64,000 nucleotides of DNA from Toxorhynchites rutilus septentrionalis. Taxonomy: Eukaryota > Arthropoda > Insecta > Diptera > Culicidae. The notes below the pieces were generated by a model. That model saw only the letters and a list, made by a program, of their open reading frames with translations, did no database searches and was not told the DNA's origin. The stretch lies in contig NC_073745.1 in the NCBI RefSeq assembly GCF_029784135.1, positions 242,629,124 through 242,693,123 on the forward strand, read 5' to 3'. Position numbers and translations under genes: made by a program. Shown piece after piece: positions 1 to 64,000 of this stretch (position 1 is the stretch's first letter; each line of letters begins with the position of its first letter).

Positions 1-99
1 ACTTTTTGATACTTTCATGAAATGTATCTTGTCTATATATTTGAGCTGCTGATGTAATAATGTATCAAATGAATACACTGTTGTCGAAATTTTATGCTT

Positions 100-162
100 G
101 TTTGCTTCAAAAAAGGACAATGCGCATATTTGCCCCGTGCGTACCTTTGCCCCGCACTACTC
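100..162 (-). repeat. End of a GCCCC-type MITE (M family)
   Basis: Read on the minus strand, this segment starts after a TA with GAGTAGTGCGGGGCAAAGG and repeats the GGGGCAAA motif about 20 bases on. The right end of M2 near 31299 has the same layout (repeated GGGGC/CAAAG motifs close to a TA). The other end lies outside the window, so this is a partial copy. The family is unnamed; the link rests on end similarity only. Confidence 0.35.
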
Positions 163-164
163 TA

Positions 165-466
165 ATGTTTTTTTTTTGTATTCACAGCGAGTAATATTTG
201 TCATCCAGCAAACACTTACTCTCATACAGCATAATAGAATGGCCTGAAAAAAACATTGGTAATCCCAGCAGCAGACCATAAACGTGCTGACGATGATTGT
301 CGAAACAATCGATTGGGTATGGCGGTGTCATATCAGACAAATTTCCGTTTCGAATGATCATGTTCGAGACGAAACTTGAGTATCGCGGACACTCGCATAA
401 AGGCGCGATTCCGCCGATAAATTTGTGATTTACTGAAAAGTATTATTTAAAAGTATTCATTAGGTA
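165..466. other. No gene recognised
   Basis: AT-rich sequence with stop codons in all frames. I see no repeat shared with the rest of the window and no promoter or RNA motif. Confidence 0.5.
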
Positions 467-1365
467 TTAGCTGACCCGGCAAACTTCGTCCCGTTCAAAA
501 TTTATTTTTCGTTATCACATGCACGTTTTCTTACTAAGCGCTGTTCATGGGTCCAATCACAGAATTATTCATTAATTGATCTTCTAATCTACCATTTAAA
601 ACTACCTTTTACTATAAAATTCCTAGTACTTCTACCAAAACTCGATATTATAATATCAGATCATTTTCAGACACAATTCTCGTTCAAGATTTTTCAACCA
701 CATGCGAATAACATGTTTTGCCGTGGTGTGTAGTGTCCAACCACCATAGAATCATTGGCTGCACCCTTAAACCTCCATATGCTTAATTTGGTTTCATTTG
801 CTTGATTAATTTACGAGTAATGCAGAAATTTGTGCTTCATTTGTATGGCAGCCCCTCCTTAGAGAGGGGGGGTGGAGTGTCTTACTACCGTAAAACATTT
901 ATTGCCCCCCATAACCTCCACATGCCAAATTTGATTTTATTTGCTTGATTAATTCTCAAGTAATGTAGAAATTTGTGTTTCATTTGTATGGCAGCCCCCC
1001 CTTAGAGCAGGGGGAGGGGTATCTAACCACCATAGAATCATTTTTTGCACCCTTAAATATCCACACAACAAATTTCGTTTCATTTGCTTGATTAATTTTC
1101 GAGAAATTTAGAAAATTGTGTTTCATTTGTATGGCAGCCCCTCCTTAGAGAGGGGGGAGAGGTATCTAACCACCACAGACACATTTATTGTACCCTAAAG
1201 TTTCCATACGCCTAATTTGGTTTAATTTGCTTGATTAACTTTCGAGTGATGCAAAAATTTGTGTTCCATTTGTATGGCAGTCCCCTCTCAGAGAGGGGGG
1301 AGGGGTATCTAACCACCATAGAATCATTTATTGCACTGAAACCTTTCTACATTTTTATATTTATT
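467..1365 (-). mobile_element. Helitron-like relic, family 2 (reverse orientation)
   Basis: Read on the minus strand, it ends with GTTTGCCGGGTCAGCTAA. This is the shared 3' end of the window's Helitrons, finishing in a CTRR tetranucleotide. Internal blocks match the complete family-2 copy at 24074-25141, for example around 500-720. The expected 5' terminus (TCTATATATAAAAATG followed by CTGT repeats) is missing near 1340-1400, so the element is 5'-deleted. It has no coding capacity. Most of its length is a four-unit minisatellite. Confidence 0.65.
725..1330 (-). repeat. Minisatellite of ~144-bp units inside a Helitron
   Basis: About four tandem units. Each contains ACCACCATAGAATCATT, a GCTTGATTAATT block, TTTGTATGGCAGCCCC and a run of AGAGAGGGGGG. 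The TATGGCAG landmark recurs near 843, 987, 1131 and 1276, giving a spacing of about 144 bp. Single or double units occur in the other family-2 copies (24180-24380 and 36380-36630), so the expansion belongs to the element. Confidence 0.75.
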
Positions 1366-1468
1366 AAGTATTTTGATTTTCGAGCCAGTTACGGAAGAAA
1401 ACATACAGATCGATGACCGAGTGAAACGCGAAAGAGATCTGTTGATTTCTGCGTTTATAGGTTTTTTT

Positions 1469-1830
1469 GACGTAGAACTACGTCTTTCAGGAAAGGTGCC
1501 AAATCAGAACGTTAATAACGTTAATTAATAATAACGTTAATAACTATTTTCACATCATCAAAGCAACATCGTTGAGGAGAGAGTCAAGTGGGAGTGGATT
1601 GTCATTACCAAGAATGAATATGGGGCACAGTTTCTTTCCACAAGGGCCCTTCTCAGGGCTAGAAAAGTGCTGATAGCTTTCGTCGATTCTGATTTGCATG
1701 CATTAGTCGAATCTACTGAAGTAATAAAACATTAAATAGCTACAAAGTTATTCCAAAAATTTCGATGGATTCTAAAAAGTAGAAAAAAAGTTCTACGTCG
1801 AAAACTGCGGTCGTGTCCTAGACACAGCCC
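1469..1830 (+). mobile_element. GT-family element 1, short copy
   Basis: Starts with the palindrome GACGTAGAACTACGTC followed by TTTCAGGAA. Ends with TTCTACGTCG, a GC-rich linker and a terminal stem-loop at 1809-1829 (arm GGTCGTGTC, loop CTA, arm GACACAGCC). The interior is much shorter than in copies at 13189 or 58492, so it is internally deleted. A histone-type stem-loop sits at 1645-1660. A second GT element begins 12 bases after its end. No coding capacity. Confidence 0.6.
1645..1660 (+). other. Histone-mRNA-type 3' stem-loop
   Basis: Arm GGCCCT, four-base loop TCTC, arm AGGGCT: a six-pair stem, with one G-T pair at its base, and a pyrimidine-rich four-base loop. This is the shape of the processing stem-loop of replication-dependent histone mRNAs (GGYYCT-loop-AGRRCC), with one departure at the last base. 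The same element position in GT-9 (59278-59293) keeps the structure. Function is inferred from shape only. Confidence 0.45.
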
Positions 1831-1841
1831 ATTACAATTTT

Positions 1842-3418
1842 GACGTAGGATTACGTCTTTCGGGAACATATTGGGGTACAATTTGAAAATAGAAAATCGA
1901 GCACATCGCGAAAATTGTCCAATTGTCCAAACGCTTATTGCTCAGTCATTTCATGATGGATTGATGAAATTTTTGCGTCAATCGATTTCGGCACTCCATA
2001 ACAATTTTTTTATATTGAGGAAAATAATATATGTCATGAAATTAACTATCGAACAATTGAAAAATCTCAAATCTATCCTAACGGAAATACCCACTTCTGA
2101 TTGGTCGAAATTGACGACACATGTGACGGGTCACTAACAAAGACATCAAAACCAAGCTACCTAAGAGAATTCGACATCGCAAATACATGAAAGTAGGGGG
2201 AGCTTCTGTTCCTACAGAAATATATTCCCCAACAGAGACATCTAAACCAAGCTGCCTTGGGGAATTGGGCATTGCAAATACATGAAAGTAGGGGGAACTT
2301 TTGTACCTATCGAAATGTATTCCCGAACAGAGACATCAAAATCAAGCTGTTTAATCTTCATATTCAGATAAACAAAACAGTATTAACTCGTAGTCCTAAT
2401 AGCACAAAAAAGCCATAAACCAATCTCGAGCCGATATATAAAGCCCATAGAGTTCAATCCCTAAAACAAAAAAGGGTCATAAAATACGCGAACAAATGTC
2501 CGAGTAGCTAAACAACGAAATTTAAATAGCCGCATGAGCAGAAATCGCTTTGTAACAGCATCCAATAGCTCATGGTCCAATTGTACGAACCCTTTTCCCA
2601 TTATCCTCTAAGTTAATTGTGCCAATAGCCACCGGTCAGTTGATATAAAACCGATTGTGAAATGTATAGAAGAACACTCGAAAATATACTGTCGAACTAA
2701 ACGCATCTCTCGTTATCATTTTATCTCGCAAAATACATATCTGTTGTCTCGTATTCAAACCGCTTCTCTGCGAACAGTGTCGCAAATAATTTTCATTTGT
2801 CGTGTCGAAACACAAGCTTTCTGAGGGAAATCGACATTGCAAATATGTGAAATTCGGGGGCGTTTCAATATTACAAGGAAGATGAGTGAACGATTAATTC
2901 TAGCAAATAAAATTTAAATTTGGAACTTTAATGTTGGTTGCTTCGTGAAATTTCATATCAATGACCGATCGTGTATTGTGAAAAATTTAGCACAAGTGTA
3001 AGTGTAAAATTGTATATGGCAGCAGTTGTGTTAAAAATGGCTTGATAATTGAAACGATTTATTCCAATTTTCATAAATAAAAACCAAGGTGTGTTTCCGC
3101 TCGAGAACGGGTCGTTTGGTTTAAGCTGTCTGTTTTGTTGTGTTCATTTCCACCCAAGAAAGATTATACGGCGAGAAAAATTGAAAGAGTGAAGAAATAT
3201 TAGAAAAAGTGATTTCCCATATGATAGCATAAGGTGTTGGTAGTCCAATTAAAATTCGCATTGGGGCGAATAAACACTCAAAAAGTAAAAATTATAAACT
3301 ATTTCCATTTCAAATTTGTTTTCTCTATATTAAAGTAACATGTTTTTTACTGATGAGAAAAATTGATAGCCTAACGGAATCCTACGTCAACTATGCGGTC
3401 GTGTCTCGGACACAATCC
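1842..3418 (+). mobile_element. GT-family element 2
   Basis: Starts with GACGTAGGATTACGTC then TTTCGGGAA. Ends with CCTACGTCAAC and the terminal stem-loop at 3397-3418 (arms GGTCGTGTC and GACACAATCC). It holds an array of ~95-bp units at 2125-2350 and a lone relic of the unit near 2815-2870. A TATATAAAG at about 2435 may be a decayed form of the promoter seen in GT-6. All frames are short and broken. Confidence 0.55.
2125..2350 (+). repeat. ~95-bp tandem units of the GT family
   Basis: Two and a part units built on CAGAGACATC, AAACCAAGCTGCCT, GCAAATACATGAAAG, a run of Gs and TTTTGTNCCTA. They match the larger array at 19608-20110. Confidence 0.65.
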
Positions 3419-3774
3419 TCCTGCGGCTTTTTTGTAAAGCTTTTACGATAGTTATTATTTGTAGGTTGGATGATAGTGCGTCTACAAATGATTGTTTTTT
3501 TTCCCATTTTTTTTCTTCAATATATTTTTCAAACAACAATGCCTAACAATGTGTCAATCAATAGAACAAGTATATCACTACATTAAATTTTGCATGAGTT
3601 TATAACTATTTGGATGAGTACCGTTAAGAATCATATTTCGGACACTTTGTTCTAATATTGGGTTGGGTAAAAAGAAATGTCGTATATCGTCAATATACGG
3701 CAACACTTAAACATATCTTGTGTTGTACTTATCGCATCGGGTCATACTATACGGCTATTTAAAGACGACAATTG

Positions 3775-4485
3775 GTTTGTTGGTTTGATCGATTTCGTTC
3801 TGGTGTAGTGGCTGTCGAAGATACACCCCGTAATGGTAGGCCAATCGTCGTGGAAACCGATAAAATCGTTGAAATCATCTAAGTAGACCGGCATGTGAGC
3901 ACTCGCTCGATTGGCCAGGAACTGGGTATAGACCATAAAACCGTTTGGAACCATTTGCAGAAGATTGAATTCCAAAAAAAACTGGATGTATGAGTGCCAC
4001 ACGAGTTTTGCTGTGTGTTTGATGGGATTGGAAGGGAATCATCCACTATGAGCTGCTCAACTACGGCCAGACCCTCAACTCGGTTCTCTACTGTGAGCAG
4101 CTTGACCGTTTGCAGCAGGCGATTGACCAGAAGCGGCCAGAAATGATCAACAGGAATGGTGTTGTTTTCCACCAGGACTACGCTCGGCCTCACACATCTT
4201 TGATGACCCGCCAGAAGCTACGGGAGCTCGGATGGGATGTCCTATTGCACCCACCGTATAGTCTGGACCTGGTTCCAAGTGATTATTATCTCTTCCGGTC
4301 CTTGCAAAACGCTCTTGGTGATACTAAGTTGGCCTCAAAAGAGGCTTGGGAAAACTGGCTGTCTGAGTTTTTTGCAAATAAGGAGGAGGTGTTTTAAAAG
4401 GGGGGGGGGGGGGGGGGGGTGGATAATGAAGTTGCCTTCTAAATGGCAACAAGTTTGCGAACAAAACGGCGCATATTTGACTTAA
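3775..4485 (+). pseudogene. Mariner transposase, dead
   Basis: Recognisable blocks in order are: the helix-turn-helix linker RFRSGVVAVEDTPRNGRP; DRHVSTRSIGQELGIDHKTV; then, after an internal deletion, IHYELLNYG; VVFHQDYARPHTS; a stretch ending in LDLVPSDYYLF; and a C-terminus GIMKLPSKWQQVCEQNGAY. The second and third catalytic Asp (in HQD and PSD) are 34 residues apart, typical of D34D mariners. The block with the first catalytic Asp (normally GDEKW) is gone, the N-terminus is missing, and there are in-frame stops and frameshifts. It cannot make an active enzyme. Confidence 0.85.
4400..4419 (+). repeat. Run of 20 Gs in mariner 1
   Basis: An uninterrupted G20 sits where the related element at 32289-34995 has no G run. 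It probably grew by slippage from the few Gs before the codons for IMKLP. It shifts the transposase frame. Confidence 0.9.
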
Positions 4486-5151
4486 ATTGGATAATTTTAA
4501 GTATGTTAAATAAAGCGTCAAATTTCGATCAGAAATACGACATTTCTTCTTCCCCAACCCTATATCTTGAAATTCTTAATGCACTGATGATATAACTATA
4601 AAATTAATATCACAATTGCTTCTTTAGAGTAATCCCTTGGTTTCACTATCATTTCATATGAGAACTACATTTGAATTATAACATAATCGGCAAAAATCTC
4701 ACAACACTACTCATTATCGTTTGTGTTTAACGTTTGCTTCGCGTGAACACGTAGAAATATTTAAATTTCTCCCGTGTTTCATCAGTTGTCATCATCGTAA
4801 ACAGTTCACTGTGATTGCATGGTAAGTGTTTCGCAGTTGATTAGAAAATATAATCAAGTGTAATGTAATTTTCGTTCAAAAAATTACAAGATAAAGTGTC
4901 CGAAATTTGAATTCAATCTGTCCGAAATTTGATTTAGTGTCCGAAGTTTGATTCTTATTCGTTTCATTCAAAAGCATTTTATTCGATGGTTTTTTTTATG
5001 TTTTCAATCAAATAGGTACCAAAGTAGAAAGCTTAAAAGCATATTAAACAAATTTATCGAAAATATCAACCAAATAATACCTGTGCATAAAGCTTAGACC
5101 TGTTTTCTGCATCATATGCCTTAAGCGTCCGAAATATGATTCAGAACGGTA

Positions 5152-7619
5152 TATAATATAAGCCCAAAATAAACTCCTTTTTTGAAGACGATGTAGAGTA
5201 CACATTGTATGGGGATAATAATTGAAAGCGAGTGAGCCGAATTAATAATTTATCAAAATAAGTTGAACTAGATTGTTTTCTTCCAGGAGCAAATCTAAGT
5301 ACAATTTTTCATTCAATGCTGCCATCGCTACGTTAGGCTTTCAAATTAGTGTAAGTGTCATGGATTTGCAAACATTTTCACCCGGCCTTTATGTGTTCAG
5401 TATGAATCTCCGGATATTAACTTCTCAATTCGTGCAGGCAAAATGAGCCCATATAATCCATTAATCCATTATGAACACACAAAGTCTTCAAACCCAGAAA
5501 GATGGCAAGGAAAAAGATATTCGACGAACAGAAACTTGGGATGCTTAACATTTTGTTTCCATACACTCTCATCCACACAAATCCAACAGCGCCGTATATT
5601 TCACTTATATTTCACTTTGCCTCGTTTGGACGAAATATGCTTATCTCACTCCCCCTCGCTGCGTGTTTGTCTCGGTAAATTTCCATCTCTGCCACCCTAA
5701 AGACATTTCAGCCTATCCGATTTGGGCGGAAACCGCATCTTCCGTCAGGCGATGGAAATGAGCTACTTAACGGAAAACGAGTATACAAAATCTGGTCGGA
5801 AAAGTTTCTTATCGAAAAGAGCAGCGTGGTTCACCTAATCCTAATTTTATTGTTTACTTGACGCTGTGTTTACGCAAACTTCTTCCTGAGCGGCTTAATG
5901 CGGAGTGGTGCGTTAGAGGAAGAAAAAATTGTTTACGAAACTTGAACATAAATCTTCGGAATCATATTTTGAATGGGTAGAATCTGTAAAAAGGATCGAA
6001 GATTTTTACTTATTGAGAATATTGACTATGAACTATAAGCATTCTCTCATTGTCGAAATTAGTGAGTCTTTTTAGGTTCTTAAGAACAAAGTACAAGTAT
6101 TTTTTTTTTGCTCGCTGTCGACTCGAACTCAAAACTCAAAATTCAAGCTCAGAACTGTTTCTTAACTAAGAAATATGCTAAATAAACTTTGACATACATT
6201 AATGAAAGAACTGCAAAAACAAGTTCCCGCTGAGAGCTCATTGAAATCAAAGTGTCATTAGACACTTCGTTGATAGCATGAGTTTATGCATTCACTGCCG
6301 GTGATGATTGAGGCGACAGCGAGTAGCGCTATAGAATAAATGAATAATGTTTCGGACCAATGTTCTTTCGTATTTCTTCTGTTTGCATTCTTATCAGCAA
6401 ACTGGAACAGTTTCAGCCTGGAGCATCAACGGAACTGAGACATATTTTAATTGAAACGGAATGAAATATTCAAACAGGGCTTATTTTAAGCGAAATTTGC
6501 CAATTAAACTTTACCAGCTAATGAAGTGCTTGAATTTTTGCCGAAGTGATTGGATAAGGTAGCAATTTTAATTAGAAAAAGGTAAACTTCTCTAATGTCA
6601 ACAGCGTGAAAAGTCAGAAAGTCGTGGGCATACGATTCCTATTGGTCCCATTGCCAGAATTCCAGCGAGCCTTTTTATTTAATTTCCCAAGAAGGAGCCA
6701 AAAATTACCGCTGGCAAAATACGCTTTGAACAAAAATATAAAATAAACATCTAAGTGAAAATCGAAAAGCGAAACTAAGAAGTTTTGATATTTTGCAATT
6801 TCCTCTTTTCCATTTCCCTCATAAAAATAATAAAATACTGTTTTTACCCTCAGCAGCCGGCAGTCGCCAAATGTCCTGTTGCAAGATTTTCCCCTCTACT
6901 TCCGGATAATCCCGTTCAGTTTTCCTATGTTTCCCCAACATTTCGGACGCAATCCCCCCTTGAAGTCGGGCTCCCACTCCGACAGAGGTGAAGTCGATGT
7001 TTGTTATGCTTCCCTGCTAATAATTACCCTTATAATAGGCGTGGAGTGAAGCTGCCGCCTCAAGAAGGGCCTGTACAACGTGTAAACAGTGTAGGGGAAA
7101 AGGGGATGTGATGAATTTCCTATTGCGTTAAATTTTCTTAAAGCGATTTCCGTGGGGTGGCGCAACAAATAATGAACACGGAAATTGAAAAGGTTTCAGT
7201 TTTTCGTTGACGTAGCGCGTTGTAGAATGCTCGGTAATACATGCTAAATGCCACTCGACATGCTCCATATTTTAATCTAAATTGTGGAGGCGGTAAAGGG
7301 AAATATTCGTTTCATTATTCACATTATAGCTGTTTTGACGAATGAATTACAATGATGTTCCGGTTTCTTTAAATTTAGCTTAGCGTTAAAAGCAGAACAG
7401 AAAAATAAATTGCCGCTTAATCAATTCGTGGAAAACAGATTGAAATCATTATATAGAATCACGAATTCTATAACCATTATACCAAAAGTGGTACATTGAG
7501 GATTACTAGAGGGATCATGTTTGAGTAACTTTTTTTGTGTACAGAGTCTGTGTCTCGTTTCTGAATTATTTTGTGAATCAAGCTTATGCTTCTTCCATCG
7601 GTTTGCTCAAAAAAATCCA
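5152..7619. other. No gene or repeat recognised
   Basis: About 2.5 kb with only short, isolated frames (for example 5443-5700 and 6785-6991) that lack start context, conserved motifs or codon bias. I see no terminal repeats and no match to other parts of the window. It may be single-copy host intergenic or intronic DNA. Confidence 0.4.
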
Positions 7620-7948
7620 AGTTAACCATTTAAGTAGAAATTTGCATCTAGAGCTTGACAGTTATTCTCTAGAGAAAAACTGTCTTCGACAAGGTTGTTA
7701 CATATGATAGAGCACTTATTTTTATGTTGTCAAAAATAGAGTGACCAAAATTTTCGATGAAGTAAAAAATCTAACTTTCTTAACATTATAGATAGAGGCA
7801 AAAATTAATGAACAATGTTGTATCCCGTTTATTTTAAGCAACTTTGTAGAACAACATTTTTTCTATCAATTAAAACAACCGATATAACGCATTTTTCTAA
7901 GTTGCTTCAGAGTGACAAAAAGCGGTTTATTTGCTCTAACTTTCATTA

Positions 7949-9191
7949 GGTGTACTAGTAAGTTTCTTCGGTTTTGCAACAGATGGCGTTACTTGATTAT
8001 TATTTCAGTGGATCAAATTTCCATACATTCATTGGAAAGCTACTGTCATTGGGCGTCTTTTTCAGTATATGTCAAAAAGTTGAAGCGTAAACAACATGGT
8101 TTTTTGCCACTTCGAAAATGCCGAATTTCGTACCAACGAGAGTGTTTTTGCAGAGAGTGTTACTTCATTACTTCAGTATGAAGAAAACAGCTTCGGAAAG
8201 TCATCGCATTCTGGTGGAAGTTAATCGTGACCATGCTCTAACTTTACAAACGTGTCAGACGTGGTTTGCACGGTTTAAAAGTGGTATTGGCATGGAAGAC
8301 GAAAAACGTTCCGGACCGCAAAAAAAGTTTGAAGATGAAGAATTGGAGGCTTTACTCGATCAAGATCCGTCACAAACACAACAAGAACTTGCAGATGCAC
8401 TTGGAGTAGCCCAACCAAAAGCAAAAAGATAGGACATTGGAGGCCGTATGAATTGAAGCCACGAGACGTCGAACGTCGTTTTTTCACGTGCGAACAACTG
8501 TTTCAACGGCATAAAAGGAAGGGTTTTATGCATCGAATCGATACTGGCGATGAAAAATGGGTCCATTACGACAATCCTAAACGTCGGGCAACGTATGGAT
8601 ACCCTGGCCATGCATCAACATCGACGGTCGCGCGGAATATTCACGGCCAGAAAGTTATGCTGTCAATTTGGTGGAACCAACTGGGTGTGGTGTACTATTA
8701 GCTGCTAAAACCCAATGGAACCATTACGCGGGACCTCTACCGACGACAATTGATGCGTTTGAGCCTTGCACTGAAGGAAAAACGGCCACAATACGAGCAA
8801 AGGCACGATAAAGTTATTTTGCAGCACGACAATGCTCGGTAGCATGTCGCGAAACCGGTCAAAACATACTCGGGTACGCTGAAATGGTAGGTCCTATCCC
8901 ACCCGCCGTATTCTCCGGACATTGCTCCGTCCGATTACTACCTTTTTCGATCGATGCAACATGGCCTGGTTGACCAGCACTTCTCCAATTTTGATGAAGT
9001 CAAAAATTGGATCGATTCGTGGTCAGCCGACAAACCGGCCAATTATTTCCGCAAAGGGATCCGTGAATTGCCAGAAAGATGTGAAAAAGTTGTGACTAAT
9101 GATGGCAATACTTTGAATATTAAATTTGTAACCCTTTTCGCAGAATAAAGCATTAATTTTTGAAAAAAAACCAAGAAACTTACCGGTACCC
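7949..9191 (+). mobile_element. Mariner element 2 (D34D), near full length
   Basis: 1243 bp between TA dinucleotides at 7947-7948 and 9192-9193. The inverted ends are about 24 bp: left GTACTAGTAAGTTTCTTCGG, right on the minus strand GTACCGGTAAGTTTCTTGG. It is inserted in an R4 element. The length is close to the standard for mariners; it carries one transposase frame with several breaks. Confidence 0.9.
8118..9148 (+). pseudogene. Mariner transposase, broken (cecropia-like)
   Basis: The frame opens at MPNFVPTRVFLQRVLLHYF and reads through the N-terminal helix-turn-helix (TCQTWFARFKSG; FEDEELEALLDQD; QELADALGV) to about 8431. A frameshift and small deletion there join it to IGHWRPYELKPRDVERRF. 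The catalytic core follows: TGDEKWVHYDNPKRR (first Asp), VILQHDNAR (second Asp), then HPPYSPDIAPSDYYLFRSM (third Asp, 34 residues on). Stop codons replace residues after GVVYY, after HDNAR and after TLKW. The C-terminus ends at RELPERCEKVVTNDG. All three catalytic Asp survive, but at least three stops and a frameshift make it inactive. The motif order fits the cecropia group of mariners; that assignment is from memory. Confidence 0.88.
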
Positions 9192-9552
9192 TATTACCGG
9201 TATTCAAAATTCTACATCAAAACTGTCTTCGGACGACTTTTAGAACATTCAACGATGCAGAACTTGTCTGTATTTTAATTATGCTTAATGTTATTAATGT
9301 TTTCTCCCATAAATATGCCCTTTTCATTTGTTTGTCATTCTTTCTGGGACAGACATTAAAAAAAAATGTATATTTACAGTTTTTGAAAAGGCATATTTGA
9401 CTCTATACTATATGAATTTTTCGAAATTATATTATTTTTTGTGTTTGAGGTAACTACATTTGAAATCATGAGTTTTTGTGTAATAAACATCGATTACTTT
9501 GAGTAGGATTAAGATATTGACAAGACGAAACTTTATGAAAAAGTCACAGAAG

Positions 9553-9990
9553 GGTTGTGTCCGAGACACGACCGCATAGTTGACGTAGGATTTCGCTAGG
9601 CCATCTGTTGATTTTGGATATGATTGAACAATTACATTGTTAAACTCTTTGATGATGATTTGGTGGCCTTCTGAAAAGAGCCGTTTTGTTTGGTTGTTAG
9701 GTATTGTTTGTTCAGTCCACCAGTGTTTACCGTGTGATGATGACAGAAGGATGGTATACAGTCTTTGGATGGTGCGTATCAGATAAAATATACTGAAGTA
9801 GAACGAGATATGATGAAAACCACCCTCTGTGATCCTAGACAAGAGGCCTCCTGTGATATGTATGAATGGAATAAAGTAAACAAAACTCACCAATGTAATA
9901 CAAGATAATTACCAATATCGAACACAATTATCATGTTTTCTCATCAGTAAAAACATGTTACTCTAATATAGAGAAAACATATTGAAATGA
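9553..9990 (-). mobile_element. GT-family element 3, 3' part
   Basis: On the minus strand it ends with TCCTACGTCAACTATGC and the terminal stem-loop at 9553-9573 (arms GGTCGTGTC and GACACAACC, loop TCG). Its inner edge matches GT-2 (TATTAGAGTAACATGTTTT, then CTGATGAGAAAA). No GACGTAG start is found to the right, so it is 5'-truncated. A 153-codon open frame covers most of it, but it reads through non-coding landmarks of the family and looks accidental. A histone-like stem-loop lies at 9665-9682. Confidence 0.55.
9665..9682 (-). other. Degenerate histone-type 3' stem-loop
   Basis: On the minus strand: AAAACGGCTCT, loop TTTC, AGAAGGCCACCA, then CATCAAAGAG about 10 bases on. The left arm, TTTC loop, ACCA flank and purine-rich downstream AAAGAG all resemble animal histone pre-mRNA processing signals. 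The right arm has two extra bases, so pairing is imperfect. Confidence 0.45.
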
Positions 9991-11961
9991 AAAAAAATAA
10001 TTTTCTTTGAAATGGAAAAAAATAATTTTCTAAAAGTAGTCAAAATGACTTGCTTGGGGAATCTAATGTTAATTGGACCTAATTATTTCTCATCTAGATT
10101 TTTGAGAAGTTGTTATCGATGTTATAGATGAGTTGGCGCGAAAATTCTCATCCATGGTATTATTTTTGAGCAGATCATTCCATCTTTTTAACATGGTTCG
10201 CTGGAGCAATAAATTATATCTATAAAATGAGAACTTGTGAGCGACTAACATCTGAGGGATTTCTTCTAGAGAGCCTTTTTCATAAACCTACTCGTTGTCG
10301 AAAACATTCTCCCCCCACACTGATTTAGAATTTTCAAATTAAGCCAACAATAAACTTGTCGTCTATATTCACATAATAAAATCGCATAATCAAACAAAAA
10401 CGATAGTTGAATTCGAAAGAAGACCACAACGCATCGGAAGATTTATGAGCCAAACTTAATCCAACGCAATGGATTGAACGAGAGAAAGCAAAGCTAGGAG
10501 AAGTTTGATAATTTTTCATCTGATAAAACTTCGACCCCTATCACTCAATCTTCCCTAATAGAATTAGTTTCCATTTCCAGCTCAGTGCCCAGCGAAATAG
10601 TTATTGCCTCGTGGTGGGGATATAATTCATTTCTGCAGGGATCAGCGGGATACAAATAAAACTTGCCAGCGGGAAAAAATAGAGTTTTTATGGTATTTCG
10701 TTATTAGTGCAACTTTTTTGAATATCTCGGCAGTAATTCAGTGCGGATGAAGCGATTGAGATGGTGTGGCGCCAAAAAGACAGTAAAATGAATTTAGATG
10801 TAAGTTTTTGCACGAAATAAAAACATGCTTCATCCAGCTTCACATTATCAGACGAAGGAATCACTTCATTAAGAAAGCAGGAGAACATAACACTTTTGAT
10901 GCTATGAACCCGATTGAATTCGATGCCTTTTCCTCTTTCGAATAAAATTAATTCATGGTTTTGTCGGATAGTATATCTCATCATTCTGATTCCTAACAGA
11001 CACAGCAATCGGATAACTCAACTGATTGTGTTCAAAACAAACACTTTTCAAGCTAATGGTCTATCTTGAAGGCGAATATCACTATCCGAGCCTTTCCAGC
11101 GAACGGTCGTAACGTCTGACGACCTTGTCTGCTGTTTTGCGTCTAAAAGATAGAAATAAAGAGATGAATGCAAATTAGCGTTTTCATCAGAATCCATTTC
11201 ATAGCGATGTCTGTTGTGCCGAAGCGACTCGTTTCGCACGAGGGTCGTTAATGAAAAATCCATATTCAAACTGATGAACGTCAACTATGAGGAACAAACA
11301 TGATAACAGCGTGCATTATATTCATTGCTCGGAATTTTGTATGTCGAACAAAAATGAGTTAACGGTAGTTGTTTTTACTTCCGGCACTTCGGCGCAAATC
11401 GATTTTTTTCCGAAAGGCTATTATTACGCTGTGTATTGATCATTTTCCCACCCAGACCGGTGGGTCTCATTAAAACGAAACATTGTTAAAATTCCTGACA
11501 TTTAAGTGGAAATGATTGTGTGGAACGTGTCCGCAAAGCCACATTCACCGCACATGTCAGCGCTTGACGTTATCAAAGCAGATGAGCGACACGAGAAAAT
11601 TAAGCTTTTACGCCGAACAACTCAAACCATAACATGATGTTATGGCTAACATGATACCGATGTTTGCGAAACACCACCCACAATGATGTGGAATCTGCTC
11701 ATCTAGGTGGGGAGTGCGGTGGGAGACAGAAATTTGCCAATGCTGATAGGAATTGTAATAAGCCGCGTTGCGTTCCCTTGACGGGTGTGAATTCCAGCGA
11801 GGTGTTGATCAGATAATTATGACACGGAACACGAATCACGGATGCGGCATTAGCATTGATCCACGGGGAGTTGCCTCGTCCAAAGATGTTTATATTTTTA
11901 ATCAGGGATCAAAGTGATACAGCTCGTCGGGGTATCAAAAGCTGTTAAGAAAATTAATTTA
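9991..11961. other. No gene recognised
   Basis: About 2 kb without shared repeats. Open frames of up to 106 codons on the minus strand (10688-11008, 11048-11284) have no recognisable motif. A short direct repeat of AAAAAAATAATTTTCT lies at about 9988-10032. Confidence 0.4.
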
Positions 11962-12190
11962 GACACCATCACACAATGGTCCAGGGAACGAATTTTAGTG
12001 GAAATTTCCATCTCGACAGTTCGGAGCTTGTCAGATGTTCTCTAGGCCTTCGATAAAGTTATTTGAGGCAGCTTTGTAGCCTTTGTAACTTTTGCGACTT
12101 TAACTTTGCAACTTTGCCGTTTTTTCTTTCAATAAACGTAGTAGTTTTTTGCTCTAACTTCTATATTTCAAATTCTACAACAAAAAATTT
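11962..12190 (+). repeat. Diverged R4 fragment
   Basis: Shares ACAATGGTCCAGG, TTTAGTGGAAATT, the CTCTAGG block and, further on, GCTCTAACTTCTATATTTC with R4 copies at 18200 and 39523. Heavily diverged and internally deleted. Confidence 0.4.
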
Positions 12191-12879
12191 AAAAAAATCA
12201 AAAACAAATCTGATATCACTGAAAATGTTAGATTTTTGTTCCTGTTATCATCGACGCTAAGACACAACGAAATGTTTCTTCTTCCCAATTAAACGAAAAA
12301 AGTGTTTCAGATCCGGAATTTATTCGCAATCTGTAAGCTTTAAGTGTTTTGTATCAGAATGAGACTTATTTAAAGTGATTAAAATGAATTAACTTTCAGA
12401 AAAAGATAATTTATAACGTGCAGAATAAGGCTCATAATATTTTGGTTCGTGTTCCTTGCTCTACGCAGGATGAAACAATCCATTTACAGTGATAGGCATA
12501 AAAAACCCATCTTGCATATTTAACCCAAGGTATACGGGATGCGTCATTTTGACGCATTTCGAATTTAATAACGAAAATTACAAAAAAATGGTTTTTCTTG
12601 CGATGACTTTTATTCACTGATCGAAGTAAATACATATTGAAGACTGTTTTCTTCAAAAGTATTGAATTGTCGAAATTCTCTATGTGGTATACCTATCTCT
12701 ACGGATATGTGTCAATTTGACGCAATCGTAGTGTAGACAAATTTTTGTGTAAACATACAAATACCTATAATATATGAATAATTTATAGGACTTTAATGAC
12801 ACTTCGATCTGCTATCTCCGTTATCCGATATCTCAAATGAACCACGACGAAAACATGTTTTCGTCTTTTTCTTATAGTA

Positions 12880-13175
12880 TATAATGAAATTACTTACTAA
12901 ATGTTATTATACAGCCTTTCCATGCCAAACCTATATAGCGATTCTCAGAATTTCGTGGAAAGTAGTCGTTATGTTTGTTATTACAAAATATTAGACCCAT
13001 ATTTTTTTTTCGTTAGGTTAACCATTTCGAAAATCATTTGTTCCCAATCTTTCCAAGAATGATTTTTTTCAAAAACTTACTTTTGAACTACTGGATTCAG
13101 ATGATCGATAAACCAAATTGAAGCCAATTAGCTGGTCATTCTTGAAAAAATACAAAAAAAAATGAATTTATTTTT
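12880..13175 (-). repeat. R6 repeat fragment
   Basis: On the minus strand it shares CACGAAATTCTGAGAATCGC and the GGAATGG block, and then TGAAGCCAATTAGCTGG, with copies at 14325-14720 and 45163-47365. About 340 bp to its left is the palindrome GCGTCATTTTGACGC (12532-12546), a form also seen at 14718. Non-coding. Confidence 0.45.
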
Positions 13176-13188
13176 CGCAATTACTTTT

Positions 13189-14235
13189 GACGTAGAACTA
13201 CGTCTTTCAGGAAGGGTGCCAAATCAGGAAACAGGTCACGTTTTGATGAAATAAAGTTAACGTTAATAACTATTTTCACTGTGAACGAATTCTCATGATT
13301 TGCATACCAATCGAATCGGAAATTCTCTAAGATTTGTTTGATATGTTATACATCACAATTCGCTGATCTCTAAATGGTTTAAATTCATGAAAACTGGTAA
13401 CTTCCTTTTTTCCATACATTTGTTCTGCCGATTGGTGTGCTAACACTACCCGTATTTCGAATGCTTAAAACTCGAACATTTCTTAACAGATCGGAAAGAT
13501 GTTTGCATCAATTGATAGGAAATATTTCTACGCGTCTATCAAAATTAATAAAATATAATTTTTCATGAGATGAACAATTGAATAACTGTAAAATGTCAAG
13601 CGTTATCTAAACACCCTAACTGCCAAGTTTTGATTGACCCGATTTACGGTTTTCCCAACACAGACTTCAAAATCAATTTACCTGTGGAAATCCGCTTTGC
13701 AAATATACATGCAAGTCGGGGGTATTTTTGTTCCCACCGAGCTGTGTTTCCTTAACACGGACTTCAAAATCAATGTACCTAGGGGAATCCACTTTGCAAA
13801 TACATGCAAGTTGGGGGTATTTTTTGGTGTTGAGTATTTTAGTACTCGTTTGTCGTTGTGCAGACCGGAATATGTTTCCCTAAAACGTACTTTCAAACTG
13901 AGAAGCCTGGGAAAATCATCATTTCAGATATTAGAGGTGAATGAACTTTCGCGGTTCGAGAACTACGTAAACATGAGATGTGCAATAATTTCGGAGGGAA
14001 ATGTAAAATACAATGATCATTTCACCATTTTTCCGTTCACATATTTTAGTAGTCCTAGGCATCATATCAAGCGTAAAAGGACGTTCATCAAATTTATTTG
14101 TAACAAAGAACATAATCTATTACAAAAATTTCGATGCATTCTGAAATAATATTCGAAGTGGTAACCAAGTGGATTGCATATTATAATTGCGTAGTTCTAC
14201 GTCGAAAATATGCGGTCGTGTCCTAGATACAACCC
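13189..14235 (+). mobile_element. GT-family element 4, full structure
   Basis: Starts GACGTAGAACTACGTC then TTTCAGGAAGGGTGCC. Ends CGTAGTTCTACGTCG, a short linker and a stem-loop at 14214-14234 (arm GGTCGTGTC, loop CTA, arm GATACAACC), followed by a T-rich run. In between are a block (TCGAACATTTCT, GGAAAGATGTTTGC) shared with GT-5, two and a part ~95-bp units, and a distal block (GCGGTTCGAGAACTACGTA, CCTAGGCATCATA) shared with GT-7. At 13324-13335 it preserves the empty site of the MITE found in GT-9. A 171-codon frame crosses the array, but it only translates the repeats. Confidence 0.65.
13640..13890 (+). repeat. ~95-bp tandem units of the GT family
   Basis: Two full units and part of a third, marked by ACACAGACTTCAAAATCAAT, CTTTGCAAATACATGCAAG and GTATTTTTGTTCCC. 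Same unit as in GT-2 and GT-5. Confidence 0.65.
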
Positions 14236-14324
14236 CTTACATTTTTTTGGTTTTTTTTTATAGTTTACATGGTCTCGGGACTGTATTTTTTAAATATTTT
14301 TTTCTGAGAAAGATTCTTGAGATT

Positions 14325-14720
14325 TTTCCACATAACATTTCCGAAAATCAAAGATGTGTTCTTTTTCGGTTTTGAGTTACAATTTTTCAAAGTTGACTAG
14401 AATCCCCTTTTTTCGCAAGTATAGTATTTTTTCAAAGAAGAATAGCTCATTGACTTTAATTCAATATATAGATTATCTGAATAGGTTTAGTAGTTCAAAC
14501 GTTATGATTTTTTGAAAAAAAGAGAAAATGAAATGATTAACTTTGAAATATCGTAACTCAAAACCGAAAAAGAACATTTTGGAACATTTTTGATTTTCGG
14601 ATATGTTATAATATTTTTCCTAATATTTTGCGATAAGAAACAAAACTATCACTTTTCACGAAATTCTGAGAAACACCATATCGGTTTTATATGGAATGGC
14701 TGTATATGTGTGTGGCGTCA
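14325..14720 (+). mobile_element. R6 foldback element
   Basis: Arms at about 14333-14390 and 14539-14610 are inverted copies of each other (CATTTCCGAAAATCAAAGA and TTTTTGATTTTCGGATATG; CGGTTTTGAGTTAC and GTAACTCAAAACCG), about 65 bp each, around a ~150-bp centre. To the right it shares TTTTCACGAAATTCTGAGAA with 12880-13175 and 46000. The palindrome GCGTCAAAATGACGC lies at 14717-14731. It looks like a non-coding foldback derived from the larger R6 element at 45163-47365. Confidence 0.5.
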
Positions 14721-15299
14721 AAATGACGCGGTTCGTAGAGATGCGAGGAACGTTCGTAAACCTACTTTCCTCAAATTTCTGGACTATTTCATCAAAAAAC
14801 AGAATTGTTTGGTAACTATTACTCTTTCAAGTAATTAACATGTTTTGCCATTTCTGTTAGAGTTACTTTCTTGTTGTGTAAATAAAAGCCCACCCTTAAA
14901 AAAAATAATACTAAAATCATTCAAAACGTTTGAGTAACCCCTCGTTTCTTCATGTTAAGAATGTAAGATCTGTGCGGTATTGTTAGAAATCGATATTGAA
15001 GCAATTCAAACAAAGTGTTGTTCACAGTGTATTAAAAACAGCATTAGATAACGATTTTTTCATTTTTGTTTGAATATAAAAAACCATTTTATTGTAAAAA
15101 TTACAATTTTATGAGTCTATTTTATAAAAATAAAATTGTTCATTTAATTTCCATCATATTCAGCCGGATTCAATTCATAAAACATAAACCAAACATTTCA
15201 TTTCAATGGCACGTAAAATAAAAATTGGAAACAAGTATAAAAGCCCGAGTTCCGGAAATAACAAAATAACGCAATAAAAGCAAAAAAAATTAAAAGCAT

Positions 15300-16214
15300 C
15301 AATATTTACTGTGGCCTGCTGTACAAGACGTTTGGGCCTACTATCGATCAAATTATTGAGGTTATGAGAGTCGATATCCTTCCACGTCTTCTGGAGAGCC
15401 GTGAAAAAAGTGTCCTTATTATTGACACCATCTTTCGCTCTTTTGTTGTCGAAAATGGCCACAGGTTCTCAATCGGGTTGAAATCAGGAAAATTATTTTG
15501 CGTAAACGGAAATAGGCCTGAGTCTTCTTAGCAGTTTGCCTCGGGTTGTTGTCCTGTTGGAAAACGAAGCTGTTTCGTAGGCCAGTTTTTCGAAGCGATT
15601 TCTTCAGCTTGTCCTTAAGGATGTCAATGTAGACATCTGCTGTCATGATTCCGTAAATTCGCAACAGATTTCCAACACTAGCCCAGGAAAAGCATACCCA
15701 CACCATTACATTGCATCCTCCACAAGCACACTGCTTCTTGTTGAAAAGCTCAAATTTCGATTCGTCAGTCCAAAGTACCTTTTTTTCAAAAATCTTAGGG
15801 TTTGTAAACACTTTTTCGGGCTAATTCCAACCGTTTCAGTTTTTTTTTTCTAGCTGTTAAACGCACTTTTTTTTTTGTGAATCTGATCTTGAGTCCAAGC
15901 TCAGCTAGTCTGCAGCATACGGTTCTAGCCGATACTGCCCACGAGAGGTTTTCCTGAATGAATTCGGCTGATATTTTTGAAGATTTCTTCGCTTCCCGGA
16001 TAATTCGTTGATCCGTCCGGCTATAGGTCTTCCGACGGCGGCCTCTTTCGGATCTGTCAGCAAGTGGACCGTAAGCTTTGTGCGTGTGCACAATTTCACG
16101 GACTGCTCCCCGGCTTATTTCGAACTTCTCTGCAATCTTTCGCTGTGAAATCTGCTGCTAATGATCCTGAACAACAAGATTTCGGGCTTGCATGCTGATT
16201 TTCGTTCCACCCAT
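15300..16214 (-). pseudogene. Tc1-like transposase, broken
   Basis: Begins at 16214 with MGGTKISMQARNLVVQDH and a stop soon after. The paired-type helix-turn-helix follows (ISQRKIAEKFEISRGAVREI; GRRRKTYSRTDQRIIREAKK; SAEFIQENL; SARTVCCRLAELGL). A frameshift near 15805 joins it to KKVLWTDESKFELF (first catalytic Asp), then MVWVCFS, DVYIDILKDKLKKSLRK, FVFQQDNNPRQTAKK (second Asp) and, after a small deletion and frameshift near 15480, DFNPIENLWP (catalytic Glu). A last frame shift leads to a C-terminus TALQKTWKDIDSHNLNNLI. The DDE layout and the QQDN and PIENLW boxes are typical of Tc1. I could not define its inverted ends. Inactive. Confidence 0.82.
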
Positions 16215-16651
16215 TTTGATTTTGTTGAAAACTCTTTGTGTAGACAACTACAATCGATTTTTATGTGCCAACGTAAACCACACTTTGCTGATATTGCATC
16301 AACTTAATCACTGAAAGGTTGTAAATAATATCGCACAGCCCTAGCTGCCATAACCAGTGTTGCCACATTTTCATTTGTACCAGAAGGGGTAAAAATCATT
16401 TTCATCTGTACTGTTCCTTCCAAAAAATCTGTACCATCGAAAATAGTTGTTGTAGGAAAAATCTGTTTTATTGCATGAAAAAAATACTCATTTATTTACT
16501 GCAAAGTATTATATTTACTTACTAACTTAATATTTATCTATTCTTGCTACAAATACTAGATTTACTGTAAATGTACATTAACATTTGCAGGCTTCGAATC
16601 ACTCGTGCGTTTGATGATGCTTATTCATAATCTTTCTGAATTTCAATTGTA

Positions 16652-17848
<1,197 letters not shown>

Positions 17849-18199
17849 TAACTAAATAAAATTTTTGAGCTGTCGCCACGATGTCTAGCCAAATCTTTTA
17901 ATCTTGAAATTGTGTTCATCGTGTCGTTGCTGAGCCGATTTCGAAGTTTTGTTTTTGTTTTGATTATATTCAGAAAAAAATCGCTAGATGGGTGCCGATG
18001 GGAGCGTTAGAAACAAGGCCCCGAAAATGCGAGCGAACTGTTATTTTCAGGCATTTAATGTATGTCCACCAATCCTGTACATGTTCGTTTTCTGAATCTG
18101 TGATTTCCTTCCGGAGCAACGTGACTTTCTGGGTGTGGAATTTCTTCTCCAGTTCTTGTAAATTCCCATCGTATAACCCTGAAAACGCTTATACTACAA

Positions 18200-18755
18200 C
18201 ACTGCACAATGGTCCAGGAGATGCATTTAAGTGGAAATTAGCATTTAGAGCTCGACGGTTATTCTCTAGACAAAAACTGTCTTCGACAAAGTTGGTACAT
18301 ACGATAGAGAGCTCATTTTTATGTTATCAAAAATAGGATGACCAAAATTGCCGATGAAATGAAATATCTAACTTTCTTATCTTTATAGATAGAGGTAAAC
18401 ATAGTCCGACATTATTGTAGTATCAGTTATTTGAAACATCTTTGTAGAACAAAGTCTCTTGAAATAATCGATATAGCGCCTTTCTTCTAAGTTAGGATCA
18501 CCATGAAAAAAATCGGTTTTTATACTCTAACTTTTATATTTCAAATTCTACACACAAACTGTCTTCGAAAGACTTTTAGAGTTTACTAATACAAACGTTT
18601 TGCGATGCAGAACTTGTCAATATCTCAACTTCACTCAAAGTTATTGACATTTCTTCCCAAAAAATAGCACTCTCTGCAATTAAGAATATAAAAACTGTTT
18701 GTTTCATGGTGACCCTAACGCAACTTAGAATAAAGGCGCTAGTCCAGAAATTGAG
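18200..18755 (+). mobile_element. R4 foldback element, left part
   Basis: Starts CACTGCACAATGGTCCAGG, followed by GATGCATTTAAGTGGAAATT, and stays colinear with the left arm and centre of the complete copy at 39523-40700, to GGTGACCCTAACGCAACTTA. The terminal right arm is lacking. Non-coding. Confidence 0.6.
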
Positions 18756-18769
18756 AAAAGCTTTTGAAT

Positions 18770-19270
18770 ATGCAAGGTGGGATTTTCAGTGTAAGGGAGC
18801 TGTTCCTGGATACAAGTGGCTGTATCCTGATTAAGAAGAAATCCTCAATGTAGCACAACTAAAACTGTTCGAAGAAAACTTTCGGATGCGACCGGTCCTG
18901 TAAGCGATACAAATCTGTTTTATACACGGAAGCAGATAAAACGTTAAGCAATCTCAAATCAGGACCATTCCGAAGTGTTGTATAAATTTACCGAAAACTC
19001 GCATCCATAGGGGACCATTGAATCTGCAGATGGTTTGCGAAGTGCTACTTACGGCGAAGCTCTCCTTGCCAGCTCAAAAACCAAGCAGAGTTAAAACTTG
19101 TCCACCGGCACCCGTTGTGGTCACTAGTGAAGAATACGAGAAGTATTACAACGATTTGGAAGCTGAAAACAGAATCAAGAACAACAACAGTTGCAGAAGA
19201 AGATTCACTGCGAGAAAATTAAACTAATGAGTGAAAAGCTCAAGACTTAATCTCAGAAAAAGAGCAAAAA
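18770..19270 (+). pseudogene. Possible pogo/CENP-B-type transposase C-terminus, broken
   Basis: The frame around 19100-19180 reads PPAPVVVTSEEYEKYYNDLE; on a shifted frame the product runs on with a basic, charged tail ending KTQSQKKSKK. A lysine-rich coiled tail after a VTSEEY-type box is seen in pogo/jerky-type transposases. Upstream pieces (ARWDFQCKGAVPGYKWL near 18770) are broken by stops. I see no DDE residues and no inverted ends. A relic of some other gene is equally possible. Confidence 0.28.
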
Positions 19271-19326
19271 ATTAAACAAAATAACTGCAGATTGTTTGTA
19301 ACTACTTATTACACGTGCAATATTTC

Positions 19327-20125
19327 GACGTGGGACTACGTCTAACCGGAGTATATGGGGGCTAAAATAAAAAACCTAAACACAGAACATGCAGGAAAAA
19401 ATGAAAGATTCCGAATGCTTATAACTCGAACATTTCTCACTGGATCGGAAAGATGTTTGCGTCAATTGATGGGGACTATTTCTACGCTTCTATCGCAATT
19501 AATAAAATGTTATTTTTTATTAGATAAACAATTGAATAACTGTAAAATGTTAAGCGTTATCTAAACGCCCTAACTGCCTCATTTTGATTGGCCCGATCTA
19601 CGGTTTCCCTAACACAGCCATCAAAACCAATCAGCCTTGGGGAAATCGGCATTGTAAATACATGAAAGTATGAGGGCTTTTGTTCTCACCGACATGTGTT
19701 CCCTAACACAGACTTCAAAACCAAGCTGCGTTGGAGAGATCGCCATTGCAAATACATGAAAGTCAGGGGTTAATTTTGTTCCGACTGAAATGTGTTTCCC
19801 TAACACAGACTTCAAATCCAAGGAGCGTGGGGAAATTGGCATTGCGAATACATGAAAGTCGGAGGTATTTTTGTTCCCACTGAAATGTTTTTCTTCAATA
19901 CAGACTTTAGAACCAAGGTGCCTAAGGGAATTGGCATTGCAAATTCATGCAAGTCGGGACATTTTTGTTCCGACTGAAATGTGTTTGCCTAACACAGACT
20001 TCAAATCCAAGATGTCTGGGGAAATCGGTTCAGCAAATAAATGCAAACTACGAGTACTTTTGTACTCACTTGCCTTTGTGTAAACTAGAATATGTTTCCT
20101 TAAAACGGTCTTCCGAGGGCACTTC
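19327..20125 (+). mobile_element. GT-family element 5, 5' part with long array
   Basis: Starts GACGTGGGACTACGTC. It then shares TTATAACTCGAACATTTCT, GGATCGGAAAGATG and AACGCCCTAACTGCC with GT-4, and runs into the longest array of ~95-bp units in the window. No terminal stem-loop is seen before the next GT element starts at 20143, so the 3' end is lost. Confidence 0.55.
19608..20110 (+). repeat. Array of five ~95-bp units
   Basis: The landmark CATTGCAAATACATGAAAG recurs near 19649, 19742, 19838, 19934 and, decayed, near 20030. Each unit also has ACACAGACTTCAAAACCAA, TTGGGGAAATCGG and a GTTCCCACTGAAATGTG block. Units are contiguous without unique spacers, so this is a minisatellite and not a CRISPR-like array. 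Confidence 0.8.
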
Positions 20126-20142
20126 TACACTCGCATGTTTTT

Positions 20143-21819
20143 GACGTAGGACTACGTCTTTCATTTCTATACCGGGGTGTAAAACCAAAGTTTCGAAAAC
20201 GAAAGCGTTACGCCGGAGACCGAGATTTTGAGTGTTAATAGCTCCTAAACAACTGAACGAAATGGTATGATAAACACTTCATTCGAAAGATAAAATGTCT
20301 ACGCGTTCTATACTTGTTACTTTCTGATCCAAAAACTTGTTTCAATAGTCCTAAATTTGCTTTCAAAATAGGCTATTGAAATCACCAATCGGTATATAAG
20401 CGAGCGCCGCTCGGAAATCCACTCAGTTCTAATTGAACAGCGATTGGAGCATGTTGTCGCTGTTGTGGTGAAGCTCTTCATTTATCATGAAAGCGCGGAT
20501 GAACGGTGTCACCAAGAGCCTGTTTGTGCACCTTAGGTCAGAAGGGAATCCATCAGGAGGAGAGTGATGCCACAAATGGTTCCCCGGGAAGATCTCGAAG
20601 CAGCCGCTACACACACATACACACATACACGCGCGGAATTCTTTCCGTTTGGATGCCATTCAGCATCGAGAAAGATCCGGAAAATAATCTGCCAGTTCCT
20701 CTGGGAATTTAAAAATACATTCATGTGAAAGAGTTTATTTGAATGTTTTCTATCCATGTAACACTGTGACCAAATATGTTTCAATCAAGTGCTATTAACA
20801 GATGGTTATCGAGTTAGCATAAACCACTGGTGGGCTTCCAGTATCGAGGAAAATGTGGAAATATCCAATCGTTACTGAAAATAATCTGCCAGTTCCTCTG
20901 GGAATTTAAAATTACATTCATGTGAAAGAGTTTATTTGAATGTTTTCTATCCATGTAACACTGTGACCAAATACATTTGGTTTTGTGATTTTTCAATCAA
21001 TCGCAATTAACAGGATAGGTTCTGAAGATTATTCTTCCCCATCAGTAGGATATTTCCGTATCCAATATTGTATGCGCCCGCAATCGATTATTGCTCAGTC
21101 GCCGAAAGTTCCGAGCTCAGAGAGTTCATTTCCCTCTAGTTTGCCTTCCAAATTTCTATCGTAAACCACACCTTCTCTCGATTCAATCACACGCACAAAA
21201 AGCATACTTAAGCGATATTCTGGTGGTGAGACGCATTCATTTTTCGTGAGGACATCGACAAGACAACATCATCGCTGAGGGTGCTGGACGGCGAAGGATC
21301 GAGATCTGCCTTGAAACGCAAGCAGTTTGTTTGAAACTGTGAGGGAGCACAGAGATGCCGATCCTTCAGGAGAAGAGAAGGTGACCATCGAAGCAGCCGC
21401 TACACATACATATACACGCACGGATTTTTTTCCGTTTGGATGCCGTTCAGCATCGAGAAAGATCCGGAAAATAATCTGCAAGTTCCTCTAGGAATTTAAA
21501 AATACATTCATGTGAAAGAGTTTATTTTAATGTTTTCTATCCATGTAACACTGTGACCAAATACATTTGGTTTTGTGATTTTTCAATCAATCGCAATTAA
21601 CAGGATAACTTCTGAAGATTATTCTTCCCCATCAGTAGGATATTTCCGTATCCAATATTGGATGCATAAAACCTTGTGCCTCCAACGTAACGCTCTCGTT
21701 TTTGAAGTTCTCCAAATATTCATTCATTTAGAATGAATTCAGATTCAACTTCAAACAAATGATCTCTAAATCAACGATAGTCCTACGTCACCTTTGCGGT
21801 TATACCATAGATATAACCC
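20143..21819 (+). mobile_element. GT-family element 6, promoter-bearing copy
   Basis: Starts GACGTAGGACTACGTC then TTTCATTTCTATACCGGGG. Ends TAGTCCTACGTCACC and a terminal stem-loop at 21798-21818 (arms GGTTATA and TATAACC). The start and end hold exact inverted copies of GACGTAGGACTA. Unlike the array-type GT copies, it carries a TATA/initiator promoter (20385-20427) and a segment present three times (20642-20775, 20877-21079, 21425-21662; landmark CCAGTTCCTCTGGGAATTT). Open frames are short and overlap on both strands, so I assign no protein. Confidence 0.55.
20385..20427 (+). promoter_or_regulatory. RNA polymerase II core promoter: CCAAT, TATA, initiator
   Basis: CCAATCGG (20382-20389), TATATAAG (20393-20400) and the arthropod initiator TCAGT (20423-20427). 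From the first T of the TATA box to the initiator A is about 32 bases, the canonical distance. The spacing, and the GC-rich stretch between the boxes, resemble insect histone-gene promoters. What it transcribes is unclear: the first ATG after it (near 20488) opens only a short frame. Confidence 0.5.
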
Positions 21820-21829
21820 ACTTTCTGTT

Positions 21830-22440
21830 TTTTGCACTCCGAAAAGTGTTTTCCTAACACGAATTACAAAAGCGGGTACGAACACAACGCTTTGGCTCGG
21901 TTATCCATTATTGCATTTGAGGATATGCCTTCATATCTTGTGCTCACTGAATTTCTACACATACCATTTGATGATTAGGCAAAATGATGTTAACAATTTG
22001 CTGCGATAACGCCTTTTGATTAAGCAATATGCGTTCGACGTACATGTCAAAATCGAAACTGATTGTCTGAAGTTCATCAAATCAAGCAAATTCGCGGTTC
22101 GAGAAATACGTACACTTGAGAGATGCAAACTTCAGAAGGAAACGTAAAATAAAATAATCGTTTGATAATTCTTCCGTTCACATATTTTGTCCTAGGCATC
22201 ATACAAAACGTAAAAGGACTGTCATTAAATGTACTTGTAACGAAGGACATAATCTATCACAATGCATGAATTGACCTTATAAGGAATAACACAATCTTTT
22301 TACCCACAAAGCAAATATATTGAATTCAATGGAATTCGGGAATTGTTTCATTCAATTAAAAATTTAATCAATACAAACAAATGATTGCTACGCTAAGGTA
22401 GTCCCACGTTAACCTTGCGGTTATATCGTAGATATAACCC
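21830..22440 (+). mobile_element. GT-family element 7, 3' part
   Basis: Shares CGCGGTTCGAGAAATACGTA, CGTTCACATATTTTGTCCTAG and CATAATCTATCACAA with GT-4 and ends in the best terminal stem-loop of the family at 22419-22439: arm GGTTATATC, loop GTA, arm GATATAACC, nine Watson-Crick pairs. The GACGTAG start is missing. Confidence 0.5.
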
Positions 22441-24073
22441 ACCCATTTTTTTAAATAAATATCGTTTGTCTTCACCTTTTCTATCAACTCTCACCCGCCA
22501 AATAGGAATTTCTCAGAACGACTCTCTTTTTGTGAGTCATAAATCAAACATATGATCCAAATATTGTTGATTTATTTTTTCAAATTGTTTGCCAATAAAT
22601 AAGAAAAATGACTTATTTAACATCCAAATTTACATTTTATTTTTACGCAAAATCTGAAACACACCTGCGCAGTGTTAGAAATGATAAAACTCAAGTGCGC
22701 AGAATTAGGTACACATCATATATTTTCCAAAATATATTTATTTTAAATTGTTTTCTGAAGCATTGTTCACGGTTTTTATTTTCAATGTTACTACTAATGA
22801 CTGCATTAACTGTTTTGTGATATGGTACATATATTTTAGTTAAAGAATGACTTAAGCTTTGAAAAGTCTCAACTGCGCAGAATATGGTGAAGCTACGGTG
22901 TATAGAAAATATTTTTTCAAAACATGAAAAAAACATAACATTTTATCTCATTTATTTTATGTTACAATGTACGAATACCTTAAAACAATTTTCGTTTAAA
23001 AGGAAAGGCTCTAGTTGTGACTGTTTTCAAGGTTTCACAAGAATTTAATATCAACACAAAGATAAGTCTTATTTGAATTTTATTTTGAATTGAATAATTG
23101 ATTCAAGATGTTAAATTACATTTGAAATAATAACAGAATTGGTCCGATTCGTGATTGAATCGTGAAGTTTCACAAAAACTCTTTGAGAACATATTTTGAT
23201 ATCAGAGAAAATACCAAAAGCTTTGACAAAATAACGACAAAAATAGCCTGCTTGTATGGCATTTCTCACTGATCCGTTTGCGAGTAGCATTCGCATTGTT
23301 GATGAACTGAAGACCCCGAAAACTAGTGAATATGGCCGGTCAGAATTTAGAAATGATGTTTTTATGGATGGCTAAGTTTCAGGCCACCCATTCGCATCCA
23401 ATGTGGTAGCCTCCAACAAATAGAAGAAAAAATGGTTTCGAGTCACAAAACACAGTCATCAACTCAATTAGTAAGAATTTGATTCATTTCAGAAATTCAT
23501 TTAAGTCCTTGTGTTCACGTTCGCGTCCTTGTGAACACGTTGAGTCCAGAATTTTTCTTGCTACGCTTTTCATTCAGTCCGCATTGAGAGCATTTTCACA
23601 ATATCAGTGTCGGTCCCCGTTCCCAAGGATATTTATTGTACAGGAAGAAAATTATCCGAAATCCGACTATATCGTACAACTTCCGTAAACAAATCATGTT
23701 TATTTTTATTTCCTCATTTTGCTACTGTCATACCCAGTGATCAACGTTTTTCTAATGAATAGCTCAACGTCAGTCCCTAGTGACCGACACGGGGCTCAAC
23801 GTGTTAAACCTCTTTTAGATGTGTATGATCGAGAACAATTTAAAATGATTATTATCGTAACCGTGTATCGCCCAATAAATTGTCATCGATTAATTTTGCT
23901 ATGTTTGTTATGCCTTCCAGTTCATTTAAATATGTTGCACACCAATGACACAAACGAACAGAGTACTATGAATATATCATATTATTACTTATTCAGGACA
24001 TCTCTATGAATTTTCCCGTTAGCTTAAATATAACACCAACTCGATCGACTGTCAATGAAATTCGAATGCAGGA
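22441..24073. other. No gene recognised
   Basis: AT-rich. The motif TGCGCAGAATTAG or a close form appears at about 22698 and 22874, but I cannot build an element from it. Frames of up to 96 codons (23719-24009) lack known motifs. Confidence 0.4.
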
Positions 24074-24671
24074 TCTATATATAAAAATGAATTTCTGTCT
24101 GTCTGTCTGTCTGATTCTTATGGACTCGGAAACTACTGAACCGATCGACATGAAAATTGGTATGTAGGGGTTTTTGGGGTCGGGGAAGGTTCTTATGATA
24201 GTGCGAGACCCCTCCCCCCTCTCTTAGAGGGGGCTGCAATACAAATGAAACACAAATTTCTGCATTATTCAAGAATCAATCAAGCAAACGAAACCAAATC
24301 AAGCATATGAAACAAAAGTTGGCACGTGGAGGTTTTAGGGCGCAATAAATGATTCTATGGTAGTTATATACTTCTTTCCCTCTAAGATGGATTTTACTAC
24401 GATAAAGCGCATTACTATATCGTCTTTTATCTATATAAATAAAAATGGATCACCGAATGTGTTGATGAGAGCAAAACTCGAGAAAGGAATTGTCCGATTT
24501 AGAGCTGTCTTTGTTCTATCATATTTTCCGTAACAAACATTTATTCCATGTAACGGAGAAACATGTTATTTGCAATTGGTTGAAAAATCTTAAGCGAGAA
24601 TTGTGTCTGATAATCTGATAGTACTAGGAATTTTATAGTAAAAGGTAATTTTAAAGGGTAGATTAGAAGAT

Positions 24672-24927
24672 ATGTGCTCCCGTGGTCGAGTGGTTAGCGT
24701 CACACATTATCATGCCGGGGGTTCGGGTTCGTTCTGGTCGGGAGAATTTTTCGTCAAATAAATTTTCTCCGACTTGCACTATGGTCACGCGTATTCTACA
24801 GCTTGCCACTCAGAATACATTCAAGGCGTGTTATTTGGCATAGAAATCTCAACTAAGTACTAATAAAAATGACGCAAGTAATACTACGTTGAGACGGCGA
24901 AGTTCCTCTAGGAATGTTAGAGCTATT

Positions 24928-24958
<31 letters not shown>

Positions 24959-25016
24959 AAGAAGAAGAAGAAGAAGAAGAAAAAGAAGAAGAAGAAGAAG
25001 AAGAAGAAGAAGAAGA
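24672..25016 (+). mobile_element. tRNA-derived SINE-2 (Feilai-like) with long GAA tail
   Basis: The head GTGCTCCCGTGGTCGAGTGG holds a tRNA-type A box; the B box is shortened to GGTTCGTTC by a small deletion. A tRNA-unrelated body follows (GACTTGCACTATGGTCACGCG; GGCGTGTTATTTGGCATAGA; CGGCGAAGTTCCTCTAGGAA), then a GAA tail. The 12-bp target-site duplication AGATTAGAAGAT (24660-24671 and 25017-25028) is exact. It lies inside the family-2 Helitron. Resemblance to Feilai is from memory of its layout: tRNA head, unique body, trinucleotide tail. Confidence 0.85.
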
Positions 25017-25019
25017 AGA
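24929..25019 (+). repeat. (GAA)n tail, ~91 bp
   Basis: AAG/GAA repeats with a single AAAAAG interruption near 24980; the long phenylalanine and leucine frames on the other strand are only its shadows. Confidence 0.95.
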
Positions 25020-25292
25020 TTAGAAGATCTATCAATGAACAGTTCTACGATTGGACCCATGAACATGCGTTTAATAAGAAAACGTGGATGTGATAACGAA
25101 AAATAAATGTTGGGCAGGGCGAAGTTTGCCGGGTCAGCTAGTAAAACATAAATCATAGCATTCTCGTTTGATAGCGTTATTTCAATCATGCAGACTGTGT
25201 ATGCAAACTGCGTATATGTTTATTTTAAATTCTGATTAATTTGTCATTGCTCACATGTGCTCACATATTATAAACTCATCAACAAGTTTATA

Positions 25293-26590
25293 AAGGGTGT
25301 GTCACATCAAATTGCATCACGGAAAAAACGCTGTAGAAATTCGCCCAGTAGACCGATCCTTTTGAAAATTTTAGACAGTAAAATAAAAACTATTAAACAA
25401 CTTTTGGCATTTTCTTTTTATTCATACTTCGAGCCCAAGCCCGTATGCTCGCACCTTCCTCTTTACCCCGTCCATAAGGTTCTGTACAACGTCAGGTTGT
25501 AGTTTTTTTTGAACAGAAATCCATTTTCTCTTGAAGTCCGCCTCCGATTTGACAACTTTTGGGTTCTTCCGGAGGGCCCTCTTCATAATCGCCCAATATT
25601 TCTCTATTGGGCGAAGCTCCGGCGCGTTGGACGGGTTAATTTCCTTTGGCACGAAGGTGACCCCGTTGGCTTCGTACCACTCCAACACGTCCTTTGAATA
25701 GTGGCACGAAGCGAGATCCGGCCAGAAGATGGTCGGGCCCTCGTGCTGCTTCAATAGTGGTAGTAAGCGCTTCTGTAGGCACTCCTTAAGGTAAACCTGC
25801 CCGTTTACCGTGCCGGTCATCACGAAGGGGGCGCTCCGCTTTCCGCAAGAGCAGATCGCTTGCCACACCATGTACTTTTTGGCAAACTTGGATAGTTTCT
25901 GCTTGTGAATCTCCTCCGGAACGCTGAATTTGTCCTCTGCGGAGAAGAACAACAGGCCCGGCAGCTGACGAAAGTCCGCTTTGACGTAGGTATCGTCGTC
26001 CATTACCAGGCAATGCGGCTTCGTCAGCATTTCGGTGTACAGCTTCCGGGCTCGCGTCTTCCCCACCATGTTTTGCCTTTCGTCGCGGTTAGGAGCCTTC
26101 TGAACCTTGTATGTACGCTGGCCCTCCCGCTGCTTGGTCCGCTGGATGTATGAACTTGACAAATTCAGCTTATTGGCGACATCTCGGACCGAACTTCTCG
26201 GATCACGTCTAAACTGCTTAACTACGCGCTTGTGATCTTTTTCACTGACGGAGCATCCATTTTTGCCGTTCTTCACCTTCCGGTCGATGGTTAGGTTCTC
26301 GAAGTATTGTTTTAGTACTCTGCTGACCGTGGATTGGACGATTCCCAGCATTTTACCGATGTCCCGATGTGACAACTCCGGATTCTCGAAATGAGTGCGC
26401 AGGATTAATTCACGACGCTCTTTTTTGTTCGACGACATTTTTCCAAATTTACGAAAAATTGACAGTGAAGCATGGCCAACGTGATCTATACACTCTTATC
26501 TGATTATAAGCGAAAGCTGAAGATATAATTCCTAAAAATTAAATTTCTACAGCGTTTTTTCCGTGATGCAATTTGATGTGACACACCCTT
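25293..26590 (-). mobile_element. Complete ITmD37E transposon
   Basis: 1298 bp between TA dinucleotides (25291-25292 and 26591-26592). The two inverted ends are 49 bp and identical by eye; each starts AAGGGTGTGTCACATCAAAT and ends ACGCTGTAGAAATT. One open transposase frame fills the middle on the minus strand. Identical ends and an undamaged frame point to a recent arrival, in contrast to every other DNA transposon in this window. Likely able to move itself and to mobilise copies with the same ends. Confidence 0.95.
25422..26438 (-). CDS. ITmD37E transposase, intact
   Basis: 338 residues from ATG at 26438 to a stop. The enzyme cuts and joins the inverted ends at TA sites. The first ~110 residues hold two helix-turn-helix units (HRDIGKMLGIVQSTVSRVL; SSVRDVANKLNLSSSYIQR) for binding the ends. 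The catalytic triad is Asp in CLVMDDDTYVKADF (about residue 147), Asp in IFWPDLASCHYSKDV and Glu in ELRPIEKYW, with exactly 37 residues between the last two: the D37E signature. YMVWQAICSCGKRS lies between the first and second catalytic blocks. The C-terminus is basic (WAIMKRALRKN; DGVKRKVRAYG). Length fits the family. No stop, shift or missing catalytic residue. Transcription would come from the element's own end at about 26440-26590; I see no clear TATA box. D37E elements were described from mosquitoes, which supports the host assignment. Confidence 0.95.
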   Translation of the reverse strand: MSSNKKERRELILRTHFENPELSHRDIGKMLGIVQSTVSRVLKQYFENLTIDRKVKNGKNGCSVSEKDHKRVVKQFRRDPRSSVRDVANKLNLSSSYIQRTKQREGQRTYKVQKAPNRDERQNMVGKTRARKLYTEMLTKPHCLVMDDDTYVKADFRQLPGLLFFSAEDKFSVPEEIHKQKLSKFAKKYMVWQAICSCGKRSAPFVMTGTVNGQVYLKECLQKRLLPLLKQHEGPTIFWPDLASCHYSKDVLEWYEANGVTFVPKEINPSNAPELRPIEKYWAIMKRALRKNPKVVKSEADFKRKWISVQKKLQPDVVQNLMDGVKRKVRAYGLGLEV

Positions 26591-26592
26591 TA

Positions 26593-27855
26593 TGCAAAAA
26601 TAACAAACCGCTTTGTACGGCTCAAATTAATACGCATTTGTTTAGTAAAACCGATTTTGAGCTTCCGCCTTTGCATCCTTCCACTGGGCGACACACGAGA
26701 TACAAAGAAGAGTTTGCATGAATTAATCATAATTCAATGCCACGACTGTCGATGCGGTTCTGCTGATTGAACCCCATACATCATTATGCATGGAGGAAAA
26801 GTTTGACCGACGCGACAGAGTGCCGATAAATTCAAGCGCAACGAATGCATGAAATTAATCGAATTATGACATAAATTACAATCACTTCCACAGCCCACGG
26901 GGCCGGATTGGGATATTGTCTAATTGAATAAAAGCGATGCCGTGTGCGATTCAATCGTAAATTGGAGGGGAACCCAAAGCTAATGAAGTTCGAGAATTTT
27001 CAAAAGTTTTTCTCGCTCTCGGTGCGACTTCTTTGTGTGCTGCCTCTGTTCGAATTCGACTGACTGACTGACGATAAGTTTTCCGCGATTTTATGATCCC
27101 TTCTGCGTGCCAATAGCTTGAAGTGATATTTGGCTGTTTCGTGCATTGTTCTTGCTGATGGGAGGATCTCAATGGAAGGTGGGGATGTTGGCAAACAATA
27201 TTAAAATGTTAATTTTTGGTTGCCACGCTTGCTCTCCCACTGACACTAGCGGATCATTGAGGATGTTTTGGAGTTCATTATCCGAACGCGACGAATGAGA
27301 TAACATCCCATTTTCACATAGGCATTATGAAACAACTAATTTCCTGTCTACCACTTTTACGTACGAAACAGAAATCCATTATTATTCTCCATATCGCTCC
27401 AAACGATTATCTCTAGGTTAACAGGAAGCCGACTTATTTGGTGCAGTTTCATTAATTTGTCGTCACCTGAAATATTGCTCATTTAAATTCCAACTCCACA
27501 AACTGTCAATTAAATCCTTGTTTATTCAAGTGTAGATGATTCCACAGTTAAGCATCAAACACAACTCCCCAGGTCTTTTTTTTGCCTAAAGCCTACACTT
27601 GCAACGAACTTGGGATTATTCAACAAAATTTCCCCAACTCACAAAATTTAAGCTAATTCACCCTCACGGGAATGCTCATCGTAATGGCCGGGAATCTGTC
27701 CCCTTCTAAAATGTCTAAAACTCAACTACGATGTGTTGCCGTTCTGAGAGTTCATACGAGAGTGTGCTTCCGGTAATCTGACTCGTATTATGCTGTGCCA
27801 CTGAAGGACAAATCTGGGATTGACACTAACAATTCTTCTTACGTGTAAGGGCTTC
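26593..27855. other. No gene recognised
   Basis: Moderately GC-balanced sequence without shared repeats; short frames only. Possibly host single-copy DNA. Confidence 0.4.
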
Positions 27856-27869
27856 CAGAATGTGCAGAT

Positions 27870-28156
27870 CTTCTTCTTCTTCTTCTTCTTCTTCAATGGC
27901 ACTAACGTTCCTAGAGGAACTTCGCCGTCTCAACGTAGTATTACTTGCGTCATTTTTATTAGTACTTAGTTAAGATTTCTATGCCAAATAACACGCCTTG
28001 AATGCATTCTGAGTGGCAATCTCTAGAATACGCGTGATCACAGTGCAAGTCGGAGGAAATTTCTTTGACGAAAAATTCCCCCGACCAGAACGGGAATCGA
28101 ACTCGAACACCCGGCATGTTAGTTATGACGCTAACCACTCGGCCACGGGTGCACTA
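27870..28156 (-). mobile_element. SINE-2 (Feilai-like), full length
   Basis: On the minus strand it starts GTGCACCCGTGGCCGAGTGG, with A box TGGCCGAGTGG and a perfect B box GGTTCGATTCC class sequence (GAGTTCGATTCCC). The same body as the copy at 24672 follows, ending in a GAA tail. The exact 14-bp target-site duplication CAGAATGTGCAGAT flanks it (27856-27869 and 28157-28170). Intact internal promoter boxes mean it could in principle be transcribed by RNA polymerase III. Confidence 0.9.
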
Positions 28157-28170
28157 CAGAATGTGCAGAT

Positions 28171-29147
28171 ATAGGAAGCAAATTCTGATTCTTTGTACTA
28201 GTTTTACAAACATCACAGAAAGAATTGTATGCTGCATTACTGAAGTTATGATCTTCCCTTATCCAGTCACTGGCTTGGATAGTGGACACATGAAAGCTTC
28301 AAGTGTGTGGTTAGCTCTTGATGTTGGCAACAAATTGGTAGTTATCTAATAGTGAGCGCAAATACTGTAGAGTGAGATGGAGTGGGAAAATTGGATGTTT
28401 ATTGGATTGTAGAATTGGCGTTTTATACGACTCTCAATATTCTGAATTCATCGAAATTTTATCATCACAGTTGGTTCGTATCTAGATGGAGGTTCCGCTT
28501 ACAAAAAAGATGAATTGGTGTCCATTGTATGATTTTTGTTGACTTCTCTGGGGTCGAAGTCAACCATTAATATTCGTGGAACCACCGTTACGCCTTTTTG
28601 GGAGTTTTTACATTAATTGGAAACCCACAACTTCATTTTGTAAACAAATTTTATGAGATAACAACACTCCAACTAGGTACCTGTTCATCCCTAATTAATC
28701 ACATCACAATTGAGGTTTCGTGTTACACTTTATTCATCAAAGATGGGTGTCACTGTACCCCAACAGACCGATACGGTGTGAAACTTCTCCGCACCTCGTT
28801 ACCTCCTTTTTTCCATTCGTGGTATCAGTGTCGGTATATGGTGTTGGTAGAACAAGAAGCACAAACAACAGTGATTGACGTGGAACTTTTATTAAAACTT
28901 TCAAATTCCCTAGCACATATTGTCGAACATTTCGCTCATCACCAGGGCAACTGATGACTCTCCAGCGATTGAATATCGCAGGCTTCGGTGTTTCAGTTGG
29001 AGTGCTCGAATGTATGCCGTGAAAAATAACGCATATTCGAATTTGATAAAACGTTAAGGGGCGATATAAGTTTTTTCGCATGTAACATATAAGTTGCAAA
29101 CACAGAGCATTATGACATGTGAAAAGCGCTAATTTCTGCTTCTCATA
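28171..29147. other. No gene recognised
   Basis: No shared repeats or convincing frames; a 118-codon frame at 28598-28954 lacks known motifs. Confidence 0.35.
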
Positions 29148-29149
29148 TA

Positions 29150-30030
29150 AGGGGAAGGGTGGTGAAGACGGACACCTTGAATAAACGTTCACGTGAATTT
29201 CACAAAAAATATAGCTATGTCACCACAAATTTATAGTTTATGTCTCTTTTATAATAAAACTAGCTGACCCGGCAAACTTCGTCCCACCCAAAATTAATTT
29301 TTCGTTATCACATTCACGTTTTCTTACTAAGCGCACGTTCAATTTTGTATATATATATAGATTTGTCTTTGAGGCAGAACTTTTGCTAAATGAATGAGTG
29401 TCCGACATGTTTGAAAAAATAAGATTGAGTCGGGAAAGACGGACACTAACTGAAAATTCAAATTTATGTATAAGTTTTGGAGGTTTTTAAATAGGCCTTA
29501 AAAATGATCGAATAAAAAGGCTAGACTAACATCACATAGAAGGTTTGTAATTTTTCTCATTTTTATCATGTCTAAAATATCTTCTGGCATTCGGCATTCA
29601 AAACCACCCTGCTGATTCGTTCATGATATCTAGTTGCTCTTTAAAACGTAGCTAGTGGGCATCTGTTAAAGAACAAGAAGGAGATAATCAAAGTGTTTTC
29701 AAAACAACATGTTTGTCTTTTGTCGGTGTAGTGACCGTCTTACCCGACTTGATCAGTATTTTCTTCATCAATATTTCTGGATTTCAAATGAAAACACCTC
29801 ACCGATGATTCGATAGACTGGGAGAGAAGTGATGGGAGAACACTCACTTAACGAAAAATACCCCAAAAAATTACTCGATAACAATGAGAACCTTATCACT
29901 GCAGACGGAAATTTACATCGAGCTGCTTTTTGTAGATTAGATTACAGTAAGCGCAAAGGTATTGTAAAATTTAAAATAGAAATGTTATTTATCAATCATA
30001 CATAGGTGTCAGTCATTCCCGACTTTCCCC
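29150..30030 (+). mobile_element. M1 MITE (GGGGAA-type ends, TA site)
   Basis: Left end AGGGGAAGGGTGGTGAAGAC then GGACACC; right end on the minus strand AGGGGAAAGTCGGGAATGAC then TGACACC; TA on each side. 881 bp including a 102-bp Helitron derivative at 29260-29361. Inside, the phrase GACGGACAC recurs near 29450. Non-coding. The same terminal GGGGAA and TA define M2, M3 and M4. Confidence 0.65.
29260..29361 (-). mobile_element. Mini-Helitron of 102 bp, family 2
   Basis: On the minus strand it starts TCTATATATATATACAAAAT, continues AAGAAAACGTGAATGTGATA and ends ACGAAGTTTGCCGGGTCAG followed by CTAG. Both Helitron termini are present with almost nothing between them. It is nested in M1. Confidence 0.8.
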
Positions 30031-30439
30031 TAATAATTTTTAATTGTAATTAACTCTTATTTCACTGACAAATTTCTACACTCACAGTTCGTCTCGGGTG
30101 CTATATGGTGGGTGCCATATAATACAGAAAAATGAGCGACATTAAGCCTTCCGTATGCGGTATACTCTAATTAACAGAGCATAATACGGAACACCAAAGC
30201 ACCAAGAGGTGTGAAAACACGCAGCTGAGTAGAGGCTGTGGAACGGTCGGAAAATCTATACAATTTGCGAGACGGTATTAAGTTACCAATCCCTTTTCAT
30301 GCCCATTCAATTTTCTGACGAGACCGGTCTTTGCTCGCTCTAGCAAAACGCTTGTTGGGTAAGCATAGAAAAGGACATTAATAGTGTTAAAGGATATGGT
30401 TCCCATTACAGAGCTGCTTCCATGAGCAAGTTCTCAGTA

Positions 30440-31299
30440 GGGGAAGTGAGGGCATAGTGGTCACCCTAAGGAATATGCTCATTTCCAGCGCCCACATACC
30501 GAATTAAATCACGTTTTTCAAAGAATATTATAGTTCAACTCATTGTTCTTGAAGATAGCAAACGGCTTTTACTATAAAAATTCAAAATAGTACACTTTTC
30601 ATCATTAGAAAAAAGGTGAAAAATCGAACTTTTTTTTTTGCTTGGAGGTAAAGTGGTCGCCTAAGCTAAATGATATATATTGATAGATTTATGCGTTTTT
30701 TTCGTCCAAGTTTGTTCAAATCATATTTATTACAGTAGGTACATGTATGAAATAAACTTGGCCTATTCACCTAGATTCTCAATTCAAATTTTTTATTGCA
30801 TACAAAAACGTAGTAAGAAACACATTACGTTCCGCATAATGAGGTTTGGTTTAGTTGGAGTGGCATATTTAACCAGGGTAAAGCCACATAAGGATCTATT
30901 CAGCTATGACCATTTTGCCCCCAAACATGAAAATAATTTCTATGCTAATTAATCGCTGAGATTGAACAAAATATCTGTTCAGCTCTCCTAGAATATGTGA
31001 ACAGTCGTCCAAACTGATGATTTGTCTAACATATTATATTGAATAAACTAAATTTCATGAGAAATTCCTTAGATACCATGCGCACAGAACTACGGCCGAA
31101 TGGCTATCGAGAGAGTAATTTCTGTTTTCATTTGTATTTTGACATGCGAGAGCTCTACTGAAGTACAGGGTGGCTCAAAAGTCATTAAATTCTTCAAACA
31201 TAAGGTGACTATCAATACGGCATCTATAGTCAATAGTTATACTACCAAACAAGCAGGTGACCACTTTGCCCCCCATGACCAATTTAGCCCCACTACCCC
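30440..31299 (+). mobile_element. M2 MITE (GGGGAA-type ends, TA site)
   Basis: Left GGGGAAGTGAGGGCATAGTG, right on the minus strand GGGGTAGTGGGGCTAAATTG, with TA at 30438-30439 and 31300-31301. About 860 bp, non-coding. Interior landmarks (AAGAATATTATAGTT, TTTTTACTATAAAA, GGTTTAGTTGGAGTGGCAT, TGATGATTTGTC) recur in M4. Short GTGGTCACC and CACTTTGCCCC repeats lie near the ends. Confidence 0.7.
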
Positions 31300-32861
31300 T
31301 ATCCTTTTACTTGCTACCACAAAGTCGCTTCGTTTCACGGTTCATTCATTTTTTTCTAATCAATTCCATACATCTACGACAGATTGATCACGGAACAGTT
31401 GTTTCTGGTTTGTGAACAAAACTTATTGAACTTTTTTCGGAATCAACGATTAACGTTGTGAAAAAAAGACATTCATAAATTTATGAAATATCCTATGACG
31501 TAAATAGGGGTGATAAGTGTTTGTTGACAAAGCTTCTAATGATCATTGTTGACGTACAGCCTTTTACCTTTTACCTTACAAATGATGTATTATACTGGAT
31601 TTTTGGCAATATCTCCTCGATTTCACATGTATTAAAAGTTCAAACTTGAGTAGAATATGTAGGGGAAAAGCGGTTAAAATGAACACCCGTTACTGCATCC
31701 AAATACCACTACATTCTCCGTTTTACGAAGAATATTATAGTTTAACTAATTGTTATTCAAGATATCAAACGGTTTTTACTATAAAACATAAAAATAGTGC
31801 ACATTTCATTAGAAGGAAAAAAGTTGTAAAATCTAACATTTTTTAAACGGTTCAATTTAACTTGCCCAGTTTGTATGTTTGTATGTTTGTAACATGTCTG
31901 TAGCGCTGTCCCACATTAATAGAAATTTGACCCCCTTCCTGTTGACCGATTGATCTGAAATTTGGAACACGCCTTTATCTCTGCAGTCACTATAAAACTG
32001 CGTACTTCATGATATTCAGAATCCAAGATGGCGGCCGCTACAAAATGGCGGATCAAATATTTTATCAGAGCTTGATTAGTAGAACACATTTATTTATGAA
32101 AAATGCAAATCCAAAATGGCCGCCACCACAAAACGGCGTGATATATTGAAAAAATTTCAAAATCATATCAATATGGGTATCAAATAAAAGTGCTATTAGA
32201 ACGTAGTAGATCATGAAAAATCCAAGTCCAAGATGGTGGCAGTTCCCAAATAACCAATTACTATTTTAATTTTTTTATTTATTATATATTAGGCTGTCAA
32301 AAAAATCCTGCGGTATTTCCGCGAGGTGTCGTTGTAAGCGCGTAGTTCTAGTTGTACTCATTGTATCGAGTCATACTATAGCTTGTTGGAAAGGTATTTT
32401 TGCTATAATATAGTCCTTGACAGTGTTTTGTTTGGTTAAGTCGTTCGTGAGTTATAGTGTCGCAAATATGGAGCAAAATAAAGAGAAAATCCGACATATT
32501 TTACAGTACTACTATGACAAAGGCAAAAATGCATCTCAAGCTGCCAATAAAATTTGTGCAGTTTATGGACCCGATACTAGAGATGGGCGAGCGCTCACGA
32601 GCCGCTCATTTGAGCAAGTACGTCAGAAAGAGCGTACGATCCACGGTTCTTTAAAAATGAGCCGCGGCTCTCAAATGAACGGCTCTTATACGTACGGCTC
32701 TTGAATGAACCACGGTACAAAAAAGAACTGCGGTTCATACAAGAACCGTGTTTCTTTTAAGAGCCGGCTTATTGATAAAGAACAGTGAATCGTACGCTCG
32801 TTCTGACGAACCGGCAGTGTGGCTTGCGGCAGTGTGGAAGAAATATATGTTTCCCATGCTG

Positions 32862-33140
32862 CTTTTTAAGCGGTTTCATTTAACTGCTTGTATGTTTGTA
32901 AATTTTGGCGGATTACATATTTTCTCGAAACCCCATAAATATGGGTATCTAATGAAAGTACTTGTCTAGTAGGACACAGTTATTTATGTAAAATGGAAAT
33001 CCAATATGGCGGCCGTTATAAAATGACAGACTACATATTTTACCAAAACCTCATCAATATGGGTATCAAATGAAAGGACTTGACTAGTAGAGCACTGTTA
33101 TTCGTGAAAAATGTAAATCCAAAATGGCGACCGTTACGGG
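32862..33140 (+). repeat. fam3 piece inside the hAT
   Basis: GCGGTTTCATTTAACTGCTT, GTATGTTTGTAAATT and two ~120-bp units around AATATGGGTATCWAATGAAA and CCAAWATGGCGRCCGTTA. This is the same repeat that surrounds the host mariner, so fam3 appears at two levels of one nest. Confidence 0.6.
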
Positions 33141-33204
33141 GAGAAAACTGTGTCGTTATCGAAAACTGCTATATTCTCCCGAATGATAATTCGACATGAT
33201 CAAC

Positions 33205-33768
33205 ATTATATGGATCAAGTGAAATCAGTTCTAGTGATTGTAAAAAAGCTCTGTATGAATTGATTTCGGAGCTGGTAAAGCGATCTACAAATCTTGAGTC
33301 AGACGAATTAGTAGCCTAATAAATACTGCTAGATCCTCGCTTCAAGCAGCAAGGTTTTGGGGATAACAGAAAGTACAACTATGCACACCAGTCGTTGATA
33401 AGGATACTAAAAATGGCATCCATGGAATACACACCTACGAAACTACCACAAATCGTTGGTGATGAAGCGCTGTCATCTGAATGGGAGGAGTTTGATGCAA
33501 TGGTTGGCAATCTTCGATCCTCACATGATCCAAAAGCTGCTGTAACATCTATTGTAGATCCACATTTGCTGAGACTAAGCGACCCCTCGTTTTGGTGGAA
33601 TGAAAGGAAATCTGCGGCTCTATCTTTTTTTTTGAAAATATTATGTATTCCGGCGACTTCAGTACCATGTGAGCGAGTTGTTCCGAAAGCAAGACAAGTT
33701 TGCAGTGAAAGATGTAGTCGACTTTCATCAGATAACATTGAAAAGATAATGTTTATAAATAAAAAAAA
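33205..33768 (+). pseudogene. hAT transposase C-terminal part
   Basis: Reads ALYELISELVKRSTNLESDE, two stops, ILLDPRFKQQGFGD, and then an open stretch from 33395 that ends in the hAT dimerisation region: DPSFWWNERKSAALSFF, CIPATSVPCERVVPKARQV and CSERCSRLSSDNIEKIMFIN. The N-terminal BED finger and the first two-thirds of the catalytic domain are absent, replaced by the fam3 piece. The ERVVPKA box differs from the common ERVFSKAG. Inactive. Confidence 0.88.
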
Positions 33769-35302
33769 ATAAAAAGATCATTGTGATGGAAATATATCAA
33801 AGAAAACCTTCAGTAAAGAAATATTTTTACTTTCTCTGCACTGATTATTGTTTTAAACCTTATTTTTTACGTCTTCCATTCTTTACATATCCGAATAAAC
33901 CAATTCTTGAAAAGAGCCGTCGAGCCGCTCAAATGAGCCGGCTCTTTACATTGAGCGCACGGCTCTGAGCCGCTCACTGAAATGAACCGTTTTGCCCATC
34001 TCTACCTGATACAGTTTCCATTTCCACCGCACAACGATGGTTTCAGCGTTTTCGTTCTGGTGTAGAGGTCGTCGAAGATGCGCCACGCTCATGAAGGCCT
34101 GTCGTCGAAAATTGCGACAAAATCGCTGAATTAGCCGAGAAAGACCGGCATAGTAGCAGCCGTAGCATCGGCCAAGAGCTGGGGATAAGTCATCAAACCG
34201 TTATTAACCATTTGAAGAAGCTGGGATTCACAAAGAAGCTCGATGTATGGGTGCCACACACGTTGACGCAAAAAAACATCTTTGACCGTATCGACGCATG
34301 TGAATCGCTGCTGAATCGCAACAAAATCGACCCGTTTCTGAAGCGGATGGTGACTGGCGATGAAAAGTGGGTCACTTACGACAACGTGAAGCGCAAACGG
34401 TCGTGGTCGAAGCCCGCTGAAGCGGCTCAGACGGTGGCCAAGCCCTCATTAACGGCCAGGAAGGTTCTGCTGTGTGTTTGGTGGGATTGTCAAGGAATAA
34501 TCTATTATGAGCTGCTTCCCTATGGCCAAACGCTCAATTCGGACCTATACTGCCAACAAGTGGACCGCTTGAAGGTAGCACTCATGAAGAAGAGGCCATT
34601 TTTTGATAAATAGAGGCCGCATTGTCTTCTATCAGGACAACGCCAGGCCACACACTTCTTTGGTGACGCGCCAGAAGCTCCGGGAGCTCGGATGGGAGGT
34701 TCTTTTGCATCCGCAGTATAGTCCGGACCTTGCAACAAGTGACTACCACCTTTTTTTGTCCATGGCGAACGAGCTAGGTAGTCAGAAGTTAGTCACAAAA
34801 GAAGCCTGTGAAAATTGGCTATCCGAGTATTTTGCCAATAAGGAAGCTTCTATAACAAGGGCATTATGAAGATGTTGGGAACAAGTCATCGAGCAAAACG
34901 GCGCATATTTGACTTAAAACAGATGATTGTAACTAATTTTATGAACAAATGAAAATTCAAAAAAAAAATACCGCATGACTTTTTTGACAGCCTAATATAT
35001 TTATATTTGAATGTCTGTGGGGTAGGTTCCACGCATTTTTGCAATCCCCTCAATGTCGGTATTAAATGAAATGATTTGACTAACAGAATACAGTACATCA
35101 TAAAAATATTCCGAAGAGAATAAGGTAAGAAAGGAAAAATTAAAAAAAATTGAATGGTTTTATTACAGAAAAATATCCTAATGATACAAAGAATGTATAA
35201 AAAACTAGAAAATAAAATGAGTAAAAGAAACTTTTTAAGTTAAACGGTTTCTTTATGATTAATCATAATAATGATACAGATAATGTACTAAAAGCTTGAA
35301 AA

Positions 35303-35482
35303 TAATTAGGCAAGTAGCAGTTAGCAGTTATCATATCCCTTCCTTCATTAATCGAGGACATTGATGAGACTAAAATTAAATCGTGGGGCACGTTGGATTT
35401 CCATTATCCATTCCATTGGATTTCCATTATAGTTTCATCATATGCCGCGCGATTTTATTTTAGACTGCTACTTGCCTAATTA
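35303..35482. repeat. 180-bp element with perfect 19-bp inverted ends
   Basis: TAATTAGGCAAGTAGCAGT (35303-35321) and its exact reverse complement (35464-35482) enclose 142 bp. It sits at the right side of fam3. It may be a small MITE or the palindromic end of fam3; no duplication was clear. Confidence 0.45.
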
Positions 35483-35872
35483 TATTTATTTTTTTTTAAA
35501 CTATATAGTTTCACATATTGAGGTTTGATTTTGGTTGGGGTGGCATCTTTTTTTCAGGGTCAAAGCACCAAAGGAACCCCTTGAAGAGCAACATATGATA
35601 AGGTATATCAGCTTTAGAAAACATAACATTGTGATCCGATAGGGGCCCATTCTGCCACAAATGACAAAGTTATTTCGAAAATGAATCAATCGCTGAAATC
35701 AAACAAAATATCTGTTCACCTCTCATTGAATATGTGAACTGTCGTTGAAACTGATGATTTGTCGAAGGTATCAGGTCGAATAATTTAAATTTCACGGAGA
35801 ATTCCTTAAATACGATGCGCGCAGAACTACATCGAATGGCTACCGTGAGAAAAATCCCTGTTTTATTTATTA

Positions 35873-36632
35873 CTAGCTGGCCCGGCAAACTTCGTCCCGC
35901 CCAAAATTTATTTTTCGTTATCACATTCACGTTTTCTTGTGCATCCGTGGCCGAGTGGTTAGCGTCTCACATTGTCATGCCGGGTGTTCGGGTTCGATTC
36001 CCGTTCTGGCCGGGGGATTTTGCGTCAAAGAAATTTCCTTCGACTTGCACTGTGGTCACGCTTATTCAAGAGCTTGCCCCTCGGAATACATTCAAGGCGT
36101 ATTATTTGGCTTACGAAAACTCAACTAAGTACTAATAAATGACGCTAGTTAATGCATACCTTGACGGAAAAAGTTCCACAGGGAACGTTAACGCCATTCA
36201 AGAAGAAGATCCACGTTTTCTTACTAAGCGCTGTTCATAGGTCCAATCGCAGAATTATTCATTGATTGATCTTCTAATCTACCCTTTAAAATTACCTTTT
36301 ACTAAAAAAATTCTAAGTACTTCTACCAAAACTCAACATTATAGGAAGAAAATCTAACCATCATAGATTTATTTATTGCACCCTAAAACCACCACATATC
36401 AAATTTTATTTCATTTGTTCGATTAATTCTCGAGTAATGCAGAAATTTGTGTTTCATTTGTATGGCAGCCCCCTCTTAGGGGGGGTGGGGGTGTTTGGTG
36501 GTTGTAGTGTCTAACCACCATAGAATCATTTACTGCACCCTTCAACCTCCATATGCCTAATTTGATTTCATTTGCTTGATTAATTCGCGAGTTATGCAGA
36601 AATTTGTGCTCCATTTGTATAGCAGACGTTTA
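35873..36632 (-). mobile_element. Helitron family 2, 5'-truncated
   Basis: On the minus strand it ends GGCAAACTTC-type sequence, GCCGGGCCAGCTAG. It is colinear with the copy at 467 and carries about 1.6 units of the ~144-bp minisatellite (near 36380-36625). It cuts into M4 on its left and lacks its 5' terminus on the right. A SINE-2 lies inside. Confidence 0.7.
35939..36211 (+). mobile_element. SINE-2 (Feilai-like), full length
   Basis: Head GTGCATCCGTGGCCGAGTGG with A box, B box GGTTCGATTCCC near 35989, the standard body, and a short GAAGAAGA tail. Exact 11-bp target duplication CACGTTTTCTT (35928-35938 and 36212-36222). It is somewhat diverged in the distal body (near 36140-36190). Confidence 0.88.
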
Positions 36633-36924
36633 GCGACCAAGCCTTCCGTGATTGGCTCGAACCATATGACGTTTTTTAGCAGTATTTCACTTCACAATAT
36701 TTGATGCAGATTAGCTCGAATCAAACCAGTTCAGGTTCAATATTATCACTACATTTTATAAGGTTTGAATCCGAAATCAGAGCTCATTTTGGACAGCTCC
36801 CAGGCCTGACATTCTAGAAAACTACTGCCAGAGGAGATGTCACCAGCAAGTTTTAGGCCGTATTCGGTGATAAATTTGTCAGTAACTTCTTGATTTGGCA
36901 AGGGATTTGCAGCTGTGGACAGAA

Positions 36925-37345
36925 AAACGAAGGTTCTCGTTACAAACAAGACTTGGAAATGTATAGGGAAGAGTGCCTGCAGAAGCGCCTCTTTCCGTTT
37001 AATAAGGCTCGCGAAGATCCGCTGAGATTTGGATAGATTTGGGAAGCTGTCACTGCAGTCGAAAGGTGCGTCAGTGATATCATGACATTGGGGACGATTA
37101 ATTTGAGAAAGACCTCAATCCTCTCAGTTCCACCCAGTCGAAAAATGTTGGGCAATCGTTTTGTCAAGTGGAAATTGAAGAAGGGTGCCAAAGTGACTCG
37201 GGATGCTGCAGACATGAAGAGATCGTGTAATGAAATTGCCAGTGAGGTTGATTGTCAGAGTCCAAACTTTGATGAAGGGTATCCGAAGAAAGTACTAAAA
37301 TTCATTAAAACAGTAACGGAATTATATTTTAAATATTTTCTCAAT
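36925..37345 (+). pseudogene. ITmD37E-like transposase fragment, decayed
   Basis: Near 36955 it reads MYREECLQKRLFPFNK, matching YLKECLQKRLLPLLK of the intact element at 25422. Then follow a decayed DLGSCHCSRKV-like stretch, EKCWAIV-like residues after a frame change, and a basic C-terminus KWKLKKGAKVTRDAADMKRS with several stops between. Only the C-terminal third is present and the catalytic residues cannot be read in one frame. No inverted ends found. Confidence 0.55.
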
Positions 37346-38217
37346 AAATTATACAATAAATTATAATAACAATAAATTATCTGCATTTTGCATCTGCATT
37401 TGGTCGGTATTAAGTCAAACCGGACCATGTGACATTTTTATGATTTCGAGAAAAACGCCCTTGAAGTTTGGTGCTATAAGGGGTTTTCATTGAGTATTCA
37501 AAAGCTTCATTCAAATTCATTGAGTATTCGAAGCGTTATTCATGCTGTACGCGTGATTTTTCAGTTCTGATTAATGCGGTATGTAGCTTACGAAATGCTT
37601 AACCTAATGTAATCAATAACTAGAAATTTTCAATTTTGCGACTTGAACCCCTCTGACTTAACACCGACCATTTGATATAAAAACATTTTTCGTACCTTTA
37701 ACCAATCCTGAGATACAACTGGTTTCGTGATTCCGGATTCTAAATTAAGCCACATAAAATTCGGAATTGCAAATGCACTAAATTTAACCCATTTTACCTG
37801 ATAACGGAAGATAAGGAAATTACATCAATTTAATAACCCCCACCACTTCTGCCACATCGGATTTCATCCGGTCTTGCCACATTCCGTACATTTGTGCGAA
37901 AATCATTGCTTCTGAAGCGTTCGCTTCACTTCTAAATCGAGAATCTAGAAATCCATCCCGGATGAAACATGTTCAAGGGGCCTCGACCAGGAGGGATGCG
38001 TATGCTTCAGTTGGCACCGATGAGAAGGAAATTCCCAATTTGTAATTTGTCGTTCGGCATGCTTCCCTGAGCATAATTACCTTTGTAAAGGGCGTGAAAA
38101 TTTAACTCAAATTTGGCCGGTTGTTTGCGTTGCCATGGGGAGAAGTCAGCCGCGAATGAAAAGAAAGGCGTAGGTGCGACTGCCGAGGAGGTGTTTCTCG
38201 GTGCCTGCCGAGAAAAG
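37346..38217. other. No gene recognised
   Basis: No shared repeats seen. A short direct repeat TCATTGAGTATTC lies at 37488-37530. Confidence 0.4.
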
Positions 38218-38219
38218 TA

Positions 38220-39128
38220 GGGGAAAAGGAGGGAGTTTGGACCACCTAAGCAAATCACCTAATATTTCCGAACCAATGCGGTCCAAATAAAAAATGTCAC
38301 ATTGTATACTAAGCTACACTTGTTTTTTCTCAAACAATAATGTTTAATTATTATATTAAGCTTTAAACTACCAAATATATCATAAAATAAAAGAGATGAT
38401 TTTTGGACATTAAAATTTGATGCGGGATGATTTGGACCGTCTGTGGGGTAATTTGGTCCAGTGTGTGTTTCATCGAAAAAAACATACTTATGTTTATGTA
38501 AAGTATTTTGGAATAATGTTACAATCACTAACAGTGTTCTGGGATCGATACCAGGTGTTTGGCCAGATTTCAGACCAGAAAAATTGATACCATCTCGAAT
38601 TTTGCATGGATTTTTCCACTGTTTGAGCATTTTCAAAAACTTTCGATGCTTGGTCAAAGAAAACCCGTTCTTGATGGCCTGTGTTGCTTTTTCAAGATCC
38701 TCCTTCTTCCAACGTTGTCTGCCCATCCTCTTTTTGTAATTCATCGGCATCTGGAATCAGTTAGACAAAAGAGAAACCTCAAATCTGTAGGACCAATTCA
38801 CCCCACAAAAACGTGTCCATGTCACCCCACACAACATGCAAAAGTTTGTTACAATCACAATACACGAAAAGTTTGTTCAATCAGCGGGAAAAATCTTAAA
38901 ACCACGATCGGAAAATTCACATTTTTTGACAATCAAAGTGCTTGCTGTGTTCATGATACCATTTCCTCCCAACTGTCGAATTTTACCAAAGTTTTTTTTG
39001 TACGTTAGTTATATACGATTCAACAATCAAAGAAGATGACATTATAATAAATCCAAGTTGAGCCGTACTTTTTGAGATAATGGGGTGGTCCAAATCACCC
39101 CGTATGTCCAACTCACCCCGTGTTACCC
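38220..39128 (-). mobile_element. M3 element: pogo-related, GGGGAA-type end
   Basis: TA at 38218-38219 and 39129-39130. Left end GGGGAAAAGGAGGGAGTTTG then GGACCACC; right end on the minus strand GGGTAACACGGGGTGAGTTG, with GATTTGGACCACC further in. About 0.9 kb. It keeps the start of a pogo-type transposase on the minus strand (38600-38750), so this terminal family probably belongs to the pogo branch of Tc1/mariner. Confidence 0.65.
38600..38750 (-). pseudogene. Pogo-type transposase N-terminus (psq-like helix-turn-helix)
   Basis: From ATG at 38750: MPMNYKKRMGRQRWKKEDLE, then KATQAIKNGFSLTKHRKF and, after a decayed stretch, CKIRDG. The opening MPxxYKR-x-RxxW-xxEDLxxAxxAIxxG is the start of the psq/CENP-B-like DNA-binding domain of pogo transposases. 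The frame runs on to 38259, but past about residue 55 I recognise nothing and no DDE domain is present. A relic. Confidence 0.6.
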
Positions 39129-39131
39129 TAC

Positions 39132-39522
39132 ACATAATTTCGAAGGAAACGAGAGAAAAATAAATAAAGCAACTTGTGCTGCTCGTGATGATAGCAACTA
39201 ACAGAAGCCTTTGAAATTTTAAATTTGAAGGGCGTTGATTTGCTGATCCGAAGCGGGACTCAATTCGTATTGGAATTCATAATTATATTTCACAGGCACA
39301 CAATTCGTAATCAACTATTTAATTTGAATTTTCTAATGAGCAACGACCAATGCGATTCGATTTCGATTTGGGGATCGTCGAAGGGATTCAATTGTAACAA
39401 GAAATTTGTTCCCTGGTGTTTTCTTTAATTTTTGTTATTTCAAATCAAAGAAAATACTGTAATCTATCCAGAAAAAGTGGCGAATATCAACAGACATGTT
39501 CATACTTTATCTCTCACCAAAC
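39132..39522. other. No gene recognised
   Basis: AT-rich, short frames only, no shared repeat. Confidence 0.4.
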
Positions 39523-40700
39523 CAGTGCAAAATGGTTCAGGAGATGCATTTAAGTGGAAATTACCATTTAGAGCTCGACAGTTATTCTCTAGACAAAAAC
39601 TGTCTTCGACAAAGTTGTTACTCATGATAGAGCGCTCACTTTTATGTTGTCAAAAAAAGGGTGACCAAAATTTTAGATGAAATAAAAAATCTAACTTTTT
39701 TATCTTTATAGATAGAGGCAAACATAGTTCGACAATGTTGTAGCTCCAATTATTTGAGACATCTTAGTAGAACAAAGTTTGTCTCTATCTCTTGAAATAG
39801 CCGATATAGCGCTTTTTTTCTAAGTTACGTTAGGGTCACCATTAAAAACCCTGTTTTTTTGCTTTATCATTTATGTTTCAAATTTTACATGCAAACTGTC
39901 TTCGAAAAACTTTCAGAGCTTACTAATACAAACATTTTTCGATGCAGAACTTGTCAATATCTCAACTTTACTCAATGTTATTGATATTTCTTCCCAAAAA
40001 ACATGGTCTTTTTATTTGTTTGTCATTCTTTTTGGGGCAAACGTAAACGAAGTTAATTGGCGGCATTTGAAAGAGCACATTTCACTCTACATGATGTGTG
40101 ATTTTCGAAACTATGTTATTTTTGTGTTTAAGTAAATTAACATTGAAATCATGAGTTTTTGGGGACAAAACCATCAATAACTTTGAGTAGGATTAAGATA
40201 TAGACAAGTTCTGCATCGCAAAATGTTGGTATTGATAAGCTCTAAAAGCCATACGAAGACATGTAGAATTTATTTGATATAGAATTTGAAATATAAAACT
40301 TAAAGCAGAAAAAACACGTGTTTTTTTCATGGTCACCCTAATGCAACTTAGAAAAAAGCGTTAAATCGATTATTTTAAAAGATAGAAAAAAGGTTTGTTC
40401 TGCAAAGTTGTTTAAAATAACTGGGGCCACAACATTGTTGAACTATGAAAAAGTCTTTCGAAGACAGTTTTCATGTAAAATTTGAAATATAAAAGTTATA
40501 GCAAAAAAACAGTTTTTTTCATGGTGACCATAACGTAACTTAGAAAAAAGGCGCTATATCGGTTATTTCAAGAGATAGAGTAAACGAGCGCTCTATCATG
40601 AGTAACAACTTTGTCTAAGACAGTTTTTGTCTAGAGAATAAATGTCAAGCTCTAAATAATAATTTCCACTTAAATGCATCTCCTGGACCATTGTGCAGTG
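39523..40700. mobile_element. R4 foldback element, complete, 1.18 kb
   Basis: Left end CAGTGCAAAATGGTTCAGG and right end, reverse complemented, CACTGCACAATGGTCCAGG; both continue GATGCATTTAAGTGGAAATT. The two halves are imperfect inverted copies around a centre near 40010-40150: AACTGTCTTCGACAAAGTTG against CAACTTTGTCTAAGACAGTT; GATGCAGAACTTGTCAATAT against AGACAAGTTCTGCATC. The right half also carries an internal duplication (GGTCACCCTAATGCAACTTA near 40331 and GGTGACCATAACGTAACTTA near 40521). No open frame of note and no clear target duplication. Transcribed, it would form a long hairpin RNA. Confidence 0.75.
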
Positions 40701-41499
40701 GCGTAGCGTGACCGGGTGACTCCCGGGGCGGATGAAGGGGGGGCCACCTCTCCTTTCAAACTTTGTGTTCAAGTACTTTGTCGTAACCCAGGTTCGTATG
40801 AGTTTCAGCCTAACCCTTTCATTTTTTTCATTTGCCTATTCTTGATCTTAAACAAATTTTAGGCGTCAGCGAGATTCTGATTCCGCACAGAAAGCGGTCA
40901 TGACGTTCTAGTTCGCAACGGCTCAAGCTGTCAATCTAATCAGACTGTGAAGTCTCTGAAGTTTGAAGTTTGTTTTGCAATGTGAGTGTTGCTTGTGGTG
41001 ATTTTTCGAGCTCAAACTGACTGAATGATTTAGGAGCGTTCCTTGAAAGTTCTACTACACGATGAACAGTAACACATCCAATGTAGTCCAATGATTGGTA
41101 TCGTCCAGGTTAACTTCGGCGGCTTTCATAATGTTCAGGGAATCTTGGTAGCTCTAGCTAAAGCTCTCTTTTCCAAACATCGTCGTAGAAATTTGTGCAG
41201 CGAACCATAATTTGTAATGAAATTGTTTAAATATTATTTTTCATTGTTTTAAAAAAATAATTTATGTATAGATAAGGGAGTTTATGTTATTAAATTTTAT
41301 AAACCACACTTTTTATGTGTTTTTTTTTTCCTATTAATACAACTTTTATGACCTAATCAGTTATCTAAGATCTTTAGTATTTTTTTAAATATACCCAAAC
41401 TCATCCGCATTTTTGGCATATGCTAACGAAATTTGCTCCGCACTCAAACGGTTAATGTGTCAATTATGTTAGAGGCGAATAAACTGAAAAGTTTAAAGC
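40701..41499. other. No gene recognised; possible hAT-like end
   Basis: At 40696-40745 the sequence CAGTGGCGTAGCGTGACCGG resembles the terminal CAGTGGCGTAGC of many hAT elements, but no partner end was found. At 41397-41456 a block (CAAACTCATCCGCATTTTTG; CTCCGCACTCAAACGG before TTAA) matches the right half of the TTAA MITE at 60237-60482. Confidence 0.3.
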
Positions 41500-42050
41500 C
41501 TCTCTAAAACAAAAAAAAAAAAACAGAACAGAATGTTTAATCACAATGAAACCGTTTAACTTAAAATGTTTTTTTTACTAATTTTATTTTCTATTTTTTA
41601 GTACATAATCTGTATCATTAGTGTATTTATCTACAATAAAACCATTCAACTTTTTTTTTAATTTTTATTTCTTACCTATATTTCTTCGGAATGATTTCAG
41701 GATTCTATCAGTCAAATCATTTAATTTGATACCGATATTGAAGGTATTGCTAAAAATACATAGTCGACCATTTTGAGACGGCTACCTTTTTGAATTTATG
41801 TTGTTAATAATGTAGCGTGTTCTCCAAGTCAAGCCATTCAGCCACTTTTTAGCGACGGGCAAATTTGATTTTTCAAGATCATGAAATACGCAGTTTTTTT
41901 TAATGACTACAGAGATAAAGGTGTGTTCCAAATTTCAGATCAATCGGTCAACAGGAAGGGAGTCAAATTTGTATTAATGTGGGACTGCGCTACAAACAAA
42001 GTTACAAAGTTACAAACGTACATACAAACGGGTGAAGCTAAATAAAACTT
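41500..42050 (-). repeat. fam3 repeat, reverse copy
   Basis: On the minus strand: CGTTTGTATGTACGTTTGTA, CCCACATTAATA, TTCCTGTTGACCGATTGATC, CTGCGTATTTCATGATC, GGTATCAAATTAAATGATTT, then AAGTTAAACGGTTTCATT. Colinear with 31870-32280 joined to 35040-35260, which confirms where mariner 3 interrupted fam3. Confidence 0.55.
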
Positions 42051-42304
42051 AAAAATTAATAAAAATTACCAGTGCATTGAACTTGATCATAACCATACCC
42101 AGAGATAATCCTTTAGTTTGCAAATATTTCTACGCTACTTCTCGGAGAACATCATACCAGAAGTACTGATGACACAGAATTCTGAAATCATAATCTGCTG
42201 GTAGAAGGGAACCGTGAACTTGATCTAGTATTTTCAGTTCTCGGCATAAAACGGATCGCATAAAACTTAATTGGCTGTAATCAGCCCATCGTTGTTCCCT
42301 TCCG

Positions 42305-42560
42305 CTTAGAAAGAAAACGTTAATGTTTGAAGGTATTGATAACAAAAAAAAAACAAATTTTAGGCGGGACGAATTTTTTTTTTAACTGTATTATAGTGAT
42401 TTTCAACTCATTTGGCTGGTTCGTCACTTTTTACTTCCATTTTTGGAAGAACGTCGGGAGTGAGAATTGAACTCGTGACCTTTAGCGTGAGAGGCATGGA
42501 TGTTACCACTACGCCAGATCGCCTCCACCAAGGCGGGACGAAGTTTGCCGGGTCAGCCGG
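42305..42560 (+). mobile_element. Helitron family 2, 3' end with a SINE-1 inside
   Basis: AGAAAACGTTAATG, AAATTTTAGGCGGGACGAA (interrupted by the SINE) and then GTTTGCCGGGTCAGCCGG. Only the last ~100 bp of the Helitron remain. Confidence 0.6.
42374..42530 (-). mobile_element. tRNA-derived SINE-1, full length
   Basis: On the minus strand it starts GGAGGCGATCTGGCGTAGTGG (A box TGGCGTAGTGG), has a B box-like GAGTTCAATTC, the short body ATGGAAGTAAAAAGTGACGA, and a poly-A tail. Exact 12-bp duplication AGGCGGGACGAA (42362-42373 and 42531-42542). The head looks most like tRNA-Val in the anticodon arm (CTCTCACG). Distinct from SINE-2 in body and tail. Confidence 0.88.
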
Positions 42561-43226
42561 TAGATATATAATTCCTGAGAAAGTGCAATTTGAATAGCTC
42601 CCTGAGTCGTTGTTGGCAATGAACTACACTTTGAACTAATATTCGCCTTTCACACCTGAGTAGGTTCCACGGAGCCCCTTGCGATAATGACTTAATCAGA
42701 GGTACGAAGAAAGGGAAACACGAGTTGATACGAATTGACTTCTAACATGAAATAGTGAACATGTTTATGCAAATGGTGATTAGGCGATACACATGCAACA
42801 TGAGTCTAACGGCTTATCGATTGCTTTTGCCTCGGAGTACACCATGGTTCGTGTAGTAAGTGGTAATTGACTTGTTGAGCACCGTTTCTCGCATGTTTTG
42901 GTCCATGTTCCAGAGAATGGAATGAGGCTCTGCCCGACTATTCCTTTTATTTATATTCGAATTGAAGTGGTTCATATCAAATCTTCCACGATGGTGTAAC
43001 ATTATCCTGTGATCCATTTCAATTCAATGATGCCAGATTTTTAAAAGAAGTTTATGGTAAATGGTGCTAAAATCTTATTTCATTAAAAATATCAAATACA
43101 TCATACAAATTATAAAAAAAAGAAAACCACACGACGGTATCGGATTTAATGAACTACAAGTTCAACAAACTTTAAAATGATGTATCATCTATCTGTAAAT
43201 ATTCATTTTTCTCAAAGTTTAAGATA

Positions 43227-43553
43227 CAGTAGAACCCCGATAATCCGCGAAATAATCTGGCAAGGTTACGAAAATCGCGGCTAACGCATTAAAGGACTAA
43301 AAATGAGGTGCAAACACGAAAAAAGAGATTTCTCGACATGAAAACTTTTTTATCTTGTTTTATCCATACAGAAATCAATTAACTATCCATCAGTATGGTT
43401 ATGTACACCAGCTGTCAGATAATGTGAAAGCTATGACCAAAACAAAAAAGCAAAATTTAATCACTCACTGAAGAATTCCGAGAAGGCTTATAGAAATACT
43501 ATGATACTCGCTTTCGCGCATAACCCGCACTGCGGATAATCGAGGTTCTACTA
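43227..43553. mobile_element. Pogo-like MITE, 327 bp
   Basis: Ends CAGTAGAACCCCGATAATCC and, on the minus strand at the right, TAGTAGAACCTCGATTATCC, each continuing GC; TA at 43225-43226 and 43554-43555. The CAGTRGAAYCYCGATTATCCG ending is characteristic of pogo/Tigger-type elements. Non-coding. Confidence 0.8.
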
Positions 43554-43708
43554 TAAATCGATGCATTAGCTTTATCTTCGGGAATTCTGCCAATTAGAAT
43601 TTTGATTATTGCAGTAGTTCCAAAGTTAATGATACCAAAAAAAATTGAATTCAACTAGTTGGACCCTAGCTAAATAGTAAACAGCGCAAATGTAGACGGC
43701 TTTTACAA

Positions 43709-43752
43709 TCACGATGTTTTGTTGACATTTTCACGATGTTTTGTTGACATTT
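43709..43752 (+). repeat. 22-bp tandem duplication
   Basis: Two exact copies of a 22-base unit beginning TCACGATGTTTTG and ending GACATTT. Confidence 0.9.
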
Positions 43753-43864
43753 GGTAGATATGTAAGCACAAATAGAGGTACGATATAATCATAGAGTTGT
43801 TTGTCATTCTTCCCGGACTGTCAACTGAAGCGAAAGTATGAAGTTTCGGCAATTTTAATCGTTT

Positions 43865-43990
43865 TGACGTAGGACTACGACTTTGATTTCTACATGGGGG
43901 GGGGGTCACTCTACGAAAAATGTAACGAAAATTAAAAGTTTTCAAATGAATATTACGCAGAATCCTACTTACGATATATCTCATAATATA
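43865..43990 (+). mobile_element. GT-family element 8, 5' fragment
   Basis: Starts GACGTAGGACTACGAC then TTTGATTTCTACATGG, like GT-6, and includes G10 at 43896-43905 where GT-6 has GGGG. No array or terminal stem-loop follows. Confidence 0.5.
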
Positions 43991-45162
43991 TACCATTAGA
44001 CGGCAAATTTATCCAGCAATTTTTTCGCCTAGGCCATCAACAGGGGAAATAATAAAACAAGTCAGCAATTTAACAAATAAAAGAGGTTTATTTTGCGAGC
44101 GGATGCGAAGGTAAATCATGTGTTATGTATTCTTTCCTTCAACTTCGTTCCCATGAATGTAGTATGCAACACAAAATTGTGTGCAATAATTCGTTCTATC
44201 AAACAATCAATAATCATATGCAAGATTTCGTGCACCACTCAAATTTCATTCAAGATTTAATCAAAGCCACGAGGAATGTGGTACCCATAAAGTGATCATT
44301 CGTCAATTGGGCCGGAAAATCAATACAATTTTCCAATTTTTCTCGCTAACTGAACTGCAAAACAGCAAAATCAATACTTCAAATTGAAGATGACATCTAT
44401 TATTGATACATAACTGCTTTGCAGCTCAGTTAACGTACGCCCTGTTATAGATAATTCCAGTTTAAGATAGTCCAGTTAGCGAATGACTTCTGTATATGAC
44501 GGGGCGACGAATTCGCTTAAGAGAGTGTCTTTCGGGCTGCGGCAACATAGGCAATTGTACAGCGAAAAATGATATCAATACTAGGAGGATGACAGCGATT
44601 ATCGTACGAGGATTTATTGAGATCTGCATAACATCGCAAAAATGAAACGAAATGAAATATTAATAATATTCATGACTCATATTCATAATTCTAGATGACT
44701 CAATTCTTTCTATAATGGATTGAGCAGTCGAACCAATACGACTTGATTGTGATAGTCTACAAACGAACATTATTTCACCGAAAAAGAAACTACTCCCGAT
44801 GTCTTAGAATGAGACTAATAATAAAAATTAGACAACGGAAATAAATCGCAATACCATAGCTATCCATTAAAAATAAATCAACTTCATGATTGATTTAATG
44901 AGTATTTTATCTCAAAATATCACGAAATCTTAAGAATTTTCAACTCGTTTTTTGTTTCTTTCCTATTAACTTCATATTCAATGTAATTAATTACGATATT
45001 TTTTTTATTCGATATATCATATTGAAGCCAATGAGCTAGTCTTCTTTGGAAAAATATTATACTTACGTAACAATAGGATTTTATTTTCGTGATAATTGAA
45101 TGTATTTGTATTTCATATTTTACTCGGTTAGATAGAAGGGTGCTATATTTTTGATATTTTTT
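43991..45162. other. No gene recognised
   Basis: AT-rich, with stops in all frames. Toward 44990-45060 it begins to share short blocks with R6 (TTGAAGCCAATGAGCTAG). Confidence 0.4.
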
Positions 45163-45774
45163 TTTGGGTTTTTAACATATCCGAAAATCAGAGACGCGTT
45201 TTTTTCGCTTTTGGGTTATGATTTTTCAAAGTTAACCGATGGTTCGAAAAATTATTGTTCCCCTTTTATCCAAAAATTACTTTATAAAAACCATAACTTT
45301 TGAATTACTAGACCGATTTAAATCAATTTGAAGTCAATTAGCTAGCATTCTTTGAAAAAAAATGTTACACTTGCGGGGAAATTGGATTCTCGTCGCATAA
45401 ATCTAGTCTATAAATTATAAAAACAAATAAGGACTAAGGGAAGAAATGCATAACTTAAAACGGCTTTTTCTCGAAAAATACTATACCAAATTGGGAACGG
45501 ATTGATGAGATTTGTTCGTTGGAAAATTTCTGATAATTTCTCATATGACTTTTAGCAATATGTGAGCATTTAGTAGCAAAATGTCAAACGTGAATTTCTA
45601 ATTCGATTATTTCAACAAAACCCGTGATGGTGCCAACAAACAATCGACAATGAATCTAAAGTGAACCAAAGTACTGTGTTAAGAGTGATTAAAACACTCA
45701 AACACAACTTAAATGTTAACAGGATAGCTGGTCCGGGTCACAAGAAAGGATTTAAATATCCAGAAACTGTGAAG

Positions 45775-46038
45775 ACAAAATCCTGTTTTTAAGCAAGTGC
45801 AGTATGTGTACTAGCTCATTTGAATCGGTCCAATAGTTCACAGGTTGTTAATTTTTGGAAAAAAGTAATTGTTGGAAAAAATAGGAAAAAGTTCATTTTT
45901 CGGACCATCCTAAAATGGAAATGAGCACCCTAGTGAAACAATAAAAAAATACGATTCTAATGTTTTACGATAAGGAACAAAACTTTTCACGAAAATCTGA
46001 GAACCACTACATCGATTTGGCATGAAATGGTTGAATAT
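45775..46038 (+). repeat. ~265-bp direct repeat, copy 1 (copy 2 at 47098-47365)
   Basis: Both copies carry AAAATCCTGTTTTTAAGC, TTGAATCGGTCCAA, TTTTTCGGACCATCCTAAAA, GATAAGGAACAAAACTTTTC and GAAATGGTTGAATATG at matching spacings with scattered differences. Copy 1 splits the transposase relic; copy 2 lies beyond its end. Their relation to R6 (they share TTTTCACGAAAATCTGAGAA) suggests a nested smaller R6 copy. Confidence 0.75.
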
Positions 46039-46372
46039 GGAAACCTGCTCATAGAGAAATCCTGGAATTCTTAGAAAAAAGCTGTATTATGGACGAAGAA
46101 ACTTATGTATTGTGTGGCTTCTCTCAACTCCATCGCCAGGAATTTTATTCAACGAGAAACGAGGAGATGTTGAAGAAAAATTCGAAAACAAAAAAGAAGT
46201 CAAGTTAAGGAAACACGATGTGTCGACATTTTTTTCGGCCAGATTTGACTTCATATCATTATGCCAAAGCAACATGGTATGGAGACAATAATCTGATTTT
46301 GGTTCCTAGAGACGCCAATCCGCATAACTCTCCTGAGCTCCGTCCGATTGGAAGACATTGGGTTTCAATTAA

Positions 46373-46645
46373 TTGTGCACCCGTGGCCGAGTGGTTAGCG
46401 TCATAACTAACATGCCGGGTGTTCGGGTTCGATTCCCGTTCTGGTCGGGGGAATTTTTGTCAAAGAAATTTCCTCCGACTTGCACTGTGATCACGCGTAT
46501 TCTAGAGCTTGCCACTCAGAATGTATTCAAGGCGTGTTATTTGGCATAGAAATCTTAACTAAGTACTTATAAAAATGACGCAAGTAATACTACGTTGAGA
46601 CGGCGAAGTTCCTCTAGGAACGTTAGTGCCATTGAAGAAGAAGAA
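46373..46645 (+). mobile_element. SINE-2 (Feilai-like), full length
   Basis: Head GTGCACCCGTGGCCGAGTGG, B box GGGTTCGATTCCC, standard body and (GAA)n tail. Exact 13-bp duplication GGGTTTCAATTAA (46360-46372 and 46646-46658). Nearly the same sequence as the copy at 27870-28156, including CATAACTAACATGCCGGG in the head, so both come from one recent source lineage. Confidence 0.92.
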
Positions 46646-47365
46646 GGGTTTCAATTAAAAGCAACTTGAAGTCAATGAAGAGACGAACCGAAAACATTGC
46701 ATAATTTCATAGTAAGTGGAATATCGCAGTCTTTTTATTTTTGTTTAGCTTTTTATAAAAGTGCTATTGGCTTGGGAGTTACAGCTGTTTAAAATTATGC
46801 ATTTTTTCCTGCCAAAGTGCTTACAATAAATAATAAAGAAAACGAATTTCAATTTTTTCGCAAAAGAAATATTTAAAAGAAAATACTTACTCAATATTTT
46901 CAATTTGATATGTCAATAATCTCAATCAAACCAGTAGTTCAAAAGTTATGATTTAAAAAAAACATTCTTGGAAAAAGGGGAAAATCTTAACTGTTTTGGG
47001 CTTTCAGCTCACAAGAAAAAATATAAAAATATATAGCGTCCTCTATACTATAAAGCGACCGAGTAAACTATAAAAAACAAACAATAAATAAAGACGAAAA
47101 TAAAATCCTGTTTTTAAGCAAGTGCAATATGTGTACTAGCTGATTTGAATCGGTCCAACAGTTCACAGGTTGTTAATTTTTGGAAAAAGTCATTGTTGTA
47201 AAAAATAAGAAAAAGTTGATTTTTCGGACCATCCTAAAATAGAAATGAGCACTCTAGTAAAACAATAAAAAAAAATCGATTCGAGTTTTACGATAAGGAA
47301 CAAAACTTTTCACGAAAATCTGAGAACAACTACATCGATTTGGAATGAAATGGTTGAATATGTTC

Positions 47366-49150
47366 ATTTTCATTAATTTAAATCCGATATAATGTGAAAA
47401 TATGTGCATAGCCTAGATCCACCTTCCCATTGTTATTCGAAGACTACATGTTAATAATTTGCTCGGACATTTCATGATATCGACGCACTCATCCTTTAAA
47501 GAACAAACAAAATACTTGTTAAGGATGATGCAGAAGCTTCCTTTTTCTAGCGAAAACCCCATCTAGGAGGTGCCTCCGAGAATCATTCGCATGACTACTC
47601 ATGTGTTAACTATAGAACCAGCTGGAAATCAGTTATCTTACTACAAGTTGGGAGCCGCCGAGAACACACAGTCAATACTCGTTGAAGCGAAACGAATTAT
47701 TCAATCAAATGCAAATCAGTAGCCATGTCCGATCGGGGCTCTGATTTAAACTTCAATCATCGCCAAATGAGCAAAGCATCTAATTAGGAAACAATCAGGA
47801 AGCAACATGATAATCGTCAATCATGTATGAATTTCTCTGGAGTTTGGGCTGCAAGTGATGTTTGATTTATGATTGAACCCATTCTCGCGTTTCATGTGCA
47901 ATGGTTCATCATGGTGGTGCGAAAGTGTATTGATTATTAGAATGGTGAAATTACAAATTTATGAAAATGTCTCAGAAATGGTGCAAATTCGCGGAACATC
48001 GGCAGCACAAATTGACCCACGAAGACTGTAGCGGAAAATCTGTTCCGACTCATTGAATATGCAATCAGTTGGCATGGTTCGTCGCCATGCTGTTTCCCAG
48101 AGAGCGGAAAAAAATGCTATCAGTTCCCAAATGCAGCCCATCAGCTGCCAGTTCCGCATCCGGACGATGGCGAATGCTTCATCACTGCTCACTGGTTAGA
48201 GCCGATGCTCGCTCGTCTTGCGGACGGTTATAAATTATCCTCCTATTTTCTACGGTTCACTGCAGAAATAGTCGGTTGCGGTTCATGTGCCCTTTTGCAT
48301 ATATGCCCGACCTCGTCAGGCGGTGAACAGAGTTCCGTTTCATGTTTGATGTGATTCTCGTTCAACCACACATTTGATTTTCTAAAGGAGAGTTGCAATT
48401 ATTGGAAAACAAAAAGGAAAAAAGTCTCCAAGATGAGTGTAATGCAGTGGGGGAAATTAAGGAAAGGAAAGGGTATGCGAGATGGTTCACTCGAGACTCG
48501 GAATCTCGTATATTTTCATGTTAGAAGAGGCAGTCGAGCGTATGCACCAGCAAACAGCATTCGTGAAGATCACGAAAGCGGCATCTCTTCAGCAAAGCTA
48601 AATTTAGGATATATTTTTCTTGTGCTTTCCGGAATTCCGGGTGCAAATCGCATGTCATCGTGAAAAGATTCTGGCTCCCGGTCGTGGCGATTGGCAGTGA
48701 ACGTTCTGTGCTATGCGAGGTTCGCCGGGAGGTCTAATTGATCTGAGCGCGTCCGTTGTTTGGATTCCTCTTCATCCTCGCACTAGCTTTTCTAGATCGT
48801 TTTTATGGACTATTCGTTCCTATCGACGTCTACGAGAATGATGGAGGATACTTGGCAACTGGAACTGTTCTCCTTATGGATAAATATTTGACATTCTTTC
48901 TGCTGCTATTGTCGCTTGTAGCGTGGCGCTCATTCGAGCTCAACATTAGTCGAGAGCAGCGTTAAACGTCCACTTGGTGTTATTTTAAATAGCAGTTAAC
49001 ATTGAGAATTATATTATATAGAATTATATAGAATTATATTTATTCTTTGTCATGGCTTGATGCTACAGTGTTTCGTTTCAAGTTGTACCATTTAGACGTC
49101 TCTTAACAGAATGTTTCAAAAAGTATATGACACTCAAACAAAATCTCTAA
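47366..49150. other. Stretch without recognised repeats
   Basis: Less repetitive and somewhat richer in GC than its surroundings, so it may be host DNA. Apart from a possible exon at 48745-48965, frames are short. A TATAAATTA lies near 48230, but no initiator at the right distance convinces me. Confidence 0.4.
48747..48965 (+). other. Open frame coding for two hydrophobic segments, possible exon
   Basis: A 73-codon frame without an ATG at its start, preceded by a stop at 48744. It reads LFGFLFILALAFL (hydrophobic), DRFYGLFVPIDVYENDGGYL, ATGTVLLMD, KYLTFFLLLLSLVAW (hydrophobic) and RSFELNISREQR, then stops. Two membrane-type segments around a polar loop could be an exon of a membrane protein or chance. 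I do not recognise the family, and no splice site is certain. Confidence 0.2.
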
Positions 49151-49689
49151 TACCGTACTAAATCATATTTCGGACACTTTGTTCCAATATATTGAAATGT
49201 TTAATGTACTGATAATCTATATTCTATTTCTATTTTCTATCTCTTCTCTATATAAATAAAAATCTCGTGTCACGGTGTTTGTTACCGAACTCCTCCGAAA
49301 CGGCTCGAACGATTTTGATGAAATTATACTCAAAATACTTGGTAGGTATGAGAATAGGTTGTAAACTATATATGATACCGGTAGGATACCGATAACCATA
49401 CATTTAATACCGAATAGGGTGGCTCTATGCAGAAAAAAAGATCTGGATTTTTTTTTTCAAAAATTTGACTTTATACCATACATATAACCTTAAACTTTGA
49501 CCCCAATTCCCTATTTTTAATTGCGATTTTATTATTATTGTGTCAAAAATATTCTAATAATTTAACCGTTGTTCGTTTTTTCAACAGAACGAATTTATTT
49601 AAGTTGTTCAATGACTGATGGCGTAACGCCCGCTTCATTGAACATCCATCTACAAATACACAAGTAACATCATTTCATCTAAAGCAGGG

Positions 49690-50520
49690 AGCATCTCCGA
49701 CGAGCTGGAAGCCTTTTTGAATGAGCACAATGAGTTATCGAAATTCTTCAAATAACATTTGCTCGGATTACAAAATGACAATCAAGCTATTGCCATCAAC
49801 CCTGATAAAACATCAGCTGGAGAACACGTGTGTAGATCCAAGGCACAAGCGCTGCTGGAATCATGATAGCACGGTGATACGAGAAATTTAATGCGAAGAA
49901 AAAACAATAATCTGGAATTCATCGTTGACACACACCGTTCATACGACCCTCGCTATGTTCTTCTTCAATGGCACTAACGTTCCCAAGGTTTGCCTTCTCA
50001 ACGTAGTACTACTTGCGTCATTTTTATTAGTAAATAGTTGAGATTTCTCTGACGAACAATACGCCATGAATGTATTTTGGAGTGGCAACCTCTAGAATAC
50101 GCGTGACTACAGTGCAAGTCAGAAGGGTTTCTTTAACGAAAAATCTCTTACATAAACATTAGACCAACGAAACCCCGTCACAGATACTTAATTCATTATG
50201 AACATCATTTCTCATTTTGATTTAATATTTATGAACATGCGACGAAACAAACAGAGGGCGCGCTCGAAGGATTTTTATGTTTATCATATGGTGATTTGAC
50301 ATGGTCAAGAAACGCCAATTCAAGATATCGTAAGCTGTGCCAACAATTTATGGTCGACATATACGCGAAGGTAGAGATTGAACGACTGCAATTCTTACTA
50401 CACAATCAACAAAAGCGGTGCGAGGAATAATACATTCACTTGCGAGACACTATCATGAGCAACGCCGACACAGCTTTAGTTATAGCCAGGCCATGAAGTT
50501 CGATCGTATTCGTCGCCACA
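49690..50520 (+). pseudogene. Helitron Rep protein, N-terminal relics
   Basis: Reads DELEAFLNEHNELSKFF, LLGLQNDNQAIAINPDKTSA, GEHVCRSKAQAL, stops, RRKNNNLEFIVDTHRSYDPR, the SINE fragment, and then RKLCQQFMVDIYAKVEIERL, CEE*YIHLRDTIMSNAD. These match in order the region of Helitron proteins ahead of the HUH nuclease (Helitron_like_N): DxTPSGEH, RRNNxLxxIxxTHRSYDxLQYP, QYVVDMYAKxExERL, EYIHLRDA. The HUH motif itself is not found in this copy. Stops and frameshifts throughout. Confidence 0.85.
49963..50155 (-). mobile_element. SINE-2 fragment carried by Helitron B
   Basis: Reversed SINE-2 body and tail (CTTCTTCAATGGCACTAACG; CGTAGTACTACTTGCGTCA; AGAATACGCGTGACTACAGTGC) without the tRNA head. 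Helitrons D (55091) and E (58086) have the same fragment at the same place after THRSYD-type codons, so it was inserted once before the Helitron copies spread. Confidence 0.85.
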
Positions 50521-50876
50521 TATTGTTGGTTGTATTGTGTTGAATGGAAAAAGCGCAATGTTACATTCTGTTCAAGCTCAAGTCCAATCGAGTTGAGCAA
50601 ATGTGACAACCTTGCCACGCAATTCGACGTAAACAACATTGGTCTCCATGTTCCATTTCTATGAAGCAAAAATAGTAATGGTTTTTCGGGTGGAATAAAC
50701 ACGCAAAATTTAGCATTCGAACACATTCAAAACAAATTTAGCATCCAAACGAAATCGAATAATAATTTTCATTCAAATTTCAACAATTTAGAATTATTTC
50801 CGGAATTATGCCGATCAGATAGAGAGTAAATTGAACCACAAATACGGATGACTTATTTTGACCATTGTTTCGCGAC

Positions 50877-51035
50877 GGAGGCGATCTGGCGTAGTGGTAA
50901 CATCCATGCCTCTCACGCTGAAGGTCACGAGTTCAATTCTCACTCCCGACATTCTTCCAAAAATGGAAGTAAAAGTGACGAACCAGCCAAATGAGTTGAA
51001 AATCACTATAATACAGATAAAAAAAAAAAAAAAAA
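50877..51035 (+). mobile_element. SINE-1, full length, inside Helitron B
   Basis: Head GGAGGCGATCTGGCGTAGTG, B box-like GAGTTCAATTC, body ATGGAAGTAAAAGTGACGAA, poly-A tail of about 18. Exact 13-bp duplication ATTGTTTCGCGAC (50864-50876 and 51036-51048). Absent from the other Helitron copies, so younger than B. Confidence 0.93.
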
Positions 51036-51702
51036 ATTGTTTCGCGACAAGGCGAACGAATTTAAGAGTGTAAAAGTCGATTTCGATCGAATTGTAAAAT
51101 CCGATCACTCATTTGCATATCTGAATATTGAGTTCTACAAATCGGTGAAGAGTAATAAAAACATCCATGAATAAAGGAAGCAATATGGCTGTGTTTCAAA
51201 CTTAGATTACCGATGTGAATACTCCTCGATTGAATGACAACGATAAAATAACGCGATTCCAAACAGGCCGATTAATCAGCTCCATTGAAGTTAGCTGGCG
51301 TATCACTGTTTTCCAATTTATGAACGAGACCAAGCTGTTATAAACTAAGCCATGTTGAAAATCACATGCACGTATTTTCTAACAAGGAGACAGCAATAAA
51401 TATTGATTTTCTATATTTCATTTTTTCTACTTTACGACAAACTTATATTACTTTTTTCAGTTGACGTTTATCTTTTAAGAGATCAAACATGTCAGTTACG
51501 TTAATGAAATACACCATGAAACATCATATAACCTTTCGTTCAAATCATTAAATTGGTTTTTTTATCGGTTACATTCGATTTATTTTAAAGATCGTTAAAA
51601 TATTCAAACACACTTACAATATATTAGTGTGTTTTATTCAACACCCAAAATATTCACTAGAAATAATTTATTTGGCAGAACAACGTTTGCCTGGTCAGCT
51701 AG

Positions 51703-53274
51703 TCTTATATATAAAATTCTCATGTCACGATGTTCGTGGTCAAACTCCTCCGAAACGGATCGACCGATTTTAATGATATTATACTCAAAAAACTTGGTAG
51801 GCATGAGAATAGGTCGTAAACTTTATATGATACCGCTAGGATACCTATTACTTTATATTTGATACCGATTAGGGTGGTCCCATGCAAATAAAATCTGAAT
51901 TAATTTGTTTTCGTATTTTTTTTTTGCATAAATTTGGCTTGAAAAAAAAAATTATAACCATATATAACCAATTTTCACCCTCATATCCTTTTTTTTATCG
52001 TGATATATGTATTTTTATATAAACGATTCCAAATAATTGATTCGTCGTTCGTTTTTTAAACAGGACGAATTTATCTACATTACTTAATGTCAGATGGCAC
52101 TTCGTCCTCTTTATCGAATTTCACCCTACACATACGCAAGTAACCTCAATTCGACAAAAACTAGGAATATCGCCGGCGAGCTGGAAGCCTTTTTGGATGA
52201 GCACAATGAATTATTGAAATTATTCTCATCACACCCATGCTCGGAATGCAAAATAACAGTCACGCTATTGTCGTCAATCCTGAAAAAAAAAACGATTGAA
52301 GAGCACATGTATAGATCCAATGCACCACAGTTACTTTAATTATTAGGACCATCATTACTCATTTTGAATTAATATTTTTTAATATTATGTGGTTGGAGGA
52401 GACGAAACAAACAAAAGAGTGCCCTCGATGGATTCTTATGTGTGTCGTTTGATAAATTGGCGCAGTCAGGACAACGTCATTCTAGGATGTCTTGAGCTGT
52501 GTCAATAATCCATGGTCAACATATTCGCAAAGGTAGAGAGCGAACGACTGCGATTCATATGAGACAATCAACAGAAGCGGTTCGAGGAATGATAGCGAGA
52601 CGCTATCATGAGTAACACCTACACAGCCTTTGTTCAAACGACAGCACGTGTGTTCAAACAAAATAAATGCAGTCTTTAATGGGCTCTATTACAAAATTAC
52701 AGGCATTTCGTCCAACAAGTTGCTGGATGTATACAAGATTTATAGAAGAATCGTTAAGTTCGGACTGTTTTCTAAGTATTTAAACTACATCGAGTAATGA
52801 TTTTCATCCAAATTTAAGCAATTTAAAATTATTTTCGTGTCTGCTAATCAGATTACAGATTAAATTGCTCCACGAATACGGATTACTTATTTTAAAGTTT
52901 ATTTTGCGCCGAGGCAAGGTTGCTACATTTCATAGCACGAATGATCAGATTTCTGAATGCAAAAGACGAATCCTGAGATCCGATCGATCCGGTCCATTTC
53001 TCTGTACATCATATATCCCATCTCCATCTCCACATCACACTCAGGTTCGGGAAGTTCCCACGGTCCAATGCAATACACGGTCAAATCTTCACGTATCTGC
53101 TCGATATCCACGTGGAATCTATCCTTCATCGATCATAATCAATTCATTTTATCAATCGTTGAAACATTTGAACACACATGTATTGCAATACATTAGTTAT
53201 TTTTTTTATTCAACAGTCAAAATATTCACTAGAAGTAATTTATATGGCAGAACAACGTTTGCCGGGTCAGCTAG
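51703..53274 (+). mobile_element. Helitron C, tandem to Helitron B
   Basis: Starts TCTTATATATAAAATTCTCA directly after the CTAG of B and ends GGCAGAACAACGTTTGCC, GGGTCAGCTAG (53274), followed by T and the rest of R5. 1572 bp. It shares the family opening (CATGTCACGATGTTCG; GCATGAGAATAGGTCGTAAA) but has a different internal deletion pattern from B and lacks its SINEs. Carries an N-terminal Rep relic. Confidence 0.87.
52094..52339 (+). pseudogene. Helitron Rep N-terminal relic
   Basis: LYRISPYTYASNLNSTKTRN, IAGELEAFLDEHNELLKLFS, CKITVTLLSSILKK and EEHMYRSNAPQ. This corresponds to the block before and including GEHxxRYNAP of Helitron proteins. It breaks off there by deletion. More decayed pieces follow to about 52700 (for example a THLRD-like stretch with stops). 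Confidence 0.7.
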
Positions 53275-53763
53275 TATAACTATAAAATTAATATCACAAT
53301 TGCTTCTTTAGAGTAATCCCTTGGTTTCCCTATCATTTCATATGAGAACTACATTCATAATCGGCGGAATTATGACAACACTACTTATTATCGTTTGTGT
53401 TTAACGTTTCCTTAGCGTGAGCACGTAGAATTTACCCGTTCATAAATTTTTAAATTTCTCCCGTGTTCCATCACTTCTCATCATCGTTAACAGTTTACTG
53501 TGATCGCTCGGTAAGTGTTTCGCTGTTGACTATAAAATATAATCAAGTGTAATGTAATTTTCGTTCAAAAAATTACAAAATAAAGTGTCCGAAATTTGAA
53601 TTCAATCTGTCCGAAATTTGATTGCTTCATTTGAAAAGCATTTTATTCGATGATTTTTTTATGTTTTCAATCAAATAGGTACCAAAGTAGAAAGCTTAAA
53701 AGCATATTGAACTAATTTATTAAAAATATCAACCAAATAATACCTTTGCATCAAGTTTAGATC

Positions 53764-53912
53764 TTTTTTTTCTCCATTATAGTGACTTTCAACACATTTC
53801 GGCTGGTTCGTCACTTTTACTTCCATTTTTGGAAGAATGTCGGGAGTGAGAATTGAACTAGTGACCTTTAGCGTGAGAGGCATGTATGTTACCACTACGC
53901 CAGATCGCCTCC
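53764..53912 (-). mobile_element. SINE-1 copy in R5-2, first
   Basis: On the minus strand GGAGGCGATCTGGCGTAGTG to the end TATAATGGAGAAAAAAAA; intact A box and weak B box. Part of the duplicated unit. Confidence 0.88.
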
Positions 53913-54014
53913 ACCTTTCAATCAAATAGGTACCAAAGTAGAAAGCTTAAAAGTATATTGAACTAATTTATTAAAAATATCAACCAAATAATACCTTTGC
54001 ATCAAGTTTAGATC

Positions 54015-54160
54015 TTTTTTTTCTCCATTATAGTGACTTTCAACACATTTCGGCTGGTTCGTCACTTTTACTTCCATTTTTGGAAGAATGTCAGGAGTGA
54101 GATTTGAACTCGTGATCTCTGCGCGAGAGGTATAGATGTTACCACTACGCCAGATCGCCA
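54015..54160 (-). mobile_element. SINE-1 copy in R5-2, second
   Basis: As the first copy but with differences around the B box (CACGAGTTCAAATCTCACT) and a shortened head. The outer borders carry GTTTAGATCT (about 54005-54014 and 54165-54174), which would be the target duplication of the original insertion. Confidence 0.85.
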
Positions 54161-54358
54161 GATCGTTTAGATCTGTTTTCTGCATCATATGCCTTAAGCG
54201 TCCGAAATATGATTCAGAACGGTATGTCAAAGCGGTTTGTTTATCATAATTGTGTAATATTTACCCGAACGACAGTTTCCCGAAAAACATTTACCCGAAG
54301 GTAACATCTACCCAAATGTAACGAATTAAAAAGTGTCTTTTAGGTTGATAAAAATTAA

Positions 54359-56501
54359 TCTTGTATATATAAATCTCGTGTCACGATGTTCGTGATCGAA
54401 CTTCTCCGAAACGGCTCGAACGATTTTCGTGAAATTATGCACAAAAAACTTGGTAGGCATGAGAATAGGACGTAAACTATATATGATACCGCTAGGGTAG
54501 CGATTACCATATGTTTAATACCGATTAGGGTGGCTCTATGCAGAAATTTTTTTTTGATTTTTATTTCTATTTTCTTCTTATATTTGACATAAAATTAAAT
54601 ATAACCTCACAGGTTATACCCCATATCCTATTTTTATTCACGACTTTAGTATTTTGGTATAATATTAATAATATTCAAAAAATCGACCCGTAGTTTGTTT
54701 TTCAAAGAGAGCGAATTTATTAACGTTGTAAAATGACAGATGGCGCTAAGTTCACTTCATTGAACGCATTCATCCTCACATGCGCCAATAACCTTCGGCT
54801 AAAGTCATGCATATTGCCAGCGAGCTGGAAAACTTTTTCAATAAACATAATGAATTATTGAAATTCTTCATATCATACATGCTCGGTTTGCAAGGTGACG
54901 ATCACCTTATTTTCATCAATTCTAATATAACACTGACTGGAGAACACATGTATACATCCAATGCGTATGTCGTTGAATACATTGCCGGAGTCATGGTAGG
55001 CGACTGCTCAGTGACGCGAGAAACTGTGATTCGAAGAAGAAACAACAATCTGGAGTTCATCGTTGACACCCACCGTTCAAACTCTCCATCTTCTTCTTCA
55101 ATAGTACTAATGTTTCTAATGTTCCTAACGTTCACCATCTCAACGTAGAATGAATTGCGAACGATATAGAGGTAGAAAGCAAACGACTGCGATTCTAAAC
55201 AATCAGAAGCGGTGTGAGGAAAAATACACTCACTTGCCAGACGCTATCATGAGCAACGCCAACGCAGTCTTTGATATTGCCAGGTCTAAACACATGTATT
55301 GTCATGATATTACAAAACGTGTGTTCAAACAAACAAAAAATGAATGAAATGTGGAATGAGATTCATTAAAACGTTACATATATTCGGTTCCACACCTGAA
55401 TTTATTCGGCTGGATGGCAATATTACAAAAAATTAGGATTACCTCATATGCACATTTTTAATTCGGATAATCGACAAAATACGCCCTGAGGAAATCGATA
55501 GTGTAATTTACTCAAAAATTTCAGTCATTGAGCTTCGTGTTCCATTTATGTGAAGCGTAAATTATTATTAATTTTCGAGTGAAATAAACACGCTTCTAAA
55601 ACAAAGAAAATTAAATGAAATATGGCTCTATTGTGTGTTCTGTGTAGCAGAATAATACATTATCTGCAGGTATCTTGAACGAGAATAGCCTCTGATAATT
55701 ATTTTATATTCTGAATGATATTTTGGTTGAAATGCAAGAAGATCAATAGATAAATAGTTGAGTTAGTGTCAGGACTATGTCTACTAAGTATTGAAACAAC
55801 ATCGAATAAAAATTTTCATTCAAATTTCAACAACTTGAAATTGCTTCCAGGTAAGTTCAGGTGATTGTTCGATAATGTTACCCCAAACATGGTTCATGAC
55901 CGTGCGGTAATCTAAAACTTTTATAGCCTTGCATGGCAGATGGAAAATGTATAATGCATTTTCTTGAAGATTTCACCAACGACACGACCGCAACCTTAGA
56001 TGGATGTCCCATATATCAACGAGTAAAAACTGATAAATACAGACAATCATTCATGAAAATTAACAACGCGGACATTAACATGGAAAATCGTTCGGCAGTG
56101 CCATATTCGCCTCAGCTGAGCAAAACATTCAATGCTTATATTAATGTTGAGTCCTGTAATTCGACGAAGAGCAACAAATATATTTGCAACAACGAAATTT
56201 ATATTGATATTCTTCATTTAATTTGTCTACTTTACGACAGCAATATATATACAGTTCAGATTCGTTAATGAAATACATCGGGAATGGAATACAAAGAATG
56301 GTTTGTGTTTTTTTAATCGTCATCGACGTGGCGCTCTATTCCTCGGTATTTCAAACACAAGAGTAACGATCGTTTCACGTGTATGTAGATCGTTAAAACG
56401 TTTAAATACATTTACAATACATTGGTTATTATTTTTTTAACAACCTACATATTCACTAGAAATAATTTTTATGGCAAAACAACGTTTGCCGGGTCAGCTA
56501 G
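54359..56501 (+). mobile_element. Helitron D, largest Rep remnant
   Basis: Starts TCTTGTATATATAAATCTCG after A and ends with the hairpin GGCAAA-ACAACG-TTTGCC and GGGTCAGCTAG (56501) before T. 2143 bp. It keeps the longest series of Rep blocks in the window, including an HUH-type box, but no helicase. A SINE-2 tail fragment lies at 55088-55147. Confidence 0.88.
54781..56265 (+). pseudogene. Helitron Rep/HUH protein, decayed
   Basis: Rep starts rolling-circle transposition by nicking with HUH-Tyr chemistry. Blocks in order: IASELENFFNKHNELLKFF and TGEHMYTSNAYVVEYIAGVM (54810-55000); VIRRRNNNLEFIVDTHRS (to 55081); KYTHLPDAIMSNANA (near 55225); KKLGLPHMHIF near 55431, with the HUH pair as H-M-H; a remnant of EEIDSVI; ATLDGCPIYQR; and ENRSAVPYSPQLSKTFNAY with INVESCNSTKSNKYIC (56086-56195), matching NRWVVPYSPLL-type and NVEYCNSVKSIKYI-type blocks. 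The catalytic Tyr region and Pif1-type helicase are not found. Several frame changes and stops; inactive. Confidence 0.85.
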
Positions 56502-57039
56502 TAGTTTTATGTAAATGATCGTCTTGCAAATATACAGATAACTAGCTGACCCGGCAAACGTTGTAGTGCCATATAAATTATTTCTAGTGAATATTTTGGG
56601 TGTTAAATGAAACATATATAATGTGTTTAAATGTTTTAACCATCTATAAAATTAATCGAATGTTTCTAACAAAACAGAACGAATTAAAAGATTTGAACGA
56701 AAATGTGTGTAATGTTTTTTGATTCAATGTATTTCGTTAATGTATATACTGATATGTTAGATCTCTTAAAAATTGAACGTAGGGTCAAAAAAATGAATAT
56801 ATTTTTGTCGTAAGACAGAAAAATTAAATGAAGAAAATCAATATCCATTTCGTTCGATTGTTGTCTCGGAGGAAAATACGCGCTTGCCGTTTTCAAGATG
56901 GACGGTTAGATTTAAACCTGTTCATTAAATAGGAACAACGAAGCGTTAGACAACTTCAATGGAGCTGATGTACCTGCCTATTTTGTAGCGCAATTTTTCG
57001 TCATTTTCATTCATTAGTGAATACTCATCAGTATTCTTA

Positions 57040-57680
57040 AAATACAGACATAACATAAATATGAGTGTTTTGCTCAGCTGAGGCGAATATGGTACTGCCC
57101 AACGATTGCCAGATTCAATATTTGCATTGTTGATTTCTGTGGATGACATTTTCAGTATTTTTTCGTTGATATATTTGCCTTATTTTTTTCTATGAATTTT
57201 CTTGCATTTCCCCCAAACCTTTATCTATAATATAAAGTATCCCAAAAAATGATTTTCGTTCAAGATTTTCCCCACTTACAGAGAATATAATACTTTATTA
57301 CATAGAACACACTTGATATGTAGGGCTTATTTTCATTTAAAATTTTCGTTTTAATAGTGTGTTTATTCCACCCGAAAACTCATGACCATTTTTGGTTAAC
57401 ATAAATGGAACACGGAGCTCAATGTCGGGTATGTCAAAATTGTATGGCAAGGATTCCACATTTTCACAACTCGATTGGTTTTGATTCAAACGAATTACAG
57501 ATTGCAAAATTCCAATCCGTTCAGTATGATCTGGAATTTCAGAGGAAATTACATTATCGATATCCACAGGGCCTATCGATTTTTTCGACTAACCAAACTA
57601 AAAATGTGTGTATGAGGTAATCCTCGTATCTTCCATGTTATATGTGGGACTCATCTCGACATGACAGAATTTTTGTTTGA
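57040..57680 (-). pseudogene. Helitron Rep/HUH protein, decayed
   Basis: On the minus strand: WKIRGLPHTHIFSLV (57635-57591) holds the HUH pair as H-T-H; VDIDNVISSEIPD follows (from about 57567), the box after the HUH motif in Helitron proteins; then GNRWAVPYSPQLSK (near 57110-57060), close to the consensus NRWVVPYSPLL. Frameshifts lie between the blocks; the downstream Tyr and helicase parts are absent. Confidence 0.8.
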
Positions 57681-57887
57681 ACATATGCTCTTTACCTTCG
57701 CGCATATGTCGATCATTAATTGTTGGGACATCTCACGACATCGTAGAATGGCGTTGTCCTGATTATATAGAATCATCTTATAATGCAATTAAAAATGAGG
57801 AATGATGTTCATAATAAATGAATTACTTTGAGCGGGATTTCGTTGTTTGATATTTATGCAATATCCGTCTTATCCCTCCGGAACAGC

Positions 57888-58086
57888 TGGGGGATTTTTC
57901 TTCTAAGAGACCATTCTGACTTGTATTATAGTCACACATGTTCCAAAGCTAATCACATTCAAGAATACATTCAAGGCGTATTGTTTGGCATCGAAATCCC
58001 AACTAAGTACTACTAAAAATTATGCAAGTAATACTACGATGATAAGGCGAACGTAGGGAACGTTAGTGCTATTAAAGAAGAACATG
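57888..58086 (+). mobile_element. SINE-2 fragment carried by Helitron E
   Basis: Headless SINE-2 (GACTTGTATTATAGTCACAC; ACATTCAAGGCGTATTGTTT; AACGTTAGTGCTATTAAAG), opposite in strand to the Helitron exactly as in B and D. Confidence 0.8.
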
Positions 58087-58160
58087 GAGAGAGTCGTATG
58101 ACCGATGTGTGTCAACGGTGAATTTCAGATTATTGTTTTTTCTTCGAGCTGTCGTTGCTC

Positions 58161-58491
58161 TCTGAATTGAGAAATATTGTATTCGACTACAAAAACAAGC
58201 TGAAAACTGTACTTTAGCATCTAAGGGCTACCATAAATCCTTTTCTACACGTTATTTTTCTATAGCTGTACAAAACAAATAGAAAATTTTGAAGAAAAAA
58301 TCATGGAAAAGTTTTTGTTAGGAAAACTTTTTTTCCTTAAATATGCATAAGTTGCGATGTATGGAAGAGTTGTAGGGCATATATTTATCTACCATTTATC
58401 TGCCATTTCATCGAAATCTGAGATGACCATTTTGAGAAAATCAACTTTTAGTTTTTGAAATCGATGTTCTTCAGTGTTTCAAAAATATTTT
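58161..58491. other. No gene recognised
   Basis: AT-rich; no shared repeat or frame. Confidence 0.4.
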
Positions 58492-58628
58492 GACGTAGAA
58501 CAACGTCTTTCAGGAAGGGTGCCAAATCAGAAGACCTGTTTTTGTGAAATAAAGTTAACGTTAATAACTATTTTCACAGAGAACAAATTCTGATACTTTG
58601 AATACCAATGGAATCGGAAATTCTCTAA

Positions 58629-58945
58629 GGGTGGGTTTAGACTAGTGATATATTCATGTGAAGTAATATGATGAGATTTATAAAAATCGCATCAACCGTT
58701 TACACTAGTGTGAACTGATATAATGAATATATCCATATTGTTGGTGAATTTATTCACCTGAAGTAGAACTGCATCCAACTTTAGTGATTTCTCACCGGTG
58801 AGAAATTCATAAGCATTTACATATGCTGAATTTATTCAAGTTGTATATACCTCGAATAAGTGTATCATATTTATTCTCACCCGTTTACACCTATTTTCAC
58901 GTGAATAAATCCATCTATAGCTATATCCCTAATGTAAACCCGCCA
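58629..58945. mobile_element. Harbinger-type MITE, 317 bp, with known empty site
   Basis: Ends GGGTGGGTTTAGACTAG and, on the minus strand, TGGCGGGTTTACATTAG; duplicated target TAA (58626-58628 and 58946-58948). GT-4 has the uninterrupted CTCTAAGATTTGTTTGATAT at the matching place (13324-13343), proving the insertion and its three-base target. The G-rich ends and TAA target fit PIF/Harbinger. Confidence 0.82.
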
Positions 58946-59277
58946 TAAGATTCGTTTGATATACTATACAGTAAAATCCACAAATGCCTACGCAGTTTAA
59001 TTTATTGAAAACTGTAAGCATTTTCATTTTTCCATACATTTGTTCTGCCGATTTGTGTGCATTCCCGAACAGAGCTGTCAATAACGAGCAACTAATACAT
59101 TCGTTTCTGCCCGTTTTCAACCTATTTGGTAGAAATCAGCCATCCGCGATTTGAAGCCCCACCACTTTTCGTTCGGTGGTCATCGAAGCAACATGGTTGC
59201 CGCAGAGCGTCGAGCGGGAGAGAATTGTTTTCTTGTCGGGTGACGGAGGAGTATGGAATAGAGTTTCTTTCCACAAG

Positions 59278-59293
59278 GGCTCTATTCAGGGCT
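59278..59293 (+). other. Histone-mRNA-type 3' stem-loop
   Basis: Arm GGCTCT, loop ATTC, arm AGGGCT; six pairs, two of them G-T. It lies in the same context (TTTCTTTCCACAAG before, AGA after) as the one in GT-1, and the base difference between the two copies keeps the stem paired. Confidence 0.4.
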
Positions 59294-60236
59294 AGAGGCG
59301 GAAACCAAAAATAGAATAGAAGGAAAACACAGATGCGAGTGAGCTAGCATAACACAACGAGAATTTTGGAATATAGATATACACTTCATTTATTTATATA
59401 AATGTATATTTCATGAAAGTATGCTTTCAAATTCAAGCAGGGTAACCTTACTGTTGCATGTTGCGTGGTTCGATCACATCTCAAGCGGAATATGTGAGCA
59501 AAAGGGCTCATAGTTTGTGACCGATATCTTAGTGGGAAGGAGAAAGTCTGATGCGAGTTGAATCGAATAAACGAGAAGTGCTGATACCTTTCGCCTCTAC
59601 TCGACTCTTTCGAGTCTACTGAAGTAGTAAAAAATTAAATAGCTAAAAAGATATTACAAACAAAATTTCTCATTCTAAAATAATATCCGAAGTAATAAAC
59701 AAGTGGATTGAATAATATAATTCCGTAGTTCTACGTCGAAAACTGCGGTCGTGTTCTAGATACAACCCATTATAATTTTTTTAAGTATTTTTTTCTGAAA
59801 ATTAAATTATTTTCCTAAAACTCTTTCGTAGACCTCTTTTTTGTAGGACATACCTTTTTCGAGAAAATTTTTTTATAAAAAAAAATGATCAAAAATATTT
59901 AGCCCTTTCCATAGTCTAGATTAGTGGTGGCCAAACTTTTAGGGAACTACGGGCGACTAATTGTTCAAATGTTAGGCTGCGGTCTACCAACGTTGACTGT
60001 ATCAAAAAATCATTAGTAAATGAATTTAGTACTAGACAATAAAACAAAGTTTGAGCTAGTACTGGGCGATCTTGCATCGATATTCAGAAGATCGATTTTT
60101 TCCTCTCCGACTTCCGATTTTTTGGATCGATTCTCCAAAACATCGCATAAATCTATCTTTTCTTTTCGATATTTTTGATTTTTTTGATCATAGAAATCAT
60201 TTTGTAAATTTGTTTTTCAGTGAACATTGATTTTAA

Positions 60237-60482
60237 CCGTTCGAGTGCGGAGAATAGCGCTCCTAAAGGAATCACCTTTTAACAAACGATTTCGTCTTTC
60301 GGGAATATATTGGGGACAAAAATTGAAAAAATCTAGATACTGTCGCTGAATGCTCATCCATTTTTCGATGGATTTGAGAAATGATTTCAAGCGCCTCCTT
60401 TTAGCTAAAACTTTTTTGAATATACTCAAACTCATCCACATTTTTGGCATTTTCTCACAAAATATGCTCCGCATTCTAACGA
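60237..60482. mobile_element. TTAA-site MITE, 246 bp (piggyBac-like)
   Basis: Ends CCGTTCGAGTGCGGAG and, on the minus strand, TCGTTAGAATGCGGAG, next to TTAA on both sides (60233-60236 and 60483-60486), the target of piggyBac-type elements. It includes a stretch like the GT 5' region (TTTCGTCTTTCGGGAATATA). The right half recurs near 41397-41456. Confidence 0.65.
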
Positions 60483-61955
60483 TTAATCAAAAACCACCTG
60501 ACAAGCAGCAGTTTGTAAGCAGTTTTCTAAGTTTGCTCATTACAAAACAAGTTGATACGATTTGTACTTACACCATCACACTCACTTGGGTGACAGTGAA
60601 AATTTTGACGAAAATGGATGGTGACATCAAGTCCAGCTGAAGCTTTTTTTTTCTAGACATGAGACTACTACCAAGATTTCGACTAAATGCCAGACTTATA
60701 GCACGGTTGGATTTTATGGGATTATTGTCAGTGGAGTTATAGATGAATATCAGTTGTTGCATTTTCAATAATAATATTCAGTTAATTTATTTAATTAAAT
60801 GTTTCTATAACGGTACACAATAAATGCACTGGAAAATACAATTTGTTTCACAGACTGTGCGTGTCTCTATAATTTTTCTATTGTTTTTTTTTGCTGTTGC
60901 TATTTTAAGGCGTTATTTGTATTTATTTGAAGCAAAAAAGGAATTACCTCTAATGGGTCATACCGAGACACCACTCAGTGTCGCAATAGAGGCGATTGTG
61001 ACCTGTAATTAGACTTATCAACAAACACAACACGATAAGAAAAATAAGTTAAAACAGTTAAAATCTAACAAATAATCACTAGGAAACTGTGCAAAATTCA
61101 TAATCTAGTAAAATGATTGAAAACTCTCCTAAAAAATCATCGTGTTGTTGAAACATGCACAAAGAAGGTTTACAAAAACGTCCAGTTATAGAATCGTACC
61201 AAAATATCCAATTATTCGTGTCGCATTACAGGTGTGTCCAATTATCTAGATTTCCAATCAGAGGTGAATCACTTTTTCTAATTAAATAAAAATTATTGAT
61301 TCTCGGTCTGTGAGACCAATTAACCAATTAACTAGAAGTATCAGAACTATCTATCGAAAATATTGGCCTCTATTATATAAATTGAATCGAAAGATCAATT
61401 CGATCCCTATAACTGTCACTAACATTTTGTAAAGCGATAGAATCTTCTCGAATCAAGTTCTTTCTCTATTTTTTTTTTTTGTGAAACGTTTCAGAAATGT
61501 TTCCTAAAGCATCAGTAACGCAACAAACAAACCAAACAGCTCGAAAAATTATGCCGACAGCTTTCACCCGACGGTATCTAAACAGTAAAATAAAGCTAAC
61601 AAGTAAAATTATGTTGAACTACAATTACATAATAGGGCCCAATATTTAAGTCTATAAATTTATAATTTTTCATTCATCACTGTTGTTCTATTCATGACTA
61701 TCTTTTTTTTTGCACAATTAATTCACATTACTCAAAATTTACTTTTAAAATTAAAATAACAATACTCCATTGAAACTCGCATACGCAATCTTCAAAAGCG
61801 AAGTTTTCTTCGAAAATTTAGTTTTTTTTTTGATTTTCGAAACCTTATGCCGGATGTTTCCAACATTTTCAATTAGTCATTTAAAAATTATCGAAATTAT
61901 TTACTTTATTACAAGTGGCCGAACAACTGGATGTGTTAATATTAAAGAACTAACA

Positions 61956-62109
61956 GGAGGCGATCTGGCGTAGTGGTAACATCCATACCTCTCACGCAGA
62001 GATCACGAGTTCAATTCTCACTCCCGACATTCTTCCAAAAATTGAAGCAAAAGTGACGAACCAACCGAAATGTGTTGAAAGTCACTATAATAGAGAAAAA
62101 AAAAATAAA
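61956..62109 (+). mobile_element. SINE-1, full length
   Basis: Head GGAGGCGATCTGGCGTAGTG, CACGAGTTCAATTCTCACTC, body and A-rich tail. 8-bp duplication AACTAACA (61948-61955 and 62110-62117). Inside the 2.4-kb hAT-type element. Confidence 0.9.
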
Positions 62110-62355
62110 AACTAACAATCTGAAAAAAAAATAAATCCGAAACTTTAATGAAGAAATATCTACTCTTACAACTAATTTGTTTTATTGAGGTTAGCACAAA
62201 CACCTTATAAAATGATCACGGCAAAAGGTGGAGGAATATTTATTCAATTGCATTTGAAGGTGACACTATCCTAGACCAGTTGGCGGGCGCCAAGGAATAC
62301 CTACGCGGGCGACCTGTAGACCGCGGATTACCGTTTGGCCATCCCTGGTCTAGAT

Positions 62356-63351
62356 AAATTTTCGGAAAACTAAGTATGCCAAGTTGCTTAATTAGGTAAG
62401 GTCTTCACGCCCAGATAGTTTCTTTGAGTTCTGAGAGCGTTTGGTTGAGTTGGCGCGGAATCCGTCATTGGGTATTTTACCGTGTAAATCAACATTTCGC
62501 AGGAAGTCCCGTATCAAAAATCGATATGACGATTTTCATTGGCACCCTTAACCATACATTTCCATACATCGTATTCTGAAAAAACGAAAAAGTCCAGGAG
62601 TGTCAATCCTTGACAAAACCGAACATTTTTCGAGATGAAGGTAGATCTCGACGTTTCATGCAATTTCAAGATATCTGGCATAAAAAAAAATCGAAAACCC
62701 AGATTTCCTTTAATCCCCCCTTGGGTGATTTTTCGATTTAAAAAAAAACTCAAACTTTGACAGCTCTGCGATGTTTTTTACTAAAAGTTCTGTAATTTTT
62801 TAATGAAGGGCATTTTTTCTACTTCAGAAAATACTCCAAAAGTAACTTTCCCAAACTTAATTTTACGGATGCATTTTGAACATTATATCTTGGTGGAAAA
62901 TTCTTGAAATGATTGCCTTTCGGTTTATCTAGATTTAAACAGAAAATTACTTTTACCGGAAATATCTAGTACTGAGTAGCACGATCCGCATACGATGCAA
63001 ATGTTCAAAACAGATGGTCCTTTTAGCTGCTTCCCGCCTGTTGATCGATATTTTTCATCACAAGACTGATGTTACATCCCACTGGATATCTCGATCCTTC
63101 CCAAACTGAAAACTATGATAATGAATTTGTTGTGGCCAGAAAATAAACGAGACTAAATGGGGCGGAAACCGATAATTGAAATTTATGGAGTGTATAACGC
63201 AGGAGAGAAATTGAAGGAAATTTAATTATCCCCCAATTAAAAGTAACTGTGATTATTATGCACATAAATTTCCGCCACAGGTTAAACTATTTCACATCGT
63301 TGTTGTTCGTTGTCGAGCTATGGCTTTCACTGTCTTGTAGACAGATTCTAA
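62356..63351. other. No gene recognised
   Basis: No frame with known motifs and no shared repeat seen. Confidence 0.4.
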
Positions 63352-63353
63352 TA

Positions 63354-63442
63354 CCGTTCTGAATCATATTTCGGACAGCTTCAGATTTCGGACACTCTTT
63401 AAAAATAACTTTAAATGCTTAATGATCTGATGATATAACGAT
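63354..63442 (+). repeat. R5 left-end fragment (copy 3)
   Basis: After TA: CCGTTCTGAATCATATTTCG, GGACACTCTTT, then TGATATAACGATT, like the first ~90 bp of R5 with a small insertion. Similarity ends after this. Confidence 0.6.
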
Positions 63443-64000
63443 TGTGGATTTCGTGGAATTCGTTGCATTCGTTCCCTGAACTATATTGAATGGAACCTGA
63501 ATAGGTACACCTGTATATCAACTATTAGTAGGCTATTTTGAACCATTGATTATATAAAGTCAAATTCGAGAATCTCACACGACCTCACGGAATATAAGTG
63601 GAGACAATTGATCAACCTAGACCTGAGCGATTAATTTATTATTATTCGAATTCTTATACCGTTTTAATGATTTCTGACTCACTTCAAGCTTCAAGTTTCA
63701 AACGGAATAGGATACAATAATTCAAAGAAATTAGTAAATTGGATTTTCAGCGTTCATAAACCACTCTAGTAATCAAGCCACGTTTTTCAACTATCTATTA
63801 TAATTTTGTGCTTGTCAATTGACTAAGCGAACTAATTTGCAGGTTTGAGCAAAAAAAAAAAAGGTTTAAGTTTGTGAGGTAGACCTTAGGGTGTCGCAAC
63901 AATACTGATAGCAAACTAATTTGGGTAGATGAAATCAACATCGTCCTTCACAAGATTATTATTGACTTTGATAAAACTAAAACCGGAAGCGAAATGCCAT
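63443..64000. other. No gene recognised
   Basis: AT-rich sequence to the window edge; nothing identifiable. Confidence 0.4.

Follow-up and report, generated by a model that had tools for sequence, protein, structure and literature searches.

Helentrons are rolling-circle transposons of the Helitron2 branch that carry a C-terminal endonuclease. As described by Thomas, Vadnagara and Pritham (2014, PMC4067079), Helentrons and HINEs have a palindromic 5' subterminal inverted repeat (subTIR) a few nucleotides from the 5' end, a 3' subTIR that precedes a 3' palindrome, and T-runs at their ends, and their TT or T-rich target is left unchanged. The same account gives them a parent with Rep, helicase and endonuclease, deletion derivatives, and tandem repeats in some copies. 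All of this resembles the elements analyzed here. Members with palindromic subTIRs are reported there from Culex; ours differ in species and terminal letters. Here, a nearly constant 3' subTIR block is combined with different hairpins in three lineages, and near-identical subTIRs in diverged families are also mentioned in that paper.

DINE-1, studied in 12 Drosophila genomes (Yang and Barbash 2008, PMC2374699), likewise has a 3' stem-loop, with stems of 7-11 nt a few nucleotides after the 3' subTIR. Its stem sequence varies among species while pairing is kept, a compensatory change already inferred in 2008, and the hairpin was proposed to be a rolling-circle replication terminator. The stem contrast lies between species in DINE-1, whereas here it lies between lineages of one genome. 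Unlike ours, DINE-1 subTIRs are described as not palindromic (PMC4067079). The Helitron2 group has asymmetric terminal inverted repeats (ATIRs) and a hairpin at both ends (Bao and Jurka 2013, PMC3627910), and compensatory mutations are reported between two related elements, Helitron-1N1_CQu and Helitron-1N2_CQu (CQu is read as Culex quinquefasciatus). Those changes, however, concern ATIR and 5'-hairpin features, and by one account the endonuclease is missing from Helitron2 proteins (PMC4067079). Helraiser (Grabundzija et al. 2016, PMC4778049) also has a 3' hairpin near its end, which acted as a transposition terminator in experiments. Swapping its stem while keeping the loop left ~90% of the activity, so stem sequence matters little; changing the loop and one closing pair was like deleting the hairpin, whereas loops vary between lineages here. 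As reported, Helraiser also differs in its TC...CTAG ends, insertion at AT and lack of subTIRs.

The window is the whole stretch of mosquito DNA analyzed, 64,000 nucleotides. A preliminary description placed stem-loops at seven ends of a family that it called GT, and all seven are present (1809, 3397, 9553, 14214, 21798, 22419 and 59747). A profile search of the window with these ends (E ≤ 1) recovered all seven hairpin ends and no other; the remaining matches are 5' starts and the 1809 and 14214 ends read in antisense. The end at 9553 is real but belongs to the minus strand. The elements are as follows.

1465..1841 (+): HINE subfamily 1a, 377 bp, laid out as T-run, 5' subTIR (1469-1484, GACGTAGAACTACGTC), 3' subTIR, hairpin (1809-1829) and tail into a T-run (1838-1841); basis, subTIRs and homology to the 13185 and 58488 copies that begins at TTTT and ends within the T-run.
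1838..3431 (+): HINE subfamily 1b, beginning in the T-run that closes the preceding element; 5' subTIR 1842-1857 (GACGTAGGATTACGTC), 95-bp central tandem repeats at 2136-2349, hairpin 3397-3417.
9541..10004 (-): 3' part of subfamily 1b, hairpin 9573->9553; basis, inverted matches to 3365-3442 (78 bp, 87%) and 3288-3368 (81 columns); the upper coordinate marks only the reach of homology, the 5' start not being located.
13185..14246 (+): HINE subfamily 1a, 1,062 bp; 5' subTIR 13189-13204, hairpin 14214-14234; basis, homology and subTIRs.
19323..22452 (+): outer HINE subfamily 2c, split by the nested element below; 5' subTIR 19327-19342 (GACGTGGGACTACGTC), 95-bp tandem repeats 19603-20063, fully paired hairpin 22419-22439; basis, an uninterrupted relative in L004 and a rare GTGGGAC variant common to both ends.
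20139..21833 (+): nested HINE subfamily 2a; 5' subTIR 20143-20158, hairpin 21798-21818.
58488..59779 (+): HINE subfamily 1a, 1,292 bp; 5' subTIR 58492-58507, hairpin 59747-59767; basis, homology and subTIRs.

The start and end of 1838..3431 probably belong to one element, as judged from their matching GGAT subTIR variant; its 3' end type is that of Helentron lineage R16. The starts are near-palindromic, as first described (12-14 of 16 positions in the seven elements compared), and an inverted GACGTAG block, as YCTACGTC, does precede every hairpin, with two changes before 22419 (CCCACGTT). The near-palindromic start is the 5' subTIR, GACGTAGNNCTACGTC, which follows the 5' T-run, and the inverted block is the 3' subTIR, ~40-55 bp from the 3' end. 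This arrangement agrees with that of HINE/DINE-1-like elements, whose subTIRs measure 12-15 bp and are set 2-4 nt in from the 5' terminus and ~38-60 bp in from the 3' terminus. The 5' and 3' subTIRs of the seven elements agree with each other: re-pairing them attains the observed total in 12 of 5,040 arrangements, which is the number of swaps within like subfamilies. A 3' palindrome is present near the terminus, imperfect in six of the seven window copies and weak in subfamily 1a. The stem-loop had been called terminal; it is near the 3' end, but the element extends ~12-15 nt beyond it into a T-run, which begins 6-10 nt from the hairpin. The copies are numerous: a 24-mer of the subfamily 1a end, with two positions open to two letters each, occurs 1,385 times in the genome, and exact 5' starts occur 17,533 times, versus 0 for each reversed control. 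Elsewhere, the exact 5' start has 0 matches in viral_contigs and genome_contigs, the parent Rep protein has no match in viral_contigs, and a Rep alignment search matched 144 stretches, none of which encodes a relative. Relatives of the Rep occur in Aedes, Armigeres, Culex, Malaya and Topomyia.

The preliminary description considered the family an undescribed element class and advised looking for a coding parent and target duplications. The parent exists. A full 12.5-kb Helentron on C2 (~320563411-320575906) starts and ends as the 20139-21833 element does, and its 1,564-aa ORF contains Pfam Helitron_like_N, PIF1 and Exo_endo_phos. Rep, a PIF1-like helicase and a C-terminal endonuclease (PF14214, PF05970 and PF03372) are found in this ORF and in one of 1,674 aa, each scanned as two halves; in a third lineage, endonuclease homology is present and the copies seen have broken frames. 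Residues H375/H377 and Y549/Y553, which we take to be the HUH and tyrosine motifs, respectively, are invariant in nine of nine aligned sequences. Twin parents on two chromosomes are identical over 3,498 bp of the Rep locus and match at 199 of the last 200 bp, and this near-identity suggests recent movement; of the boundaries of the C3 twin, the comparison covered the 3' one, as the 5' start is absent from the 201 bp fetched. The three protein lineages are mostly 60-71% alike by piece (range 55-88%). Of the 18 endonuclease-bearing places fetched at identity ≥50%, all but two are followed downstream, in the same orientation, by a hairpin (7, 2 and 7 by lineage), and the protein alone assigns all 16 to the lineage of their own hairpin, with identities over the pieces compared of 71-100% to the own lineage versus 45-65% to the others.

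Parents and non-autonomous copies have both ends in common for lineage R18 and the 3' end only for R16 and R20, and two end types of the window, 1b and 2a, are found on coding elements. The 20139-21833 element matches the parent at 87.8% over 647 columns in its 5' part and 82.9% over 123 columns in its 3' part, and is evidently an internally deleted relative. The 5' and 3' parts of the parent are brought together in this element, which contains no ORF of 150 aa and is the only one for which derivation from a Helentron by deletion is shown. No Pfam match was found for a 171-aa ORF inside 13185-14246 or a 153-aa ORF overlapping 9541-10004, and the coding elements fetched from this genome include no parent for subfamilies 1a and 2c.

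As for target duplications, three insertion-free (paralogous empty) sites reveal insertion into T-runs with no duplicated target: one of six joined flanks of window elements (20139-21833, empty in L004) and two of 10 from other copies (J7 and J8); the other joins (5/6 and 8/10) found no empty site within the sequence at hand. In 10 of 10 copies of 2a, which were selected with a pattern that included the T-run preceding the start, the 3' end is followed by 4-8 T, and copies on different chromosomes diverge in the T-run after the hairpin in both the R18 and R16 lineages. The window ends are very probably those of Helentrons and HINEs moved by rolling circle. An undescribed class is ruled out by the coding parent and the Helentron literature; the ends are 3' ends of Helentrons and of short, non-autonomous HINE/DINE-1-like derivatives. 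Canonical Helitrons (Helitron1: 5' TC, 3' CTRR, A/T insertion) were also rejected, as 2a copies start TTTTGACG, end CTGTTTT(T) and lie in T-runs.

The hairpins fall into the two arm sets originally reported, one comprising five window ends and the other 21798 and 22419. At least two G-C pairs of one set were said to be A-T in the other. Pair 5 behaves exactly so; pair 7 does only partly, being G-C at three and G.T at two of the five first-set ends and A-T in the second set. Nor are the arms, described as kept paired, perfect: 22419 is the only fully paired end of the seven, with C.A at pair 4 in all five first-set ends and C.A at pair 8 in 21798. Each protein lineage keeps one mismatch (R16, C.A at pair 4; R20, T.T at pair 4; R18, C.A at pair 8). 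Pair 4 is unpaired in 11 of 23 distinct hairpins, a set that leaves out those first found in the 18-place survey. Folding as single-stranded DNA covered five ends. First-set hairpins fold little better than shuffles, which fold as well in 14/200 (1809), 25/200 (9553) and 140/200 (14214, -0.1 kcal/mol) cases, and second-set hairpins fold better (21798, 4/200; 22419, 0/200). Full pairing is not required, because mismatches are fixed in coding lineages and the 1a fold is weak despite 1,385 copies.

The genome offers little covariation: of the nine pairs, 5 and 7 alone switch between G-C and A-T, in about two events, both by transitions. It is a possible, if somewhat doubtful, reading that the stem differences are founder differences of two or three lineages, with matched changes arising by chance or by arm copying (template switching in a quasi-palindrome) and no selection on pairing; this bears against covariation and leaves the Helentron identity untouched. 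If an ancestral hairpin is assumed, pairing tests do not reach significance (0.08-0.5), with column swaps reaching the observed pairing in 48/96, 12/72 or 48/576 cases by reference lineage. Paired cells were used for this test because the double-change count is insensitive to some swaps; restricted swaps give 0.17 to 1.0 for that count. Neither double-change pairs nor pair types are more numerous than in shuffles, which reach the observed numbers in 470/500 and 500/500 cases, respectively. Against founder differences, unrestricted shuffling of columns attains as much pairing as observed with a probability of 0.0001, and the two double changes with one of 0.028. In addition, none of 500 shuffles attains the covariation score, and pairing, 89.4% as observed, is 40.4% or less in slid versions; both of these controls leave in relatedness and fit to structure. 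The hairpin is, moreover, retained across the three protein lineages. Of the proposal that selection conserved pairing, the change of two pairs on both sides between lineages is upheld, but significance is lost when an ancestral hairpin is granted. The matched stem changes repeat a published observation for this kind of transposon.

It is unlikely, though conceivable, that the mismatch is itself under selection, hairpin and protein forming a lineage-specific recognition code. Two lineages keep their mismatch at pair 4, though not in the same letters, and the third keeps it at pair 8. A possible gain would be weaker cruciform formation in duplex DNA, or hairpin direction.

Helraiser experiments and the Helitron2 model suggest how Helentron movement might proceed. 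An HUH/Y2 Rep would nick the 5' end, and the helicase would peel one strand off. Near the 3' end, the 3' subTIR would pair with the 5' subTIR, and the hairpin would form in single-stranded DNA and stall the helicase. The strand would be cut in the T-run and closed into a circle, which would enter another T-run. If hairpin shape matters more than stem sequence, stems would drift in matched steps, as is seen in part of the stem. The terminator role, taken from work on Helraiser, which is a Helitron1 element, may apply here by analogy. Either an RNA or a single-stranded DNA structure had been suggested; a structured 3' end is upheld, and single-stranded DNA seems the likelier form, given a parent of the rolling-circle kind and the terminator activity seen in experiments with the 3' hairpin of Helraiser.

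A hairpin that works in RNA, as a retroelement 3' end, transcript terminator or processing signal, is very improbable. The parent does have a retrotransposon-like endonuclease domain (PF14529 is titled endonuclease-reverse transcriptase), and a hairpin followed by a T-run resembles a terminator. However, scanning the window against Rfam at gathering thresholds gave no match, Pfam assigns no other retroelement domain to the parent ORF, and the boundaries, T-run targets and Rep/helicase are consistent with transposition of DNA by rolling circle. Cut-and-paste MITEs with terminal inverted repeats can be dismissed almost entirely: the elements are short and abundant with palindromic inverted repeats, and DINE-1 was formerly classed as such (PMC2374699), but no target is duplicated beyond T-runs at the three empty sites, one repeat is subterminal, the parent ORF encodes Rep, helicase and endonuclease and its Pfam matches include no DDE domain, and this parent contradicts the idea for subfamily 2a.

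With the Helentron assignment, a very abundant repeat of a mosquito genome (17,533 exact starts) is placed in a known kind of transposon, together with coding parents. A single genome with three lineages, each having its own hairpin, would be useful for testing how Helentrons recognize, and end at, the 3' hairpin.

The seven hairpin ends that the preliminary description had placed at 1809, 3397, 9553, 14214, 21798, 22419 and 59747 are all present in the window (G000:C2:242629124-242693123, in a searched genome of 902.6 Mb). Six lie on the plus strand; the one at 9553 ends a minus-strand element and reads, from 9573 to 9553, GGTCGTGTC TCG GACACAACC. A profile built from these ends recovers the same seven at E<=1 and no eighth hairpin end in the window; its remaining matches there fall on the opposite strand of the 1809 and 14214 ends, or at 5' starts. 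When the window is compared with itself, homology among the copies at 1465, 13185 and 58488 starts at the TTTT preceding GACGTAGNNCTACGTC and stops at 1841, 14246 and 59779, inside or a few bases beyond a T-run that sits ~12 nt past the hairpin; one copy pair stays homologous farther, to 14259/59794. The window elements have the layout that PMC4067079 gives for Helentrons and their short non-autonomous derivatives, HINEs: palindromic subterminal inverted repeats (subTIRs), T-runs, a palindrome near the 3' end and a target rich in T. This published layout and the presence of coding Helentron parents argue against the undescribed element class first proposed. Similar end features are described for fungal Helitron2 elements (PMC5148889). 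Literature searches returned no report of Helentron together with Toxorhynchites, and as far as they reach, novelty is limited to the species.

The exact 5' start has 17,533 genome copies versus 0 for the reversed control, and two 3' blocks have 9,358 and 3,789 versus 0 in controls. Among seven elements (six from the window and one parent), the 5' and 3' subTIRs have variant letters in common (AAC, GGAT, GTGGGAC, GGAC). The observed agreement is reached by 12 of all 5,040 re-pairings of 5' and 3' ends, and 12 is the number of end swaps possible inside like subfamilies. A 95-bp tandem repeat occupies inner parts of several HINEs (2136-2349, 13649-13824, 19603-20063) and resembles known HINE central repeats. 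Two ORFs within or overlapping HINEs, of 171 aa (13634-14149, plus strand) and 153 aa (9432-9893, minus strand), have no Pfam match. A further 5' start, GACGTAGGACTACGAC, lies at 43866-43881, with no 3' end recognised for it within the window. Other features are as follows.

Other repeats and genes in the window
17776-17863, 51630-51717, 53202-53289, 56429-56516: repeats with AACGTTTGCC(G/T)GGTCAGCTAGT, a CTAG-type end
25422-26438, minus strand: 338-aa ORF for a Tc1/mariner-like transposase (domains DDE_3, helix-turn-helix)
739-1336: satellite of 143-bp units, adjoining the first element and related to 24125-24312 and 36369-36681

The CTAG-type end of the first-listed repeats resembles canonical Helitron1, and Helitron1-like Rep genes, judged by the look of the motif, occur in the genome (L009, L010).

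A coding parent, which the preliminary description had suggested seeking, was found as Helentron copies with a Rep/helicase/endonuclease ORF; Helitron_like_N has at least 132 genome matches. The proteins fall into three lineages, R16, R18 and R20. An R18 copy on chromosome C2 has a 1,564-aa ORF with Helitron_like_N, PIF1 and Exo_endo_phos. Because the same start as at window 20139 lies upstream of it and a 3' end of the 21798 type 500 bp downstream, this element measures ~12.5 kb. Window element 20139-21833 matches the 5' part of this parent at 87.8% over 647 columns and its 3' end at 82.9% over 123 columns; the parent's middle is absent. The R20 lineage (1,674 aa) has the 3' hairpin GGTTATGTC CCC GACATTACC, and R16 has GGTCGTGTC TCA GACACAACC, the 3397 and 9553 type except for one loop letter. 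The endonuclease-domain search listed 41 matches, with identity of at least 50% at 19 distinct places, of which 18 were fetched, the other being a 31-aa match. A downstream same-strand hairpin is present at 16 of the 18: seven R18 type (one degenerate), two R20 and seven R16 (three adjoining an endonuclease remnant of just 48 aa). Protein comparison alone assigns all 16 to the lineage of their own hairpin, at 71-100% identity to that reference versus 45-65% to the other two. The other two places, one without a hairpin in the locus and one with an opposite-strand end only, are R18-like by protein. Weaker matches (25-38%), excluded from the comparison, may be retrotransposon endonucleases. Searches with Helitron_like_N and the endonuclease domain found no coding parent for HINE subfamilies 1a and 2c. 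Downstream of one R20 parent lie two R20-type 3' ends in opposite orientations, L042:2637-2689 (plus) and L042:4644-4696 (minus). Several Aedes albopictus proteins and a single Armigeres subalbatus protein share 77-86% identity with the R18 Rep (L018:859-3498), compared with 64-70% for the remaining named mosquito proteins in the top 17, two Toxorhynchites proteins among them; horizontal transfer is a possible explanation for this pattern.

R18 copies on different chromosomes are alike at 199/200 bases, with no match directly beyond the T-run, and R16 copies on different chromosomes agree at 98.6% over 1,255 columns, parting after the T-run at L085:1251. Ten full-length subfamily 2a copies have 4-8 T behind the 3' end; the T-run before their start was part of the selecting pattern. 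Element 20139-21833, nested in an older element (19323-22452), has an insertion-free relative in L004, and two other copies have theirs at window 40056-40225 and L003:349-586. No target duplication beyond T-runs was found at these three sites.

Covariation was examined in 69 hairpins, 23 of them distinct: seven from the window, 39 obtained via the upstream block with the stem fixed only at the first GG, and 23 from other loci, eight of which were fetched with the stem itself in the search pattern. Of the 39, 19 were picked among the top 100 places listed for the 2-type so as to include variant spacers, and 20 head a list of 100 places for 1b. Of 207 stem cells, 89.4% are paired. Both sides have changed at pairs 5 and 7; pair 4 is unpaired in 11/23 and pair 8 in 5/23 distinct hairpins. 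The covariation score is 0.292; none of 500 shuffles, which average 0.215, comes up to it, nor does any slid version, yet 470/500 shuffles reach as many double-change pairs (two) and 500/500 the observed number of pair types. In a comparison of the three protein lineages that assumes an ancestral hairpin, as much pairing as observed arises in 48/96, 12/72 and 48/576 column swaps, depending on the reference lineage. Matched change in the stem, as first described, is therefore present, but selection is not proven from this genome alone. The subfamily 1a hairpin alone folds at -0.1 kcal/mol, and 140/200 shuffles fold equally well; this weakness and the fixed mismatches indicate that complete pairing is not needed. 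A literature search for Helitron hairpin covariation returned nothing, and one for Helitron compensatory mutation and hairpin had three matches, among them PMC2374699 from 2008, in which compensatory change was inferred for the DINE-1 hairpin, and PMC3627910, which describes such mutations in a pair of related Helitron2 elements with CQu in their names.

Helraiser offers the best guide to function. In experiments with it (PMC4778049), deletion of its 3' hairpin lowers transposition and increases truncation and read-through, swapping the stem with the loop kept leaves ~90% activity, and altering the loop and closing pair behaves like hairpin deletion. Pairing between 5' and 3' ATIRs has been proposed to set the replication end point (PMC3627910). 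The window elements fit such a mechanism, in which, by analogy, their 3' hairpin would act as in Helraiser and 5'/3' repeat pairing would set the end of replication.
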